Source: Adhaeribacter radiodurans (GTDB lineage: Bacteria; Bacteroidota; Bacteroidia; Cytophagales; Hymenobacteraceae). Taken from it: DNA of 64,000 bases. The stretch's first letter is position 1. Each line of letters opens with the position of its first letter. Location: NCBI RefSeq assembly GCF_014075995.1, contig NZ_CP055153.1, forward strand, positions 620,001 through 684,000. Reading direction: 5' to 3'. Shown here piece by piece: positions 1 through 64,000 of the stretch. The translations under genes were made by a program, and so were the position numbers. Under the pieces are notes generated by a model. The model was not told the origin of the DNA, searched no databases, and was given only the letters and a program-made list of their open reading frames with translations.

Positions 1-914
1 TGGCGCAGGACGGCACCGGCAATTACAAAACCATTCAAGAAGCCGTTAATTCCGTGCGTGATTTAGGAGAGCAGCGGGTACAGATTTATATTAAAAAAGG
101 CAAATACCACGAAAAAGTTATTATACCTTCTTGGAAAACTAAAATTTCCTTAATTGGCGAGAGCCCAGAAGCTACGATTATTACCGGCAATGACTATTCG
201 GGCAAATTGATACCTGGCGGGAAAGATGGCTATACCCTGGAAAAGTATTCTACCTATACTTCTTTTACCGTTCTGGTGCAGGGAAACGATGCCATCCTGG
301 AGAACCTGACTATTGAAAATACCGCTGGACGGGTAGGGCAGGCCGTAGCTTTGCACGTGGAAGGCGATAGGATTGTTGTGCGGAACTGCCATATTCTGGG
401 TAACCAGGATACTTTGTACACGGCCAAAGAAGAAAGCCGACAATACTACGAAAATTGCATAATTGAAGGTACCACTGATTTTATTTTCGGGGAGGCCACT
501 TGTGTATTCCAAAGCTGTACAATCCGCAGCCTTTCTGAATCGTATATTACGGCTTCGGCCCAGAGAAAATCTCAAAAGTTTGGTTACGTTTTTTTCGACT
601 GCAAATTAATAGCTGCTCCAGAAGCGAAAAAGGTTTATTTAGGCCGGCCCTGGCGGCCCTACGCCAAAACAGTATTTATACGCACCCAAATGGGAGCTCA
701 CATTATTCCGGAAGGTTGGCATGCCTGGCCGGGAGATAAAATGTTTCCGGATAAAGAAAAAACAGCTTTTTACGCCGAATATCAGAGCGCAGGTGCCGGT
801 ACCGCGCAACGGGTTCCCTGGTCCAAGCAACTTTCCAAAAAGGAAGCGGAAAAATATACTTTAGAAAATATTTTTAAGGGTGAAAAAGATTGGATTATAA
901 ATCAGGCAAATTAA
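1..914 (+). CDS. Pectin methylesterase (CE8), 5' end cut off by window edge
   Basis: The reading frame is open from base 3 to the stop at 912-914, so the gene starts outside the window; the GTG at 54 is internal, because the preceding residues AQDGTGNYKTIQEAVN form the usual first strand of the family. The enzyme removes methyl esters from homogalacturonan in the periplasm or outside the cell. Family motifs are visible: GNQDTLY (catalytic Gln/Asp), a second catalytic Asp in TDFIFG, and the Arg/Trp motif GRPWRPYAKT. About 304 residues are present, close to the full mature domain, so only the signal peptide and first residues are missing. It is a paralogue of the CE8 gene at 31758 and probably belongs to the same pectin locus. 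Confidence in the family is high. Confidence 0.93.
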   Translation, partial: AQDGTGNYKTIQEAVNSVRDLGEQRVQIYIKKGKYHEKVIIPSWKTKISLIGESPEATIITGNDYSGKLIPGGKDGYTLEKYSTYTSFTVLVQGNDAILENLTIENTAGRVGQAVALHVEGDRIVVRNCHILGNQDTLYTAKEESRQYYENCIIEGTTDFIFGEATCVFQSCTIRSLSESYITASAQRKSQKFGYVFFDCKLIAAPEAKKVYLGRPWRPYAKTVFIRTQMGAHIIPEGWHAWPGDKMFPDKEKTAFYAEYQSAGAGTAQRVPWSKQLSKKEAEKYTLENIFKGEKDWIINQAN

Positions 915-2082
915 ACTACTAGTGTTCAAAACCAATTCTTTGCTTAATGATGAATAGGTGAGACGTCGTTCGGTGGAGCCTTTTCAAGTTCTGGACAGCT
1001 GTGCGGATGCGCTTTAAAAGGCTGAGTTTGCCTCAGGGCCGGCGGGCCTCGTCGGGCCACTCGGACGGGCTGCTTTTCCTTTCCTCGTCCTCGGAATGCT
1101 GCCAGGCAGCACCGGAAAACCAGCAGGCCCTCGTTGTCCCGACCGCTGACTATCCCTTTTCGCTACCGCTTTTCTAGTTTTAACCTTTTAGGATAATAAT
1201 TGCTCCCTTAACGAAGTGCCCAAATATAGTTCCCAAGCCCGACTTATATCTAAGGTGCGTAACTGCAATTAATAGTAGAATTCGATATTTTAATTAAAGA
1301 ATACTCAAGACCTTATAGATAATTTTTAAAGCTATAAAAGGTTTGTACCTTCTAATTTTTGATAAAAATAGGACTACTTGAAATTGGCCACTTTCAGGGA
1401 AAAGTAAAGGAGGCTACACTATGGCGACCTTGTCAAAATTGCAAAATTCCTCTTCGAAATTTAGAAAATCCAGAAATACCTTACAGGTGGGTGAAAAATT
1501 TATCAGGAACGAACATTTTTGCGCCTCTAAAATTAAAATTTCCCAAAAACGTGCTTCTTCAAGCTTTAAAGCCAATTTTTAAAAGAGTTTCACCAAAATT
1601 TAAAACAGTTTGCCGGCCCGGTTGCATACTTTTAACTCACTTTTTTAATAAAAATACCGCCTTAATACTCTTTTATGACAAACAAAGTTTTGTGTTTGTC
1701 AGCGGTAAGGTTAAATAAATCACATCCTGATTTTCTGATTTGTAAATGAGACTTTCCATAAAAGCTCGCTGGATATAGCTATTACTCAGAGATAAATGAG
1801 TCAGGTAGGGGAGGAATTGGTAGCGAAGTAGAAGAGTACAAAACGCAATTAACGTCTTTAAAAGACTAATGGCTTTCATTCGGATGTCAAGCCTTAATCC
1901 ATACTTATTTATCAAAAATCAATTACAGAATAAACAATTGTAAAACGCTAAAGCCCACGTGTATGAAAAGAAATTTATCTAACTATTTAAAAGAAAAACT
2001 ACCAGCGCAGTTCCTGCAAATAGGTAATCAACCATTCCAACCCTATCAAAATTTTAATCACTCACTTTATTAACTAAAAAGT
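915..2082. other. Long intergenic stretch; one structured repeat, no supported gene
   Basis: This 1.17 kb gap separates the first pectinesterase from susC1. It holds the GC-rich repeat at about 1024-1138 (listed separately). An open frame at 1359-1718 (+) lacks an ATG start and matches nothing I recognise, and one at 1673-1915 (-) is similar; I do not call either a gene. The rest is AT-rich. It should contain the susC1 promoter, but I could not place a convincing Bacteroidota -33/-7 pair. Confidence 0.5.
1024..1138 (+). repeat. GC-rich structured intergenic repeat, copy A
   Basis: This stretch is much richer in G+C than its surroundings. It shares ordered blocks with the reverse complement of 28264-28392: AGTTTGCCT, GGCCGGCGG, CCTCG, CGGGCTG, CTTTTCC, TCGGAATGC and GCACCGGAA, with similar spacing. 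Its outer ends can pair (CAGGGCC near 1034 with GGCCCTC near 1126). No open frame explains the conservation. It may be a mobile palindromic element or a structured RNA; the boundaries are approximate. Confidence 0.7.
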
Positions 2083-5000
2083 ATGAAGAACTCTTATAAT
2101 TACGGTTGCCCTTCGCCCGGGCACCCTTTTTTTAAAATCCGGCTAAAAGTCAATTCTATTCTGGTAATAGTTTTGATTTCTACGTTCGAGGCTTTCGCTA
2201 TGGATTATCCTGCTGCATTGGTTCATTCGGGAAGGAGTAATGCTGCCCTTAAAAAAGAACGGAACCGAATAGAAGAGAATGTTACAGTGGGAACATCTGC
2301 TAATCGGGTTATAACTATTAAGAAAGTAGCTGCTTTTGCTATAGAAGTAACCGGTAAAGTGGCCGATGATAAAGGTGCTCCGTTGCCGGGAGTAAGCATT
2401 TTAATAAAAGGAACTTCTAAAGGTACAACAACGGGGGTAGATGGAAAATTTTCGGTTACAGTAGCCGACGAAAAGGCCGTGCTGGTATTTGATTATATCG
2501 GCTTTAAAAGCCAGGAGCGGGTAGTGGGTAATGAAAGAACCATTAACATCGTTTTACTGGAGGATACCAAAAGCTTACAAGAGGTAGTGGTAATTGGCTA
2601 TGGCCAGGTGAAGAAATCAGATTTAACTGGTTCGGTGGTATCCGTTAAATCCGAGCAGATAACTTCTACGCCGGTTACAAACGTGCTGGAATCGTTACAA
2701 GGTAAAGTAGCCGGTCTGGACCTTACCCGCAGCAGCGGCGAAACGGGTGCCGCCATGAATTTTACGTTACGGGGAAACCGTTCTTTAAAAGCCTCCAACT
2801 CACCGCTTATTCTGGTAGACGGCATTCAGTACAGTTCTTACGTAGATATTAACCCCAACGACATTGCCTCAGTAGAGGTTTTAAAAGATGCCTCTTCCAC
2901 TGCCATTTACGGTTCGAGAGGAGCGAACGGCGTTATTTTAATTACCACCAAAGGCGGTAAAGCCGGAAAAACCAAAGTAGAATTTAATAACTACTACGGG
3001 GTAAATAGTTTAACGGCTTTTCCGGCTATTACCAATACGCAGCAGTTAGTAGATTATTGGCGGGAAGAGTTTCGCTCGGTAGGGCAGTGGAGCAGCCCGG
3101 CCGATGACCCTAAAATTTTTAATGATGCCCTAGCGAACATCAACAATGGCGTAAATACCGATTGGGTAGATTTAATGGTGCATAAGGGAACGGTCCAGAA
3201 TAATCATATTGCGATTTCGGGTGGTTCCGAAAAAACTACTTTTCGCCTTTCTTCGGAATATTTTAATGAAAAAGGCTTACTCAAAAATGACGAGCTGAAA
3301 CGATATATCCAGCATTTGAACCTGGATCACCAGGTTTTTAAAAATTTGAAGGTCGGAACGGTTCTTAATTTTAATACTTCTAATCAGGACCGACGAAACA
3401 TCAGCTTCTGGAACCTGATAAAAAACAGTCCGCTTGGTATTCCTTACAACGAGGATGGTACTATCCGGAAATATCCATTCCCAAGCGGTTCTTTGGCTCT
3501 GAACCCACTGCTGGATGAAAACCCGAATGAATATGCCAATAATACCAAGCTCAACCATTTTTTTCTGCAAGGCTTTGCAGATTGGACTATCCGGAAAAAC
3601 TTAACGCTTCGTACAAATCTGGGGGCTGATATTATTTCTTCGCAGCAAGGAATTTACGAAAGTCCGAATACTACCCAGTCGGGTGTAAACAGTGGTTTCT
3701 CGCGGGCGGCTTTAATCGATAACAAGTCAAACGCCCTTACCTGGGAAAATGTTCTGACTTATAATGCCGAGGTCGGGAATCATGCGTTTACCTTAATGGC
3801 CGGAAACAGTATGATAAAGAACCGTTCTACTTTGTTTTCCGGAGAAGGAAAAAACCAGCCTTATTCTTCTTCGCTGTTTTATAACCTGAGCACCAACGAC
3901 CGGGATATAATCACAAACAGTCGCCTGACCGAGACTGCCTTAAGTTCATATTTTGGCCGGGCAAATTACAAGTTTAAAGACCGGTATTTGGTAACAGCTT
4001 CTTTGCGGGCTGACGGTTCTTCGGTATTAGCCGAGGAGCACAAATGGGCTTATTTTCCATCCGTGGCCGTAGCTTGGCGGGCCATTGAGGAGCCGGTGTT
4101 TTCCGGGTTAAGAACTCTTTTCTCCGACTTAAAATTCAGGGCCACTTATGGGGTTTCCGGCAATAGTGCCGTAAACGCTTATCAAACCCAAGGCAGCTTA
4201 TCTAAAGTAGCTTTTTCTTTCGACGAAACAGCGGCCTTTGGTTACTGGCCAAAACTGCTGGCAAATAAAGACCTCGGCTGGGAAACTACTGCCACTTTAA
4301 ACTTTGCTGTTGATTTTGGATTATTTAATAACCGGGTTACTGGTTCCGTAGATGCCTACCAAACCAAAACAAAAGATTTGTTGATGGACCGCATCCTGCC
4401 TTCTCTGATTGGTTACAGTTCGACCATTGCGAATATTGGAAAAACGAAAACCTATGGTATTGATGCCGTACTTTCAACGGTAAACGTGGCAGGCAAATCC
4501 TTTAACTGGTCGAGCGATTTTAATTTTTCAACTTTCAACGAAGAAATTGTGGAATTAAGCCAATCGGGCAATGACATTGGCAACCGATGGTTTATTGGCT
4601 CGCCCACCCGGGTGTACTACGATTACGAAAAAATTGGTATCTGGCAGGAAAACGAAGCCGAGGAAGCCAAAAGATTCCACCCGAATAACAAACCCGGGAT
4701 GATAAAAATAAAAGACCAAAACGGCGATGGAAAATTAACTGCCGACAAAGACATGATTATTGTCGGGCAGTCTACTCCCAAATGGTCCGCTGGTTTCAAC
4801 AATAATTTTACTTACAAGAACTTATCCTTGTCGGTTCTCACGCTGGCCCGGGTAGGTCAAACAATCAGCAGCGACTATCATGGTTATTATTATCCGGGTA
4901 ATACAGCGGCTGTAGTAGATTATTGGACCCCAGAAAATCCGACCAATGCGTATCCCCGCCCTACCAGAAGCCAGGACCCGTATCTCTCGACTTTAAAGTA

Positions 5001-5217
5001 TAAGGACGGCTCCTTCTTTAAAATAAAAGATGTGCGCTTGGCTTATACGTTCCAGGGAAATTTTATTAAAAATACCCCGCTGAATATTACCGTATATGGC
5101 ACGGCTAAAAATTACTTCACTTTCAGCAAAATAAAAGATTACGACCCGGAAAGAGGGGGAACGGTGGAGTTTCCGCTGACGAAGCAGTTGGTGTTCGGTT
5201 TAAACATTGGGTTGTAA
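2083..5217 (+). CDS. SusC/RagA-type TonB-dependent outer membrane transporter (pair 1)
   Basis: This 1044-residue protein is an outer membrane oligosaccharide importer that works with the SusD lipoprotein encoded next to it. After an N-terminal hydrophobic segment (about residues 24-40) there is an unusual linker of roughly 45 residues, then a carboxypeptidase-regulatory-like domain (about 88-165, with VTGKVADDKGAPLPGVSI). The SusC signature GYGQVKKSDLTGSV follows near residue 172, then the plug with LVDGI and YGSRGANGVILITTKGG, and finally the beta barrel. No STN domain is seen. The ATG at 2083 is the first in frame. By context it should import pectic oligosaccharides, but which of the two SusC proteins takes which substrate cannot be read from sequence. 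Confidence 0.95.
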   Translation: MKNSYNYGCPSPGHPFFKIRLKVNSILVIVLISTFEAFAMDYPAALVHSGRSNAALKKERNRIEENVTVGTSANRVITIKKVAAFAIEVTGKVADDKGAPLPGVSILIKGTSKGTTTGVDGKFSVTVADEKAVLVFDYIGFKSQERVVGNERTINIVLLEDTKSLQEVVVIGYGQVKKSDLTGSVVSVKSEQITSTPVTNVLESLQGKVAGLDLTRSSGETGAAMNFTLRGNRSLKASNSPLILVDGIQYSSYVDINPNDIASVEVLKDASSTAIYGSRGANGVILITTKGGKAGKTKVEFNNYYGVNSLTAFPAITNTQQLVDYWREEFRSVGQWSSPADDPKIFNDALANINNGVNTDWVDLMVHKGTVQNNHIAISGGSEKTTFRLSSEYFNEKGLLKNDELKRYIQHLNLDHQVFKNLKVGTVLNFNTSNQDRRNISFWNLIKNSPLGIPYNEDGTIRKYPFPSGSLALNPLLDENPNEYANNTKLNHFFLQGFADWTIRKNLTLRTNLGADIISSQQGIYESPNTTQSGVNSGFSRAALIDNKSNALTWENVLTYNAEVGNHAFTLMAGNSMIKNRSTLFSGEGKNQPYSSSLFYNLSTNDRDIITNSRLTETALSSYFGRANYKFKDRYLVTASLRADGSSVLAEEHKWAYFPSVAVAWRAIEEPVFSGLRTLFSDLKFRATYGVSGNSAVNAYQTQGSLSKVAFSFDETAAFGYWPKLLANKDLGWETTATLNFAVDFGLFNNRVTGSVDAYQTKTKDLLMDRILPSLIGYSSTIANIGKTKTYGIDAVLSTVNVAGKSFNWSSDFNFSTFNEEIVELSQSGNDIGNRWFIGSPTRVYYDYEKIGIWQENEAEEAKRFHPNNKPGMIKIKDQNGDGKLTADKDMIIVGQSTPKWSAGFNNNFTYKNLSLSVLTLARVGQTISSDYHGYYYPGNTAAVVDYWTPENPTNAYPRPTRSQDPYLSTLKYKDGSFFKIKDVRLAYTFQGNFIKNTPLNITVYGTAKNYFTFSKIKDYDPERGGTVEFPLTKQLVFGLNIGL

Positions 5218-5251
5218 TGCTAACCATTATAAAGGTTTTAATTTTAAAAAA

Positions 5252-6937
5252 ATGAAAAAAAATAATTTCCTAATAGGGCTGTTAGTAACGTTTGCCGCAG
5301 CTACTTTTACCTCTTGTACCGATTTTCTGGACGAGACTAACCGAAACGATGCCACGGCTAATACTTTTTATGCTACCGCCGAAGGCATGGAAGCCGTTGT
5401 TAATTCCTGTTATACGCCCACCCGTACCTGGTACGGCAAAACCATCGGGCATTTACTTACAGAAGCCGGAACCGACGAAATGCTTTATGGGAATACGGCC
5501 GGCAATACCTATCCGCATTATACCTATAATGCTTTGTTGCAAGGAGCTAACACCAATGGCACCGGACTTTACTTTGTGTGGAAATCATTCTACAAAGGAA
5601 TAAATGCTTGTAACACGGCCATCGGGAGAATGGCCCTGTCACCAATAACCGAAAATCTTAAGCTGGAAAGAGAAGCCGAAGCCCGTTTTCTAAGAGCCTT
5701 TTATTATTATCATTTAGTGGAGATTTTTGGCCCCATCCCGTTAAGGTTACAAGAAACCGTAGCTCCGGAATTAACAGCCACCCGCGCTCCGGTGGATGAG
5801 GTTTATAATCAGATTATAGAGGATTTAACCTTTGCCTATACCAATCTGAGTGGCAAGATAACCCCGGCAGGCGGAAGAGTGATTCAACCAGCTGTAGCCG
5901 CTTTATTGGCCCGCGTATACCTCACCCTAAATGATAATACTAATGCTTTACTGTATGCCACTAAAGTTATCAAGGATTATGACTTTGCGCTCAACAATGA
6001 TTATAAAGCTATTTGGGATATCGGAAACAGTAATGGCACTACCAACAAAGAAGTAATCTGGTTTGTAAATTACGCTGCCAACAACGTGTTCAATGATTAT
6101 GGCCGGTACGATGATTTAGGTTATTTCTGGCTGTGGGAAGGTGGGAACCATTCGCACATGCATTACCTGCCTTTCTTTGTAGGAGTAAAAGGTTATACCG
6201 GCACGCTCGAAACAGGCCGCGCTTTAATGCAATACATGCCATCTAAATACCTGTTAAATCTGTACGACGAAACCAAAGATGCCCGGTTTAATGGTTCTTT
6301 CAGAACGGTTTGGTTTGCCAATGACCCTACTACGCTCCCGGCCGATAAAAAACTAGGCGATACCATAGTCGTTGTTTCTAAAAAACCGCTTAGTGCCGAA
6401 TACAAGGCGTCCAAGCCCTATACCATTTACGATATAGACGATATCTATGATGTTAATGGCTTGCCAAAAGAACCTCGCCAGCGGTATCCGGCCTTGTGGA
6501 AATTTCACGACCCTACGCGGGCCACGGTGAATGTGGTGGAAAGTAAACGGGATGCCTTTGTGTTCCGGTTGGCCGAAATGTACTTAATTGCCGCCGAAGC
6601 GAGCCTGAAGTTAAACAATACCGGCGAAGCCGCTAATTTTGTGAATGCCATTCGGGAACGGGCCGCCTTGCCGGGTAAAGTAGAAGACATGCGGGTAACT
6701 GCCGCCGACATTAACCTGGATTTTATTCTGGAGGAGCGGGCCCGTGAATTTGCCGGTGAACAACTCCGCTGGTTTGACTTAAAGCGCACTGGTAAACTGG
6801 TTGAACGCGTAAAAATGTACAATCCGGATGCAGCTCCTAATATTCAGGAGTACCACAACCTACGGCCCATACCGCAAATAGAAATTGATGTACTACAAAA
6901 TAAATCCGAATTCACCCAAAATCCTGGTTATAATTAA
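5252..6937 (+). CDS. SusD/RagB-type surface glycan-binding lipoprotein (pair 1)
   Basis: This 561-residue outer membrane lipoprotein caps the SusC barrel and binds glycan. I start it at the ATG at 5252, 34 bases after susC1 ends, because this gives a lipoprotein signal (MKKNNFLIGLL...TSC) with the lipidated Cys at residue 22; the frame also runs upstream to 5207, which would bury the signal. SusD features include the N-terminal CTDFLDE segment, TPR-like helices with EREAEARFLRAFYYYHLVEIFGP-type sequence, and the C-terminal LDFILEERAREFAGE and RWFDLKRTG motifs, ending in NPGYN. It is probably cotranscribed with susC1; a terminator follows at 6991. Confidence 0.95.
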   Translation: MKKNNFLIGLLVTFAAATFTSCTDFLDETNRNDATANTFYATAEGMEAVVNSCYTPTRTWYGKTIGHLLTEAGTDEMLYGNTAGNTYPHYTYNALLQGANTNGTGLYFVWKSFYKGINACNTAIGRMALSPITENLKLEREAEARFLRAFYYYHLVEIFGPIPLRLQETVAPELTATRAPVDEVYNQIIEDLTFAYTNLSGKITPAGGRVIQPAVAALLARVYLTLNDNTNALLYATKVIKDYDFALNNDYKAIWDIGNSNGTTNKEVIWFVNYAANNVFNDYGRYDDLGYFWLWEGGNHSHMHYLPFFVGVKGYTGTLETGRALMQYMPSKYLLNLYDETKDARFNGSFRTVWFANDPTTLPADKKLGDTIVVVSKKPLSAEYKASKPYTIYDIDDIYDVNGLPKEPRQRYPALWKFHDPTRATVNVVESKRDAFVFRLAEMYLIAAEASLKLNNTGEAANFVNAIRERAALPGKVEDMRVTAADINLDFILEERAREFAGEQLRWFDLKRTGKLVERVKMYNPDAAPNIQEYHNLRPIPQIEIDVLQNKSEFTQNPGYN

Positions 6938-6990
6938 AATTTTCTGAATAGAATTTTTTAGAAATTTAGTTGGGGTGTAAAACAGAAGCG

Positions 6991-7040
6991 CCTCCTGTTG
7001 TATTGGTAAAAAAAACCAAACACAGGAGGTTCTTCTTTTA
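6991..7040 (+). terminator. Rho-independent terminator after susD1
   Basis: CCTCCTGT (6991-6998) pairs with ACAGGAGG ending at 7029. An inner TTGGT/ACCAA pairing encloses an A-rich loop. The downstream strand is T-rich (TTCTTCTTTTA, 7030-7040). It sits 53 bases after the susD1 stop and would end the susC1-susD1 transcript before the sensor gene. Confidence 0.8.
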
Positions 7041-7104
7041 TTTGTATCTTAACAGAATTTGGTTGGTCTTAAACTAAATAGCTGCTCAACGGTTCAATAT
7101 TTTA

Positions 7105-7177
7105 AAATTTGGTATAACTCATAAATAAGATTACATTAGATTGGTAATTAATCTTGTTTATAAGTTATACCAAATTT
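7105..7177. repeat. Long inverted repeat ending at the hybrid sensor start codon
   Basis: The left arm (7105-7133) starts AAATTTGGTATAACT and the right arm (7149-7177) ends AGTTATACCAAATTT. The two 29-nt arms are complementary with two mismatches, around a 15-nt loop. The right arm stops one base before the ATG at 7179, so in RNA the hairpin would cover the whole translation start region. It may be a regulatory hairpin, an operator or a small palindromic insertion. There is no T-tract, so it is not an ordinary terminator. Confidence 0.85.
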
Positions 7178-7178
7178 A

Positions 7179-10100
7179 ATGGTAAATACTGCTTTCGGGA
7201 AATTTTTATTTTTATCGTTATTTTTATTAATAACCATAACTTCCCACGCGCAGATAAAAGCTAAGATTGAGCGTTATTCCACGGAAGACGGTTTGTCGCA
7301 CGATGGCGTAATGACCATGATCAAAGACCAGGAAGGCTTTATGTGGTTTGGCACCTGGGATGGCATTAACCGGTTTGATGGTCATAATTTTGTTACTTAC
7401 AAAGCTTATCCGGGCGATAATTCTAAACTTAAGAATAACAGAATCGGGGAAATTGTAGAAGACCAGGCGGGCTTTCTGTGGCTAACCGCTTACGATAACC
7501 AAGTTTATAGATTTGATAAAAAAACAGAACAATTTTTTGCGATAGCTGATCTGCTTCAGGAAAAAGGAATTACGAATATTGCTTTCAACAAAATTGTACT
7601 CGCCCAGCCGGGAGTGGTTTGGTTAACTACTACCAATCAGGGGGTATTTTGCGTTAAAAAAGCAAATTCTGCTCGTCCGGAGATTATTCCTTATCCAATT
7701 AATCAGGCGGTTGGTAAAACAAACGCTGGCAACCAGATTCATTTTTTGTACCCCGCTCAAAATAATACGGTTTGGGTAGGTAGCTCCCAAGGGCTTCATC
7801 AATTTTCACCCAAAGCAGACGGTCCTTACTCCAACGGGAGCTTACAAACAGATTCTTTAAGCCAGCTTAATTTTACCTGTGTGATAGAGGGTAAAAATAA
7901 AATCTGGTTTGGAACCAGCAATGGTTACCTGGTTTCATATGAAAAAAAGACAAACACTTTTGTCAAGAGTAAGATTTGCAGCAGTAAAATAAACGGCCTT
8001 CTTTTATCCCGCAAAAGGGAGAACGTACTGTATCTGGTAAATTCCCAAAGTCAGTTATTAACCGTAAATACCTCCGATTTAAGCACCACTACCGCCTCAG
8101 TGGAGGGCAAAGGTGCTTTTTTATCGGTTTTTGAAGATACATCTGGCCTGCTATGGATTCAGCCGGAATTCCGGGGCGCTATTAAGTATAATCCAGGCTC
8201 TAAACAATTTAGGTTTTTTTTCCAACCCATAGATGCCACTTTTCACATATCGGTAAAGAATTATAAAGTTTTCGAAGACCATAAAAAAAGAGTATGGGTG
8301 AGTATGCAAGGAGGCGGGTTTGGTTACTACGATCCAACCACCGACGCCATTAAATATTTCTACAATGAGCCGGGCAGTTTGGAACATCGATTTTCAAATT
8401 ATGTGTCCAGTTTGTATCTGGACAACACGGGGGTATTATGGTTGTGTACCAACGACAGGGGAATTAATAAAGTAATTTTCCAGGAAAATTATTTCGATTA
8501 TAAAATTTTAGTCCCCAATACTGCTAATAATTCAGATAATGAAGTTAGAGGCGTTTACAACGATAGTAAAAACCGGATTTGGCTGGCGGCTAAATCCGGC
8601 AAATTATACGTGTATGACCAGCACCACCTGGTTCAGAACTTATTTGTAAACCTGCCCAAAGAGGGGCTGGGAATAGTTTATACTATTTTCGAAGACAGCA
8701 AAAACAATATTTGGCTGGGAACCAAAGGAAATGGTTTATTTAAGGCCCAACCTACGGGCAATGCCTCTGGCATGTACCAGTTAATGCATTTTTTACCCGA
8801 TAAAAACGACTCGTACAGCTTAAGTGGCGATATGGTTTATGCTTTTCTGGAAGATAGGAAAGGCTGCATCTGGGTGGGTACTTATGGCCACGGAATAAAT
8901 TTAGTGGAGCAAACTTTAAATAAACTCCGGTTTATTAATGCAAATAACCAGTTAAGCCATCATAAAATAAGCACACATACTAAAATCAGGCACCTGCAAG
9001 AGGGGCCAAACGGCGATATCTGGATTGCTACCACCGATGGCTTAGTCGTCTTAAATCCGAATCTGAAAGTTAGTGATAAATTCTCTTTGTATAAGAAAGT
9101 TTCGGGAAACGCGTCCAGCCTTGGAAATAACGATGTGCAGTATATTTTTAAGGATAGTAAAAATGTTATGTGGGTTTGCACGTCGGGTGGTGGGTTAAAC
9201 CAAGCTATTATTGGCAAAGAAGGCGTAATATTTAAAGTTTTTACGAAGGAGCAAGGACTACCCAACGATTATATTTTGAGCGTAGCCGAAGACAACCAGG
9301 GTAATTTATGGCTGGCGACTGAAAATGGCATTTCTAAATTCAACCCGAAAACGCAGCAGTTCAAAAATTTTGATTCCTACGAAGGCTTAGAACAAACCGG
9401 CTTTTCGGAGGCGGCCGCTATAAAGTTACAAAACGGCAATTTACTTTTTGGTGCCCGAAGCGGCTATCTCACCTTTAATCCGGCAGAAACCACGAAACGG
9501 AAGGTGGCCGCCAACATGGTGTTCACTAACTTCCAGATAAACAACAAAGACGTTACCCTTACGAGCCCTAAATCACCCTTAAAACAAAGTATAAATTATA
9601 CCCCAAACATAGAACTTGCTTATAACGAAAATATACTGGGTATTGAATTTACCGTACTGGATTACCATGCCAGTGATAAGCTAAACTATGCGTATCGTTT
9701 AACCAATTTCGATGAAGAATGGCATCAGGTAAAAAATCAGCGGAAGGCAACCTATACCAACCTGCCCCCCGGCGAGTATGTGTTTGAGGTGAAAAGCCAG
9801 GATCCTGAATTATTTCAAAGCTTACCTTATAAAAAAATAGCCGTAACCATTCACCCTCCTATTTGGCGTACCACGTGGGCGTATGTGGTATATATTATTT
9901 TAGCTTTAATTCTCTTGGAAATCGTTAGAAGAGTGGCATTCTCAATGATTCGGTTACGTAACCGGATTGCGATTGAGCAAAAACTGACGGAATTAAAGCT
10001 GCGGTTTTTTACCAACATTTCGCATGAACTGCGTACTCCTTTAACCTTAATTGTAAATCCCATTGAGGCCATTTCCCAGCAGGCCGATTTAACGCCTAAA

Positions 10101-11579
10101 AGTCGGGAATATATCCAGGTGGTTCGCAAAAATACTAACCGCATGGTTCGGTTTATCAACCAGCTTCTCGATTTCAGAAAAGCCCAGAGCGGAAAAATGA
10201 AACTCAAAATAGCGCAAACCGAAATTATTTCCATTTTAAAAGATATTAGCAGTCATTTTACCGAAGCTGCGGCTGAAAAGCAAATAACCCTTTCGGTAAC
10301 GTCTAATGTAGATGAACTTTCGGCCTGGATAGATTTGGAGAAAATGGATATTGTTATTTATAATTTGCTTTCCAATGCCATAAAATTTTCATCGGCTGGC
10401 AAGTCCGTTACGGTTGATGTTCATTATGATAAACTGGCCGATTTCTTTACAATCAAAGTTATAGACCAGGGAGTGGGGATTCCGGCTAATAAGCTAAATG
10501 ATGTATTTGAGCTTTACTACGAAGGCGATAAAAAAGGCGTTAATAACTGGGGAGGCACTGGTATTGGGCTGGCTCTGGCAAAGGAATTAGTAGAGTTACA
10601 TCATGGTAAAATAACCGCCCAAAATAATGCTACCGAAGGTGTAACCATAATGGTAGAGTTAAAAACAGGAAAAGAACATTTTACTGCTGATGAGGTGGTT
10701 TGGCTAGATACGCCCTTGGCATTAAGCAGAAAATACGAACCCGCTGATGAGGCTTTACCAGCTTTTGAAAATGCCGATACCAATGTAACAGCTTTAGAAT
10801 CGCTACCGTTGGTTTTAATTGTGGAAGACAATCCTGATTTAAGAAAATTACTGACGGACCAGTTTCGATTATATTACAAAGTTATCCAGGCCGAAAATGG
10901 CGAAGAAGGACTCGCCAAAGCCATGCAGCAACTTCCGGACCTGGTTATCAGTGATGTGATGATGCCCAAGATGGACGGTATCCAGTTGCTCGATAAGTTA
11001 AAGAACACCGTAGAAACCAGTCATATCCCGGTTATTTTGTTAACCGCCAAAACATCCGTCGAACATCAGATTGAGGGTTTAAATTATGGCGCGGACTATT
11101 ACATTACCAAGCCATTCCAATCGGACTTTATACTGGCCGCGGTTAAAAATCTACTCCATCAGCGCAAGAAAATTTTTGAGTCTTTACTAGGGGATAAAAG
11201 AACTATTGACCTAAGCCCGAGCGAAATTGTAATTACTTCTAAAGACGAGGTATTTCTAAAAAAGATAATCAGCATTGTTGAAAACGGGATGTCTGACCCC
11301 GAATTTAACATTGATGCGGTGGCAGAAACGGTAGGTATGGGAAGAACCACTTTTTACAAAAAGTTTACCAGCCTCACCAACCTGGCGCCCGTTGAATTTG
11401 TCCGGGAAATGCGGCTGAAGCGGGGGAAACAGTTATTAGATGCCGGAGAAAACAATATTTCGGAAGTGGCTTATGCGATAGGCTTTAATAATGCCGGTTA
11501 TTTCAGCACCTGTTTTAAAAAGCAATACCAAGTTACTCCCTCTGAATATGTAAAATCATTAAAAGCTCCCTTGGTTTAA
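7179..11579 (+). CDS. Hybrid two-component system sensor/regulator (HTCS)
   Basis: This 1466-residue one-protein signalling system senses a glycan fragment in the periplasm and switches on nearby SusCD and enzyme genes. In order it has a signal peptide (cleavage likely after A24), two-component propeller repeats (about 30-790, recurring WFGT, LWLGT and IWVGT motifs), a Y_Y_Y domain (about 805-890) and a transmembrane helix (about 897-916). The histidine kinase follows with H949 in the SHELRTPLT box, then an ATPase domain (GGTGIGLALAKELV), a receiver with D1259 in ISDVMMPKMDG, and a C-terminal AraC-type DNA-binding domain (about 1366-1466). All key residues are present. It lies between the two SusCD pairs, which fits control of one or both; the ligand is probably a pectic oligomer. 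Confidence 0.96.
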   Translation: MVNTAFGKFLFLSLFLLITITSHAQIKAKIERYSTEDGLSHDGVMTMIKDQEGFMWFGTWDGINRFDGHNFVTYKAYPGDNSKLKNNRIGEIVEDQAGFLWLTAYDNQVYRFDKKTEQFFAIADLLQEKGITNIAFNKIVLAQPGVVWLTTTNQGVFCVKKANSARPEIIPYPINQAVGKTNAGNQIHFLYPAQNNTVWVGSSQGLHQFSPKADGPYSNGSLQTDSLSQLNFTCVIEGKNKIWFGTSNGYLVSYEKKTNTFVKSKICSSKINGLLLSRKRENVLYLVNSQSQLLTVNTSDLSTTTASVEGKGAFLSVFEDTSGLLWIQPEFRGAIKYNPGSKQFRFFFQPIDATFHISVKNYKVFEDHKKRVWVSMQGGGFGYYDPTTDAIKYFYNEPGSLEHRFSNYVSSLYLDNTGVLWLCTNDRGINKVIFQENYFDYKILVPNTANNSDNEVRGVYNDSKNRIWLAAKSGKLYVYDQHHLVQNLFVNLPKEGLGIVYTIFEDSKNNIWLGTKGNGLFKAQPTGNASGMYQLMHFLPDKNDSYSLSGDMVYAFLEDRKGCIWVGTYGHGINLVEQTLNKLRFINANNQLSHHKISTHTKIRHLQEGPNGDIWIATTDGLVVLNPNLKVSDKFSLYKKVSGNASSLGNNDVQYIFKDSKNVMWVCTSGGGLNQAIIGKEGVIFKVFTKEQGLPNDYILSVAEDNQGNLWLATENGISKFNPKTQQFKNFDSYEGLEQTGFSEAAAIKLQNGNLLFGARSGYLTFNPAETTKRKVAANMVFTNFQINNKDVTLTSPKSPLKQSINYTPNIELAYNENILGIEFTVLDYHASDKLNYAYRLTNFDEEWHQVKNQRKATYTNLPPGEYVFEVKSQDPELFQSLPYKKIAVTIHPPIWRTTWAYVVYIILALILLEIVRRVAFSMIRLRNRIAIEQKLTELKLRFFTNISHELRTPLTLIVNPIEAISQQADLTPKSREYIQVVRKNTNRMVRFINQLLDFRKAQSGKMKLKIAQTEIISILKDISSHFTEAAAEKQITLSVTSNVDELSAWIDLEKMDIVIYNLLSNAIKFSSAGKSVTVDVHYDKLADFFTIKVIDQGVGIPANKLNDVFELYYEGDKKGVNNWGGTGIGLALAKELVELHHGKITAQNNATEGVTIMVELKTGKEHFTADEVVWLDTPLALSRKYEPADEALPAFENADTNVTALESLPLVLIVEDNPDLRKLLTDQFRLYYKVIQAENGEEGLAKAMQQLPDLVISDVMMPKMDGIQLLDKLKNTVETSHIPVILLTAKTSVEHQIEGLNYGADYYITKPFQSDFILAAVKNLLHQRKKIFESLLGDKRTIDLSPSEIVITSKDEVFLKKIISIVENGMSDPEFNIDAVAETVGMGRTTFYKKFTSLTNLAPVEFVREMRLKRGKQLLDAGENNISEVAYAIGFNNAGYFSTCFKKQYQVTPSEYVKSLKAPLV

Positions 11580-12115
11580 ATACCTGCCAGTAACGTGCCT
11601 GGCTTCATTTTGCTTTTCTCTTGCAAGCTCCTCTGGAGTGCTATAAATACCAGACACTCTAATTGAGTTATAATTCTTTCGCTTCTTTATACTTTTTTAC
11701 TGCCTTAAATTCTAAACTCGGCAACGTACTTACCAGGTTTAATTTTTAAGAATTTACCAGTCCTTGTTTACTTGCTGTTTTACTATAACCAGTGGGTTCA
11801 CCCGTTCTATTCCCAGCTAACGGGTACTTTCGTTTTCCTTGTAATTATCGCACTTTTTTCTCAATCGTTCCCGGCATCGATTGCATAAATATATCTCTCC
11901 GAATGGTGGTAAACCATTTTTTTAATGGCTAAGATTATTGAATTATTTAAAAACCGAAGGGTAATTAATGGTTGAATTGAGTGCTGAATGAACAAAAAAT
12001 GGATGCTATTTTCTCATTCAAAAAGCTTAGACTTCCCGGTAATTAATAGTAAAGTTTTAGAAAGCTATGGGCATTTGACCCAACTCCAAATTTTAAATAA
12101 ACCAACAATTATACA
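11580..12115. promoter_or_regulatory. Upstream region of susC2, contains a LacI-like operator
   Basis: This 536-base non-coding stretch between the hybrid sensor and susC2 has no supported gene. It holds the operator-like site at 11859-11886 (listed separately), about 230 bases before the susC2 start. The sequence after the site (ATAAATATATCT, then TAAACCA) resembles the sequence after the matching site upstream of kduD, so similarity reaches beyond the palindrome and may include promoter elements. Confidence 0.6.
11859..11886. promoter_or_regulatory. Putative LacI-family operator, site 1 (upstream of susC2)
   Basis: The right half is ATCGATTGCAT (11876-11886), identical to the right half of the sites at 17702 and 30795. 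The left half has CAATCG, complementary to CGATTG in the right half. The centre contains CCGG. Partly palindromic sites with a central CG are typical of LacI-family binding sites. Binding by the regulator at 29639 is inferred. Confidence 0.7.
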
Positions 12116-15100
12116 ATGAAAAGACTATTATCACTGTTTTGCCTCATTTGGGCCTGCACAGTACCAGCTTTGGCTCAAACCACTACAGTAACCGGGCAGG
12201 TTACAGATGGAGACACCAAGGACCCCTTGCCGGGAGTAGTGGTTCTGGTTCAAGGAACCACTAATGGTACCTCTACAGACATGGAGGGTAAGTTTTCTCT
12301 CAATGTCCCTTCTCCGGAAACCGCCAATCTGGTAGTTAGTTACGTGGGTTACCAAACACAAACCATTAAAATTGGCAATCAAACGCAATTGAATATAAGT
12401 CTAAAAGCCGATACCAAGGCGCTGGAGGAGGTAGTGGTTGTGGGTTATGGCACGCAGAAAAAAGGTGATGTTACCGTAGCCGTAGCCAGTGTAGAAGGGA
12501 AATCCATTGCCGAAAGAGGAACGGTAAACCCTTTACAAGCGGTGCAAGGTCAGGTAGCAGGAGTGGATATCTCGGCTGGAACTGGCCGGGCAGGTTCTAG
12601 CTACAATATTCAAATACGAGGTCAAAATTCCCTGGCTGGCGGCTCTCCTTTATACGTAGTAGACGGAGTAATTGTATCGGATATTAACTTTTTAAACCCA
12701 CAGGATATTGCCAAAATGGATATCCTGAAAGATGCTGCTTCTACGGCTATTTACGGCTCGCGGGGCTCTAATGGAGTAGTTATTGTTACTACCAAACAAG
12801 GCAGTACCGTAAAAGGGGAGGCTACTATTTCTTACGATGGGTACACCGGTATTCGGCAAAATGCCCGCATGCCTGACTTTATGAGCGGCGATGAAGTATG
12901 GGAGTATCGCCAAAATTCGTATATCGTTCCGGAATTAATAGCTGGAAATAATCCTACTACTATCGGTAGTGCTGGTGGCGATAATCCTACCATTGCCGAC
13001 CGGGTGGCTAATAAACAATATACTAACTGGCGCGACCTGGTGCTGCGCACCGGAACCCAGAACAATCACTGGCTAACTATTTCGGGTACGAGCAGCAATA
13101 ATATTCAATACATTATCGGCGCCGGTTATCAGAACGAAAAAGGAAATTTAATTAATGAAGAATTCGACCGGTATAACTTTAAAGCTAGTGCCGACCATAA
13201 ACTGAATGACCGGTGGGCCGCCGGAGCAAGTTTTAATTTTTCGCTGGCCGAAATAGAGCGGGGTAGTGATTTGGCCGTTACTAATGCCTTCCGGATGTCG
13301 CCCATTTTTTCACCATACGATGCGGATGGTAACCTGGTCTTCCGGCCTGGTCAGATTGCTATACCCGGAACAACAAATGTGACGAGTATTACCAGTTCCG
13401 TTAATCCATTGTTAGATAACGCCAATTCCGAGAATAATACCCGGCGTTCTTTTGGGGTTGGTAATTTATACCTTCAATATTCCCCGGTTAAATGGATAGA
13501 TATCCGGTCTACTTTTTCTCCCCGGATTACATTTGATAGAACCGGACGTTACTGGGGCTCTCAGACCGAAAACCGTGGTGGTTTGCAACCCGCCGCTGAA
13601 ATGCAGAACCAGGAAGCGTTTTCTTATATTCTGGATAACTTAATTACCGCCCGGAAAACCTATGGCGCGCATAGTATTACCTTTACCGGGCTACATAGTT
13701 TGCAGCAGGATAGATTGGAAAGCAGCTTTATCCGGGCAACTAACCTTCCTTTTAATTCTTCTTTTTACAACCTTGGAACAGCCGCCGTTAGAGAAAGAGT
13801 GGAAAGTGGTTTTAGTAAATCATCCCTTGTTTCGTACATGGCCCGGGTAAATTATTATTTTAGAGATAAATACCTGGTTACGTTGGCAACCCGTTGGGAT
13901 GGCTCTTCTAAATTAGCTCCCGGTCAAAAATGGTCTTCCTTCCCGTCGGCTTCCTTGGCCTGGCGGCTATCCGAAGAAAATTTTATAAAAGACATTCCTT
14001 TAATTTATGATTTAAAAGCTCGATTCAGTGCCGGTATAGCCGGTAATAATAACAACATTAATGCATACGGTACCCAAATGAATTTAAGTAATCCGGTTTT
14101 CTACGATTATGGCGGTACCCTGGGTTTGGGTTATACCTCTAACCGTTTGCCCAATCAGGAATTAACCTGGGAGCGAACACGCGAGTATGATTTAGGTTTA
14201 GACTATGCTTTGTTAGACGGCCGCATATCGGGTTCTATTGACGTTTATGATAAGCTTTCGAAAGGCGTTATTATGGACCGCGACATAGCTATCGAAAATG
14301 GCTGGGTTTCTATTAAAGATAACGTGGGTTCGGTAAGTAATAAGGGTATTGAGTTGTCTTTAAAAACCATTAATGTTTCGGGTGGCGATTTCACTTGGTC
14401 TACTACTTTTAACTTTGCCCGGAATAAAAATGCCATTGTCGAGCTCCTGGATGAAAAAATAGATTTACCGGGTAACGCCTGGTTTATTGGTAAACCGATA
14501 AATGTAAATTATAACTTTGTTTATGATGGAGTTTGGCAGGAAAGTGAACGGGATGAAGCCCTGAAATATAAACAACTTCCCGGTCAGGCTAAAGTTAAAG
14601 ACCTAGACAACAATGGCGTTCTGAATAATGCCGACCGGGCCATCATTGGGCAGCGAGATCCAAAATGGAGCGGCGGTTTCTCTACCCAGTTAAATTACAA
14701 AGCCTTTGATTTATCGGCTTCTTTGTTCGCCCGCCAGGGTCACCAGGTTTATAGCCCATTCCACGCTCAGTTTGTTAATTTCGGCGACCGGGGTGGTACC
14801 AAGTTAGATGTAAATTATTACATGCCGGAAAATAATATTACGCCAACAAGGGTTTCCAATGAATATCCCATGCCCGGACGTCCCGGCGATTACTGGCCTT
14901 TGGTAGGTTATTACAAGGATGTTTCGTTCGTGAAAGTACAAAATATATCCTTGGGTTATAATCTGCCCACCGAATTGTTAAAACGGATTAAATTGAAAAC
15001 GCTGCGGGTGTATGCCAATGTTTTAAATCCATTTGTATTTACCGATTTTGATGGTTTTGACCCCGAAAGTGCCAGTGGTATCGACCCCAGTGCTGGTACG

Positions 15101-15187
15101 CAAATTACCAACAGTACTACCGGTTCCCTGAATAATACAGGAATTAGTACCATTACTTATCAAGTAGGAGTAAATCTTAAATTCTAA
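12116..15187 (+). CDS. SusC/RagA-type TonB-dependent outer membrane transporter (pair 2)
   Basis: This 1023-residue outer membrane importer has a standard layout: signal peptide (about 1-20, cleavage near ALA-Q), carboxypeptidase-regulatory-like domain (about 24-100, VTGQVTDGDTKDPLPGVV), the SusC signature VVVGYGTQKKGDVT near residue 107, the plug with LYVVDGVIV and YGSRGSNGVVIVTTKQG, and a beta barrel to the C-terminus. Unlike susC1 it has no long linker before the carboxypeptidase-like domain. The ATG at 12116 fits the signal peptide. susD2 follows after 11 bases, so the two are cotranscribed. The operator-like site upstream links it to the uronate catabolic genes, suggesting it imports pectic oligosaccharides under the LacI-type regulator. 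Confidence 0.95.
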   Translation: MKRLLSLFCLIWACTVPALAQTTTVTGQVTDGDTKDPLPGVVVLVQGTTNGTSTDMEGKFSLNVPSPETANLVVSYVGYQTQTIKIGNQTQLNISLKADTKALEEVVVVGYGTQKKGDVTVAVASVEGKSIAERGTVNPLQAVQGQVAGVDISAGTGRAGSSYNIQIRGQNSLAGGSPLYVVDGVIVSDINFLNPQDIAKMDILKDAASTAIYGSRGSNGVVIVTTKQGSTVKGEATISYDGYTGIRQNARMPDFMSGDEVWEYRQNSYIVPELIAGNNPTTIGSAGGDNPTIADRVANKQYTNWRDLVLRTGTQNNHWLTISGTSSNNIQYIIGAGYQNEKGNLINEEFDRYNFKASADHKLNDRWAAGASFNFSLAEIERGSDLAVTNAFRMSPIFSPYDADGNLVFRPGQIAIPGTTNVTSITSSVNPLLDNANSENNTRRSFGVGNLYLQYSPVKWIDIRSTFSPRITFDRTGRYWGSQTENRGGLQPAAEMQNQEAFSYILDNLITARKTYGAHSITFTGLHSLQQDRLESSFIRATNLPFNSSFYNLGTAAVRERVESGFSKSSLVSYMARVNYYFRDKYLVTLATRWDGSSKLAPGQKWSSFPSASLAWRLSEENFIKDIPLIYDLKARFSAGIAGNNNNINAYGTQMNLSNPVFYDYGGTLGLGYTSNRLPNQELTWERTREYDLGLDYALLDGRISGSIDVYDKLSKGVIMDRDIAIENGWVSIKDNVGSVSNKGIELSLKTINVSGGDFTWSTTFNFARNKNAIVELLDEKIDLPGNAWFIGKPINVNYNFVYDGVWQESERDEALKYKQLPGQAKVKDLDNNGVLNNADRAIIGQRDPKWSGGFSTQLNYKAFDLSASLFARQGHQVYSPFHAQFVNFGDRGGTKLDVNYYMPENNITPTRVSNEYPMPGRPGDYWPLVGYYKDVSFVKVQNISLGYNLPTELLKRIKLKTLRVYANVLNPFVFTDFDGFDPESASGIDPSAGTQITNSTTGSLNNTGISTITYQVGVNLKF

Positions 15188-15198
15188 GCCGAAACGTC

Positions 15199-16863
15199 AT
15201 GAAGAAAATATATTTTTTAAATTTTTTACTTGTTTGTTTATTCACTACGGGTTGCCAGGATTATCTGGAAGAAGAAAACAGGTCCAATATTGTTTCGGAA
15301 CAATATTATGCCACTGCCGAAGGCTACGAAAAATTAGTTAATGCTTCGTATGCCACCTTACGTACTGCTTACAACGAACCCTGGTTATATATGGCCGGCA
15401 CCGATTTGTTCGTGGAAGGCCGCGATGTTCAGCCGAAAGGCATTAGCGAGTACCGCGATTTAACGCCCGAAGAAGCAGCCGTAGAAGTTTTCTACCGCAA
15501 TACCTATAATGCCATTCAGGTGTGTAATACCGCTTTGTATTTTAACGATAAAACAGCTTCTACTCCCAACGTAGCTTCCCGCAAAGGCGAAGTACAATTT
15601 TTAAGAGCTTATTATTATTTTTTGCTGGTGCAGCATTTCGGGGGAGTAGCGCTGGTAACCGATTATTTTAAGGAGCCCCAAGCGCAGTTTGCGCGCAATT
15701 CGGCGGAAGAAGTTTATACTTTTATTATTAATGAGATGAAAGCGGCGCTGGCCCTGGTGCCAGAAAGCCAATTGGAGTTTGGCCGCATTTCCCAAAGAGC
15801 CATCCGGCACTTTCTGGCCAAGGTTTACCTGACCCGGGGATACGAAACCTTTGGCAGTAGTACCGATTTTACAGAAGCCGCCTCTTTAGCCGATGCCGCC
15901 ATTGCGCAGCAGCCCCTCGCTATACCGTTCGAAGATTTGTTTTATCCCGGCAACGAAAGAAATGCGGAAGTTCTTTTCTCTATTCAATATGACCCAGGTT
16001 CTATTGCTAACCCCCAAACGGGCGGCAATAATCAAAATTATTGGTTTGGGCCTTATATGGGCGGTCAGGGAGCCGTACAGGGATATCCGCAACGGGCCTA
16101 CCGGTTGGTACCTACCATGTATTTGTTCGATGTTTATACCCAAAACGATGCCCGGTTCGATGCTACTTTTATGATTGAATATTACCAGCGGTACTACGAC
16201 TATTATGATAAAAAGACTGAACGAGCCAGCCTGAATGTACGGTATTATTATGCGCCCAAATGGGCCAATAGCCCAGAGGCAATAGAGGCTTGGAAGGCGG
16301 CCGACCCTACTCACCGGAGTGCAGCCCAGGTAATACCGTACTCACCAGCCTGGGAAGCTACTAACAGCACTACTTTTGATAATGCTACTCCTGCCATTAA
16401 AAAGTTTGATGACCCCAAAGCGGCCTTTGGTAGTTCTTCCAGTACCCGCGATATCTACTTAGCTCGTTTAGGAGAAACCTACTTGATTGCCGCCGAAGCT
16501 TATTTAAAATTAGGTGATAATACTACTGCTGCCCAGCGTATTAACGAGGTGAGAAGAAGAGCTGCCAAACCGGGTGCCGAGATGGCCATGTTAATTAATC
16601 CAGGCGATATAACCATTGATTTTATTCTGGATGAGAGAGCCCGGGAACTGGCCGGTGAGTATCTGCGCTGGTTTGATTTAAAACGCACGGGTACCCTTGT
16701 GGATAGAACTAAATTGTATAACCGGGATATCCGTAATTGGTTTAACCAAGGCATTGACCCATTCCAAGGTTCAGATGGTGCTTTTAAAGTACTAAGACCC
16801 ATTCCTTCCCGAGCCCTTATTCTGAACGAAGGAGAATTTGAACAAAATCCAGGTTATAAATAA
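15199..16863 (+). CDS. SusD/RagB-type surface glycan-binding lipoprotein (pair 2)
   Basis: This 554-residue outer membrane lipoprotein is the partner of SusC2. The signal ends in a lipobox, FTTGC, with lipidated Cys at residue 19, followed by QDYLEEENRS. Typical SusD segments are present: FLRAYYYFLLVQHFGG near residue 135 and, close to the C-terminus, DFILDERARELAGE and LRWFDLKRTG, ending in NPGYK. It starts 11 bases after susC2. It differs from SusD1 in its central half, so the two pairs may bind different pectic fragments; this is inference. A hairpin lies about 60 bases after the stop. Confidence 0.95.
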   Translation: MKKIYFLNFLLVCLFTTGCQDYLEEENRSNIVSEQYYATAEGYEKLVNASYATLRTAYNEPWLYMAGTDLFVEGRDVQPKGISEYRDLTPEEAAVEVFYRNTYNAIQVCNTALYFNDKTASTPNVASRKGEVQFLRAYYYFLLVQHFGGVALVTDYFKEPQAQFARNSAEEVYTFIINEMKAALALVPESQLEFGRISQRAIRHFLAKVYLTRGYETFGSSTDFTEAASLADAAIAQQPLAIPFEDLFYPGNERNAEVLFSIQYDPGSIANPQTGGNNQNYWFGPYMGGQGAVQGYPQRAYRLVPTMYLFDVYTQNDARFDATFMIEYYQRYYDYYDKKTERASLNVRYYYAPKWANSPEAIEAWKAADPTHRSAAQVIPYSPAWEATNSTTFDNATPAIKKFDDPKAAFGSSSSTRDIYLARLGETYLIAAEAYLKLGDNTTAAQRINEVRRRAAKPGAEMAMLINPGDITIDFILDERARELAGEYLRWFDLKRTGTLVDRTKLYNRDIRNWFNQGIDPFQGSDGAFKVLRPIPSRALILNEGEFEQNPGYK

Positions 16864-17177
16864 TTGCTCATTTGACAAAAACTGGGAAAGTAAAACCTTG
16901 CAAACTAAAGCAGACAAAAGTTAACTCCTTAGTCAAGTGCAGTGTAGCACCTGACTAAGGCATATGGTAGAGGCGATTAGGTTGCTGAATAAATTTTTAA
17001 AAAGAACAGATAAGGGAAAAGTAAATTAACTGATATAGGAAATAAAATCGGAAAAAAGATAGAGCCAGGTAATTACATTTTCTAGTACTGCAAATTTTTA
17101 ATCCACTCCGTTTGATACCATGGATCCTGGTGAAATTTAGCTGAATAAGATCCAATGGTAATTCGAATCTTTGAATT
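16864..17177. other. Intergenic stretch after susD2
   Basis: This 314-base gap between susD2 and the VOC gene contains the hairpin at 16927-16960. The remainder is AT-rich with no supported gene and no recognised promoter. Confidence 0.5.
16927..16960. terminator. Strong hairpin after susD2, no T-tract
   Basis: CCTTAGTCAAGTGC pairs with GCACCTGACTAAGG (14-base arms, one mismatch) around the loop AGTGTA. No run of T follows on either strand, so it is not a classical rho-independent terminator. It could stabilise the 3' end of the susCD2 mRNA. Confidence 0.5.
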
Positions 17178-17579
17178 ATGAAATTAGAACATTTTGCCCT
17201 TAATGTAGAAGATCCTATTCGGATGTCGGCTTGGTACGTAGCTCATCTGGGTCTTCGAATAGTTAGGCAAATGAATGAGGCTCCGTTTACTACTTTCTTA
17301 GCCGATGATAGTGGTCGTATTATGATTGAAATCTACAATAATCCTGCTGATGAAGTGCCTTCTTACCAGAAAATGAATCCGCTGCTTGTCCATTTGGCAT
17401 TTGTATCCACAAACCCCGAAGAAGATAAGACTAGATTACTCGCAGCCGGCGGTAGTCTGGAAACAGATCAGCACTTGGAAGATGGATCACACCTGGTCAT
17501 GTTACGTGATCCCTGGGGGTTGGCAGTTCAACTATGTAAAAGAGGACAACCGATGTTAGCGGCAAAAGAGCAAAATTAA
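17178..17579 (+). CDS. VOC-superfamily (glyoxalase/dioxygenase-like) protein
   Basis: This 133-residue cytoplasmic protein has the vicinal oxygen chelate fold: MKLEHFALNVEDPIRMSAWYVAHLGL opens the first beta-alpha-beta unit (shown here only as a landmark region, residues 1-26), LVHLAFV and HLVMLRDPWG mark the second. The candidate metal ligands are His5 in the first unit, a His in the LVHLAF strand and a Glu in the strand IMIEIYN. VOC proteins include glyoxalases, epimerases and dioxygenases, so the reaction cannot be assigned. It sits alone between susD2 and kduD in the same direction, with about 300 bases on each side, so it may have its own promoter. A role in the uronate pathway is only suggested by place. 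Confidence 0.8.
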   Translation: MKLEHFALNVEDPIRMSAWYVAHLGLRIVRQMNEAPFTTFLADDSGRIMIEIYNNPADEVPSYQKMNPLLVHLAFVSTNPEEDKTRLLAAGGSLETDQHLEDGSHLVMLRDPWGLAVQLCKRGQPMLAAKEQN

Positions 17580-17701
17580 CAAAAAGAGATACCTATAATC
17601 TCCTTTAAGGTAAAGTTGAAGATACAAGATTTGTGAATTGTGTTTTGTTAGAATGGTGATACAGTTATGGTAAGGCACAAAAAACTGGTTTCGATTTACT
17701 T

Positions 17702-17729
17702 CCTATAACGTTACCGGTATCGATTGCAT
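17702..17729. promoter_or_regulatory. Putative LacI-family operator, site 2 (upstream of kduD)
   Basis: The right half ATCGATTGCAT (17719-17729) is identical to the right halves of the sites at 11859 and 30795. The centre is ACCGGT and the left half is AACGTT-like rather than AATCGAT, so this copy is less symmetrical. It lies about 140 bases before the kduD start in an otherwise empty gap (17580-17870). Confidence 0.7.
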
Positions 17730-17870
17730 AAAGATATCTTCTTAAAACATTTTAAACCACTTTTATTCTGGTTAGACTTGTTAAACATGGGAGGAGAATC
17801 CTGTTTTTAGGGCAACTATTAAACTTATAAATTTTATAAAAATTACTACTTCTGGATTGATTTAGAAAAT

Positions 17871-18641
17871 ATGAATATACCAGGTTTATTTGATTTGAGT
17901 GGTAAAACAGCCCTCGTTACCGGTTGCAACAAAGGCATTGGCAAAGGGATGGCTTTGGCTTTAGCGAGTGCCGGCTGCGATATTATTGGTGTTTCCGCTT
18001 CCCTGGCTTTAGAAGGGAGTGAAATAGAAAATGAGGTAAAAGCTTTAGGTAAAAATTTTAAAGCCTACCAATGCGATTTAAGTAACCGGGAAGCTCTTTC
18101 TGCTTTTACAAAACAAGTACTGGAAGAAAATGCGAATATAGATATTCTGGTGAATAATGCCGGTATGATTTTACGTCAACCAGCCGCCGAACATTCAGAT
18201 GAATATTGGGATAAAGTACTGTCCGTGAACCTGGATGCGCCCTTTGTCCTGGCTCGGGAAATTGGCCGCCACATGCTGGAAAGGGGCTCCGGTAAAATAA
18301 TTTTTACGGCTTCTTTACTAACCTTTCAGGGCGGTATAAATGTGCCGGGCTACGCCGCCAGCAAAGGTGCCATTGGCAGTTTAGTGAAAGCACTTGCTAA
18401 TGAGTGGGCCGGTAAAGGCGTAAATGTAAATGCTATTGCTCCCGGTTACATTGCTACCGATAATACCGAAGCTTTGCGCAACGACCCAGATAGGAGCCAG
18501 GCTATTTTAAGCCGAATACCGGCAGGCCGATGGGGTACACCCGAAGATTTTGCAGGAGCCACAGTATTTCTAGCCTCCCGCGCTGCCGATTATGTACATG
18601 GTACCATCTTAACTGTAGATGGTGGCTGGATGGGCCGTTAG
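17871..18641 (+). CDS. kduD: 2-dehydro-3-deoxy-D-gluconate 5-dehydrogenase (SDR family)
   Basis: This 256-residue short-chain dehydrogenase reduces 2,5-diketo-3-deoxygluconate to 2-keto-3-deoxygluconate with NAD(P)H in the cytoplasm. It is the step after KduI in breakdown of unsaturated uronates. The N-terminal FDLSGKTALVTGCNKGIGKG contains the TGxxxGxG cofactor loop, and NNAG follows near residue 95. The catalytic triad is S148, Y161 and K165 in GYAASKGA, and the C-terminus has TVDGGW. Length matches the KduD family. kduI begins 26 bases downstream, which supports the specific function over a generic SDR. The upstream operator-like site suggests control by the LacI regulator. Confidence 0.92.
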   Translation: MNIPGLFDLSGKTALVTGCNKGIGKGMALALASAGCDIIGVSASLALEGSEIENEVKALGKNFKAYQCDLSNREALSAFTKQVLEENANIDILVNNAGMILRQPAAEHSDEYWDKVLSVNLDAPFVLAREIGRHMLERGSGKIIFTASLLTFQGGINVPGYAASKGAIGSLVKALANEWAGKGVNVNAIAPGYIATDNTEALRNDPDRSQAILSRIPAGRWGTPEDFAGATVFLASRAADYVHGTILTVDGGWMGR

Positions 18642-18667
18642 TAAAATTTAATTGCCAAAATAAAACA

Positions 18668-19498
18668 ATGAAACAAAGATATCATAATAGTCCGCGGGAA
18701 GTAAAACAAATGACCACGGACCATCTGCGGGAAAACTTTTTAATTCCATCGTTAATGCAGCCCGACGAGATAGTGGTTACCTACAGCCACTACGACCGGG
18801 TAATAATTGGCGGGGTAGTACCGGTAAGTAAAAATATCGAACTGCCCAATTACCCGGAACTACGAGCCAACTTTTTTCTGGAACGCAGGGAATTAGGAAT
18901 TATTAATGTAGGCGGTGCGGGCGAGATAGAGGTTGATGGGAAAACTTTTTCTCTGGAGAAACAGGATTGTTTGTACGTCGGTAAAGGTGCCCATTTCGTC
19001 TCTTTCAGGTCTGTGAATCAGGATAAACCGGCTTTGTTTTACCTGTTGTCCGCACCAGCTCATCATGAATTTCCGGCAGCTTTAATGAAGAAGGAAGAAG
19101 CCATGCCTACGAAAATGGGGGCATTGGAAACTTCCAACGAAAGAACGATTTACAAATACATTCATAAGGATGGATTACAAAGTTGCCAATTGGTAATGGG
19201 CTTAACGGTGCTGGCTACCGGTAGTGTCTGGAATACCATGCCGGCCCACACCCACGACCGCCGAATGGAAGCTTATTTTTATTTTGATGTGCCGGAGAAT
19301 CAGGTGGTGGTGCATCTTATGGGCGAACCGCAGGAAACCCGTCATTTAATGGTGCATAATCACCAGGCCATTCTTTCGCCGCCTTGGTCTATTCATGCGG
19401 GTTGTGGTACCAGTAATTATGCTTTTATATGGGGAATGGCCGGCGAAAACAAAGACTACAGCGACATGGACCCGGTGAAAATAACCGAACTTCGGTAA
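18668..19498 (+). CDS. kduI: 5-dehydro-4-deoxy-D-glucuronate isomerase
   Basis: This 276-residue cupin-type isomerase converts 5-keto-4-deoxyuronate, released by GH105 or lyases, to 2,5-diketo-3-deoxygluconate. The ATG at 18668 gives a normal KduI N-terminus (MKQRYHNSPREVKQM); the frame is open upstream to 18530 but that part overlaps kduD and reads as nonsense. Four metal ligands can be placed: H194 and H196 in the HTHDRR motif, E201, and H243 in SIHAGCGT. Their spacing equals that of the E. coli enzyme (196, 198, 203, 245). It follows kduD by 26 bases and is surely in the same transcript. Assignment is firm. Confidence 0.95.
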   Translation: MKQRYHNSPREVKQMTTDHLRENFLIPSLMQPDEIVVTYSHYDRVIIGGVVPVSKNIELPNYPELRANFFLERRELGIINVGGAGEIEVDGKTFSLEKQDCLYVGKGAHFVSFRSVNQDKPALFYLLSAPAHHEFPAALMKKEEAMPTKMGALETSNERTIYKYIHKDGLQSCQLVMGLTVLATGSVWNTMPAHTHDRRMEAYFYFDVPENQVVVHLMGEPQETRHLMVHNHQAILSPPWSIHAGCGTSNYAFIWGMAGENKDYSDMDPVKITELR

Positions 19499-19607
19499 GC
19501 TATTGGTTCCAAGTTAATTCCACTTTTGGTTTTAATAATATGTTGAACCAGGCTGCTTTTTAAATGGCTTTTGAAATCTTTCTTTTTTCTAATTAATGTA
19601 GTACATC

Positions 19608-21560
19608 GTGAAAAAGTATTTATTCTTCCTGGTAGTAATAGCATGCAGTAGCCTTCCGGTAAAATTTTCTTATGGCCAGACTAAAAGGGGAGCCTGGTCC
19701 GAGAAAATGGCGGCTACTGTTATGCATATCTGGAAAGATTCGCTGGTAATGCAGCCCGGTAAACCCGTTAAGTGGGCCTACGACGAAGGCGTGGTGCTGG
19801 AAGGTTTTACCAATATCTGGCGGCGGACCGCTAAAGGAGAATACTTTAAGTTCATCCAGAAAAGCATGGACCATTTTGTGCAGGAGGATGGCAGCATCCG
19901 GAAGTATAAGTCGGAAGAATATAATATTGACCACATTAAAAACGGCCGCATTCTGCTAATGCTTTATAAAGTTACTGGCCAGGAAAAATATTACAAAGCA
20001 GCTACTTTGCTACGCAGCCAATTGAACACGCATCCGCGCACCAAAGAAGGAGGCTTTTGGCACAAGAAAATTTACCCCCACCAAATGTGGCTCGATGGCT
20101 TGTACATGGGGCAGCCCTTTTATGCCGAATACGCTGCAACATTTAACCAGCCTGAAGCATTTGATGATATTGCTAAACAGTTTGTATATATGGAGAACCA
20201 TGCCCGGGACAAAAATACCGGTTTGTTATATCACGGCTGGGACGAATCGAAAGAGCAAAAATGGGCAAATAAAAACACCGGTTTATCGCCGCATTTCTGG
20301 GGCCGGGCCATGGGCTGGTACGGCATGGGTTTGGTAGATGTGCTGGAGTATTTCCCGGGAAAACACCCCCGGCGGAAAGAATTGCTACAAATTTTGGAAC
20401 GCTTTGCCACCGCCGTAGAAAAAGTACAAGACTCAAAATCCGGCGTTTGGTACCAAATCCTAGATAAACCAACGGGCAAAGGCAATTACCTGGAAGCATC
20501 GGCCTCTAACATGTTTGTTTATGCCCTAGCCAAAGGAGTGCGTTTAGGTTATTTGCCTCAAAAATTCGAAGCCGTGGCGCAAAAAGGCTATCAAGGAATA
20601 TTAAAAGAATTTATTAAAACCGATGAAAGTGGGCAAGTAAATCTGCATGGTACGGTAAGCGTGGCTGGTTTAGGCGGTAATCCGTACCGCGATGGTAGTT
20701 ATGAGTACTACCTAAGTGAAAAAGTAGTTGTAAATGACCCGAAAGGAGTAGGCGCTTATTTGCAGGCGGCAAATGAAATGGAGCTACGTGCTATCCCCGC
20801 CGTAGGAAAAGGAAAAACCATTTTGCTCGATGGATACTTTAATAACGAGTTTATGAAAGATGCCAGCGGCCAAACCATTCCGTTTCATTACAAATGGCAG
20901 GAACAAGATAATAACGGTTTTTATTTATTGGGCGAACACGCCCGCTACCGGGGAGCTAAAACAGAAGAACTGAAACAAGCTCCCACCACCGATAATTTAA
21001 AAAATGCCAGTGTTTACATTATAGTGGACCCGGACACCGAAAAGGAAACGGACAAACCTAATTACGTGGAACCGGCACATGTAAGCGCTGTTTCAGAATG
21101 GGTAAAAAACGGGGGCGTTCTGGTATTAATGGCCAATGATTTACCAAATGCCGAACTGGACCATTTCAATACTTTAGCTACAGCATTTGGCATTGAGTTT
21201 AAAAAAGAGACCATAAACCCGGTAACCGGTCGACAGTTTGACATGGGAAAAATTATGGTACCCACCAACCATCCCATTTTTAAAACCAGCGGCCAGCTTT
21301 ACCTGAAAGAAATAAGCACCTTAAACCTGAAAGCTCCTGCTAAATCGGTTTTAGTCCATAAAGGCGACGTGGTAATGGCCGTAGCCAAAGTAGGCAAAGG
21401 AACCGTGTTTGCCGTCGGTGACCCTTGGTTGTACAACGAATACACCGATGGTCGTAAATTACCCGCCGAGTTCCAGAATTTTGCAACCGGTAATGATTTA
21501 CTAAACTGGTTGCTCACGCAAGGGCCCGTTACCGGTAAGCAGGGTGCATTAAAGTTATAA
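19608..21560 (+). CDS. GH105 unsaturated rhamnogalacturonyl/galacturonyl hydrolase with C-terminal DUF4350-like domain
   Basis: This 650-residue secreted enzyme removes the unsaturated uronic acid left at the non-reducing end by lyases, feeding KduI. A GTG start at 19608 gives a good signal peptide (cleavage near residue 24, YGQ); no ATG fits. The GH105/GH88 six-hairpin domain covers about 30-385, with D163 in MWLDGLYMGQPFYAEY as the likely catalytic acid and HFWGRAMGWYGMGL downstream. Residues about 400-650 form a second domain (GKTILLDGYFNNE, WVKNGGVLVLMAND, GTVFAVGDPWLYNEY) resembling DUF4350/glutamine amidotransferase-like folds. Single-domain GH105 proteins are about 370-400 residues, so this is a fusion. 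It lies between kduI and uxaB on the same strand. Confidence 0.92.
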   Translation: MKKYLFFLVVIACSSLPVKFSYGQTKRGAWSEKMAATVMHIWKDSLVMQPGKPVKWAYDEGVVLEGFTNIWRRTAKGEYFKFIQKSMDHFVQEDGSIRKYKSEEYNIDHIKNGRILLMLYKVTGQEKYYKAATLLRSQLNTHPRTKEGGFWHKKIYPHQMWLDGLYMGQPFYAEYAATFNQPEAFDDIAKQFVYMENHARDKNTGLLYHGWDESKEQKWANKNTGLSPHFWGRAMGWYGMGLVDVLEYFPGKHPRRKELLQILERFATAVEKVQDSKSGVWYQILDKPTGKGNYLEASASNMFVYALAKGVRLGYLPQKFEAVAQKGYQGILKEFIKTDESGQVNLHGTVSVAGLGGNPYRDGSYEYYLSEKVVVNDPKGVGAYLQAANEMELRAIPAVGKGKTILLDGYFNNEFMKDASGQTIPFHYKWQEQDNNGFYLLGEHARYRGAKTEELKQAPTTDNLKNASVYIIVDPDTEKETDKPNYVEPAHVSAVSEWVKNGGVLVLMANDLPNAELDHFNTLATAFGIEFKKETINPVTGRQFDMGKIMVPTNHPIFKTSGQLYLKEISTLNLKAPAKSVLVHKGDVVMAVAKVGKGTVFAVGDPWLYNEYTDGRKLPAEFQNFATGNDLLNWLLTQGPVTGKQGALKL

Positions 21561-21696
21561 TATGGTGTAAAAGGTAAATCTTCATCTTATTTATAAGGCT
21601 TATAAGATTACTTGATTTATTTGGCTTCTTTCTTTGGAAAAAGTAGAAGATGTAGAAGTACTCCGTTGTTTTTAAAATTTAAGAATATATATAAAC

Positions 21697-23217
21697 ATGA
21701 TTCTGAATCGGGAAAATTTGAAAAAAATATCCGCATCGGGGAACGTTGTTTTGCCAGCATCCGAAGTATGGACTTTACCCGAAAAAGTATTACAATTCGG
21801 AACCGGCGTATTGTTACGGGGTTTGCCCGATTACTTTATAGATAAAGCCAACCAGCAAGGCGTGTTTAACGGCCGGATAGTGGTAGTTAAATCCACAGAT
21901 AAAGGCAGCACTTCCGAATTTGACGACCAAGATGGCTTATATACTCTTTGTGTGCGGGGCATTGCAGATGGGCAAAAAATAGAAGAAAATATAATTTGTT
22001 CAGCTATCAGCCGGGTGCTTTCCGCTAACTCTGATTGGTCGGCTATTCTTCACGTAGCTATTAGCCCGGATTTACAAATTATCATTTCCAATACCACCGA
22101 AGTAGGCATTCTATTAGTAGATGATTCAGTTCAGGCGCAGCCACCGGTTTCTTTTCCAGGTAAATTATTGGCGGTTTTAAAGGCGCGCTATGAGGCTTTT
22201 GCCGGGGACCCAGGTAAAGGGCTGGTAATTGTACCCACTGAATTAATAACCGATAATGGCACCAAGTTAAAAAATATTGTTACAGAACTGGCCCGACAAA
22301 GTAATCTGGATACCGGATTTCTGCAATGGTTAGCTCAAAGTAATACCTTCTGCAATACCCTCGTCGACCGCATTGTGCCCGGTAAACCGGAGGCAAAGGT
22401 ACTGACGGACTTGGAACAAAAATTAGGGTATCAGGACGATTTGCTAATCTTATCGGAATTGTACCGGTTATGGGCCATAGAGGGAGATGAACACGTAAAA
22501 GAGGTGCTTTCTTTCTCCCAGGTTGATGAGGGAGTTGTGATTGCCCCGGATATTACCAAGTACCGGGAACTAAAATTGAGATTGCTGAATGGAACCCATA
22601 CCTTAAGTTGTGCTTTGGCTTTCCTGGCCGGTCAGATTACGGTAAAAGAGGCCATGGGGCAGAAAGCAGTTTCGGATTTTATTTCCCGGCTCATGAAGGA
22701 AGATATTGCTCCGGCTATTCCTGATGAAGTTTCTTCAACCGAATCGGCCGTTTTCTCCCGCCAGGTTCTGGACCGTTTTCGCAATCCGCACCTCGACCAC
22801 CAGTGGTTAAGCATCTCTTTGAATTATACCGCTAAGTTAAAATTGCGGGTGGTACCGGTAATAGAGAATTATTTTAAAATATTTAACCAGGTGCCTCAAA
22901 ATATTGCCTTGGGTTTTGCCGCCTATTTGGTTTTTATGATTGCAACTGAGACCGAAGCGGGTAAATATTATGGTTCTTATAACGGAGAAAGATATTTAAT
23001 TAACGATGACGCGGCTGGGTATTTTTATGATTTGTGGCAGCAAGATACTCCTGAACAAGTAGTAGAAAAAGCCCTGGAAAATTCAGATTTATGGGGCACT
23101 AACCTTGCCGCTTTACCAAGTTTTACCGCTGCCATTCAAAGTTACCTGCGTTTAATTATGACGGATGGAATATTGCCCCTGATTAAATCCTTAGAATCCG
23201 AAAAAGTATCGGTTTAA
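21697..23217 (+). CDS. uxaB: Tagaturonate reductase (altronate oxidoreductase)
   Basis: This 506-residue cytoplasmic enzyme of the mannitol dehydrogenase family reduces D-tagaturonate to D-altronate with NADH. The N-terminal Rossmann part includes VLQFGTGVLLRGLPDYFIDKA, with the family GxGxFLR-like loop, and the second domain has LRLLNGTHTLSCALAFLAG, with the Asn-x-x-His catalytic-type motif of this family. Length agrees with UxaB. The start at 21697 is the first ATG before the conserved N-terminus. uxaA begins 6 bases after the stop, so the two are cotranscribed. The choice of tagaturonate over fructuronate (UxuB) is supported by the UxaA and UxaC neighbours. Confidence 0.92.
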   Translation: MILNRENLKKISASGNVVLPASEVWTLPEKVLQFGTGVLLRGLPDYFIDKANQQGVFNGRIVVVKSTDKGSTSEFDDQDGLYTLCVRGIADGQKIEENIICSAISRVLSANSDWSAILHVAISPDLQIIISNTTEVGILLVDDSVQAQPPVSFPGKLLAVLKARYEAFAGDPGKGLVIVPTELITDNGTKLKNIVTELARQSNLDTGFLQWLAQSNTFCNTLVDRIVPGKPEAKVLTDLEQKLGYQDDLLILSELYRLWAIEGDEHVKEVLSFSQVDEGVVIAPDITKYRELKLRLLNGTHTLSCALAFLAGQITVKEAMGQKAVSDFISRLMKEDIAPAIPDEVSSTESAVFSRQVLDRFRNPHLDHQWLSISLNYTAKLKLRVVPVIENYFKIFNQVPQNIALGFAAYLVFMIATETEAGKYYGSYNGERYLINDDAAGYFYDLWQQDTPEQVVEKALENSDLWGTNLAALPSFTAAIQSYLRLIMTDGILPLIKSLESEKVSV

Positions 23218-23223
23218 AATAAT

Positions 23224-24876
23224 ATGAAGCAAAGTGTATTAAAAGTTCATCCTCAGGATAATGTGCTGGTAGCCCTACGAAATTTACAGAAAGGCGAAGC
23301 AGTATATTATAACAATGAAGAGTTTTTCATACTGGATAATGTAAAGGCGAAACATAAATTCGCTGCGACCTTTATCCCGAAAAACGGCGACGTAATTATG
23401 TATGGGGTGTTAGTTGGAAAAGCGGAAATGGATTTGCCCAAAGGGGCAGTACTTACCACTGGCAATATAAAACATGCTACCAACGACTTTTCTATTGGGG
23501 AGCGAAAAACAGCTTGGCATAAACCTGATGTTTCAAAATGGCAGGATAAAACCTTTAATGGTTTCCACCGGGCCGACGGCAGCGTAGGCACCGCGAATTA
23601 CTGGCTGGTAGTACCCATGGTTTTCTGCGAAAACCGCAACCTGGAAGTACTACAGGAGGCTTTAGTAGCTCCCTTAGGCTACGGCCGCCGAAAAGTATAC
23701 CAAAACCAAGCGCTAAAACTTATTAATTTATATAAGGCCGGAATAAGTGTAGATGCCCTGCTACAGGCGGATATTTACGTAGAAGATATAGAAGAGAAGA
23801 ACAAACCCCTGTTCCCGAATGTGGATGGTATTAAATTTATTACCCACGAAGGCGGTTGCGGCGGTACGCGGCAAGATGCTCAGGCTTTGTGCAGTTTGCT
23901 GGCGGGGTACATTACGCATCCCAATGTGGCGGGCGCTACCGTGTTAAGTTTAGGTTGTCAGAATGCCCAGGTATCGATGCTGCAAGCCGAAATCCAAAAA
24001 CGAAGTCCGCTGTTTAGTAAGCCGCTTTATATTCTGGACCAACAACAAACCGGAACGGAAGCTAACCTCTTATCCTTGGCGATTAAACAAACTTTTGCCG
24101 GATTGGTGGAAGCCAACCAAAACGAACGGCAACCGGCTCCTTTAAGTAAATTATGCATTGGTTTGGAGTGCGGCGGCTCCGATGGTTTTTCCGGTATTTC
24201 GGCCAACCCAGCTATTGGTTATACTTCCGATTTATTAGTGGCTTTGGGCGGTTCGGTTATTCTGGCGGAGTTTCCAGAGCTGTGCGGCGTCGAACAAAAT
24301 CTAAGTGACCGGTGTGTCAGCACCGACCAGGCCGAACGCTTTTCTTCTTTGATGCGCACTTATAACGACCGGGCTCAAGCAGTAGGTTCGGGGTTTGATA
24401 TGAATCCGTCGCCGGGCAATATCAAAGATGGTTTAATTACCGATGCCATAAAAAGTGCCGGAGCGGCCAAAAAAGGCGGTACTTCGCCGGTAGTAGCCGT
24501 GCTGGATTACCCCGAAAAAGTAACCCAACCGGGCCTTAATTTACTCTGTACTCCTGGCAACGATGTGGAATCTACCACGGCTGAAGTAGCTTCCGGTGCT
24601 AACCTAGTTTTATTTACGACGGGTTTAGGTACCCCAACCGGTAATCCTATAGCGCCCGTAGTAAAAATTGCCTCTAATACCACATTGTTCCAGCGTATGA
24701 GCGATATTATGGATATAAATACCGGTACCATCATTGAAGGTGAAGAAACCATTGAACAAGCCGGTGCCCGTATTCTGGATTATGTAATTCAGGTAGCCAG
24801 CGGCGATGTAGAAGTGAGTGCCGTCCGTCATGGTCAGGATGATTTTATCCCCTGGAAAAGAGGTGTCTCGCTTTAA
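23224..24876 (+). CDS. uxaA: Altronate dehydratase
   Basis: This 550-residue cytoplasmic enzyme dehydrates D-altronate to 2-keto-3-deoxygluconate. The N-terminal SAF domain (about 1-95) begins VLKVHPQDNVLVALRNL, followed by a linker and the large catalytic domain with FHRADGSVGTANYW, THEGGCGGTRQDAQ and GLECGGSDGFSGISANPAIG. The Cys-Gly-rich loops are typical of the iron-dependent UxaA/GarD family. Length is slightly above that of the E. coli enzyme. It lies 6 bases after uxaB and 29 bases before uxaC, giving the complete three-step galacturonate branch in one run. Confidence is high. Confidence 0.95.
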   Translation: MKQSVLKVHPQDNVLVALRNLQKGEAVYYNNEEFFILDNVKAKHKFAATFIPKNGDVIMYGVLVGKAEMDLPKGAVLTTGNIKHATNDFSIGERKTAWHKPDVSKWQDKTFNGFHRADGSVGTANYWLVVPMVFCENRNLEVLQEALVAPLGYGRRKVYQNQALKLINLYKAGISVDALLQADIYVEDIEEKNKPLFPNVDGIKFITHEGGCGGTRQDAQALCSLLAGYITHPNVAGATVLSLGCQNAQVSMLQAEIQKRSPLFSKPLYILDQQQTGTEANLLSLAIKQTFAGLVEANQNERQPAPLSKLCIGLECGGSDGFSGISANPAIGYTSDLLVALGGSVILAEFPELCGVEQNLSDRCVSTDQAERFSSLMRTYNDRAQAVGSGFDMNPSPGNIKDGLITDAIKSAGAAKKGGTSPVVAVLDYPEKVTQPGLNLLCTPGNDVESTTAEVASGANLVLFTTGLGTPTGNPIAPVVKIASNTTLFQRMSDIMDINTGTIIEGEETIEQAGARILDYVIQVASGDVEVSAVRHGQDDFIPWKRGVSL

Positions 24877-24905
24877 GTGCTATTAAAAACTAAATAAAAA
24901 AGAAG

Positions 24906-26351
24906 ATGAGTGATGTATTAAGTCCTTCGCTACAGAAGAAGACCAGTAGCCACAAAGCTTTTCTGGACGATAATTTTTTGTTGCAATCTAAAACAGCGCA
25001 GCAATTATATCATGAGTTTGCCAAAAGCATGCCCATCATTGATTATCACAACCACCTACCGCCCGTGGAAATTGCGCAGGATAAGCAATTCGAAAACATC
25101 ACACAAGTATGGCTTTACGGCGACCATTACAAGTGGCGGGCCATGCGCACCAACGGGGTGAACGAAGCATACTGCACCGGAGATAAAAGCGATTACGAAA
25201 AATTTGAAAAATGGGCGGCTACCGTACCTTATACGCTGCGTAACCCGCTTTACCATTGGTCTCACCTGGAACTACAGCGGTATTTCGATATCCACGAAAT
25301 TTTATCCGGGGCTAATGCCCGCGAGGTGTTTGAGGCCTGTAACGCCAAACTGCAAACTCCGGAATATTCCGTGCGCAACCTGCTGCGCCGCATGAACGTG
25401 GAAACGGTTTGCACCACCGACGATCCGCTCGATTCGTTAGAACATCATCAGAAAATAAAACAGGATGGTTTCGAAATAAAAGTATTACCGGCTTTTCGTC
25501 CTGATAAAGCCATGAACGCCGACGAACCGGCCGCCGTGAATGCCTTTATCCAGAAATTGGAAGCCGTAACTAATACCACTATTACGAGCTACAACGATTA
25601 CTTAACGGCTTTAAAGCAACGCCACGATTATTTTGCGGCTAACGGCTGCTCGGTTTCGGACCATGGACTGGAAGAAATGTACGCCGACGATTATACCGAA
25701 GCAGAAATTAAAGAAATCTTCTCTAAAATCCGTATTCAAAAGCCACTTGCGCTAGCAGAAGTAAGGCAGTTTAAGTCGGCGATGCTGTTCGAGTTTGCGC
25801 TCTGGGACCACGAAAAAGGCTGGGTACAGCAATACCATTTGGGCGCTTTGCGCAATAATAATCCCCGGATGTTGCGCCAGCTCGGCCCCGATACTGGTTG
25901 GGATTCTATAGGTGATTTCCGGCAGGCTCGGGCCTTATCTAAGTTCCTGGCCCGGTTAGATAGCGAAGATCGCTTAGCTAAAACTATTTTGTACAACTTA
26001 AACCCCGCCGACAATGAATTAATGGCTACGATGGTCGGAAACTATAACGATGGTTCTGTGCCGGGTAAAATTCAGTTTGGCTCGGGTTGGTGGTTTTTAG
26101 ACCAGAAAGACGGCATGGTAAAACAAATGAATGCTCTTTCGAATATGGGATTACTCAGCCGTTTTGTAGGCATGCTCACCGACTCCCGCAGCTTTTTATC
26201 ATTTCCGCGCCACGAGTATTTCCGCCGGATTTTATGTAACCTGTTTGGCGAAGACATTGAAAATGGAGAACTGCCCAACGACCTGGACTGGACAGGTAAG
26301 GTTATTCAGGACATTTGCTACCACAATGCTAAAAGTTATTTCAACTTTTAA
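24906..26351 (+). CDS. uxaC: Uronate isomerase (glucuronate/galacturonate isomerase)
   Basis: This 481-residue enzyme of the amidohydrolase superfamily interconverts D-galacturonate and D-tagaturonate (and D-glucuronate and D-fructuronate). The metal-binding motif DYHNHLPP lies near residue 46, followed by WLYGDHYKWRAMRTNGV and, further on, TTDDPLDSLEHH, LPAFRPDKA and GSGWWFLDQKDGM, all standard for UxaC. Length is a little over the usual 470. It starts 29 bases after uxaA and ends the tight catabolic run; a 305-base gap precedes the transporter gene. In the pathway it is the first cytoplasmic step for saturated galacturonate released by GH28 and exo-acting enzymes. Confidence 0.95.
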   Translation: MSDVLSPSLQKKTSSHKAFLDDNFLLQSKTAQQLYHEFAKSMPIIDYHNHLPPVEIAQDKQFENITQVWLYGDHYKWRAMRTNGVNEAYCTGDKSDYEKFEKWAATVPYTLRNPLYHWSHLELQRYFDIHEILSGANAREVFEACNAKLQTPEYSVRNLLRRMNVETVCTTDDPLDSLEHHQKIKQDGFEIKVLPAFRPDKAMNADEPAAVNAFIQKLEAVTNTTITSYNDYLTALKQRHDYFAANGCSVSDHGLEEMYADDYTEAEIKEIFSKIRIQKPLALAEVRQFKSAMLFEFALWDHEKGWVQQYHLGALRNNNPRMLRQLGPDTGWDSIGDFRQARALSKFLARLDSEDRLAKTILYNLNPADNELMATMVGNYNDGSVPGKIQFGSGWWFLDQKDGMVKQMNALSNMGLLSRFVGMLTDSRSFLSFPRHEYFRRILCNLFGEDIENGELPNDLDWTGKVIQDICYHNAKSYFNF

Positions 26352-26656
26352 CTGGAATGACCAAAGTTTTTTGCTTATGATCTGCTTCTTAAAAATTTCG
26401 GATGGCAAAAGTAGGATGATTAAACAAAGTTATTCCTGCCTAAAATTTCTAGATAAGGTTTTTTTTAGCTAACCAGAAGTTATTATTTATTAAGCTGTTT
26501 ATGGGGCTGGTGGAGGGAAGTTAAATTAGCCATCTGTGTCTAGTGTAATGCCGATGTTTGTGTTGTGAGAATGGGGTGTAATTTCAATTTAGAGTTTGAT
26601 AAAAACTCACTCCCAAGGCTCTTAAATTTTTTATAACTTCTTAGTATGGTAAAATT
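26352..26656. other. Intergenic stretch between uxaC and the transporter
   Basis: These 305 bases are AT-rich. I see no gene, no clear terminator and no copy of the operator-like site. It may hold a promoter for the transporter gene, since the spacing breaks the tight run of the uxa genes. Confidence 0.4.
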
Positions 26657-28009
26657 ATGCAACCAGTAGAATCAACTCCTTCTACCTCCAGACAGCCCTT
26701 AAACTCGGCTCAAAGTAAAATTGGCAGTTATCGTTGGACCATTTGTTCGCTGGTATTTTTTGCCACCACTATCAACTACCTGGACCGGGCTGTTATTTCT
26801 TTGCTGAAGCCTTACCTGACCATTGAGTTTAACTGGACTTCCGGCGACTACGCCGATATAGAAATTGCTTTTAAGTTTGCTTATGCTTTGGGTATGTTGG
26901 GCGTAGGCCGGTTGATTGACAGACTCGGTACTAAAATAGGTTATGCATTATCTACTTTTCTGTGGAGTGTAGCGGCGGTTGGGCACGCTTTTGTGAACAG
27001 TACCTTTGGTTTTGGCGTGGCAAGAGCTTTTTTAGGCATTACTGAGGCTGGTAACTTTCCGGCGGCAATTAAGGCTACAGCCGAGTGGTTTCCGAAAAAA
27101 GAACGCGCTTTGGCAACGGGTATATTTAATTCGGGTTCTAACGTGGGCGCCATTGTAGCGCCGCTAACGGTACCGTTAATTGCCGAAACATTAGGTTGGA
27201 AGTGGGCTTTTATCATTACTGGTGCAATTGGGTTTATCTGGTTGATTTTCTGGTTCATGTTTTATGAGGTTCCCGCCCGGCACGCCCGCTTAACCAAAGC
27301 GGAGTTTGATTACATTCACAGCGACGTAGAGGATTTAGCCGCAAATGCCGTTCAGAATGAGCCGAAAGTTTCTTGGTTTCAGCTACTAAAGTTCCGGCAA
27401 ACTTGGGCTTTTGTATTGGGTAAATTTTTAACGGATCCGGTTTGGTGGTTTTACTTGTTCTGGTTGCCCGATTTTCTTGATAAACAATATGGCATTAAGG
27501 GTTTGGAAATTATGTGGCCGGTAGCCTTGGTGTATACTATTTCCAGTGTGGGTTCTGTTGGCGGAGGCTGGCTTCTGTTAAATTTTATCCGAAATGGCTG
27601 GCCGGTTTTTAAGGCCCGCAAAACATCCATGCTGATTTACGCCTTTCTGGTTTTACCAATTGTTTTCGCGCAGCAACTCGGGCAAATTAATATGTGGCTG
27701 GCGGTTTCTATAATTGGTATTGCCGCCGCTGCCCACCAAGCCTGGAGTGCGAATATATTTACCACGGCATCCGATATGTTTCCTAAAAAAGCAGTGGCTT
27801 CTATTACGGGTATGGGTGGTATGGCCGGTGGTCTGGGCGGAATTCTGTTATCTGCACTGGTTCAGAAACGCATGTTTGTGTATTACGAAAGCATTAATCA
27901 ACTCGAAACCGCCTATTTTATCATGTTCCTGATTTGTGGCGGAGCGTATCTAGTGGCATGGTTAATTATGCACTTGTTAGCACCCCGATTAAAGCAAATA
28001 GAAGTGTAA
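26657..28009 (+). CDS. exuT: MFS hexuronate transporter (ExuT-like, ACS family)
   Basis: This 450-residue inner membrane protein has about 12 hydrophobic helices and belongs to the anion:cation symporter branch of the major facilitator superfamily. Landmarks are RWTICSLVFFATTINYLDRAVIS-type sequence in helix 1, GRLIDRLGTKIG between helices 2 and 3 (the MFS loop motif), EAGNFPAAIKATAEWFP and FNSGSNVGAIVAP. These are shared with ExuT and related hexuronate permeases. It should move galacturonate and glucuronate from periplasm to cytoplasm using the proton gradient. The neighbours uxaC upstream and fbp downstream support a uronate substrate. Exact substrate range is not readable from sequence. 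Confidence 0.88.
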   Translation: MQPVESTPSTSRQPLNSAQSKIGSYRWTICSLVFFATTINYLDRAVISLLKPYLTIEFNWTSGDYADIEIAFKFAYALGMLGVGRLIDRLGTKIGYALSTFLWSVAAVGHAFVNSTFGFGVARAFLGITEAGNFPAAIKATAEWFPKKERALATGIFNSGSNVGAIVAPLTVPLIAETLGWKWAFIITGAIGFIWLIFWFMFYEVPARHARLTKAEFDYIHSDVEDLAANAVQNEPKVSWFQLLKFRQTWAFVLGKFLTDPVWWFYLFWLPDFLDKQYGIKGLEIMWPVALVYTISSVGSVGGGWLLLNFIRNGWPVFKARKTSMLIYAFLVLPIVFAQQLGQINMWLAVSIIGIAAAAHQAWSANIFTTASDMFPKKAVASITGMGGMAGGLGGILLSALVQKRMFVYYESINQLETAYFIMFLICGGAYLVAWLIMHLLAPRLKQIEV

Positions 28010-28511
28010 GGATTTAAATTTAATCATTAAATAACTTCGGTAAGCCTTTTGGGAAAACCAAATACTACAGAGATACTCAGGAAGCACAGAATTAATAAAA
28101 AACATCTGAGTATAAGAGAAAGTAAGTAACAAATTGTAATTGATTTTCCTGTAGATTTAATTTTCGTGCTGTTTCGGAGGAATGTAGAAATGCGTTGCTA
28201 GAGACGTATTGGGTAAAATACTATTAGATTAGGCTGATAGGCAGCAATTAAGAGAAGCATACACCAGTTTGGCTGTGGAGAGCCTTCTAAGGTTCCGGTG
28301 CCGAGTAACGAGGCATTCCGACGAAGGTGGAAAAGAAGCTTAGACCAGCCCGAAAGAGCCAACCGAGGACCGCCGGCCACAAGGCAAACTGGTTACGGTA
28401 CAAGTAAGATAGCACTGTAGCCTGGAGACTTGAAAAAGCTCAAAAGATAAACAGCCAATAGCACGACTTTAATATTTCATTCTGTTAAAGATCTAAAATA
28501 AATAATATATT
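28010..28511. other. Intergenic stretch with structured repeat, before fbp
   Basis: This 502-base gap between exuT and fbp holds the GC-rich repeat copy B (28264-28392). The flanks are AT-rich with no supported gene. The fbp promoter should lie in the last 100 bases but no strong match was seen. Confidence 0.5.
28264..28392 (-). repeat. GC-rich structured intergenic repeat, copy B (inverted)
   Basis: The element is bounded by CCAGTTTGGCTGTGG (28264-28278) and CCACAAGGCAAACTGG (28377-28392), an imperfect terminal inverted repeat that would close a long stem. Read on the minus strand it carries the same ordered blocks as copy A at 1024-1138, including AGTTTGCCT, GGCCGGCGG, CGGGCTG, CTTTTCC, TCGGAATGC and GCACCGGAA. 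The arms of the two copies differ in sequence but both can pair. No protein is encoded. Confidence 0.75.
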
Positions 28512-29525
28512 ATGGATGCCTTAGCTTTACCCGTGGGTACTACCCTCGACCGATTTATTATGCGCAAACAGGAAGATTTTCCTTTTGCCTCCGGCGAGTT
28601 ATCTCAATTATTACGCGATATCGCCTTAGCGGCTAAAATTGTAAACCGGGAGGTAAACCATGCCGGCTTGATAAACATTGGGGGAGCCTACGGAAGTCAG
28701 AATGTGCAGGGAGAAGAACAACAGAAATTAGACGTAGTGGCGAATGTGCGTTTTATCCGGGCCTTGCGTAACGGCGGCGAAGTTTGCACCATTATTTCGG
28801 AAGAAGAGGACGACATGATTCAAACGGGAAACTGCCATGGCAAATACGTGGTCGCTATGGACCCTCTGGATGGGTCTTCCAATATAGATGTAAACGTTTC
28901 CATTGGCACTATTTTCTCGGTTTACCGGCGCAAATCGGCGTTTGATAAGGATGGTGATTTGCTGGATTGTTTGCAGGCGGGCACCGAACAAGTAGCAGCC
29001 GGATACATAATTTATGGTTCCTCTACTATGCTGGTGTATACCACTGGTAATGGTGTAAATGGTTTTACTTACGAACCATCTTTAGGCGAATTTTTTTTAT
29101 CGCACCAGGAAATTAGGATTCCTGAAGAAGGTACTATTTATTCCTGTAACGATGGGAATTACTGGCAATTTAACGAAGGCGTACGGGCGTATTTAGATTA
29201 TTGCCGCAAAGCAGGTTTTACCGCCCGTTATACTGGTTCCTTGGTGGGCGACTTTCACCGGAACTTATTAAAAGGCGGAATTTATTTATATCCTGCTACC
29301 GATAAGACCCCAAAAGGTAAATTACGTTTACTTTACGAATGCAATGCCTTAGCTTTTGTTGTGGAGCAGGCTGGTGGTTTTGCTTCCGATGGAAAAAACC
29401 GAATAGTAAAAATTAAACCGCAAGAGTTACACGAACGCACTCCTTTCATTATAGGCTCGCGCAAAATGGTAGAAACGGCGCTACATATTATGCAAGAAGA
29501 AAAAGATTGGCCTGTGCCGGCGTAA
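28512..29525 (+). CDS. fbp: Fructose-1,6-bisphosphatase, class I
   Basis: This 337-residue cytoplasmic enzyme hydrolyses fructose-1,6-bisphosphate, the committed step of gluconeogenesis. The metal-binding motifs are visible: SEEEDD near residue 96 and [10 protein letters not shown] near residue 118. [21 protein letters not shown] and the C-terminal [14 protein letters not shown] segment are typical of class I. Length matches the family. Placed between the hexuronate transporter and the LacI regulator, it would let cells growing on uronates (which yield pyruvate and glyceraldehyde-3-phosphate) make hexose phosphates. Whether it is the only fbp in the genome cannot be seen from this window. Confidence 0.95.
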
Positions 29526-29638
29526 TATTATTAGTACTATACTCAGACCAGTTAGTAAGTCAAAGGTCTGTTAAAAGGTTGTTTTTTAAAATTAGAAATT
29601 TATAAAATCGACCATTAGTAAATGGCCAAAAAGGCAAC

Positions 29639-30688
29639 CTAACTTCCTATGGTATCTACCTTTATTTCAGTTAAGTCCTTATTCGGGAAAAACTTAGTAT
29701 CCAATACCCTGGTAATAAATTCTTTTACCGGTTTATTGCTCTCTATTAACTGAATAAGCATTTCAATGGCAATCTGGCCCATTTCAAAAGCCGGCTGATG
29801 CACATAACTGATAGAAGGTTGTAAAAGGTTAATTACCGCCGAATTTGAAAAGCCAGCAATGCTGAGGTTATGGATATTGCCGGGGTTAAACTTTCTGAGA
29901 GCCGTCAGGCAGCCAGTGCTGAGCCGGTCGCTGGCCACAAAAATAGCGTCTGGTTTATCCGGCATCTGCAGAATTTTTTTTACGGCATCTTCTACTTCTT
30001 CGTAAATCAAGCCGCCGTGGTGGCAGTATTGCACATAATCTTCATTAAATGGTAGGCCATAGGCCTGCAGGGCCATTTTATAGCCTTCCAGTCGTTCGGG
30101 AGTAATGGAAAGATGGGGTGCATTGGCCAGGTGAGCAATTTTAGTTTGGCCTTCCTTAATAAGGTATTCAGTAGCTTCAAACGCGCCTTTTTTATTATTA
30201 ACTATTACTTTATGGGTTTGTATTTCTTCCACAATTCGGTCAAAAAATACCATCGGCAGCCCTTGTTCGTGTAGCCGCTGTAGGTGGGATATATCCGTTG
30301 TTTCGGCCGACATGGAAACCAATAAGCCATCTACCGAGCGATTTGCCAGGTGCTGTACATTAATGGCTTCTCTCTCGTAAGAATCATGGCTTTGCGAAAT
30401 AATGACGTGGTATCCTTTTTTATAGGCTATAGACTCAATGCCATTTATGGCCTGCGAGAAGAAACTATTGGCCACTTCGCATACAATTACCCCAATTGAG
30501 TAACTTCTTCTTTCTTTTAAGCTTAGGGCAATCGGGTTGGGTTTGTAATTTATTTTTTCGGCATAATCCATTACCAGGCGCTTGGTGTCTTCGCTAATTT
30601 CGTAGCTGTCGCGGAGGGCTCGCGAAACTGTAGAAGTAGATAATCCTAATGCTTTGGCAATATCTTTAATGGTGGTAGGTTTGTACAT
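29639..30688 (-). CDS. LacI-family transcriptional regulator
   Basis: This 349-residue regulator has an N-terminal helix-turn-helix (TIKDIAKALGLSTSTVSRAL, residues about 5-24, then the hinge KPNPIALSLKERRS) and a periplasmic-binding-protein-like sensor domain (SIGVIVCEVANSFFS through to the C-terminus). The start is the ATG at 30688. It is transcribed away from the acetylesterase-pectinesterase-GH28 run, and the perfect palindrome at 30795-30822 sits in the shared upstream region. Copies of that site occur before kduD and susC2. It therefore probably represses or activates the pectin genes in response to a pathway intermediate such as KDG or a uronate, and also controls itself. The ligand is unknown. 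Confidence 0.93.
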   Translation of the reverse strand: MYKPTTIKDIAKALGLSTSTVSRALRDSYEISEDTKRLVMDYAEKINYKPNPIALSLKERRSYSIGVIVCEVANSFFSQAINGIESIAYKKGYHVIISQSHDSYEREAINVQHLANRSVDGLLVSMSAETTDISHLQRLHEQGLPMVFFDRIVEEIQTHKVIVNNKKGAFEATEYLIKEGQTKIAHLANAPHLSITPERLEGYKMALQAYGLPFNEDYVQYCHHGGLIYEEVEDAVKKILQMPDKPDAIFVASDRLSTGCLTALRKFNPGNIHNLSIAGFSNSAVINLLQPSISYVHQPAFEMGQIAIEMLIQLIESNKPVKEFITRVLDTKFFPNKDLTEIKVDTIGS

Positions 30689-30794
30689 CCAGCCGATTTT
30701 TTAAATTTATTAACTAAATATACTCAATTTTTGCCAATAAGCCTTTAAATCCCTTTCCAGATTATTGGCCAGCCTAAGCTTCGGGTGGTTAAAA

Positions 30795-30822
30795 ATGCAA
30801 TCGATGCCGGTATCGATTGCAT
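30795..30822. promoter_or_regulatory. Putative LacI-family operator, site 3 (divergent lacI / CE12 region)
   Basis: ATGCAATCGAT (30795-30805) and ATCGATTGCAT (30812-30822) are perfect inverted repeats around the spacer GCCGGT. The site is 106 bases before the lacI start and about 150 before the acetylesterase start. It is the most symmetrical of three related copies; the others are at 11859 and 17702. Confidence 0.8.
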
Positions 30823-30974
30823 AAATAAATATTTTTGTTCCCTCAAATTATCAACAGATGTTCTGTAAAATTGAATAAAGGCAGTTAAAAAAGCACTTTT
30901 CTACTCGTACTCGGTGAGTTATAAATATTTATCAAAACCATGGGAAAATCCTTAAAAAAGTAAATCTGTTATTG

Positions 30975-31733
30975 ATGAAAGCCATACAAAATAAATCGTG
31001 GGGGTTGAGTCTGTTGCTTTTAATGGCATTCACCTTTCCGCAGCAAAAAAAGATAAAGGTTTATTTAATTGGCGATTCAACTATGGCGATTAAAGAACCA
31101 AAAGCTTATCCGGAAACCGGGTGGGGCATGCCCTTTATTTACTTTTTCGATAATTCGTTAGAAGTAGATAACCGCGCAAAGAACGGTCGCAGTACCAAAA
31201 CTTTCATCGCCGAGGGTCTCTGGCAACCGGTAGCGGATAACCTGCAAGAAGGTGATTATGTGCTCATCCAGTTTGGCCATAACGATGAGGTTAAGACCAA
31301 AAAAAGCTATACCACCGAAGAAGAATTTCAGAATAACCTTAAGCGGTATGTAACTGAAACCCGCCGCAAAAAAGCCATTCCAATTCTGCTCACTCCGGTT
31401 GCCCGCCGTAAATTTGATGAAAGCGGAAAAATTGAAGCGACCCACGAGGTTTATTCCCAACTGGTGCGCCAAGTCGCCCAGGACCAGAAAGTACCTTTAA
31501 TTGACTTGGACCAGAAAAGCCAAGCTTTATTGCAACAATTTGGGCCCGAGACTTCCAAGTTATTGTTTTTACAATTGGCACCCGGGGAACATCCCAATTA
31601 TCCCGCCGGTAAAGACGATAATACCCATTTCAGCGAATTAGGTGCCCGTAAAATGGCGCAACTGGTGTACGCCGAAATAAAGAATTTGAACCTGGAATTA
31701 GCCAACCGGTTTGTAAAACCTGAAACCAAGTAA
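30975..31733 (+). CDS. Rhamnogalacturonan/pectin acetylesterase (CE12-type SGNH hydrolase)
   Basis: This 252-residue secreted esterase removes acetyl groups from pectin backbones. I start it at the ATG at 30975; the in-frame TTG three bases earlier is also possible. After a short hydrophobic signal (about 1-22) the SGNH blocks are clear: S35 in LIGDSTMA, Gly in NRAKNGRST, Asn in IQFGHND, and D215/H218 in DNTHFSELGARKMA. These match the rhamnogalacturonan acetylesterase group (CE12). The pectin methylesterase gene follows 24 bases after the stop and GH28 after that, so it opens a three-gene depolymerising operon. The operator-like site lies about 150 bases upstream. Confidence 0.92.
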   Translation: MKAIQNKSWGLSLLLLMAFTFPQQKKIKVYLIGDSTMAIKEPKAYPETGWGMPFIYFFDNSLEVDNRAKNGRSTKTFIAEGLWQPVADNLQEGDYVLIQFGHNDEVKTKKSYTTEEEFQNNLKRYVTETRRKKAIPILLTPVARRKFDESGKIEATHEVYSQLVRQVAQDQKVPLIDLDQKSQALLQQFGPETSKLLFLQLAPGEHPNYPAGKDDNTHFSELGARKMAQLVYAEIKNLNLELANRFVKPETK

Positions 31734-31757
31734 ATAAGATATAATCAGAAAAGAGAC

Positions 31758-32732
31758 ATGAAATATTTACTCTTGCTGGGGCTAAATTTACTAATGGCAA
31801 TAACTTCGGTGGCCAAGCAAAAGTACGATTTTGTGGTTGCTCAAAACGGCAGTGGTAATTTTAAAACCGTACAGGAAGCTATCAACGCGGTGCCGGATTT
31901 CCGGAAAAAAATTACGACCATCTTTATTAAAAACGGTACTTACAGAGAAAAATTAACGCTGCCTACTTCCAAAACGCTGGTTACCTTTATTGGAGAAGAT
32001 GTAAAAAAGACCATTCTGACGTTTGATGATTCTGCTCAAAAAAAGAACCAATTTGGTGAGGAATTAGGCACCACCGGTTCTGCCAGCTTCTATATTTTTG
32101 CGAATGATTTCACCGCCGAAAATATCACCTTTGCAAATAGTGCCGGTCCGGTGGGGCAGGCGGTGGCCGTCAGGATTGATGGGGACCGGGTATTTTTTCA
32201 AAATTGTCGGTTCTTAGGTAACCAGGATACGCTTTATACTTACGGCGAGAACAGTCGCCAGTATTATAAAAACTGTTATATAGAAGGCACCGTTGATTTT
32301 ATCTTTGGCTGGTCTACCGCCTTTTTCGAAGATTGCCAAATTTTCTGTAAACAGACCGGTTTTGTAACAGCGGCTGCTACGATGGAAGGAGCCAAATTCG
32401 GTTACGTTTTTAAAAACTGTACCATTACCGGCAGTGCCATTGAAAATTCTTTTTACTTGGGCCGGCCCTGGCGCCCACACGCTCAAACAGTATTTATTCA
32501 ATGCCAATTAGGAAAGCAAATAAACCCCGAAGGATGGCACAACTGGGACAAACCCAAAGCCGAAAAATTAGCTTTTTACGCTGAATATCAAAACACCGGT
32601 CCTGGAGCTAATCCCGAGACCCGGGTAAAATGGTCTAAGCAGCTAACCGACGAAGAAGCCAAGGAATATACCCGCGAAAAAGTATTAGGCGACTGGACCC
32701 CAGGTACGCTATATACGGCTCCACCACGGTAG
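31758..32732 (+). CDS. Pectin methylesterase (CE8)
   Basis: This 324-residue secreted enzyme demethylates homogalacturonan, preparing it for GH28 and lyases. It has a signal peptide (about 1-19, ending TSVAK), then FVVAQNGSGNFKTVQEAINAV, the right-handed parallel beta-helix, and the catalytic motifs GNQDTLY and VDFIFG followed by LGRPWRPHAQTV. All catalytic residues (Gln, two Asp, Arg) are present. The ATG at 31758 fits the signal. It is cotranscribed with the acetylesterase upstream. It is clearly related to the truncated CE8 gene at the left edge but not a recent duplicate, since many positions differ. Confidence 0.95.
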   Translation: MKYLLLLGLNLLMAITSVAKQKYDFVVAQNGSGNFKTVQEAINAVPDFRKKITTIFIKNGTYREKLTLPTSKTLVTFIGEDVKKTILTFDDSAQKKNQFGEELGTTGSASFYIFANDFTAENITFANSAGPVGQAVAVRIDGDRVFFQNCRFLGNQDTLYTYGENSRQYYKNCYIEGTVDFIFGWSTAFFEDCQIFCKQTGFVTAAATMEGAKFGYVFKNCTITGSAIENSFYLGRPWRPHAQTVFIQCQLGKQINPEGWHNWDKPKAEKLAFYAEYQNTGPGANPETRVKWSKQLTDEEAKEYTREKVLGDWTPGTLYTAPPR

Positions 32733-32862
32733 TATAAAGGCGATAACCGAAAAGAGTTGCGGAGGTTTTGCGATTACGAATGAGTTTTAAGTAGAGTTTC
32801 TGGACACAGAGCCCCCGGAGCACAATAAAAATTTAAAATTTTACCTTTTCAATAGCACGCGT

Positions 32863-34608
32863 ATGGATTCTGATAATAAATTTTTTAACCGGTTAAGCTT
32901 TTTTATTGGCCTTATTGCTTTATTTTCAACGGCCTGCCAGCCCCAACCCATTCATTCGACTGCCACTACTCCCATTACACCAGGAGTAAGCCAAACCAAT
33001 ACCACCGCTGATTTATACGCAGGGGTTGAATTTGCCATGCCCCGGGTAAAAGAACCACAAATTCCGGAAAATACCGTCCGTATTACTGATTTTGGCGCAG
33101 TAGGCGATGGTCTTACCAAAAACACCCATGCCTTTGAGAAAGCCATTGCTGCTGCCGTCGTCAAGGGTGGTGGCAAAGTAGTGATTCCGAGAGGTTTGTG
33201 GCTGACTGGACCTATTGTTTTGAGCAGCAATATTAACCTGCACGCCGAAGCTGGCGCCATGGTAATCTTCAGTAAAGATTTTAACGATTACCCCTTGGTA
33301 GAAACCAGTTTCGAAGGTTTAAATACTTACCGCTGCCAGTCACCAATATCGGGCCGTAACCTGGAAAACGTAGCTATTACTGGCAAAGGTACTTTTGATG
33401 GTTCCGGCGAAGCCTGGCGTCCGGTAAAAAAGAGCAAATTAACGGCTGCTCAATGGAAAACATTGGTAGGTTCTGGAGGAGTGTTAAGCGACGAAGGAAA
33501 TACTTGGTACCCAACAGAAAATTCTAAAAACAGCGACACCAAAGATAACTTTAACGTGCCCAATTTTACCCGTAAAGAACAGTTCGAAGCAGTAAAAGAT
33601 TTTATGCGGCCAGTAATGATAAGCCTGATTAGCTGCAAAAAGGTGTTGCTGGATGGCCCAACTTTCCAGAACTCACCCGCCTGGAACCTTCACCCCCTCA
33701 TGTGTGAAGATGTCACCCTCCGTAACCTGAACGTGCGTAATCCCTGGTTTTCTCAAAACGGCGATGGCCTGGACCTGGAATCCTGCAAAAATGTGGTAGT
33801 ACACGATAACATTTTTGACGTGGGGGATGATGCCATCTGTTTTAAATCTGGTAAAGACAAAGACGGCCGCGAGCGCGGCATGCCTACCGAGAATGTAATT
33901 GTAAAAAATAATGTGGTTTATCACGGTCACGGTGGTTTTGTAGTAGGCAGTGAAATGTCGGGCGGGGTAAAAAACGTGCACGTATCCAATTGTTTGTTTA
34001 TGGGAACTGATATTGGTTTGCGGTTTAAAAGTACCCGTGGTCGGGGTGGGGTAGTGGAAAATATCTGGATTTCTAACATTGACATGATTAACATACCTAC
34101 TGAAGCCATAAGCTTTAATTTGTTCTATGGCGGCAACTCCCCCGTACTGGAAGCCGACCAGAATGCCAGTATCGAAGCCCGCGACGAAAAATTAGTGCCG
34201 GTAACCGAAGAAACGCCCTCCTTTCGAAATATTGTTCTGAAAAATATTACCGTAGCCGGTGCCGATAAAGCATTGGTACTACAAGGCCTCCCCGAAATGA
34301 ACTTGCAAAACGTAAGCCTGGAAAACGCTACCCTAAAAGCCAAACAAGGTATTTCTGCAGTAGATGCCGATGGCATAACCTTGAAAAATGTAAAAATAAT
34401 CACAGAACAAGGTCCGGCCATTACCATTTATAACAGCAAGAATGTAGAGATTAAAGGCTTAACCTATTCGGATATAAAAGCACCGGTAGTGCAAGTACTA
34501 GGCCCTAAAACCCAGAATATAAACCTGGAAAAAGAAGATTTTCAAAACCCAAACACCCAGGTAGCCAAAGGAAAAGATTTGAACAGCAAAGCATTAGTAT
34601 TAAGGTAA
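32863..34608 (+). CDS. GH28 polygalacturonase-like glycosidase, lipoprotein
   Basis: This 581-residue protein hydrolyses alpha-1,4-galacturonan or related pectic linkages. The N-terminus is a lipoprotein signal with FSTAC and lipidated Cys25, so it is membrane-anchored. The beta-helix starts near ITDFGAVGDGLTKNT. The catalytic acids are D301 (in NGDGLD), D322 and D323 (in GDDAICFKSG); their 21-22 residue spacing equals that of classic polygalacturonases. GHGG with H356 and the RFKS motif follow. A stretch at about 195-235 between strands is an insertion with charged residues. Exo- or endo-action cannot be decided; many Bacteroidota members are exo-acting. It ends the pectin locus; a dead IS element follows. 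Confidence 0.93.
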   Translation: MDSDNKFFNRLSFFIGLIALFSTACQPQPIHSTATTPITPGVSQTNTTADLYAGVEFAMPRVKEPQIPENTVRITDFGAVGDGLTKNTHAFEKAIAAAVVKGGGKVVIPRGLWLTGPIVLSSNINLHAEAGAMVIFSKDFNDYPLVETSFEGLNTYRCQSPISGRNLENVAITGKGTFDGSGEAWRPVKKSKLTAAQWKTLVGSGGVLSDEGNTWYPTENSKNSDTKDNFNVPNFTRKEQFEAVKDFMRPVMISLISCKKVLLDGPTFQNSPAWNLHPLMCEDVTLRNLNVRNPWFSQNGDGLDLESCKNVVVHDNIFDVGDDAICFKSGKDKDGRERGMPTENVIVKNNVVYHGHGGFVVGSEMSGGVKNVHVSNCLFMGTDIGLRFKSTRGRGGVVENIWISNIDMINIPTEAISFNLFYGGNSPVLEADQNASIEARDEKLVPVTEETPSFRNIVLKNITVAGADKALVLQGLPEMNLQNVSLENATLKAKQGISAVDADGITLKNVKIITEQGPAITIYNSKNVEIKGLTYSDIKAPVVQVLGPKTQNINLEKEDFQNPNTQVAKGKDLNSKALVLR

Positions 34609-34777
34609 GAAGATTCTGGATAGTTTACCAATCCCAATTCCAGTTATTTTGAATCAAAAGACAATTTCTGGTTCCAGGTAGTTGAGAAAATTCACATACT
34701 GTTCTATGCGGAGAGGAGTTGCCGTATAGGTGGGGTTAGACAAAGTAATCATTATTCAATTAATTCCTTAGTTATTA

Positions 34778-35759
34778 ACGTGAGTTCGAGGTAAGGGGGA
34801 ACAAAAAACAAGGCTTTGCAAGTAAGAGGAGGTGGAAGCCAACCTTAAACGAGCAAAGCCATGAAAATCATTGCGATTTTTTGTCAAGTACACGATTTCT
34901 GGAAAGAATTTCAAGAAGAGTGGGAGAAAGTTTTGCTTTCTACAAGAAAGCGTAAGCGGGTAAGTAGTTTATGTATGAGTGAGGTCATGACGATTGTTAT
35001 TTTGTTTCATTTCTCCCGCTACCGCACCTTTAAGGATTATTAGCAGCAGCAGGTTCTGAAAAGATATCGGCACTACTTCCCCACCTGGTTTCTTATAACC
35101 GCTTTGTCGAGTTGATGCAGGGCGGCACGGTGCCTTTAGCTTTGTTTATGAAAAGGCGACGATTAGCCCAAACTACAGGCATGGCTTTTATAGATTCTAC
35201 TGCTTTACCGATTTATGAGAGTCCGCGTATTGTTCAACACCAGGTTTTTGCTGGTTTTGCGCAAAGAGGTAAGACCTCCACCAGGTGGTTCTTTGGTTTT
35301 AAGCTGCACCTGGTCATCAATCATCAGGGTGAAATCATCTCTTTCTGTTTCACAACTGGTAATACCGATGACAGAAAACCAGTAGAACAACTCACCCGTG
35401 GCAGGTGGGGCAAGCTTTTTGGCGACAAAGGCTATATCCGTCAAAGCTTACAAGAGAAACTCAAACAAAAAGGGTAGAACTCATTACTAAGCTTAGAAGC
35501 AATATAAAACCACAGGCCCTTCCATTCTGGGAGCAGTTGAGGTTGCGCAAATGAGCTTTGATTGAATCGGTCAATGACTTCTTAAAAAATACTTGTCAGA
35601 TCCAGCATACGCGCCATCGAAGCAAACAAAACTGGCTGGTTAATCTCCTTTCCGGCCTTGTAGCTTATTCTTTCCTGCCTAAAAAGCCAATTCTTAAGTT
35701 TAATCTTAATGTAGAAACCTCGTTAACTCTATAATCTCTTAATTACATCGAACTCACGT
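34778..35759 (+). mobile_element. IS982-family insertion sequence, decayed
   Basis: The element is bounded by ACGTGAGTTCGAGGTAA (34778-34794) and TTACATCGAACTCACGT (35743-35759), inverted repeats of 17 bases with one mismatch. The 982-bp length and the transposase remnants inside (34861-35720) fit the IS982 family. No target duplication is evident in the flanks. The element cannot encode a full transposase. Confidence 0.85.
34861..35733 (+). pseudogene. IS982-family transposase, broken in several places
   Basis: The coding sequence begins with ATG at 34861 (MKIIAIFCQVHDFWKEF) and keeps sequence similar to IS982 transposases across its length, but it carries several lesions. A TAG stop lies at 35041-35043, a one-base loss near 35083 shifts the frame before LMQGG, and the DDE-domain part (GMAFIDSTALPIYE, GFKLHLVINHQGEI, LFGDKGYI) reads on to a TAG at 35475-35477. 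Another one-base loss there and a TGA near 35552 precede a tail with ESVNDFLKNTCQIQHTRH and NWLVNLLSGLVAYSFLP. The three acidic DDE positions are still recognisable. It is an old, inactive copy. Confidence 0.85.
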
Positions 35760-36031
35760 AATGTTAAGTAGTGTTCGGAAAAGAACTAAGTATAACTCTG
35801 AGTCAGAGTACAAAGGTAAGCAGTAATTGGGAACGGTTGCTTCTAGGATACTGATATTCTAGTTATCGGAATCAAGAAATTAAATCCTGCTTAGAATCAG
35901 TAAAATATTAAAATATTGCTTTTTTTTGTTATCTTCATCCCCAACCTAGTTAGCTAAAATTTATTTTTTTATTCTGAGCGTATTTTGATTATTTCTGTTG
36001 CCATTCTTGTTCCTTCTCTATAACCTAATTA
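35760..36031. other. Intergenic stretch after the IS remnant
   Basis: These 272 bases are AT-rich and hold no gene I can support. A short near-palindrome, ACTCTGAGTCAGAGT, lies at 35795-35809; it has 7-base arms around one base and no known meaning. Confidence 0.4.
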
Positions 36032-36823
36032 ATGCTCCTAAATTCACCCTTTACAGAACCACATAATAGCACTACTACCTGGCAGGAATTTAGAACTAAC
36101 CGGGATAACGAAATACTAAAACCGCTTTATCGCGATACCGGACAAAAACCTGAGCGCATGCGCCGCCAGATTTTTCATTACGAAACGAAGCAAATGTATT
36201 ATATTCATCAGCAGGACTCTCTCCTAGATGAGCACTATCCGCTGGTGCAAGCCCAGGCGGAGCTAGAATATAATTGTTATTTGTACGCCTCTATTCTGGG
36301 CCTGAACCTGCCCGAAATAAAGGCCTTAAGTTTTTACCAGGATGCTGAATTACATATTGCCCATATGGTACTGGCTACGCAAGAGGTACCGGGTACGCGC
36401 CTAGCTGATATTTTGCCGGACGAAACAATACCGGCCTGTCTTCGGAAAGAGCTGGCACACCAGGCGGCCTGGGACGCTACTAAGATCACAATAAGTTATG
36501 GGGATAACGACCGCAAACCTAAAAACATGATTGTTACTAATCCATTCACTCATGATTGCCAGTGTCATCATGTTGATTTCGAATACGCCATGAGTGCCGA
36601 TTATGTCAGCTTAATTGATAATTGGTTTAGCGAAGATATGCCCCGGGAGTTTGGCCGGGATATCTGCCTTAGCCGGTCAGCCGTGATGGAGCTGGTTCTG
36701 GATTTATTAAACCGGGTACCTGGCTTGCCCTTGGGCGACTTTAGAAACAGAATTATTCAAAATCTGAACCAAGCGATTGCCGTAATAAAAACGCACCCCT
36801 CCTTAATGGGTACTATTTTATAA
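36032..36823 (+). CDS. Uncharacterised protein with kinase-like (PKL/APH-type) motifs
   Basis: This 263-residue soluble protein is not one I recognise by name. Two motifs suggest the protein-kinase-like/aminoglycoside phosphotransferase fold: GDNDRKPKNMIV (about residues 157-168), like a catalytic loop with Asp and Asn, and HHVDFEYA (about 180-187), like the metal-binding DFG/D-x-E segment. In front there are helical segments and IFHYETKQMYYIHQQDSLLDEHYPLV, where a Lys or His could take the place of the ATP-binding Lys. No signal peptide or membrane helix is seen. Its 3' end overlaps the convergent HAD phosphatase gene by 6 bases. The kinase reading is inference; the substrate is unknown. Confidence 0.6.
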   Translation: MLLNSPFTEPHNSTTTWQEFRTNRDNEILKPLYRDTGQKPERMRRQIFHYETKQMYYIHQQDSLLDEHYPLVQAQAELEYNCYLYASILGLNLPEIKALSFYQDAELHIAHMVLATQEVPGTRLADILPDETIPACLRKELAHQAAWDATKITISYGDNDRKPKNMIVTNPFTHDCQCHHVDFEYAMSADYVSLIDNWFSEDMPREFGRDICLSRSAVMELVLDLLNRVPGLPLGDFRNRIIQNLNQAIAVIKTHPSLMGTIL

Positions 36824-37747
36824 CTGGTAGCTGGGGTTTGTAACAGTACAAGCCTCCGCTATCTGGGTAAAGACTTCCCCCATCTCGGGTACTGTTTCAA
36901 TGGGCAAAAGAGGCCCTGAACATTCGAAATCTAAAGGCAAGTTTCCAACCTTAATGACTGCACCGGTTTCTTGTAGAAATACATCCATCGGGGTGTCGCC
37001 CGCCCCTATAAATTGCTTCAAGGTACGCCCCAACTGGTTGACAAATGCATGCGCCCCGGTGAGCTTGTTTACCCCAGTGGATGTGTAAAAATCTTGGAAG
37101 TTACGTTGGAGGAATGTGCCGGCAAGATGATCTTTCTTTACTAATAAAAAAATCATACTAATATCTTCGGCTTTTAGATGGTTTTCCAAAATAGCGAGGC
37201 TGCTACTGTACACATGGGAGGCGCTTGGATAGGATTGCGCTATCTCCCCTACCTGGGTTTCTACTGAGGTCCAGATAATTTCGCCTTTGGTCCAATCCCG
37301 GGGGTAGTAAAAAACAGCTATATCGGGTACCTGCTGTTGCACTAATAATTGGATATTGGCTAAACAACTCTGAATATCGGCCTGTTTTAAGGGTTGGGCT
37401 CCGGCCTCGGTGAAACGATATTCTTGGTTTTCTCCTAAGGAGATATAGCCCCATTGACTACCGTTTAACGAAATGACCGGAATCGGCTTTTGGGCAAGAG
37501 GATACAATACAGCCGCAAAAGTTTTGATGATGGATAGGGGAAAGCGGATGGTGTTGAGGATAATGGGACAATTACGCTGGTATAATTTGTTTAACCCGGT
37601 TTGTACTTCTAGGGGGATAATAAATTTTCCGTTTCGTTGCAGGACAATCGTGCCATCTAAATCCGTCAGGAGCCCGCCGTGTTGCCTGAAAGTGGGTTGG
37701 CTAATAAAATTCTGAATTAATTTTTTCTGTTCTTCCGTGAGCGCCAT
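36818..37747 (-). CDS. HAD-superfamily hydrolase (HAD-IIB/Cof-like phosphatase)
   Basis: This 309-residue cytoplasmic protein has the HAD motifs: DLDGT near residue 27 (nucleophile Asp and acid Asp), NTIR as the motif II region near 58, and GAGDTPMDVFLQETGAVIKVG near 255-275 as motif IV. The arrangement with a cap between motifs II and III fits the IIB group that includes sugar phosphatases such as trehalose-phosphate and sucrose-phosphate phosphatases. The ATG at 37747 is the start. It converges on the kinase-like gene with a 6-base overlap of their 3' ends, so the pair might act on the same phosphorylated compound. The substrate is not known. Confidence 0.8.
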   Translation of the reverse strand: MALTEEQKKLIQNFISQPTFRQHGGLLTDLDGTIVLQRNGKFIIPLEVQTGLNKLYQRNCPIILNTIRFPLSIIKTFAAVLYPLAQKPIPVISLNGSQWGYISLGENQEYRFTEAGAQPLKQADIQSCLANIQLLVQQQVPDIAVFYYPRDWTKGEIIWTSVETQVGEIAQSYPSASHVYSSSLAILENHLKAEDISMIFLLVKKDHLAGTFLQRNFQDFYTSTGVNKLTGAHAFVNQLGRTLKQFIGAGDTPMDVFLQETGAVIKVGNLPLDFECSGPLLPIETVPEMGEVFTQIAEACTVTNPSYQL

Positions 37748-38028
37748 ATGCTTAATCTGAAATTGCCTTTGCCTCGCTACCTTCCCGCAGTTTTAGGGCA
37801 TTTAGTATACGATAAGCACATAAATAGTTTGGACCCAGAGAAAACATATAGGCCCCGGTTTTAATCTCCTAAAAAGACCCTATTTCTTGAAGATGGTACC
37901 AAGCCATTTAACATATTCCTATTTACAAGGATTTCATCAAGTCTCAGAATGGTGAAAATTACCAGGTACCGCTGATTTGCGGTTTTAAACACTTACGAAT
38001 GGGGCGGATAAGAGTAGATGGGGTTAAA
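37748..38028. other. Intergenic stretch, nothing recognised
   Basis: These 281 bases between two minus-strand genes hold no supported gene, terminator or repeat. Confidence 0.4.
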
Positions 38029-38832
38029 TTATTTACCCGTTTGTTTCTCTACTAAGATTTGAATCTCTCTTCGTAAAGCGGCTACTTCTTGTTGTAAATT
38101 CTCTATTTGTTTTGTTCCCGCTATTTCGGCGGCTTCATCTTCGGCGTCCCGGCCTATAAAGTAGGTGGCCAAGGTAGCCGTAAAGTAGCCGAATACCGCC
38201 AAGCCAAACAGGGCGAGCAGAAAACATAAGATGCGCCCCTCGGGTGTTTGCGGCCAGTATTCACTACCTAAGGAAGATAAAAGCATCAGGGTCCACCACA
38301 AAGCTTCCCCATAACCTTTAAAGCCCGATGCCACTTCCTTTTCAAAAGCGTACATCCCTCCGGAGCCTAATAAAGTTACCAGCAGGGTGGAAGCTAATAC
38401 ATACCCAAACCCCCGCCGACGCATGCTCGTCCCTAAGCTTTTGAGCCCGCGGTTCAGCGAACCAATCACCTTGACGAGTCGTAGCCCCCGAATGGCTCTT
38501 AAACTGCTTAAAAGCCGAAAAGCACGGACCAACCGTAAAATACGCAGAGCCGGAATGAGCAAAGAAATAACTGTGAGCCAATTGGTTTTGAGGAAGGTCG
38601 TCTTGGAAGGGGCTAATAGTAATTTTAAGCCAAAATCCAGGATAAAAATAACCCATATAAAACTACTCAGCAACTCCAATAAGGGAGTTAGGCCTTTCAC
38701 CAGGTCCATGATGAGTAAAACCAGCCAGAGAAATCCCAGTACAACCATAGGACCCTCCAGCAAATCTTGTAAGTGGCGCAGCAACTCGGTGCGTTCTTTA
38801 TTTAATCGTTCTTTACGGGATAAATGCTTCAT
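38029..38832 (-). CDS. Voltage-sensor-type ion channel with non-canonical pore sequence
   Basis: This 267-residue inner membrane protein has the six-helix plan of voltage-gated cation channels. S1 is about 28-48, S2 about 52-73, S3 about 83-96, and S4 about 97-120 with Arg repeated every third or fourth residue (LRILRLVRAFRLLSSLRAIR). S5 is about 142-162, the pore loop about 174-194 and S6 about 199-226. The pore reads ALWWTLMLLSSLGSEYWP: the pore helix and the PQTPEGR sequence after it look normal, but the filter is SLGSEYW rather than TVGYG, one residue shorter. K+ selectivity is therefore doubtful. Residues 238-265 form a coiled coil that could drive tetramer assembly. The start is the ATG at 38832. 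Confidence 0.88.
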   Translation of the reverse strand: MKHLSRKERLNKERTELLRHLQDLLEGPMVVLGFLWLVLLIMDLVKGLTPLLELLSSFIWVIFILDFGLKLLLAPSKTTFLKTNWLTVISLLIPALRILRLVRAFRLLSSLRAIRGLRLVKVIGSLNRGLKSLGTSMRRRGFGYVLASTLLVTLLGSGGMYAFEKEVASGFKGYGEALWWTLMLLSSLGSEYWPQTPEGRILCFLLALFGLAVFGYFTATLATYFIGRDAEDEAAEIAGTKQIENLQQEVAALRREIQILVEKQTGK

Positions 38833-39069
38833 TATAAATCTTTAATTAATTTTACCACGAATAAGTGCATAGGAACAACTCAATGTGTTCGGTAGCATTT
38901 ATTCCTAATTCTCTTAAACTGCTGCTTCCAAGATAAGGTATACCTTAATTCGGGTACTGCTCGACTTAAAAAGATGTTGCCTCGTGGGCCGGTTTCCTTA
39001 CCTATACTAGTGGCGGTGAGATCCCGTAGAAATAAAACCATTGAAAATCAACGATTAATCTCTAAAAGA

Positions 39070-40122
39070 ATGGAAAGTTTCAGAAATTCTCCAGCCTCTA
39101 AAGCGGCCATTTTTAGCTTCGTGTCTCTGCTTCTTATTGCCTTATTTATGCTTATCTGGCACACGGCTAATTTCTTTTTGTTGGTTTTTGGAGGTATTCT
39201 CTTCAGTGTTTTAGTTAGCTCTTTAGCTTATTTTCTGAGCCACAAAACGAAGATCCGGTATACTATTTCTCTGCTATTAGTGCTGGTGTTGTTAGTCGGT
39301 ATACTAGGTGGTACTTTTTGGTTATTAGCGCCTACAGTGAGCGAGCAGGCAGAAGAATTATCGAAATCTTTACCCCAAGCCTTTCAGAACTTGAAAGAAA
39401 GCCTTTCCCAAACCAGTTGGGGCAAGCAACTACTGGCAGGAATGCCGCAGAAACCAGGTAAATTCCTGTCCTCTCATAAAGACATTCTCGGGCAGTTAAC
39501 CGGTATTTTCTCTTCTACTTTGAGTGTTTTGGCGAATGTCGTTATCGTCCTCATTACGGGCATTTACCTGGCGGCTAATCCGGGGAGCTACAAAAAAGGG
39601 TTTGTGCAACTATTTACCCCTAGGTACCGCCATCGCTTGAGCCAGGTCTTAGATCAATGTTATGATACGTTAAGTAATTGGTTATTAAGCCGATTTATTT
39701 CCATGGTGGTAGTAGGAGTAGCTACCGGGGTTGGCCTGGCTCTTTTAGGTATTCCCCTGCCGATTGTGCTGGCCATTATCGCTGCTTTTCTGAATTTTAT
39801 TCCCAACCTAGGACCTTATCTGGCTTTGATCCCGGCCTTGCCCTTAGCTTATTTACAAGGTTCGGATCAAGCCCTATATGTATTTCTATTATATATGTGC
39901 ATTCAAACGATAGAAGGATACGTGCTGACGCCCATGCTGGACAAAAAACTGGTATCGATGCCTCCCGCTTTGCTCTTATTCGGCCAAGTATTATTAGGCA
40001 TTCTGGTAGGAATTACCGGTATATTATTGGCTTCTCCGATCATTGCGGTGCTGCTGGTACTCATCAAAGAACTCTACATTAAAGATTATCTGGAAAAGCG
40101 AGCAGGCCCTGGAGAGGCATAA
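39070..40122 (+). CDS. AI-2E family transporter (PerM-like membrane protein)
   Basis: This 350-residue membrane protein has about eight helices in the order typical of the family: two pairs near the N-terminus (IFSFVSLLLIALFMLIW and the next segment), a long soluble part with LPQAFQNLKESLSQTSWGKQL, and a helical C-terminal half with GIPLPIVLAIIAAFLNFIPNLGP and IEGYVLTPMLDKKLVSMPP, both family signatures. I prefer the ATG at 39070 because the protein then starts just before the first helix; an in-frame ATG at 38974 would add 32 mostly charged residues. The family includes quorum-signal exporters and Na+/H+ antiporters, so substrate is open; neighbours point to ion or stress physiology. A terminator follows at 40255. 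Confidence 0.9.
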   Translation: MESFRNSPASKAAIFSFVSLLLIALFMLIWHTANFFLLVFGGILFSVLVSSLAYFLSHKTKIRYTISLLLVLVLLVGILGGTFWLLAPTVSEQAEELSKSLPQAFQNLKESLSQTSWGKQLLAGMPQKPGKFLSSHKDILGQLTGIFSSTLSVLANVVIVLITGIYLAANPGSYKKGFVQLFTPRYRHRLSQVLDQCYDTLSNWLLSRFISMVVVGVATGVGLALLGIPLPIVLAIIAAFLNFIPNLGPYLALIPALPLAYLQGSDQALYVFLLYMCIQTIEGYVLTPMLDKKLVSMPPALLLFGQVLLGILVGITGILLASPIIAVLLVLIKELYIKDYLEKRAGPGEA

Positions 40123-40254
40123 AATAGGAAAGGATCTTGCTCAGGGTAGGGGCACCATTCCATAATTGTTTTTATCTAAATAATTCTTGGATTGAGAACG
40201 CTCTTCCCTGTTACCCCGTAGAATAAAGATGTCTCTTTCAAAGTTTAATAGCAA

Positions 40255-40290
40255 GAAAAAAGCCTAACCGATTACCCGTTAGGCTTTTTA
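40255..40290. terminator. Rho-independent terminator between AI-2E and DUF1622 genes
   Basis: AGCCTAAC (40261-40268) pairs with GTTAGGCT (40278-40285), preceded by A-rich and followed by T-rich sequence (AAAAA before, TTTTTA after). The symmetrical A/T tracts allow termination in both directions. It lies about 130 bases after the AI-2E stop and 26 bases before the next start. Confidence 0.88.
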
Positions 40291-40315
40291 TATTTTAATT
40301 TAAGAAGGTAAAAAG

Positions 40316-40780
40316 ATGATTCTATCTTATTTTCTACAAGATATGACTGCACCCGCTGGGTTTAAACCGGAGGCCAGCTCCCTGGAAGAACACATCATTA
40401 ATGCCGTTCAAGGATTAAAATTATTGGTGGAAACAGTAGGAGCAATCATCATTGGGATGGGAGTTTTAATCGCTCTGTATTATTTTATACGGGCTTTACT
40501 GCCGCCGAAAGTAGACAATTTTAATAAAATCCGGCTGGTGCTGGCTCGGTATCTGGCACTAGCCTTAGAATTTCAGTTAGGTGCGGATATTCTGTCCACG
40601 GCTATTGCTCCTTCCTGGGACCAGATAGGTAAATTGGGCGCCATTGCCGTGATTCGCACGGCCTTAAACTACTTTTTATCTTTGGAGATGAAAGAAGAAC
40701 AAAGAGAGACGACAGGAATAAATAAGGGCCAAGCCCTGATCTCTGACCTGGAGAAAAAAAAAGCAGATCAAGCGGGTTAG
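40316..40780 (+). CDS. DUF1622 family membrane protein
   Basis: This 154-residue membrane protein has a first helix (about 33-60, LLVETVGAIIIGMGVLIALYYFI), a cytoplasmic-type segment with DNFNKIRLVLARYLALALEFQLGADIL, and a second hydrophobic part with GKLGAIAVIRTALNYFLSLEM. This pattern, including the RxxLARxLALALEFQLGADIL stretch, is the hallmark of DUF1622, which has no established function. The C-terminal 20 residues are charged. The ATG at 40316 follows the terminator by 26 bases, so a promoter must overlap or follow the terminator, or transcription reads through. It belongs to the cluster of ion and membrane genes. Confidence 0.88.
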   Translation: MILSYFLQDMTAPAGFKPEASSLEEHIINAVQGLKLLVETVGAIIIGMGVLIALYYFIRALLPPKVDNFNKIRLVLARYLALALEFQLGADILSTAIAPSWDQIGKLGAIAVIRTALNYFLSLEMKEEQRETTGINKGQALISDLEKKKADQAG

Positions 40781-40917
40781 TTATACGATGTTCTATTGAG
40801 AGCAACAGGCAGTCCATTCTGCTTATTATAATTGAACTTATAAGACTAAGTTAGTAAAGTAGGAGGGGAGATCTCCATCACTAGCAAATACACTTAATTA
40901 CAAAGGTTTTAGTGTTT

Positions 40918-41805
40918 TTACTCAAAGTATCTCTCCAGCAACGTGCTCTCAGTCTGGTACTCTTGCGATAGGCTTTTGTATTGAATAATTTGATCCTCGG
41001 TAAACTTCTGCTTCCCCTCACCCGACTTCCCATTCCGAATAAAATTGTTATAAACCTTGTTAGGTTCGGGTTGCTCGCCGAATTTGGTTTCATGCTTTTT
41101 CATAAAATCGAAAGACGTTTTTTGCAGTACGCGTTCCATTAATGGTTCACTCATTTCTATTTCCAAAAACGTAGCAATCGTTTGAATAACTTGCTCTTTG
41201 TTGGTGATTACATCTTCATAATGCAGATAAAGGATGTTTAATTTAGCTTTATTCTCCAGCCAGTTTTTGTTGTATTCAAACCAATCACGCATCTTGCGAT
41301 TAGCTAAATCAGAAAAATCGGATTGAGGATTATTGTAATCTAGGAGGTGCTGATGCAAGGAGGCGATGACATCTAACCCATCCCGCAAAACAAAGATGAA
41401 TTTTCCTTTTTGAATACCACCAAGCATTTGGTAAGGGTCATGGGTTTTAATGATTCTTCGTTGGCCCACACTGGGCATGGGTTGGTTGAAATAAGCGGAG
41501 AAACGGCACCAGGGCGATACCTTATATAAATGCTCAAAATCCATGTTCCCATCAGTGGTCATTTGATAGAGCAGCATCTGCATTAAAGTGGTGCCTGATT
41601 TGGGATAAGTAACTACGTAAATATCAGTATCTCTCTCCCCAAAATCCTGTCTTAGTTTTTGCATCCGAGCGGTGATGAGCAGATGGTGAATCGTGGCGTG
41701 CGCCTTTTCAAGCGGATCCACCAGATCAATTAGTTCTTGATCGGAAAGCTGGTTATTATTCAGGTTTATTTGGCTCAGAGCGATGAGTAATTCTGAAGGT
41801 ACCAT
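40918..41805 (-). CDS. Sulfotransferase (PAPS-dependent, sulfotransfer_1 family)
   Basis: This 295-residue cytoplasmic enzyme would transfer sulfate from PAPS to an alcohol or amine acceptor. The 5'-phosphosulfate loop is YPKSGTTLMQMLL near residue 57, a conserved His sits in IIKTHDPY, and the 3'-phosphate motif is FVLRDGLDVIASLHQH near residue 135, followed by a KSGEGKQKFTEDQ segment like the C-terminal PAPS loop. I start at the ATG at 41805; an in-frame TTG at 41841 would add 12 residues. Cytosolic-type sulfotransferases are uncommon in Bacteroidota outside sulfonolipid or glycan-modifying settings. There is no PAPS synthesis gene nearby and the acceptor is unknown. Confidence 0.9.
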   Translation of the reverse strand: MVPSELLIALSQINLNNNQLSDQELIDLVDPLEKAHATIHHLLITARMQKLRQDFGERDTDIYVVTYPKSGTTLMQMLLYQMTTDGNMDFEHLYKVSPWCRFSAYFNQPMPSVGQRRIIKTHDPYQMLGGIQKGKFIFVLRDGLDVIASLHQHLLDYNNPQSDFSDLANRKMRDWFEYNKNWLENKAKLNILYLHYEDVITNKEQVIQTIATFLEIEMSEPLMERVLQKTSFDFMKKHETKFGEQPEPNKVYNNFIRNGKSGEGKQKFTEDQIIQYKSLSQEYQTESTLLERYFE

Positions 41806-42121
41806 GGCGAAGCTTTTAGGTGGACGCGCTACTATAAGCAAGTATGAAAGTAACCGGTAAAAGTACCAGAAATTAAGTTATAAATAACCTCATCCAGAAG
41901 GCGAGAAAACCAGTTTTACTGATAACGAGTAACATGTTAAATAGGGGGTGTTTTCTAGCTTTTTTCCTATTGAGAAGAAACAAGGGTTAGCCCTGTCCGT
42001 TGGAGCTCCCTTACCTTAGGCGAGTAGAGGCGAACCACTCCTGTTAGTGAAATTTAGTAATGAAAGGAAGCTAAGGGTGGGCATTCAAGTTCCTTCTGGC
42101 CGAATTCTGTTATACTTTTTG

Positions 42122-44452
42122 CTACACTTGTTTGGTTCCGTTCATGCCTGTCAACCCCACTTTTGTCAAGCCATCGGCTATCAGATGAGTTGTTTTATCT
42201 AATGAAATCCCTTCGACAAAATACATATCAACTTCGCCTTTGTTCTTTGCCAGGATTTTGCCTCGATAAAGGCAGACAAAAGCATCCTTTACAACTTCGT
42301 AGGTTTCCCCACTGATGTTCACATGGCCAGCTTCCCCGCTGCTTTCCATGCGGGAAGCAATGTTAACCGTATCACCCCAGACGTCATAGGCAAATTTTTT
42401 GACGCCCACAATGCCGGCCACTACAGGTCCGGTATGAATGCCGATACGTATTTCAAAGGCTTCTTTCCCTTCTTTGGTCCGCTCTTCGAATTGCTGCTGC
42501 ATATAGTATTGAATTTCGAGGGCAGCTTTCAACACATCCATTGCATTAGTTCTATTAGCAACCGGCAGGCCACCCACGCACATATAACTGTCGCCAATCG
42601 TTTTTATTTTTTCTATGTTGTACTGAGAAATGATGTGGTCAAAAGCGCTAAAGCAGGTGTCAATTTCAGCCACCAGTTCTTTTGGCGACAGCTTTTCTGC
42701 CGTTTGCGTGAAGCCTTTGAAGTCGGTGAACATGACGGTTACCTGTTCGAACAACTTTGCCTCCGTATGTCCTTTTTCTTTGAGTTCTTCGGCTACTTCT
42801 GCTGGCAGGATATTGAGCAACAAGTCATCGCTGCGCCGCTTTTCGGTTTCCACGATGGCCTTTTGTTTTTCAATGATTCGCTTTTGTCGCTGGGTAACCC
42901 GGAAGCGGTTGAACATAAAACCCGCAAAAATGGTCAATAAACCCAAGCCACCATACAGGGCATAACGTTTGGTTTGTTCTTCCTGGAGTTGGGCTTTGGT
43001 TACCGCCTCCCTTTTTTCCTGCTCAGCCTTGGCTAATGCTTTTTGTTGGGCAAATTCAGCATCAAACTTTTCCACTTGGGCCGCTTTGCGGATTTCATCA
43101 CCTCGTAATTGGTTGGTTAAACGAACATATTCTTGGTAATGTTGGAGCGCTTCCAGGCCATTGCCGCTAGCCGAGTCAACCTGAGAAGCCAAGCGTTCTG
43201 CTTGGCTAATGGGCTCCAGGGCGTATTGCTTACGTAGCAGCTGCAGCGCCTGGTGACTGTACTGCTTGGCCGAAGCATGATTTTTCTGCTGGAGACGAGC
43301 CCGTGCCACCCCCCAATACGCTGATGCCAGGCCATATTCATCCTTTAGTTCTGCTACAATTTTTGCGGCCTGTAAGTAATAGTCAGTAGCTTTGGCAAAG
43401 TCTCGCTTCGCCTGGTAAACCTCACCCAACCCACCCAGCACGTAAGCGATAGAAAGCCGGGTATTCGGGAGATTCTTTTGTTTTTTATATCCTTCTAAGC
43501 TCTTTTCATAATAATGGACCGATTGGGTATAATCCTTGGCATCCTTGTAAACCTGTCCCATCCATTTATAAACGCCCGGGACTCTCTGCTTTAAATCTTT
43601 TTTAGCTTCGCCCAAGGCAATGACCTTGTGGTAAGTCTCGATGGTTTTGGGAATGTTGTTTTGTTTGTAATAAAAGCCGCCCAGCGCCGCTAGGCCATTA
43701 TACAAACTAGCGGTGTCTTTCAACGCATATAAAATGGGTAAAGCTGTTTGATAGTTTTGCAGCGCCTGGGTGGCTTCCTTGTTGTCCCGGTAAATATCCG
43801 CCAATTGCAAATGGCACCAGGCCATACCTTTTTTATAGTTCATCTTTTTGGCAGTGGCAAGACCGGTTTGAAGTGCCCCTAATGCCTTGGGAAAATTGCC
43901 GATAGACAGATAAAAAGAGGCGAGATCACGATACGTACTCACGATGCCAGCAGTATCTTTTGCCTGCCGGTCATTGACGAGGCTCAATTGCATATAAGAA
44001 AGAAAGCTGGTAGTGTCGTTTTTGTAAAGCTTATAATAGGCTAGTCTCCACTGTTGTTCGGCCATGCCTTTCTTGTCAGCTATTTCGGTATGCAATTCTA
44101 GCAAACGCTGGGTATGATTCAATGTGAGGTCCGGGTTCATTTTACCATTTTCCGTGAGAAGAGAATCTAATCGCTGGTAAGCTTGAATTTCTTGTAGTAC
44201 GATGGGCCTTCTTTTGTTTTTGTCGGTCGTTCTTTTCAGGAGCTTATTGGTAAGTTGGATAGCCGTTTCCGAATGGAAAAGTTTTTCTTGCTCCTTACCC
44301 GCACGGGCTAGAGCCAGGTGCAACCGCAAACGGGTGGTATCCTCCTTTGCTTTTTGCAAGGCTGTTTTCAGCAACTGAACGACGGGATCCTGACAAAGCG
44401 AAGTCAGTGATGCAAAGACAAAGACTGTCAAGAGTAAAAACATCTTTTTCAT
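42122..44452 (-). CDS. Membrane-bound adenylate cyclase with periplasmic TPR domain
   Basis: This 776-residue protein starts at the ATG at 44452, which gives a signal-like N-terminus (MKKMFLLLTVFVFA...); an upstream start at 44497 is less likely. Residues about 50-430 form tetratricopeptide repeats (YRDLASFYLSIGNFPKALGAL, YYEKSLEGYKK and others), then a coiled coil rich in Gln, Lys and Ala, one membrane helix (about 495-515) and a second coiled coil. The class III cyclase domain (about 565-745) has both metal Asp residues (FTDFKGFT and IGDSYM). Lys in KTIGD and Asp in VWGDTVNIASRM are the residues that select ATP. It probably makes cAMP in response to a periplasmic protein or peptide signal. 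It is monocistronic. Confidence 0.92.
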   Translation of the reverse strand: MKKMFLLLTVFVFASLTSLCQDPVVQLLKTALQKAKEDTTRLRLHLALARAGKEQEKLFHSETAIQLTNKLLKRTTDKNKRRPIVLQEIQAYQRLDSLLTENGKMNPDLTLNHTQRLLELHTEIADKKGMAEQQWRLAYYKLYKNDTTSFLSYMQLSLVNDRQAKDTAGIVSTYRDLASFYLSIGNFPKALGALQTGLATAKKMNYKKGMAWCHLQLADIYRDNKEATQALQNYQTALPILYALKDTASLYNGLAALGGFYYKQNNIPKTIETYHKVIALGEAKKDLKQRVPGVYKWMGQVYKDAKDYTQSVHYYEKSLEGYKKQKNLPNTRLSIAYVLGGLGEVYQAKRDFAKATDYYLQAAKIVAELKDEYGLASAYWGVARARLQQKNHASAKQYSHQALQLLRKQYALEPISQAERLASQVDSASGNGLEALQHYQEYVRLTNQLRGDEIRKAAQVEKFDAEFAQQKALAKAEQEKREAVTKAQLQEEQTKRYALYGGLGLLTIFAGFMFNRFRVTQRQKRIIEKQKAIVETEKRRSDDLLLNILPAEVAEELKEKGHTEAKLFEQVTVMFTDFKGFTQTAEKLSPKELVAEIDTCFSAFDHIISQYNIEKIKTIGDSYMCVGGLPVANRTNAMDVLKAALEIQYYMQQQFEERTKEGKEAFEIRIGIHTGPVVAGIVGVKKFAYDVWGDTVNIASRMESSGEAGHVNISGETYEVVKDAFVCLYRGKILAKNKGEVDMYFVEGISLDKTTHLIADGLTKVGLTGMNGTKQV

Positions 44453-44938
44453 AAACCGCCGATATTGGAAAGTCCGTACTAGTGTAGGAAGGTACAAAAA
44501 ATTATCCGATAGTCTTTGAGGTATTGTGTGTAGCTTGGCTGGAGCAGTGGTTTTGCGCGGCTATGACCTATCTCTATTGTGTGTGCCCAGCAGGGCACGG
44601 GTATATTTATCTTCGTCTCGAAATGGCTGGTCCAAGTGTCTTGTAAAACTATCGATTTTCTGAAATTATAGTTAGTTGTTTTACATATTCTTACTTATAA
44701 GCCAGCTATATTTTCTTGCGAACTTCCTTTGAACTATTTCGGATCATTACATTACTATCAGAATTCGGCCTTGGAGGCAACCTGGTGAAAGGAATGCCTC
44801 TAGTTTGCCCATTTTATAACAATTTTTAACCCGGGTTCTGTAACTTTGATTTATACCGTAATACTTTATTCAGACTGGGTTTGAAGATGGGTGAAAATTC
44901 TTCTTTCCGCCCCATTCCTTCAGACAAGATTATTGCTT
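44453..44938. other. Divergent intergenic region, cyclase / K+ channel
   Basis: These 486 bases separate two divergent genes and should hold both promoters. I see no convincing promoter pair, repeat or small gene. Confidence 0.4.
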
Positions 44939-46630
44939 ATGAAATTGCTCTCTACTCAACTTTTCCTTTTTCTGCAAAGTAAGCCGGACCGACGCAACTT
45001 AAGGCTTTTAGGTAAATTTCTGGGAATGTTATTGGGATTGGTGTTAGTTTTCACCCTCCTTTTTCACCTACTCATGCTGCGAGAAGGAAAGACTTACTCC
45101 TGGATTACCGGATTCTACTGGACCCTGACGGTGATGTCTACCTTAGGCTTTGGCGATATCACTTTTCATAGCGACGCGGGACGTTTCTTTTCCATAGTCG
45201 TGCTTTTATCGGGGATGGTGTTCCTGCTAATTCTGTTTCCGTTTACCTTCATCAATTTCTTCTATTCGCCCTGGATGAAGGCACAGGAACACGCCCGAGT
45301 TCCCCGCCAACTTTCCGCCCAAACCAGCGGTCATGTGGTGCTGACTCGTTATGGCCCGGTAACCGAAGCGCTGATTAAAAAATTAAATCAGTTTAAATAC
45401 CCTTATGTGGTGTTAGTGCCAGATTTGTTAGAAGGCCTGCGCCTACATGAATTAGGAGTAAAGGTTATGTTAGGTGACTTGGATGATCCGGAAACCTATC
45501 AAAAGGTACAGGTGAAAAAAGCTGCTTTAGTAGCCACGACGGCCACCGATGTCATCAATACCAATGTGGTTTTTACCGTGCGAGGAATAAGCGGACAAGT
45601 GCCTCTTATTGCCACTAGCAGTTTAGAAGCCTCAGAAGATATCTTAAATTTAGCCGGCAGCAACCATGTTCTACGTTTAGGGGAGATGATGGGTCTGTTC
45701 CTGGCGCGGCGAGCCAGTGGTGGCGATGCCTGCTCGCACGTTATTGGCGAATTTGGCAAACTGCAGATTGCCGAAGCAGCTGTAGCGGGTACGCCTTTAG
45801 TGGGCCGCACCTTACAAGAGACGAAGCTGCGGCAGCAGGTAGGAGTTAGCGTCGTAGGCATTTGGGAACGGGGTACTTTTAAAGCAGCCCAACCCGACAC
45901 GCGTTTGAATCCTAGCACCGTCCTGGTGCTGGCTGGCTCGGAGGAGCAACTAAAAAAGTACAACCACCTTTATGGAATTGACAAGCCAATGAACCAGCCA
46001 GTGATTATCATTGGGGGTGGTCGGGTCGGGCGAGCTACCGGGCGGGCTTTAGAAGCCCGTAAGTTGGATTGGCGTTTAGTAGAGAAAGCGCCAGAAAGAA
46101 TAAAGGAGGATGCCCGGTACGTTCTGGGTGATGCGGCCGAACTGGAAATTCTCCAGCAAGCCGGCATCGAAGTAGCCCCCTGTGTGATAATCACCACGCA
46201 CGATGATGATACGAATGTGTATCTGACTATCTATTGCCGGTTGCTGCGGCCTGATATTCAAATTATTACCCGCTCTACTCTGGAACGTAATTTAGCCACG
46301 ATTCATCGGGCCGGAGCGGATTTTGTCATGTCTTACTCTTCCATGGGGGCGAATACTATTTTTAATCTGCTTAACCGCAGTGATATCTTAATGGTGGCCG
46401 AAGGATTGAATCTTTTGCAGGTAAAGGTGCCGGAGCCCTTAGAAGGTAAAACGTTGGCAGAATCGGCCATCCGGCAGCAAACCGGCTGTACCTTGATTGC
46501 CATTCGGCAAGGGGAGGAGTTGCAGATTAATCCGGAGCCAAATCGGGTACTTCCCACTGGCGCGGAGATTATTCTGATTGGCACGGTGGAAGCGGAAAAT
46601 AAATTTTTTAACCTATACGGAGTAGTGTAG
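44939..46630 (+). CDS. K+ channel with two RCK (TrkA-N/TrkA-C) modules
   Basis: This 563-residue inner membrane K+ channel has two helices around a pore with the filter TLGFGD (residues about 68-73), then two regulator-of-K-conductance modules. The first Rossmann part (about 131-250) begins GHVVLTRYGPVTEAL and lacks the GxGxxG nucleotide loop, while the second (about 354-470) has it intact (IIIGGGRVGRATGRALE). Each is followed by a TrkA-C domain (about 258-340 and 485-563). Tandem RCK modules in one chain are typical of gated K+ channels of this type; loss of the first nucleotide site suggests only the second binds a nucleotide. I prefer the ATG at 44939 over the GTG at 44891. Confidence 0.92.
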   Translation: MKLLSTQLFLFLQSKPDRRNLRLLGKFLGMLLGLVLVFTLLFHLLMLREGKTYSWITGFYWTLTVMSTLGFGDITFHSDAGRFFSIVVLLSGMVFLLILFPFTFINFFYSPWMKAQEHARVPRQLSAQTSGHVVLTRYGPVTEALIKKLNQFKYPYVVLVPDLLEGLRLHELGVKVMLGDLDDPETYQKVQVKKAALVATTATDVINTNVVFTVRGISGQVPLIATSSLEASEDILNLAGSNHVLRLGEMMGLFLARRASGGDACSHVIGEFGKLQIAEAAVAGTPLVGRTLQETKLRQQVGVSVVGIWERGTFKAAQPDTRLNPSTVLVLAGSEEQLKKYNHLYGIDKPMNQPVIIIGGGRVGRATGRALEARKLDWRLVEKAPERIKEDARYVLGDAAELEILQQAGIEVAPCVIITTHDDDTNVYLTIYCRLLRPDIQIITRSTLERNLATIHRAGADFVMSYSSMGANTIFNLLNRSDILMVAEGLNLLQVKVPEPLEGKTLAESAIRQQTGCTLIAIRQGEELQINPEPNRVLPTGAEIILIGTVEAENKFFNLYGVV

Positions 46631-46744
46631 AGTATTCCAGCAGAGAAAAGCAAAAACTTATTAAACTACCTCTCCGAAAAAAGTAATTATTAATAAAAAA
46701 AGATAGTATATTTAACTAAGTGAGAGTGCTAACTAAACTTTTAG

Positions 46745-47272
46745 ATGATGACCCGATCCAAGTTAGAAGTCTTCCTGCCTTTATTGATGCTTTTCTTTCT
46801 AGTGGTATTCCTAATTTGGAACCTTTCTTTTCAGCAGCGGCTCTTAAAGGGTAAGAAAACCTATTCACCTCCACTCACCCGAATCAATCAATCTTTCCAG
46901 ATACTGCTAGGGCTGGCGGCTCTTATTGTCGGTTTATATGCCTTTTTACCTGAATTTTATATTTTGTTAATCCCTTTGGATTCACTGGATAAACCCTTGA
47001 TTAATAATGTGGGAGGTTTTATTTTGCGGGTGGCTATCTTCTGGCTACTTTCCTCCATGCTGCACACCTCTTTTCTATTTCAGAAACTACCGGATAAACA
47101 AAAAATAACGCTGGAAGTTTATGTTTATGCCCAAAAAACCGTTTTAATCAGCGTTGTGTTGTTATTAGTAGGCCTAGCTGTTACTATCTCCAGTCTGGGA
47201 GCTTTTCTGCTTTGTCTGATAGGATTATATTTTTACTATCGATTTTATTACCAAGCCGAAAATGTCTCCTGA
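46745..47272 (+). CDS. Uncharacterised four-helix membrane protein
   Basis: I do not recognise this 175-residue protein. It has four likely membrane helices (about 9-28, 52-70, 90-110 and 131-167, the last perhaps two). A loop between helices one and two carries RLLKGKKTYSPPLTRINQ, and a short acidic-to-basic segment KLPDKQKITLEVY precedes the last helices. There is no signal cleavage site or known motif. It follows the RCK channel by 114 bases in the same direction and faces the CPA1 antiporter gene, so a role in membrane or ion physiology is possible but not shown. Confidence 0.7.
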   Translation: MMTRSKLEVFLPLLMLFFLVVFLIWNLSFQQRLLKGKKTYSPPLTRINQSFQILLGLAALIVGLYAFLPEFYILLIPLDSLDKPLINNVGGFILRVAIFWLLSSMLHTSFLFQKLPDKQKITLEVYVYAQKTVLISVVLLLVGLAVTISSLGAFLLCLIGLYFYYRFYYQAENVS

Positions 47273-47341
47273 CTTAAAAGCAATGAGGCTTACCGATCTG
47301 CTGCTTCATGCGTCTATTAAATCGATAGAAGATATACCTCC

Positions 47342-48589
47342 TTACTTTATTACTAAGTCGGATTTGGTTCGTCTCAGGTCCAGGTATTGCATTACCGGCG
47401 AGGCCAGAATACCATGAACCAGTACGGAGATAAGTACAATAAAACCAGCGATACTCCAAAGCTCTTGTTTGGCTGGGAAAACTGCCTGCGTTAAAGCAAA
47501 AGATAAATAATAGAAGGAACCAATCCCGCGGATACCAAAAAAGCTAATAGCTACCTTCTCCCGAAAGGTAATCTTTTGCGTTACTAGGGTTAAGTAACTA
47601 AACAAGGGCCGGATTACAAATACAAACAGCAACCCTATCACAATCCCAGGTAAAGTTAAAGCATCCAATAACCCGGTGGCAATGCTGCCACCCAATAAAA
47701 GTAGCACCACCACTAAGAATAAACGCTCCATCTGGTCGGTAAAATCATGTAGTTCCCGATGTAATTTGTGCGTTCGCTCCTGGCGGCTTAGAGTTAATCC
47801 TGTCACAAACACTGCAATAAAGCCGTACCCATGCACGATTTCGGTTAATCCGTATACCAGCAAAGTAGCTGATACGGCGACAAAGCCATCTTTCGTTTCC
47901 GGAAAGTTAAGCTTTTCGGGCAGTACAAAGGCCAAATGAGCCAGAAAGCGGCCCATCAGGTAGCCAATTCCGGTACCCACTACAATTTTATATAGCAAAT
48001 CTCTTCCTAGCCAGGACCAAAACCAATCTTCCCCGGTTTGGGCGGCTAATGCCAGGGCAATGGCCAGCCAGGTAAAAGGAAAAGCCATCCCATCATTCAT
48101 GCCGGCCTCGGCGGTCAGAGAAAAGCGGACGTGATCTTCTTTTTCGGTACTGGGAGGTCCCACCTGCACTTCCGAAGCCAGAACCGGATCAGTAGGGGCC
48201 ATCACCGCCCCTAGCAACAGAGCCGAGGCCGGAGCCAAGCCTAAAACCCACCACCCCAACAAAGCCAAGGCACTTATACAAAAAAGCATAGTAACGAAAA
48301 CCAGCAAAAAAGGAATTTTCCAGTTTTTCCAGCTAAAGGATCGGTTTATTTTAATACCAGTACCCATCAGCGTAATAATTACACCTATTTCGGTCAAACG
48401 AACGGTTAGAATTTCGTTTTCCAGAGGATTGGGATTGGGAAGTGGTAAAGAGAACTGGTATAAAATAAAGCCCAGGGCTACGAAAAGGATGCTGTAGGAA
48501 ACAGGAAGCTTTTCCAACCAATTAGGTAACCAAGCCATGGTTAAGGCAGCCAAACCAATAATGGTAATAATAAGTATATAGGGATCCAT
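47342..48589 (-). CDS. Na+/H+ (or K+/H+) antiporter, CPA1 family
   Basis: This 415-residue inner membrane protein has about 12 helices from the N-terminus (IITIIGLAALTMAWLPNWLEKL) onward. The exchanger core motifs are present: VMAPTDPVLASEVQVGPP, which holds the CPA TDP signature, and AEAGMNDGMAFPFTWLA, which holds the Asn-Asp pair of the cation site. FFGIRGIGSFYYLSFAL is the conserved Arg-containing helix near the C-terminus. There is no long cytoplasmic tail. The ATG at 48589 is the start. It exchanges Na+ or K+ for H+, which fits the nearby K+ channels; the specific ion cannot be told from sequence. Confidence 0.92.
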   Translation of the reverse strand: MDPYILIITIIGLAALTMAWLPNWLEKLPVSYSILFVALGFILYQFSLPLPNPNPLENEILTVRLTEIGVIITLMGTGIKINRSFSWKNWKIPFLLVFVTMLFCISALALLGWWVLGLAPASALLLGAVMAPTDPVLASEVQVGPPSTEKEDHVRFSLTAEAGMNDGMAFPFTWLAIALALAAQTGEDWFWSWLGRDLLYKIVVGTGIGYLMGRFLAHLAFVLPEKLNFPETKDGFVAVSATLLVYGLTEIVHGYGFIAVFVTGLTLSRQERTHKLHRELHDFTDQMERLFLVVVLLLLGGSIATGLLDALTLPGIVIGLLFVFVIRPLFSYLTLVTQKITFREKVAISFFGIRGIGSFYYLSFALTQAVFPAKQELWSIAGFIVLISVLVHGILASPVMQYLDLRRTKSDLVIK

Positions 48590-48920
48590 GACTTACTACC
48601 GAATTACAACTTAAACTATTAGTTAACGAGAATTTACCAATACTCCGATTAGGGAAATGAGTTGTATTGCAATTTTTGATATCTAATATTTAAGGTCTAG
48701 TCACCTGATATAAGTTGACGGAATTAGTCTCGCTAAACGCCCTAATCGAGAGATTGAAAAAAATTACTATAAATTGGTGTTAAGGTTTTAAAAACGGTCT
48801 CTTTTGATCATCTCACGAAACTACTTTCTTTTTAAAAGATGAGACGGATTAAATGAGAATTCAATTGCTTACCTTAAAGCTACAATAGCCTAAAGGGATC
48901 ATTTAACGAGAATAGTACCT
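48590..48920. other. Intergenic stretch, nothing recognised
   Basis: These 331 bases are AT-rich. Divergent promoters for the antiporter and the next gene should lie here, but I see no clear elements, repeats or small genes. Confidence 0.4.
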
Positions 48921-49394
48921 ATGCCTTATGGCTTCCATGAACATAAACACCGGTATGCTGTGTGTACGGCAGCCCGAGCGGTTCAACGTTCTTTTGTTAC
49001 TACTTTTAACATAAGTCGTGCCTTAGAGACTAACTCCCTGCCGCAATTCTGGAGAGCTTGTGTTTCGCTCAACCAAGAAGAATTTGATAAACAACAAGAG
49101 CAGTGGTGTCACCAGATCATGCAAGCCTTGGGCAATCTAGGTGTTCCTACTAGTTATAGGAGAGCGGCCAAAATAGTGGCTATTTACTTAAAAAACGCCA
49201 TCATTTTGCCAGGAATAGGGGAGGAGCCGCTAGCTACCATTATTCATCCACTCATTGAAAATATCTTATTACAATCCCTTGCCCAGGTAAAAGGGTTGCA
49301 TCATCTTAGAACAATTCGCTGGACCCAGCTAGATGCACTGGCATACTGGAATCTAGTTGGGGACATTCGACAGCAGGTACGCCGCTTTGACTAG
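48921..49394 (+). CDS. Uncharacterised soluble protein
   Basis: I do not recognise this 157-residue protein by name. It is mostly helical, with no signal peptide or membrane segment. The start region MPYGFHEHKHRYAVCTAARA has two histidines two apart and a helix rich in Ala and Arg; a middle segment YRRAAKIVAIYLKNAIIL is basic and amphipathic; the end (LAYWNLVGDIRQQVRRFD) is again helical. Codon use is like the neighbours and the ATG at 48921 is clear, so I take it as a real gene. It stands alone, more than 280 bases from its neighbours. No function is offered. Confidence 0.65.
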   Translation: MPYGFHEHKHRYAVCTAARAVQRSFVTTFNISRALETNSLPQFWRACVSLNQEEFDKQQEQWCHQIMQALGNLGVPTSYRRAAKIVAIYLKNAIILPGIGEEPLATIIHPLIENILLQSLAQVKGLHHLRTIRWTQLDALAYWNLVGDIRQQVRRFD

Positions 49395-49675
49395 ACCTTG
49401 GAAGCTCCTTGGCAGCCTATTCAAGAAGAAGGGATTAAAGAAATACCATCAGAATAATAGGCTGCTTGGCCCGTACAGGCTTTTTCCGTAAAACAATTCA
49501 GGAAAATAGCCCTTGAAGCTTGCCGTGACAGGTAAGCTTTCTGCTCCTTATTCAAGTCGCTTGACGACATGATCATAATCATCAGCGCAGAGATTTAAGG
49601 CAATCCTATGATTCGGGAAAGACTTTTGTATATCGGTTCTTAATTCAATTAAGGAAGATAAATCAGCATTACTTT
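49395..49675. other. Intergenic stretch, nothing recognised
   Basis: These 281 bases between convergent genes hold no gene I can support and no strong terminator hairpin. Confidence 0.4.
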
Positions 49676-50290
49676 TTACACAGTCACATATGAAAGAAAT
49701 TTCATAATCATTCTGTACTTTCTTGACCTGAGCATTTTTTTGGCAGTCTCGTCAAAGAAGAAGGTACTAGTTAGGGCATCGGCAAGTTGATCTACTTCCG
49801 CTTCTGAAATATTGTACCGCTTATAAGTAATCTCATGTTGTCGGAGTCCATAAGTTTTAGTTTCGACTCCTATATTCATTACCGTATCCAATAAGAATAA
49901 AGCCAGTATAGTTATTCCGGTTCCCACCAAGCTGATAACGAAGGTTCTTCCTATCTTATAAACTGGGCCACCAGTATAGATATGGGAATTTATAAGCTGG
50001 CTTTGATAATGTTGTACCAGATATAAAGCTGTGAGGGTGTAACTTAACGGAATAACAAATCTAGGAATCTTGTCCAGAGTAGGGATCAGATACAATGCGC
50101 CAAAAATTAGCATACTAACGAGGATAGAATAGATCCAGGTTGTTTTAGCTTTGCCAGGTTCATTAAATGCTTTGTAATTAGCCGCAATTAAATAACCTGC
50201 TACTAAAAGTCCTCCGAGCAATGTTCCAAGCCCAATGGCTCTTGCTGGGTAAATGCTGTTTTCCGGGGGCAGGATGTCAGATTGTTCCAT
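49676..50290 (-). CDS. Uncharacterised membrane protein
   Basis: This 204-residue protein has four likely membrane helices: about 17-33, 48-66, 75-92 and 113-133 (FVISLVGTGITILALFLLDTV). It starts with a short acidic and Pro-rich stretch (MEQSDILPPENSIYPARA). The last 60 residues are soluble and charged, with ITYKRYNISEAEVDQLADALTS and a basic C-terminal helix. It resembles no family I can name. The ATG at 50290 is the start. It is monocistronic and faces away from the M23-like gene; nothing in its place fixes a role. Confidence 0.7.
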   Translation of the reverse strand: MEQSDILPPENSIYPARAIGLGTLLGGLLVAGYLIAANYKAFNEPGKAKTTWIYSILVSMLIFGALYLIPTLDKIPRFVIPLSYTLTALYLVQHYQSQLINSHIYTGGPVYKIGRTFVISLVGTGITILALFLLDTVMNIGVETKTYGLRQHEITYKRYNISEAEVDQLADALTSTFFFDETAKKMLRSRKYRMIMKFLSYVTV

Positions 50291-50569
50291 GATTGTTTTG
50301 AAGGTTGCATATAACTACTTTGATCTATTTGAAAGGGAAAGTGTATGCCTAACAATAACAAGATAAATGATTCTGATCAATTATAATGGCGGATTTTTAT
50401 TAAATAATCTTCTGAAATCTTGGTAGAAGTGTTGCTCATAATTAATGAATTAAGATTTATAACAGGGTATTGTTATTTTGTAATTATTCAATTTTTAGAG
50501 GACTTTAGAAACAACCATTGTACAATGGTGGTCAGCAAGACTACTTACTTCCATTCCAGAAGCGACTCT

Positions 50570-51514
50570 TCAAGGTTTAACCTTGATCTTTTCGCTCCAT
50601 CGTTTAATTTGTCGCCTATTCATTCCTTGGGTAACCAGGGCAATGGGATGTTCACTGAAGTATTTACTATTACTGGTTAGTTTTAACTTTCCCGTATCCT
50701 TCGTCCAGAACTGTACCGGTACATAGGCCAGGCGACTTTTACGATCAGCTTTGTCGTAATCCGTGAAAGCTTCTTTTTCTAAAGTATAATAGACACAAAA
50801 CCGCAGGTGCGGACCCGAGACATACTTCTCTCCCCCAACGATGCCAATGGGTTGACCGGCTTCAATGAACTGCCCTGCTTTAACAAAGATGTTTTGGTCC
50901 TTTAACACTTGATAGCGGGCAAAGCTGCAGTCTTGGTGGTAAATTTCTATGTAATTATCGGCAGTGGCCAAGGTATAACCCGTTTTTTCTAGGTTGGCAT
51001 CATCTTTTACTTCCACCACGGTACCACTTCTGGCCGCATAGACCGTGTCTCCCGCTTGCATCTTGATGGAAATAGCGTACCAATCTTGGGGTGCCGGTTC
51101 GTTCATGTACCTTTTCAGAAAATAGTCCATCTCCTGGGATTGCACTTCCTTGCCCGGAGCTACGGGTAATAGATAAGTATAATCCATATTTACTTTGGGG
51201 TTTACGCATCCCTTCACGTACCGGTAGGTGTAGCGAAAGGTAGCGGGAGAAGCGGGGTCCATTTTGGTTAAGGTAAAAAGGGATTTAGCTCCTGGTTGCA
51301 CGTCCTGCACAAAAGGTAAGCGAAAATTAGCTCTTAAATTCTGTAGATTCGAAAAGTTTACTTCCAGTATGTAGTTGCAGTATCCCCGGTTATCACTGGT
51401 AAATTTATAATTGCCTTTCGCATCGGCTTCATATTTTACCTCCACCAGCTTTTGGGCAGAGCAATGGAAGTGGTAAAAGAAAAAACAGCAAGCAATAAAG
51501 GTCAGAGATTTCAT
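50570..51514 (-). CDS. Secreted M23/LytM-like protein, probably catalytically inactive
   Basis: This 314-residue secreted protein has a signal peptide (MKSLTFIACCFFF, cleavage near residue 21) if started at the ATG at 51514; an in-frame start at 51571 would put charged residues before it and is less likely. The C-terminal half has the LytM fold pattern: AGDTVYAARSGTVVEV, NYIEIYHQDCSFARYQVL, FVKAGQFIEAGQPIGIVGG and SGPHLRFCVYY. Active M23 enzymes need an HxxxD zinc motif just before the first of these; here that place reads PAPQDWYAIS with no His. The HxH motif is reduced to HLR. It probably binds or scaffolds rather than cleaves peptidoglycan. It is monocistronic. Confidence 0.82.
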   Translation of the reverse strand: MKSLTFIACCFFFYHFHCSAQKLVEVKYEADAKGNYKFTSDNRGYCNYILEVNFSNLQNLRANFRLPFVQDVQPGAKSLFTLTKMDPASPATFRYTYRYVKGCVNPKVNMDYTYLLPVAPGKEVQSQEMDYFLKRYMNEPAPQDWYAISIKMQAGDTVYAARSGTVVEVKDDANLEKTGYTLATADNYIEIYHQDCSFARYQVLKDQNIFVKAGQFIEAGQPIGIVGGEKYVSGPHLRFCVYYTLEKEAFTDYDKADRKSRLAYVPVQFWTKDTGKLKLTSNSKYFSEHPIALVTQGMNRRQIKRWSEKIKVKP

Positions 51515-51902
51515 GGATGTACGATAAACTTGGGACTTTATCTTTTGATTATACATCCAATCACCAGGCAAATTGTTACCAGTGATTTAGTGGTATTTAG
51601 CAATTATTTGCTGAAAAACAACTTAAATCTTAGTTGTAATGCTATATAATATCTCAATAACTACTTTTATCCTATGTTTGCCTTGATGCTTATATTAGGA
51701 TCAAAAGAGAAGAAAGGAAGGATAAAGATTCCTGGTGTTATTAGGTCTTGAAGAACCCGTTTAACATGAGAATCCCCTTCCTTTTCCTATGGTTACTTTG
51801 AACAGTTTCATAAGGCCTTAGAGCTTGCCTCAAGATAGAGAAAGCTGCCATCATCTACTCTTCTTACTTGTTTAGTTTCTTATTTATTAAACGCTTCCAG
51901 CT
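51515..51902. other. Intergenic stretch, probably includes left part of an IS110 remnant
   Basis: These 388 bases hold no gene. The right half, just before the IS110 transposase start at 51903, may be the non-coding left end of that element, since IS110 elements have a leader before the gene. No boundary can be set. Confidence 0.4.
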
Positions 51903-52165
51903 ATGATCCCACCCGCAAAACTAAAAGTTGTAGGTATTGATGTAAGTAAAGTTTCCTTGGTAATTTGCTACCTGGCAGAGGAAAAGGTACGACACGTAAA
52001 AAAAGAAAACAACCCAGCTGGTTTTAAGCAGTTACTTAAACAGTGCGGCACAGAGAGCCTGTATGTAATGGAAGCAAAACCCCAGATACACGGCATCAGG
52101 TCGGTAGGTTTGGGATCTACTACTTGCATTTAGCTTATTATTTATTTGAGCAAGGTGCCATCATA
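51903..52165 (+). pseudogene. IS110-family transposase, N-terminal fragment with frameshift
   Basis: From the ATG at 51903 the sequence reads VVGIDVSKVSLVICYLAEEK and ENNPAGFKQLLKQCG and YVMEAK, the opening RuvC-like (DEDD) domain of IS110 transposases with its first Asp. After about residue 58 the frame is lost and stops at 52133, while the next frame continues with YYLHLAYYLFEQGA, matching the following family segment. Beyond about 52165 the similarity ends. Only about a quarter of a normal 320-350-residue transposase is left. It is dead. Confidence 0.8.
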
Positions 52166-52370
52166 AATCTCAGGAGGCTATTTATTTGCTGCTTTATTGT
52201 TCGAGAAAACTGTATTTGATATTTGCTGGGTGTAATTTTCCTCTTCTACAAATAAACTTGTACGAAAATCCACCAAGAAATTGCGAAATAATCTATCTAC
52301 TTCAAGGCGTTGTTGTGTTATTCTCTTAATTTTCTGTTTGATTGTAACAAGTAAGGTTTCAAAAATCCAC

Positions 52371-52830
52371 CTAAGCTTGTCTTCTGGCATTTAAAACCGG
52401 AGTAATTAAATAAATTGATAAAGTATTCCATATGCCGAAAACAAAATAATTAAGACCCAAACAACATTGATATATGCTAAACATCTCTAAATTCCTATTG
52501 TTTTTTAAAGATCCAACCTTCAGGGCTACCGGCATTTGCCAGATAGTATTCATTTCCACTTCTGCTACTTTCTCACCTATCTTAATGTACTTTTTAAAGG
52601 TAGAGTAATTGCTATGGCTTAAAATCCGCATTACCACCTCCGGGCGCATACCCTATTCTAAAGATAAAGTAATGAAGGTGCGCCGAGCCGTACGAGTGCT
52701 GATAAACTCGTACTCTTGGGCTGGGTATTGGTCAACTTCTCATTACTCCTTCGTTTCGTCAAACTTGTAGGTTCATCAATGCCGATCAGCTTTTTTATTA
52801 AATTTTTCCTGGTACTATCCAAAATTGCTG
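52371..52830 (-). pseudogene. Tyrosine recombinase (phage-type integrase), C-terminal fragment, broken
   Basis: On the minus strand, read from about 52830 downward, I see LIGIDEPTSLTKRRSNE, a frame change, EYEFISTRTARRTFITLSLE, a TAG stop, then GMRPEVVMRILSHSNYSTFKKYIKI and EVEMNTIW. This is the catalytic C-terminal block of Bacteroidota tyrosine recombinases, with the Arg of HxxR (the His itself reads Arg) and the Tyr in KKYIKI. The frameshift, stop codon and changed His make it inactive. A following frame to 52371 has no family likeness. It lies next to the IS110 fragment, so this is a graveyard of mobile DNA. Confidence 0.75.
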
Positions 52831-52970
52831 GTAGATAATTTATATTTGCTTAAAAATGTCAAATCGACAACTATTAGCAACCCTCAATTTTTTAATCCGT
52901 TGGTTTTTTAAATTACAAGAAAGCTCTCATCCATTTATCTGGCTTTCAACTAGCAAGAACAATTAAGTAG

Positions 52971-53882
<912 letters not shown>

Positions 53883-53990
53883 TTAAAATTAAAGGGAATC
53901 AATTTATCTACTAAAGATTGATTCCTACTTGTGCTACAATTTTAAATTTTTTTAAAATCGGTTTCTGAACCAAAATACTCTCAAAATTAT

Positions 53991-54512
53991 ATGAAAAAAA
54001 ATTTAGTAAATGTTTCTTTCCTGGTAGCAGCTTGGTTGATAGGTTTTTCTACTTTAGCACAATCAAATTTCAGTAGTAAGTTAATCGGCATGGGGGTGGT
54101 GGTATCGGACTTAGACAAGTCTTTAGACTTTTATGTAAATACCATCGGCATGGTAAAAGCCTATAATTTTACCATTAACGCTGATTTTGGCAAGAAATCC
54201 GGTTTATCGAACGGGGTGCCTACGGAAGTAACGGTTTTAAAATTAGAAAACAGTCCGGAAGCGAATGAGTGGAAGCTGATGAGTTTCGGAAAAAAAACCA
54301 GCCGAACCCAATCCAAATATATTCAAGACGATACCGGGGTGCAGTACATTACCATTAATGTAAAATCCCTGAAGCCGGTTATAGAAAGGTTAAAAGCAAA
54401 CAATGTAAAATTTCTGGGGAATTCGCCGGTTTCTTTAAATGAGAAATCGCACTTTGTGCTAGTGCAAGACCCCGATGGAACTTTTATAGAACTGATCGGA
54501 CCCATGGAGTAA
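53991..54512 (+). CDS. Secreted VOC-superfamily protein
   Basis: This 173-residue protein has a clear signal peptide (MKKNLVNVSFLVAAWLIGFSTLAQ, about 24 residues) followed by one VOC module pair: GMGVVVSDLDKSLDFYVNTIGMV, then YITINVKSLKPVIERLKAN and HFVLVQDPDGTFIELIGP. Candidate metal ligands include the Glu in FIELIG and the His in SHFVLV; the first position is Val rather than His. Most VOC enzymes are cytoplasmic, so a signal peptide is unusual; such proteins occur in Bacteroidota glycan loci but their reaction is unknown to me. It is 108 bases after the acetylesterase and 87 bases before the GH43 gene, so these may be one transcript. Confidence 0.82.
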   Translation: MKKNLVNVSFLVAAWLIGFSTLAQSNFSSKLIGMGVVVSDLDKSLDFYVNTIGMVKAYNFTINADFGKKSGLSNGVPTEVTVLKLENSPEANEWKLMSFGKKTSRTQSKYIQDDTGVQYITINVKSLKPVIERLKANNVKFLGNSPVSLNEKSHFVLVQDPDGTFIELIGPME

Positions 54513-54599
54513 GCAATAGTTTTAATAAGTATACCCTAATCAGTCAGTAATAAAATACATTTTTTAATTTTTTTTATTTTGGCGATACCCAAAAAACGA

Positions 54600-56174
54600 A
54601 TGATTAAAAAGATTCTTCCGTTCGGATTTCTAATTCTAATTAGCCTGTGCCTGGTATTGCCTTCGCAAGGCCAAAGTGCCAGGAACCCGATTATTTTTGC
54701 GGATGTACCCGATATCTCCATTGTCCGGGTGGGGAAAACTTATTACATGAGTAGTACCACCATGCACCTGAGTCCGGGAGTTCCCATTATGAAATCGAAT
54801 GATCTGGTAAACTGGAAACTGGTAAATTATGCGTATGATACCTTGGCGAGTAAGGATGAACTAAATCTGGAAAACGGAAAAAGTACCTACGGCCGGGGTT
54901 CCTGGGCCAGCAGTCTGCGTTTCCACAACGGCACCTACTACGTTTCTACTTTTGCCCAAACTACGGGCAAAACGCATGTTTATTCCACCAAAAATATTGA
55001 AAAAGGACCTTGGAAGGCTGTTTCTTTTGCGCCTGCCTATCACGATAATTCTTTGTTCTTCGACGACGATGGCCGGGTTTATATGATCTATGGTGGTGGG
55101 CAACTTAAAATGGTAGAGCTAATTGCCGATGCTTCCGGGGTAAAACCGGGTACTACCGAACAAGTAATTATAGAGAATGCCAGTGCGCCTTCCGGCAGTG
55201 GCGGACTGCCCGCCGAAGGTTCGCAGTTATTCAAAATAAATGGCAAGTATTATCTGTTTAACATTACTTGGCCCAAAGGCGGCATGCGGACGGTAGTCAT
55301 ACATAGGGCCGATAAAATTACCGGTCCCTACGAAGGCCGAGTTGGTTTGCAGGATTTGGGAGTTGCGCAAGGGGGCTTAATTGATGATCCAAAAGGCAAC
55401 TGGTATGCTTATTTGTTCCGCGATTATGGGGCAATGGGGCGTATTCCGTACCTGGTGCCGGTAAAATGGGAAGACGGGTGGCCGGTTTTAGGCGTTAACG
55501 GCAAAGTGCCGGAAACGCTGAACTTACCACCCAGCAAAGGATTAATGCCCGGCATTGTGGCCTCCGATGAATTTACCCGGAAAGCAGGCGAGCCAGCCTT
55601 GCCTTTGGTTTGGCAGTGGAATCATAATCCGGATAATAAACTTTGGTCCATTAAAGAAAGGCCTGGGTTCCTGCGTCTGAAAACCGGAAGAATAGATACG
55701 TCATTTGTTCTAGCCCGGAATACCTTAACCCAACGTACTATTGGTCCGGTATCATCGGGCAGTACCGCCCTGGATGTGTCGCATTTAAAAGATGGGGACT
55801 TTGCCGGTCTCGGGCTACTGCAGAAAAATTATGGTTTGGTTGGCGTTAAAGTAAATGGTAACAGCAAAGCTATTGTCATGATAAATGCCAGTACGGGCAA
55901 ACCAGTGGAGGCCCATAGTATTCCGCTATCCCAGAAAACAGTTTATTTTAAAGCTGAATGCAATTTCACCGATAAAAAGGATGTTGCTCATTTCTTTTAT
56001 AGCCTCGACGGTAAATCATGGAAGCCCATTGGTACTCGATTAAAAATGGCTTACACCATCCCGCATTTTATGGGGTACCGGTTCGGGTTATTTACTTATG
56101 CTACCAAAAACGTGGGTGGCTACGCCGATTTCGATTTCTTTCATATCGCGGAAAAAATTTCCAGCAAAGATTAA
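54600..56174 (+). CDS. Secreted GH43-family glycosidase with C-terminal beta-sandwich
   Basis: This 524-residue secreted enzyme belongs to GH43, which holds beta-xylosidases and alpha-L-arabinofuranosidases. The ATG at 54600 starts a signal peptide (cleavage near residue 25, SQGQ); an in-frame TTG at 54579 is less likely. The five-blade propeller begins FADVPDISIVRVGKTYYM, with D38 the likely catalytic base, then HDNSLFFDDDGRVYMIYGGG (holding the pKa-modulating Asp) and a Glu in PAEGSQLFKINGKYY as probable acid. After about residue 325 a beta-sandwich follows (DEFTRKAGEPALPLVWQW onward), as in two-domain GH43 enzymes. The linkage is likely arabinosyl or xylosyl; precise specificity is open. 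Confidence 0.9.
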   Translation: MIKKILPFGFLILISLCLVLPSQGQSARNPIIFADVPDISIVRVGKTYYMSSTTMHLSPGVPIMKSNDLVNWKLVNYAYDTLASKDELNLENGKSTYGRGSWASSLRFHNGTYYVSTFAQTTGKTHVYSTKNIEKGPWKAVSFAPAYHDNSLFFDDDGRVYMIYGGGQLKMVELIADASGVKPGTTEQVIIENASAPSGSGGLPAEGSQLFKINGKYYLFNITWPKGGMRTVVIHRADKITGPYEGRVGLQDLGVAQGGLIDDPKGNWYAYLFRDYGAMGRIPYLVPVKWEDGWPVLGVNGKVPETLNLPPSKGLMPGIVASDEFTRKAGEPALPLVWQWNHNPDNKLWSIKERPGFLRLKTGRIDTSFVLARNTLTQRTIGPVSSGSTALDVSHLKDGDFAGLGLLQKNYGLVGVKVNGNSKAIVMINASTGKPVEAHSIPLSQKTVYFKAECNFTDKKDVAHFFYSLDGKSWKPIGTRLKMAYTIPHFMGYRFGLFTYATKNVGGYADFDFFHIAEKISSKD

Positions 56175-56251
56175 CTTCTTTTCAGTGTCAGGTTCTGCTA
56201 ATGTTCTTCATTAGTCTATAACATTCGCTTTAATCTAAGTTTTTAAATTTT

Positions 56252-58201
56252 ATGAAATTTTTACTGGTTTCCTGTTTAAGTATATGGTGTATGTTTATCT
56301 CTCTGAAAGGTGTTACACAAGATCTTACCGTAACTAGTCCGGATAAGCATTTAAAAGTGAGCATTCTGGTACAAGACGGGAGGCCGATATATACGGTAAG
56401 TTTTAAAGGCAAAATCCTGTTGGAGAATTCACCACTGGGGCTTACTACCAACGAAGGTGATTTTACCGCCGGCATGAAGTACCTGAACAAAGAAGAAAGT
56501 GCGGTAGACAAGAATTATACAGAAACCAAAATAAAGAAATCGCAGGTCCATTACGTGGCCAACAAACTTACCTGTACTTTCGAGAACGCCCAGCAAAAAA
56601 AGATTAGCGTGGTGTTTCAGGTGAGTAACAACAACGTTGCTTTCCGGTACGAACTGCCTACGTGGGGCGAGCGGTTTTCCTGCATCGTAGAAAAAGAAGC
56701 TACTGGGTTTAAGTTTCCAAATATTACAACAACCTTTCTCTCGGGTATGATGAACCCCATGACTGGTTTTGCCCGCACCGCTCCCAGTTACGAATCTAGT
56801 TATGAAGCCGATGCTCCCCTGGTGAAATCAACTCCACATCCGGAAGGATACATATTTCCGGGACTTTTCCGGGTTGGCACCAACGGGTGGGTGTTAGTTT
56901 CGGAAACAGGGGTAAGCAGTTTGTACTGTGCTTCGCATTTGAGTGAGGCTTCGAAAGATGGCATATATACAATAGCCTATCCTAACCCAAAGCAAAATAA
57001 TGGCTTCGGCAGTTCCGGAGCGGCTATTTCCCTACCGGGTGTTACCCCTTGGCGCACGATTACGGTAGGAGAAAACCTGAAACCGATTGTAGAAACTACC
57101 ATTCCGTTTGACGTAGTAGAGCCGTTATATGAACCTTCTCAGGCGTATAAATTCGGGCGTTCTACCTGGAGTTGGATTGTGTGGCAGGATAACAGCATGA
57201 ACTACGAAGATCAGGTAAAATACATTGATCTGGCCGCCGCACTTCAATACGAGTATATTTTAATGGATGCCTTATGGGATACCAAAGTGGGCAAAGACAA
57301 AATGAAAGATTTAATTAATTATGCCAAAACGAAAAAAGTAGATGTATTCTTGTGGTATAATTCTAACGGTCCGTTTAATGATGCCCCGCAAGGTCCCCGA
57401 AATAAAATGAATACCGCGGTGGAGCGCAAAAAAGAAATGAAATGGCTCCGGGAAGTAGGGGTAAAAGGTTTAAAAGTGGATTTTTTCGGCGGCGACAAGC
57501 AGGAGACCATGCGCTTGTACGAAGACATTCTTTCGGATGCCAATGATTACGGCCTGATGATTATATTTCATGGTACTACTTTGCCCCGCGGTTGGGAACG
57601 GATGTACCCGAACTTTGTGGGCAGCGAAGCGGTACTGGCTTCAGAAATGCTGATCTTTTCCCAGAATATTCGCGAAGCCGAAGCTTTTAACGCTACCTTA
57701 CACCCTTTTATCCGCAATGCAGTAGGCAGTATGGAATTTGGCGGGGTATTACTAAATAAATATCTCGTAAAAAGTAACGAAGGCCGGAATAAACGACTTA
57801 CTACAGATATTTTTCAGTTAGCCACGGCGGTTTTATTTCAGAATCCTATGCAAATATTTGGCCTCACGCCCAATAATTTAACCGATGTGCCGGCTTTTGA
57901 AATAGAGTTCATGAAGCAGATACCCACCACCTGGGACGAAACGGTTTACCTAGATGGTTACCCCGGCAAGTACTGCGTCATTGCGCGTCGGCATGGCGAG
58001 CAATGGTACGTGGCCGGCGTAAATGCCACCAAAGATCCGCTGAAACTAAAGTTGAATTTACCGATGCTGGCTGGTAAGAAAGTTAATTTTCATAACGACA
58101 ACAGCAGTAAAGTGCCTTACAACAAAGATATTAATATTAAGAAAAATGGCATAGTGGAGGTTGAGATACAACCAAACGGCGGAGTAATTTTAAAAAATTA
58201 A
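56252..58201 (+). CDS. Secreted GH97-family alpha-glycosidase (retaining type)
   Basis: This 649-residue secreted enzyme has a signal peptide (about 1-22), an N-terminal beta-sandwich (about 25-280), a TIM barrel (about 290-550) and a C-terminal beta domain, the GH97 plan. Near WSWIVWQDNSMNYEDQVKYIDLAA the barrel begins. D410 in GLKVDFFGGD is placed as the nucleophile of the retaining branch (alpha-galactosidase-like BtGH97b), whereas the inverting SusB branch has a Glu at a different site. E459 in VGSEAVLAS is a candidate acid/base or calcium-binding residue. It therefore probably releases alpha-galactose or a related sugar rather than glucose. It follows the GH43 gene by 77 bases. Confidence 0.9.
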   Translation: MKFLLVSCLSIWCMFISLKGVTQDLTVTSPDKHLKVSILVQDGRPIYTVSFKGKILLENSPLGLTTNEGDFTAGMKYLNKEESAVDKNYTETKIKKSQVHYVANKLTCTFENAQQKKISVVFQVSNNNVAFRYELPTWGERFSCIVEKEATGFKFPNITTTFLSGMMNPMTGFARTAPSYESSYEADAPLVKSTPHPEGYIFPGLFRVGTNGWVLVSETGVSSLYCASHLSEASKDGIYTIAYPNPKQNNGFGSSGAAISLPGVTPWRTITVGENLKPIVETTIPFDVVEPLYEPSQAYKFGRSTWSWIVWQDNSMNYEDQVKYIDLAAALQYEYILMDALWDTKVGKDKMKDLINYAKTKKVDVFLWYNSNGPFNDAPQGPRNKMNTAVERKKEMKWLREVGVKGLKVDFFGGDKQETMRLYEDILSDANDYGLMIIFHGTTLPRGWERMYPNFVGSEAVLASEMLIFSQNIREAEAFNATLHPFIRNAVGSMEFGGVLLNKYLVKSNEGRNKRLTTDIFQLATAVLFQNPMQIFGLTPNNLTDVPAFEIEFMKQIPTTWDETVYLDGYPGKYCVIARRHGEQWYVAGVNATKDPLKLKLNLPMLAGKKVNFHNDNSSKVPYNKDINIKKNGIVEVEIQPNGGVILKN

Positions 58202-58373
58202 GCTTATCCTAGGATAGATCTCGCTGTTAAAAAAAAATCAAATGCTTATTTAGACAATTTTAGCTGATATATTCTGAAATTTATGCATATAAGCTTTATT
58301 AAAAACTAAGATTTTGGTTTTACAGGATCAACTATTTTAAGTATTTAGATGGCAATAATATATTAATAGAAAA
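58202..58373. other. Spacer after GH97, AT-rich
   Basis: A perfect 12-base palindrome, TATCCTAGGATA, lies at 58205-58216 a few bases after the GH97 stop. From about 58303 a frame reads on toward the next gene (ending in YLDGNNILIEN) and may be a lost 5' part of it. Confidence 0.35.
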
Positions 58374-58820
58374 TTGATTTTTGCAATAGCTCAATATACA
58401 GGTTTGTCAAAGGGACAGACTCATTGGATTGCTAATTTATCCGATGATATAGATTTTTTTTTTAAGAGTAGAACTTACGGCTCAGACTTGAGTGAGCTTT
58501 ATATTGGGCTAATTACCGTTAAGCCTGAGTTTGACCAGTTTTTTAAAAAACGAAGACCTAGATATCGTCTCGGAGAAAAAACTTCGATTGTTGATGGAAT
58601 AATCATAAAATCAAATAATTGTGCTGAAATTGATGTTAAAATTGAACATGCAGAAATATCCAAACTTGATAAGGGAAAATTGGTCGAGAGAGTCTGTGAA
58701 GCAATTTTAGCTGAATGTGCTAGTTTAACGCGCTTGTATAAGCTGAAGGACTTTGATTATATTGCTTTTAAGGCCGCCTTTGAAAACTATTTGATTGAGC
58801 AATCCTATATTAAAAGATAA
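58374..58820 (+). CDS. Uncharacterised protein, possibly 5'-frameshifted; weak likeness to immunity proteins
   Basis: The frame starts at TTG 58374 and gives 148 residues; no ATG is available in frame. Just upstream another frame (YFKYLDGNNILIE, from about 58333) would join it smoothly as IEKLIFAIAQY if one A were added in the A-run at 58370, so the gene may have a 5' frameshift. The sequence has alternating strands and a C-terminal helix (ERVCEAILAECASL). It is more AT-rich than the glycosidase genes around it and has no signal peptide. General layout recalls small polymorphic-toxin immunity proteins (such as Imm44-like), but I could not confirm this and see no toxin nearby. It looks foreign to the locus. 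Confidence 0.5.
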   Translation: MIFAIAQYTGLSKGQTHWIANLSDDIDFFFKSRTYGSDLSELYIGLITVKPEFDQFFKKRRPRYRLGEKTSIVDGIIIKSNNCAEIDVKIEHAEISKLDKGKLVERVCEAILAECASLTRLYKLKDFDYIAFKAAFENYLIEQSYIKR

Positions 58821-59464
58821 ATATTTTTGCCAACTACACCTATTCGGCCCCGCCGCTGGATAATCAAGTCTGAATTATCTTGTTTCAACCTTAGTTAAAT
58901 CGACTGGTTTTTTCCAAGTAATTGATTGTTGTTTTAAGTTTTTTGACTCTCCTAGTAAGTAGTTATAAGTCGGTCGGCTCATTTAACACATTAATCTGGT
59001 GAACCAAAGTCTGGTTTTACAGTCAGATTATCAGCTCCTCATGGCGAAGAAATTTAATTTCTTAAAAGTTTTTGTTTTTTCAATTTTAATTGTAGTTTTC
59101 ACACTTGTTAATAATTTAATTCTTCGGAATTAAAAAATTTTTGCCTCTTTTTATAATTGTTGTTTTAACACTTTAAGCAAAAGATAATTTTTATTCTGAA
59201 GTGGTTTAAACAGGCTGAATCCATAGGTAAAAGCATGTTCCGGTTTTGAAATAATGCAGGAAAATGATGCTGGATTCCCAATAAACTATTTGCCTGTATA
59301 ATCCGGGCTATGATTTAGTAACTACCTAAAACCTAGCTGGGAGGCAAAAGCCTTAACCAGCTGCTTAAAGTTCTTCGGTGGTGCAAACGGAGTAGGGGAG
59401 ATTATCCGGAGTAAACGAATTTTTTAAATTCTATTAATACCTAAATACTTCACGTGTAATCCTT
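58821..59464. other. Long AT-rich intergenic stretch with one hairpin
   Basis: These 644 bases hold no gene I can support. At 59115-59134 TTTAATTC and GAATTAAA pair around a TTCG loop; a T-run follows only after four more A residues, so it is at best a weak terminator. The last 250 bases should contain the promoter of the GH95 gene. Confidence 0.45.
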
Positions 59465-61936
59465 ATGCGAAGAATACTTTTGGTCTTTTTGTTATTAAGT
59501 ACTTTACCTAGCTTTTCCCAGATTAAACCGGGTTTAAAACTATGGTACAAAATTCCGTCCGGTACCACCTGGGAAAACGCCTTACCTATTGGGAATGGCC
59601 GGTTAGGAGCAATGGTATACGGCAACGTAGAGAAAGAAATTATTCAGCTCAATGAACATACCGTTTGGAGCGGTAGCCCGAACCGGAACGATAATCCCAT
59701 GGCGCTTGATTCCTTAGCCCGGATACGCCAGCTTATTTTTGCCGGTAAACAGAAAGAAGCCGAAAAAATAGCTAACCAAGCCATTATCACTAAGAAATCG
59801 CACGGGCAAATGTTTCAGCCGGTGGGTAATCTGCAATTAGCTTTCAGCGGCCACGACACTTATACCAATTACTACCGAGAGCTGGATATTGAAAAAGCCT
59901 TAACCAAAACTTCTTATACCGTAAACGGGATAACCTATACCCGCGAAGCCTTGGCCTCTTTCACGGACCGGGTAGTAATGATGCGTTTAACGGCCAGTAA
60001 ACCCGGTAGTATTTCGTTCAATGCTTCTTTCACCAAGCCCCTGCCCAAAACAACGGTTCAGACTACCGCTGCTAAAGAATTAACCATCTCGGGTACCACC
60101 ATGGAACACGAAGCGGTGAAAGGTTTGGTAAATTTTAAAGGCATTGCTAAAATTAAATTAGAGGGCGGAGCACTCACGGCCAATGATACTTCGCTGATTA
60201 TCAAAAATGCCAATTCCGCCACCATATACATTTCCATTGCCACCAACTTTAATAATTACCACGATGTAAGCGGCAATGCCGATAAAAGAGCCGCCGATTA
60301 TTTAAATAAAGCCTATCCAAAATCTTACGCTGCTATTTTACCGGCTCATACTGCCGCATATCAAAAATATTTTAACCGGGTTAAACTCGACCTAGGTAGC
60401 ACTGCTTCGGCTAATTTGCCCACCGACGAACGGCTACAACAATTTGCCACCGGCAATGACCCGCAGTTGGTAACTTTGTATTACCAGTATGGCCGGTATT
60501 TACTAATTTCTTCGTCGCAGCCGGGTGGGCAGGCGGCTAACCTGCAGGGCATCTGGAATAATAAAGTAAAACCACCCTGGGATAGTAAATACACCATTAA
60601 CATCAACGCCCAGATGAATTACTGGCCCGCCGAAAAAACCAACTTATCGGAACTGCACGAACCCTTCCTGCAACTGGTGAAAGATTTAGCCGTTACGGGC
60701 CGGCAAACTGCCAAAGACATGTACGGGGCGAGGGGATGGGCAGCTCACCATAATACGGATATTTGGCGGACAACCGGAGCCGTAGATGGGGCAACCTGGG
60801 GAATCTGGAACGGAGCCGGCGGCTGGACCAGCCAGCATTTGTGGGAACATTACTTGTATAACGGCGACAAAGCTTTCTTGGCTTCGGTGTACCCGGTTTT
60901 AAAAGAAGCGTCTACTTTTTATGTTGATTTTTTAATCGAACACCCCACTAAAAAATGGCTGGTAATCAATCCGGATATGTCGCCGGAAAATGCCCCGGCT
61001 GCCCACCAGAACTCATCTCTGGATGCCGGTACCACCATGACCAACCAGATTGTGTTTGACATATTTAGCACGACCATTAAAGCGGCCGAAATTTTAAAAA
61101 AAGACGTTGCTTTTGCGGATACTTTAAAACAAATGCGGAAACGCTTGCCCCCGATGCAGGTCGGGCAGCACGGGCAGTTGCAGGAGTGGTTGGATGATAT
61201 TGATGACCCGAAAGATAACCACCGGCATATTTCGCATTTATACGGGTTGTTCCCGTCCAACCAAATTTCGCCGTACCGCACCCCCCAATTATACAGTGCG
61301 GCCAAAACTACTTTAACGCATCGCGGCGATATTTCAACCGGCTGGAGCATGGGTTGGAAAGTAAACTGGTGGGCCCGCATGCTGGACGGCAACCATGCCT
61401 ATAAATTAATTCAGGCGCAGCTTTCGCCGGTAAAGATAAGTCAGAGACAATTTGGGGAAGGCGGCGGTTCTTATAATAATTTGTTTGATGCCCACCCACC
61501 CTTTCAAATCGACGGCAATTTTGGTTGCACCTCAGGTATTACCGAAATGCTAATGCAAAGCGCCGACGGAGCCGTGCATTTACTGCCAGCCTTACCCGAT
61601 GTATGGCAAGCCAGCGGCAGCATCAGCGGTTTGCGGGCTATAGGCGGTTTTGAAATCGAGAGTCTGCAATGGAAAAATGGCAAAGTGGTGAAAGCCGTTA
61701 TTAAATCAAAGCTAGGTGGTAATCTGAGATTGCGGGTTCCAAATACCGTCGCTTTAGCGGGAGGCTCCTTGAAAAAGGGCACCGGCACCAATCCCAATTC
61801 TTTTTACCAGGTAGAGGAAACCCCGACTGCTTTGGTATCTGGTAAGGCCACTATTACGCCGGTGAATTTGAAAGAAACCATAGTGTACGATGTGCCCACG
61901 CAAGCTGGTAAAACTTATACGCTGACGGCACTATAA
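59465..61936 (+). CDS. Secreted GH95-family glycosidase (alpha-L-fucosidase/alpha-L-galactosidase)
   Basis: This 823-residue secreted enzyme has a signal peptide (about 1-18, PSFSQ) and the GH95 plan: an N-terminal beta-sandwich opening [27 protein letters not shown], a linker, and an (alpha/alpha)6 barrel. Conserved active-site pieces are [12 protein letters not shown] (the two catalytic Asn residues), [10 protein letters not shown] (the acid Glu) and [16 protein letters not shown] (the conserved Asp). All are intact. GH95 acts by inversion on alpha-1,2-fucosyl or alpha-L-galactosyl ends, found in xyloglucan and in rhamnogalacturonan II. With GH43 and GH97 neighbours a plant side chain is the likely target. 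The ATG at 59465 is well placed. Confidence 0.94.
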
Positions 61937-62075
61937 CATTTAAAATTTTAAAAATTCAGGTTTTACAAGTGCTTGCAAGGATAGCCATTCTAGTACAGCA
62001 TATAGATAAATTACTAAAATCCTGAATCCAAATAATTTAAGATACACATTGCCCCAAAAAGAATAAAAATCAATA

Positions 62076-63821
62076 ATGAAAGAATACTGCTTTACCTTTG
62101 CTTTGCTGCCCAAGCGAGCCTTATTCGTAATACTGGCTACTGTTTTATTAGCTTCTTCCGCATCGGCGCAAGGGACCAAGAAGGTCGCCAAAGATGCCCC
62201 GGTTTTCTCGCAGTTTTATTACAAGGGCGATGACCAGATTTACAAAGAAAACCCGTTGCAACCCGATGAGTTTTATACCCCTATTTTGCAGGGATGTTAT
62301 CCGGACCCCAGCATTGTGCGCAAGGGAAAAGATTATTACCTGGTAAATTCTTCTTTCGCCATGTTTCCGGGAGTGCCGATTTTTCACTCCAACGATTTAG
62401 TAAATTGGAAACAAATCGGCCACGTACTGGACCGGACTTCCCAGTTAAAAGTAGAGACTTCGGGTATTTCGGCCGGTGTGTATGCACCCGATATTAAGTA
62501 CAATAAAAACAACGACACCTTTTACATGATTACCACTCAGTTCTCCGGAGGCATGGGCAATATTGTAGTAAAGACCAAAGACCCGGCGAAAGGCTGGAGC
62601 GACCCGGTGAAATTGCAGTTTAACGGCATTGACCCTTCGTTATTTTTTGAAGATAACGGTAAAGCTTACGTGGTACACAACGATGCGCCGCCCAAAGGTA
62701 CGGAACAGTACGAAGGTCACAGGGTTATTAAAATCTGGGAGTACGATGTACAAAATGATAAAGTAGTACCCGGCACCGACAAAATTATTGTGAACGGCGG
62801 TACTGATATTACCCAAAAACCCATTTGGATTGAAGCGCCGCATATTTACAAGAAAAATAACCGCTACTACCTAATGTGTGCCCAAGGCGGTACCGGCGAT
62901 AACCACACCGAAGTAATTTTTTCCAGTGACAATGTTATGGGGCCTTACGAACCGGCTAAAAACAACCCGATTCTTACGCAGCGGTATTTCCCGAAGAACC
63001 GGCCGAACAAAATGGATTGGACCGGTCACGCCGATTTAACCGAAGGGCCTGATGGGAGATATTACGCCGTATTTTTAGGTATCCGGCCCAACGAAAAAGA
63101 TCGCGTAAACGCCGGTCGTGAAACCTTTATATTGCCCGTAGATTGGAGTGGCGAGTTCCCGGTATTTGAAAACGGACTGGTGCCTTTAAAACCTAAATTA
63201 AAGGTTCCAGCCGGCGTTAAAAACCAAACCGGTCAAAGCGGTTTCTTCCCGAACGGCAACTTTACATTTACCGACAACTTTACCGCTAAAACCCTGGATT
63301 ACCGCTGGATTGGTATGCGCGGTCCGCGGGAGGAGTTTGTTAGTACCAGCAAAAACGGCTTACAGATTATGCCTTTTGCCAAAAGCATTAAAGAAGTAGC
63401 GCCTATCTCTGCGCTGTGGCATCGGCAGCAACACAATGCCTTTACAGCCAATGTTACCCTGAAATATGCCCCAAAATCGGAAAAAGATTTGGCCGGATTG
63501 GCATGTTACCAAAGCGAGAAATTTAATTACGTGTTCGGCCTTACCAAGAAAGGCAACGATAGCTACCTGGTTTTAGCCCGCACCGAAAAAGGAAATACCA
63601 CCGTGCTGGCCAGCGAAAAAGTAGATACCCGCAAACCGGTTCAATTACAGGTAGTGGCGCAAGGCGATGCATATCAGTTTCAATACAGCACCGACAATTC
63701 AAATTTCAAAAATATCGGTGGTACCGTTTCTGGCGACATTCTTTCTACTAACGTAGCCGGTGGGTTTACCGGATCGCTGATCGGGTTGTACGCCACGTCT
63801 GTCAACGATATTCAGCCATAA
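62076..63821 (+). CDS. Secreted GH43-family beta-xylosidase/arabinofuranosidase with C-terminal domain
   Basis: This 581-residue secreted enzyme has a signal peptide (cleavage after about residue 31, ASAQ). The propeller's three catalytic residues can be placed: base D77 in CYPDPSI, modulator D186 in GIDPSLF and acid E253 in WIEAPHIY. After about residue 385 a C-terminal beta-sandwich begins (FTFTDNFTAKTLDYRW) and runs to the end, as in the beta-xylosidase type with a DUF1349-like or GH43_C2 domain. It is more like typical xylosidase/arabinanase members than the GH43 at 54600. The next gene starts 32 bases after the stop, so they are probably cotranscribed. Confidence 0.93.
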   Translation: MKEYCFTFALLPKRALFVILATVLLASSASAQGTKKVAKDAPVFSQFYYKGDDQIYKENPLQPDEFYTPILQGCYPDPSIVRKGKDYYLVNSSFAMFPGVPIFHSNDLVNWKQIGHVLDRTSQLKVETSGISAGVYAPDIKYNKNNDTFYMITTQFSGGMGNIVVKTKDPAKGWSDPVKLQFNGIDPSLFFEDNGKAYVVHNDAPPKGTEQYEGHRVIKIWEYDVQNDKVVPGTDKIIVNGGTDITQKPIWIEAPHIYKKNNRYYLMCAQGGTGDNHTEVIFSSDNVMGPYEPAKNNPILTQRYFPKNRPNKMDWTGHADLTEGPDGRYYAVFLGIRPNEKDRVNAGRETFILPVDWSGEFPVFENGLVPLKPKLKVPAGVKNQTGQSGFFPNGNFTFTDNFTAKTLDYRWIGMRGPREEFVSTSKNGLQIMPFAKSIKEVAPISALWHRQQHNAFTANVTLKYAPKSEKDLAGLACYQSEKFNYVFGLTKKGNDSYLVLARTEKGNTTVLASEKVDTRKPVQLQVVAQGDAYQFQYSTDNSNFKNIGGTVSGDILSTNVAGGFTGSLIGLYATSVNDIQP

Positions 63822-63853
63822 ATCATAATACGTCCACTTTTAAATCATAACCC

Positions 63854-64000
63854 ATGAAAATTAAAATTTTAGCAAGCTTAGTTGCCGCTGCCTTCACCAG
63901 TAGCTTGGCGTTGGCGCAAGGCCAGGCGGCCGTAAAAGAAGATTTTAAACCGTCTGCTTTTAACCAGCCCTTCCAGGATTATCCCCAGGTAAACTCCCAG
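63854..64000 (+). CDS. Secreted protein, 3' end beyond window; probable CE1-type esterase
   Basis: Only 49 residues are visible. They begin with a signal peptide (MKIKILASLVAAAFTSSLAL, cleavage near residue 21, ALAQ) and continue to AFNQPFQDYPQVNSQ. The NQPxxxYPQVNS pattern is common at the start of secreted esterases with a CBM48-like domain before a CE1 (feruloyl/acetyl esterase) domain in Bacteroidota. That reading rests on recall of a short motif and is tentative. It lies 32 bases after the GH43 gene. Confidence 0.6.
   Translation, partial: MKIKILASLVAAAFTSSLALAQGQAAVKEDFKPSAFNQPFQDYPQVNSQ

Follow-up and report, generated by a model that had tools for sequence, protein, structure and literature searches.

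LacI-family proteins are mostly repressors, and CcpA is a member of the family that activates some genes. According to the sections considered here of the papers cited, Cra is another LacI-family member that activates some genes (PMC4052901), and KdgR, UxaR and UxuR of Bacteroides thetaiotaomicron are LacI regulators predicted to govern galacturonate and glucuronate catabolism, the Bacteroides KdgR regulon being said to hold a few periplasmic or extracellular genes (PMC3878776, PMC4052901). Those sections also indicate that pectin depolymerisation and SusCD pairs in Bacteroides are predicted to lie mainly under hybrid two-component sensors. ManR and AraR of Bacteroides are described there as non-sensor regulators with SusCD targets (PMC3878776), so that a SusCD pair under a non-sensor regulator would not by itself be new. 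At gal OE of Escherichia coli, the LacI-family protein GalR is modelled as contacting RNA polymerase from upstream via the alpha C-terminal domain (alpha-CTD), with activation or repression depending on the DNA face, while the activator of class I CRP-dependent promoters sits upstream at -61.5 (both from the part of PMC4693257 consulted).

The window analysed here is a stretch of 64,000 nucleotides of the Adhaeribacter radiodurans genome. It encodes a LacI-family regulator of 349 amino acids (29639-30688, minus strand), with the N-terminal helix-turn-helix of the LacI/GalR family at residues 6-51 (PF00356, E = 3.5e-14) and a periplasmic-binding-like sensor domain over the rest (PF00532 and PF13377). 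Its scores against the NCBIfam models for CytR, RbsR, PurR, CcpA, Cra, GalR, GntR and IdnR were all below the curated cut-offs, the best being 185 against 436. CcpA was its best sequence match among solved structures; the scores for Cra (160 against 385) and CcpA (163 against 442) were nevertheless far below the cut-offs and, unlike those of Cra/FruR and CcpA, the regulon considered here is local and concerns pectin.

Three candidate operators lie in this window, all before genes on the plus strand. Operator 1 (CTCAATCGTTCCCGGCATCGATTGCA, 11860-11885, plus strand, found by motif and consensus searches) is upstream of susC2-susD2 (12116-16863, Pfam), a pair for outer-membrane glycan import. It is followed at +15 to +21 by an A-rich tract (11887-11893, 5 A in 7, with 5 in 7 also on the far side) and at +58 from the operator centre by a predicted -7 box (TAAGATTA, 11930-11937, 4 of 6 to TAnnTTTG), which would place the start site of the susC2D2 promoter at about 11941. 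Operator 2 (CTATAACGTTACCGGTATCGATTGCA, 17703-17728, plus strand, found by motif and consensus searches and by alignment) has the same arrangement, with an A-rich tract at 17730-17736 (5 in 7, and 5 in 7 on the far side) and a predicted -7 box at +58 (TAGACTTG, 17773-17780, 5 of 6). It precedes kduD and genes for a KduI-like protein, GH88, tagaturonate reductase, altronate dehydratase and uxaC (17871-26351, Pfam and NCBIfam), which, judging from gene spacing, are likely one operon for uronate catabolism. Operator 3 (30795-30822), assigned to neither strand, lies between lacI and a GDSL/CE12-like acetylesterase gene, followed by CE8 pectinesterase and GH28 genes (30972-34608, Pfam); the match of these genes to PaeY was partial and below cut-off, and the numbers CE12 and CE8 are presumed, following the sequence-only reading. 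Its gene side carries an A-rich tract (30823-30829, 6 in 7) and a predicted -7 box at +58 (TAAAATTG, 30866-30873, 5 of 6) that is identical in three genomes. The sequence-only reading makes no mention of a fixed geometry of operator, A-tract and -7 box.

That reading had placed a half-site at exactly three non-coding places, one of them a perfect 11-base palindrome, and our search of the window confirmed this. The half-site ATCGATTGCAT is found at 11876, 17719 and 30812 on the plus strand and at 30795 on the minus strand, and 30795-30822 reads ATGCAATCGAT-GCCGGT-ATCGATTGCAT, a perfect 11-base inverted repeat. When one mismatch was allowed, ATCGATTGCAT had five matches in the window compared with a mean of 0.88 in 100 shuffles, none of which reached five. 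Scores against a symmetric 26-base consensus were 26 for site 3, 24 for site 1 and 21 for site 2, and 19 for the next place in the window. All three sites are centred on CCGG and are even palindromes with a central CG, as are sites of the LacI/GalR family.

In the whole genome (6,935,613 bases in two contigs), the 11-mer occurred five times, four of them in the window, and its reversed control three times. The fifth copy was rejected as a site, as there is no CCGG palindrome there. A 20-base pattern, CGNTNCCGGNANCGATTGCA, gave 68 matches with up to three mismatches, compared with 45 for the reversed control. Four matches were exact, corresponding to the three window places with the palindrome counted twice; none of the copies in the 6.94-Mb genome had exactly one mismatch, six had two mismatches (one being site 1 in reverse reading) and 58 had three. 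Thirty of the 68 matches were resolved to loci, 25 of them away from the three sites; 24 of these 25 fell within open frames of 181 codons or more, and none carried TAnnnTT at +58, +59 or +69 in the orientation of the pattern. The genome-wide search that the earlier reading had suggested thus left the three window places as the only exact copies.

Comparison of 200 genomes of the host's family showed an ortholog of the regulator in 50 of the 53 genomes with the strict motif and in 41 of the 147 others. The three exceptions were a genome with a broken likely ortholog, one with a partial ortholog, and one that is 78% complete (G034), where the site is present and the search found no ortholog. 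The core pattern was present in 83 of the 91 family genomes with an ortholog and in 12 of the 109 without. Beyond the family, the ortholog was present in 16 of 17 genomes with the motif and in 25 of the 229 others; the remaining motif genome (G241), without an A-tract, was treated as a chance match. Five single-match genomes of other classes, none of which had an A-tract or a -7 box at +58, +59 or +69, were likewise treated as chance. These searches scored at most 10 LacI candidates per genome in the family and at most seven outside it, so that orthologs may be missed; the cut was 298 bits in the family, set after a gap was seen in the list, and E <= 1e-85 outside. The pattern applied to relatives has CCGG built in; in the 200 family genomes the reversed strict pattern had no match, and the reversed core pattern had 18 matches in 15 genomes compared with 422 sites in 95 genomes for the real one. 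Within the genus, the motif was kept in the three genomes with the ortholog (including G029), and the strict motif was absent from three without it.

By correlation, the link between the motif and this LacI protein is well supported. It is very improbable, in our judgement, that another regulator of the same locus reads the motif and that the link to lacI reflects a mere shared gene neighbourhood. Neighbouring genes, kduD or GH88 for example, would indeed turn up together with the motif in a test of this kind, which is one of correlation. Two of the core sites are directed toward LacI paralogs (36% and 42% identity), so that the core may be common to related regulators. However, the ortholog is present in almost every genome with the strict motif (G034 and G241 excepted), the sites adjoin lacI in some genomes and are far from it in others, and an even palindrome with a central CG is the form described for the LacI family in the part of PMC4052901 consulted. 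In family f24, outside the order, lacI was found at 61-65% identity in three motif loci.

The genes after the sites included kduD, CE8, CE12, GH28, susC and some pectate-lyase genes. Sixteen of the 53 unassigned downstream proteins were scanned; some were non-pectin (DinB-like, asparaginase, GntR-type) and some had no family. Mechanically called open frames of 80 amino acids or more enclosed 21 of 81 sites; some of these frames are probably spurious. Overall, the sequence-only reading was partly supported. The claim that one LacI regulator serves three pectin promoters has support by correlation. Self-control of lacI fared less well: a perfect palindrome lies between lacI and the CE12 gene, and another adjoins lacI in G029, but the lacI side of site 3 has no A-tract (2 A in 7) and no box at +58, the nearest TAnnnTT being at +87 and +100.

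In the host's family, the predicted -7 box tended to lie at set distances from the operator. TAnnTTTG, the Bacteroidota-type -7 box as given in the part of PMC7366714 consulted, was used first, and TAnnnTT was picked after inspection of the sites. Among 108 non-redundant sites, TAnnnTT was at +58 in 20, at +59 in 14 and at +69, one helical turn further, in 13, against an average of 0.98 at each position between +24 and +150 and a largest value of 11 under 5000 random shifts. With TAnnTTTG at 5 of 6, the 61 strict sites peaked at +58 (8), +59 (6) and +69 (6) and the 50 non-strict sites at +59 (6) and +69 (6), values matched by none or one of 2000 shifts; 18 of 73 sites had been dropped from the non-strict set as being at an end or without A-tract orientation. 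The operator-to-box stretch was free of gaps in the kduD alignment of five same-genus genomes and in the CE12 alignment of three. In family f24, five of six A-tract sites had TAnnnTT at +58 or +59. The complement strand also peaked at +59 (10 sites), probably a consequence of boxes such as TAATATTA, which can be read on either strand.

Such an arrangement speaks against a simple repressor operator. It is improbable that the protein simply covers a nearer promoter, for instance one using the perfect TATTTTTG that site 3 has at +22, or one in which the TTG of the half-site serves as a -33 box with a -7 box near +30. The +22 box would place operator 3 over the promoter, but it was not kept in two relatives that kept the +58 box; TAnnTTTG at 4 of 6 was modestly enriched near +30/31, less so than at +58/59, with just two TAnnnTT at +30. 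In favour of such an operator, the fixed box is missing from most sites outside the host's family but within its order, where one of 17 oriented sites had TAnnnTT at +58, +59 or +69 and 10 of 17 had the A-tract (G306 and the second site of G255, for which no locus was obtained, are left out of these counts).

The same fixed distance from a likely promoter at each of the three window sites suggests that the regulator may activate and not block. In 46 strict sites, A/T at +15 to +21 was 0.83-0.98 on the gene side compared with 0.35-0.67 on the far side. Of 157 core sites, with gene sides taken from mechanical, and hence noisy, open frames, the stronger half was on the gene side in 57 and opposite in 13 (40 compared with 4 in the strict subset, 17 compared with 9 in the non-strict), with 82 undetermined and five tied. 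At class I CRP promoters, activator sites also occur at further helical turns upstream, and the A-rich alpha-CTD site is about 19 bases from the centre of the activator site. The A-tract here is similarly centred at +18; the protein family is different and the positive sign is only proposed. Several observations count against activation: A/T one-sidedness was weak in 29 non-strict sites (0.55-0.83 compared with 0.52-0.69), sites 1 and 2 of the window have A-rich stretches on either side, and 61 of the 108 sites lack an exact TAnnnTT at +57 to +60 or +67 to +71. No clear -33 box was seen among the 108 sites, and activation does not explain a smaller TAnnTTTG peak at +36.

The main rival to activation is contact repression of the GalR type, in which the protein, at the same upstream place, would hold RNA polymerase back, as GalR-OE does at galP1, until released by a uronate inducer. 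We consider this unlikely, but a serious candidate: in the part of PMC4693257 consulted, contact by GalR-OE is repressive at P1, which lies on the same face of the DNA, and activating at P2, on the opposite face, and geometry alone would look the same for either sign. The gene-side A-rich tract of strict sites, however, fits a recruiting element more easily.

On balance, and with modest confidence, we favour the three sites being composite elements of one LacI-family regulator, most likely for class-I-like activation. The protein would bind the CCGG-centred palindrome as a dimer, with the A-rich tract and the Bacteroidota-type -7 box following toward the gene at a constant helical phase, namely +58/59 or, in some of the relatives' promoters, +69. 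With this spacing, its position would be near -68 or -79 relative to the predicted starts of susC2D2, kduD-uxaC and CE12-CE8-GH28. A pectin-derived uronate signal may then lead the regulator to help RNA polymerase bind, the alpha-CTD of the polymerase using the A-rich tract. As distinct from E. coli GalR, sigma and promoter type differ and a single arrangement recurs before many genes; unlike in Bacteroides, SusCD2, CE12, CE8 and GH28 share a predicted LacI site with catabolism, KdgR and UxaR being compared by description. Among the literature matches listed, no title or beginning of an abstract described a LacI activator of this kind or this regulon, which does not imply absence from print.

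More broadly, we propose, tentatively and at close to even confidence, that in some Bacteroidota a LacI-family protein is a dedicated class-I activator of pectin loci, its composite element being reused at one of two helical turns for import, depolymerisation and catabolism, and that SusCD and secreted enzymes are induced through a cytoplasmic sugar sensor that replaces a membrane hybrid sensor or works alongside one. If so, the switch for pectin use in these bacteria would be a LacI-type activator in the cytoplasm, acting at a set distance from the unusual promoters of the phylum. About a hundred candidate natural promoters would then be available for studying contact between an activator and RNA polymerase in Bacteroidota, and the geometry would offer a route to predicting regulons and start sites from sequence.

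Pfam and NCBIfam searches concurred with the gene names proposed by the sequence-only reading: a hybrid sensor with an AraC-type output (7179-11579), a SusC/D pair (12116-16863), KduD, a KduI-like protein, GH88, tagaturonate reductase, altronate dehydratase and UxaC (17871-26351), a LacI-family regulator (29639-30688, minus strand), and a GDSL esterase, a pectinesterase and GH28 (30972-34608). By its nearest named relatives, A. aerolatus and A. rhizoryzae, the genus is Adhaeribacter; their LacI proteins were 86% identical to that of the window. A 263-aa open frame (36032-36823), flanked by the pectin locus and a HAD-like hydrolase, gave no Pfam match at E 0.001. A second carbohydrate cluster (GH43, GH97 and GH95; 54579-61936) has no half-site copy at one mismatch or fewer.

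The same reading had placed half-sites at 11876, at 17719 and in a perfect inverted repeat at 30795-30822, and our searches upheld these places as not due to chance. They correspond to putative CCGG-centred operators upstream of susC2D2 (site 1), upstream of kduD (site 2) and between lacI and CE12 (site 3). Four of the five copies of the 11-mer half-site in the 6.94-Mb genome are inside the window; the exact matches to CGNTNCCGGNANCGATTGCA genome-wide are these three sites only, and no one-mismatch copy occurs in the whole 6.94 Mb. Weaker matches returned as loci off the three sites were located inside open frames 181 codons or more in length in 24 of 25 cases, and a -7 box, the predicted promoter element, sought there in the orientation of the pattern, was found at 0 of 25.

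Comparison across 200 Hymenobacteraceae genomes showed that the exact strict pattern was present in 53 and its reversed control in none, while LacI orthologs, called by a cut-off chosen in this analysis, were present in 91. An ortholog was found in 50 of the 53 strict-motif genomes versus 41 of the 147 others (Fisher p 2.7e-18, kinship uncorrected). The exceptions were G034, a genome 78% complete, G191, with a partial ortholog of 54% identity, and G016, whose likely ortholog is in a broken frame, in pieces of 46-65% identity (L201:15763-16687). These pieces are near the far end of a contig that has the pectin genes at its start, the two being neighbours if the contig is circular; with two strict operator sites left in the genome, the broken LacI is possibly a regulator lost naturally, or else the break is an error in the sequence. 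The looser symmetric core alone gave a site in 83 of 91 genomes with an ortholog versus 12 of 109 without (p 3.9e-33, kinship uncorrected), and its reversed control matched 15 of 200 genomes. Same-genus genomes without an ortholog (G003, G009 and G014) had a strict site in 0 of 3 cases, with one core match in G014. In the order outside the family, the motif was present in 17 of 246 genomes, with an ortholog in 16 of these 17 versus 25 of the 229 others (p 3.0e-13, kinship uncorrected). The link between motif and LacI is a correlation, with relatedness still in the statistics. One further LacI ortholog (G031:C1:2386950-2387828) contains two TGA codons in frame; one core site is retained in that genome.

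The genes around the sites of relatives were kduD, CE8, CE12, GH28, susC and lacI. The first long downstream frame of 145 oriented sites was most like CE8 (22), susC (18), kduD (18), GH28 (16), CE12 (4) or lacI (4), with no window homologue at 53 and no frame at 10. A family scan of 16 of the 53 proteins without a window homologue found a PL1 pectate lyase with CBM77, a Pel9A-like beta-helix protein and Gfo/Idh/MocA dehydrogenases; the rest had mainly a type IX secretion tail, no family or a seemingly unrelated one. Two of the four sites facing lacI are double-sided palindromes (the window and G029), and the other two, the CCGG-core palindromes L228 and L233, face LacI paralogs that are 36 and 42% identical. 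The core may thus serve several LacI regulators, and some core sites may belong to LacI proteins other than orthologs of the window regulator. In Bacteroides, LacI regulators of uronate catabolism were predicted (PMC3878776, PMC4052901), pectin import and depolymerisation were predicted to be mainly under hybrid sensors, and the predicted targets of the non-sensor regulators ManR and AraR included SusCD genes (PMC3878776). Among the titles and abstract openings listed in a literature search, neither this regulon nor a LacI-family activator in Bacteroidota was described.

Alignment of 82 sites showed a one-sided element, with an A-rich tract spanning +15 to +21 (bases from the operator centre toward the gene) beside the strict half CGATTGCA and a second conserved block farther out, at about +57 to +64. 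The tract was gene-side at strict sites (n=46; A/T 0.83-0.98 versus 0.35-0.67 on the far side), and this contrast was weak at non-strict sites (n=29; 0.55-0.83 versus 0.52-0.69). The -7 consensus of the phylum, given as TAnnTTTG in PMC7366714, peaked at 5/6 matches at +58 (8), +59 (6) and +69 (6) of strict sites (n=61) and at +59 (6) and +69 (6) of non-strict sites oriented by the A-tract (n=50), peaks that were equalled in 0 to 1 of 2000 random shifts. Among 108 sites, TAnnnTT, a pattern picked after the sites were viewed, stood at +58 in 20, at +59 in 14 and at +69 in 13, with a per-position mean of 0.98, a maximum of 11 over 5000 shifts and a total of 2 at positions 60 to 68. The +58/59 and +69 classes are about one helical turn apart. 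The box is at exactly +58 in all three window sites (TAAGATTA, TAGACTTG and TAAAATTG), and the operator-to-box interval was gap-free in alignments of kduD (5 genomes) and CE12 (3 genomes), in which the leader beyond the box differs in length among genomes. A short inverted repeat, CCATTTTTTTAATGG (11914-11928), directly precedes the -7 box predicted for susC2.

Counter to this geometry, exact TAnnnTT was absent from these positions in 61 of 108 sites, its complement also accumulated at +59 (10), and TAnnTTTG had a lesser peak at +36 (7 of 72 sites). In other families of the order, 1 of 17 oriented sites had the box at +58/59/69 and 7 of 17 had no A-tract; in f24, a family outside the order, the box was at +58/59 in 5 of 6 A-tract sites. 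At window sites 1 and 2 both flanks are A-rich, and site 3 has a perfect TATTTTTG at +22 that is not kept in two relatives. Loci of another family, f11 (L251-L254, L255 (+) and L256), have a strict operator near susC-like genes and no A-tract; the operator is followed by a different common leader, in which GTGTT and GACACAAT are separated by a few bases, perhaps another promoter arrangement.

Most LacI-family motifs span 16 to 22 bases, with contacts to the seven base pairs closest to the centre (PMC4052901). Because these motifs and contacts are short, neither the conservation from +12 to +21 nor the fixed phase of the -7 box is explained by the regulator alone. Placing the middle of the box at -7 would put the operator centre near -68 or -79. 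The regulator would then be bound in fixed helical phase, with the A-rich tract in between, as class I activators are. Class I activators are also known at positions further upstream, and with an alpha-CTD site. The class I activator CRP sits at -61.5, and GalR, of the LacI family, is a precedent for contact activation and contact repression alike, both from upstream (PMC4693257). Contact repression from the same upstream place, as GalR also exerts it, seems less likely for these sites; we somewhat favour a predicted regulator that would activate its pectin genes from upstream.
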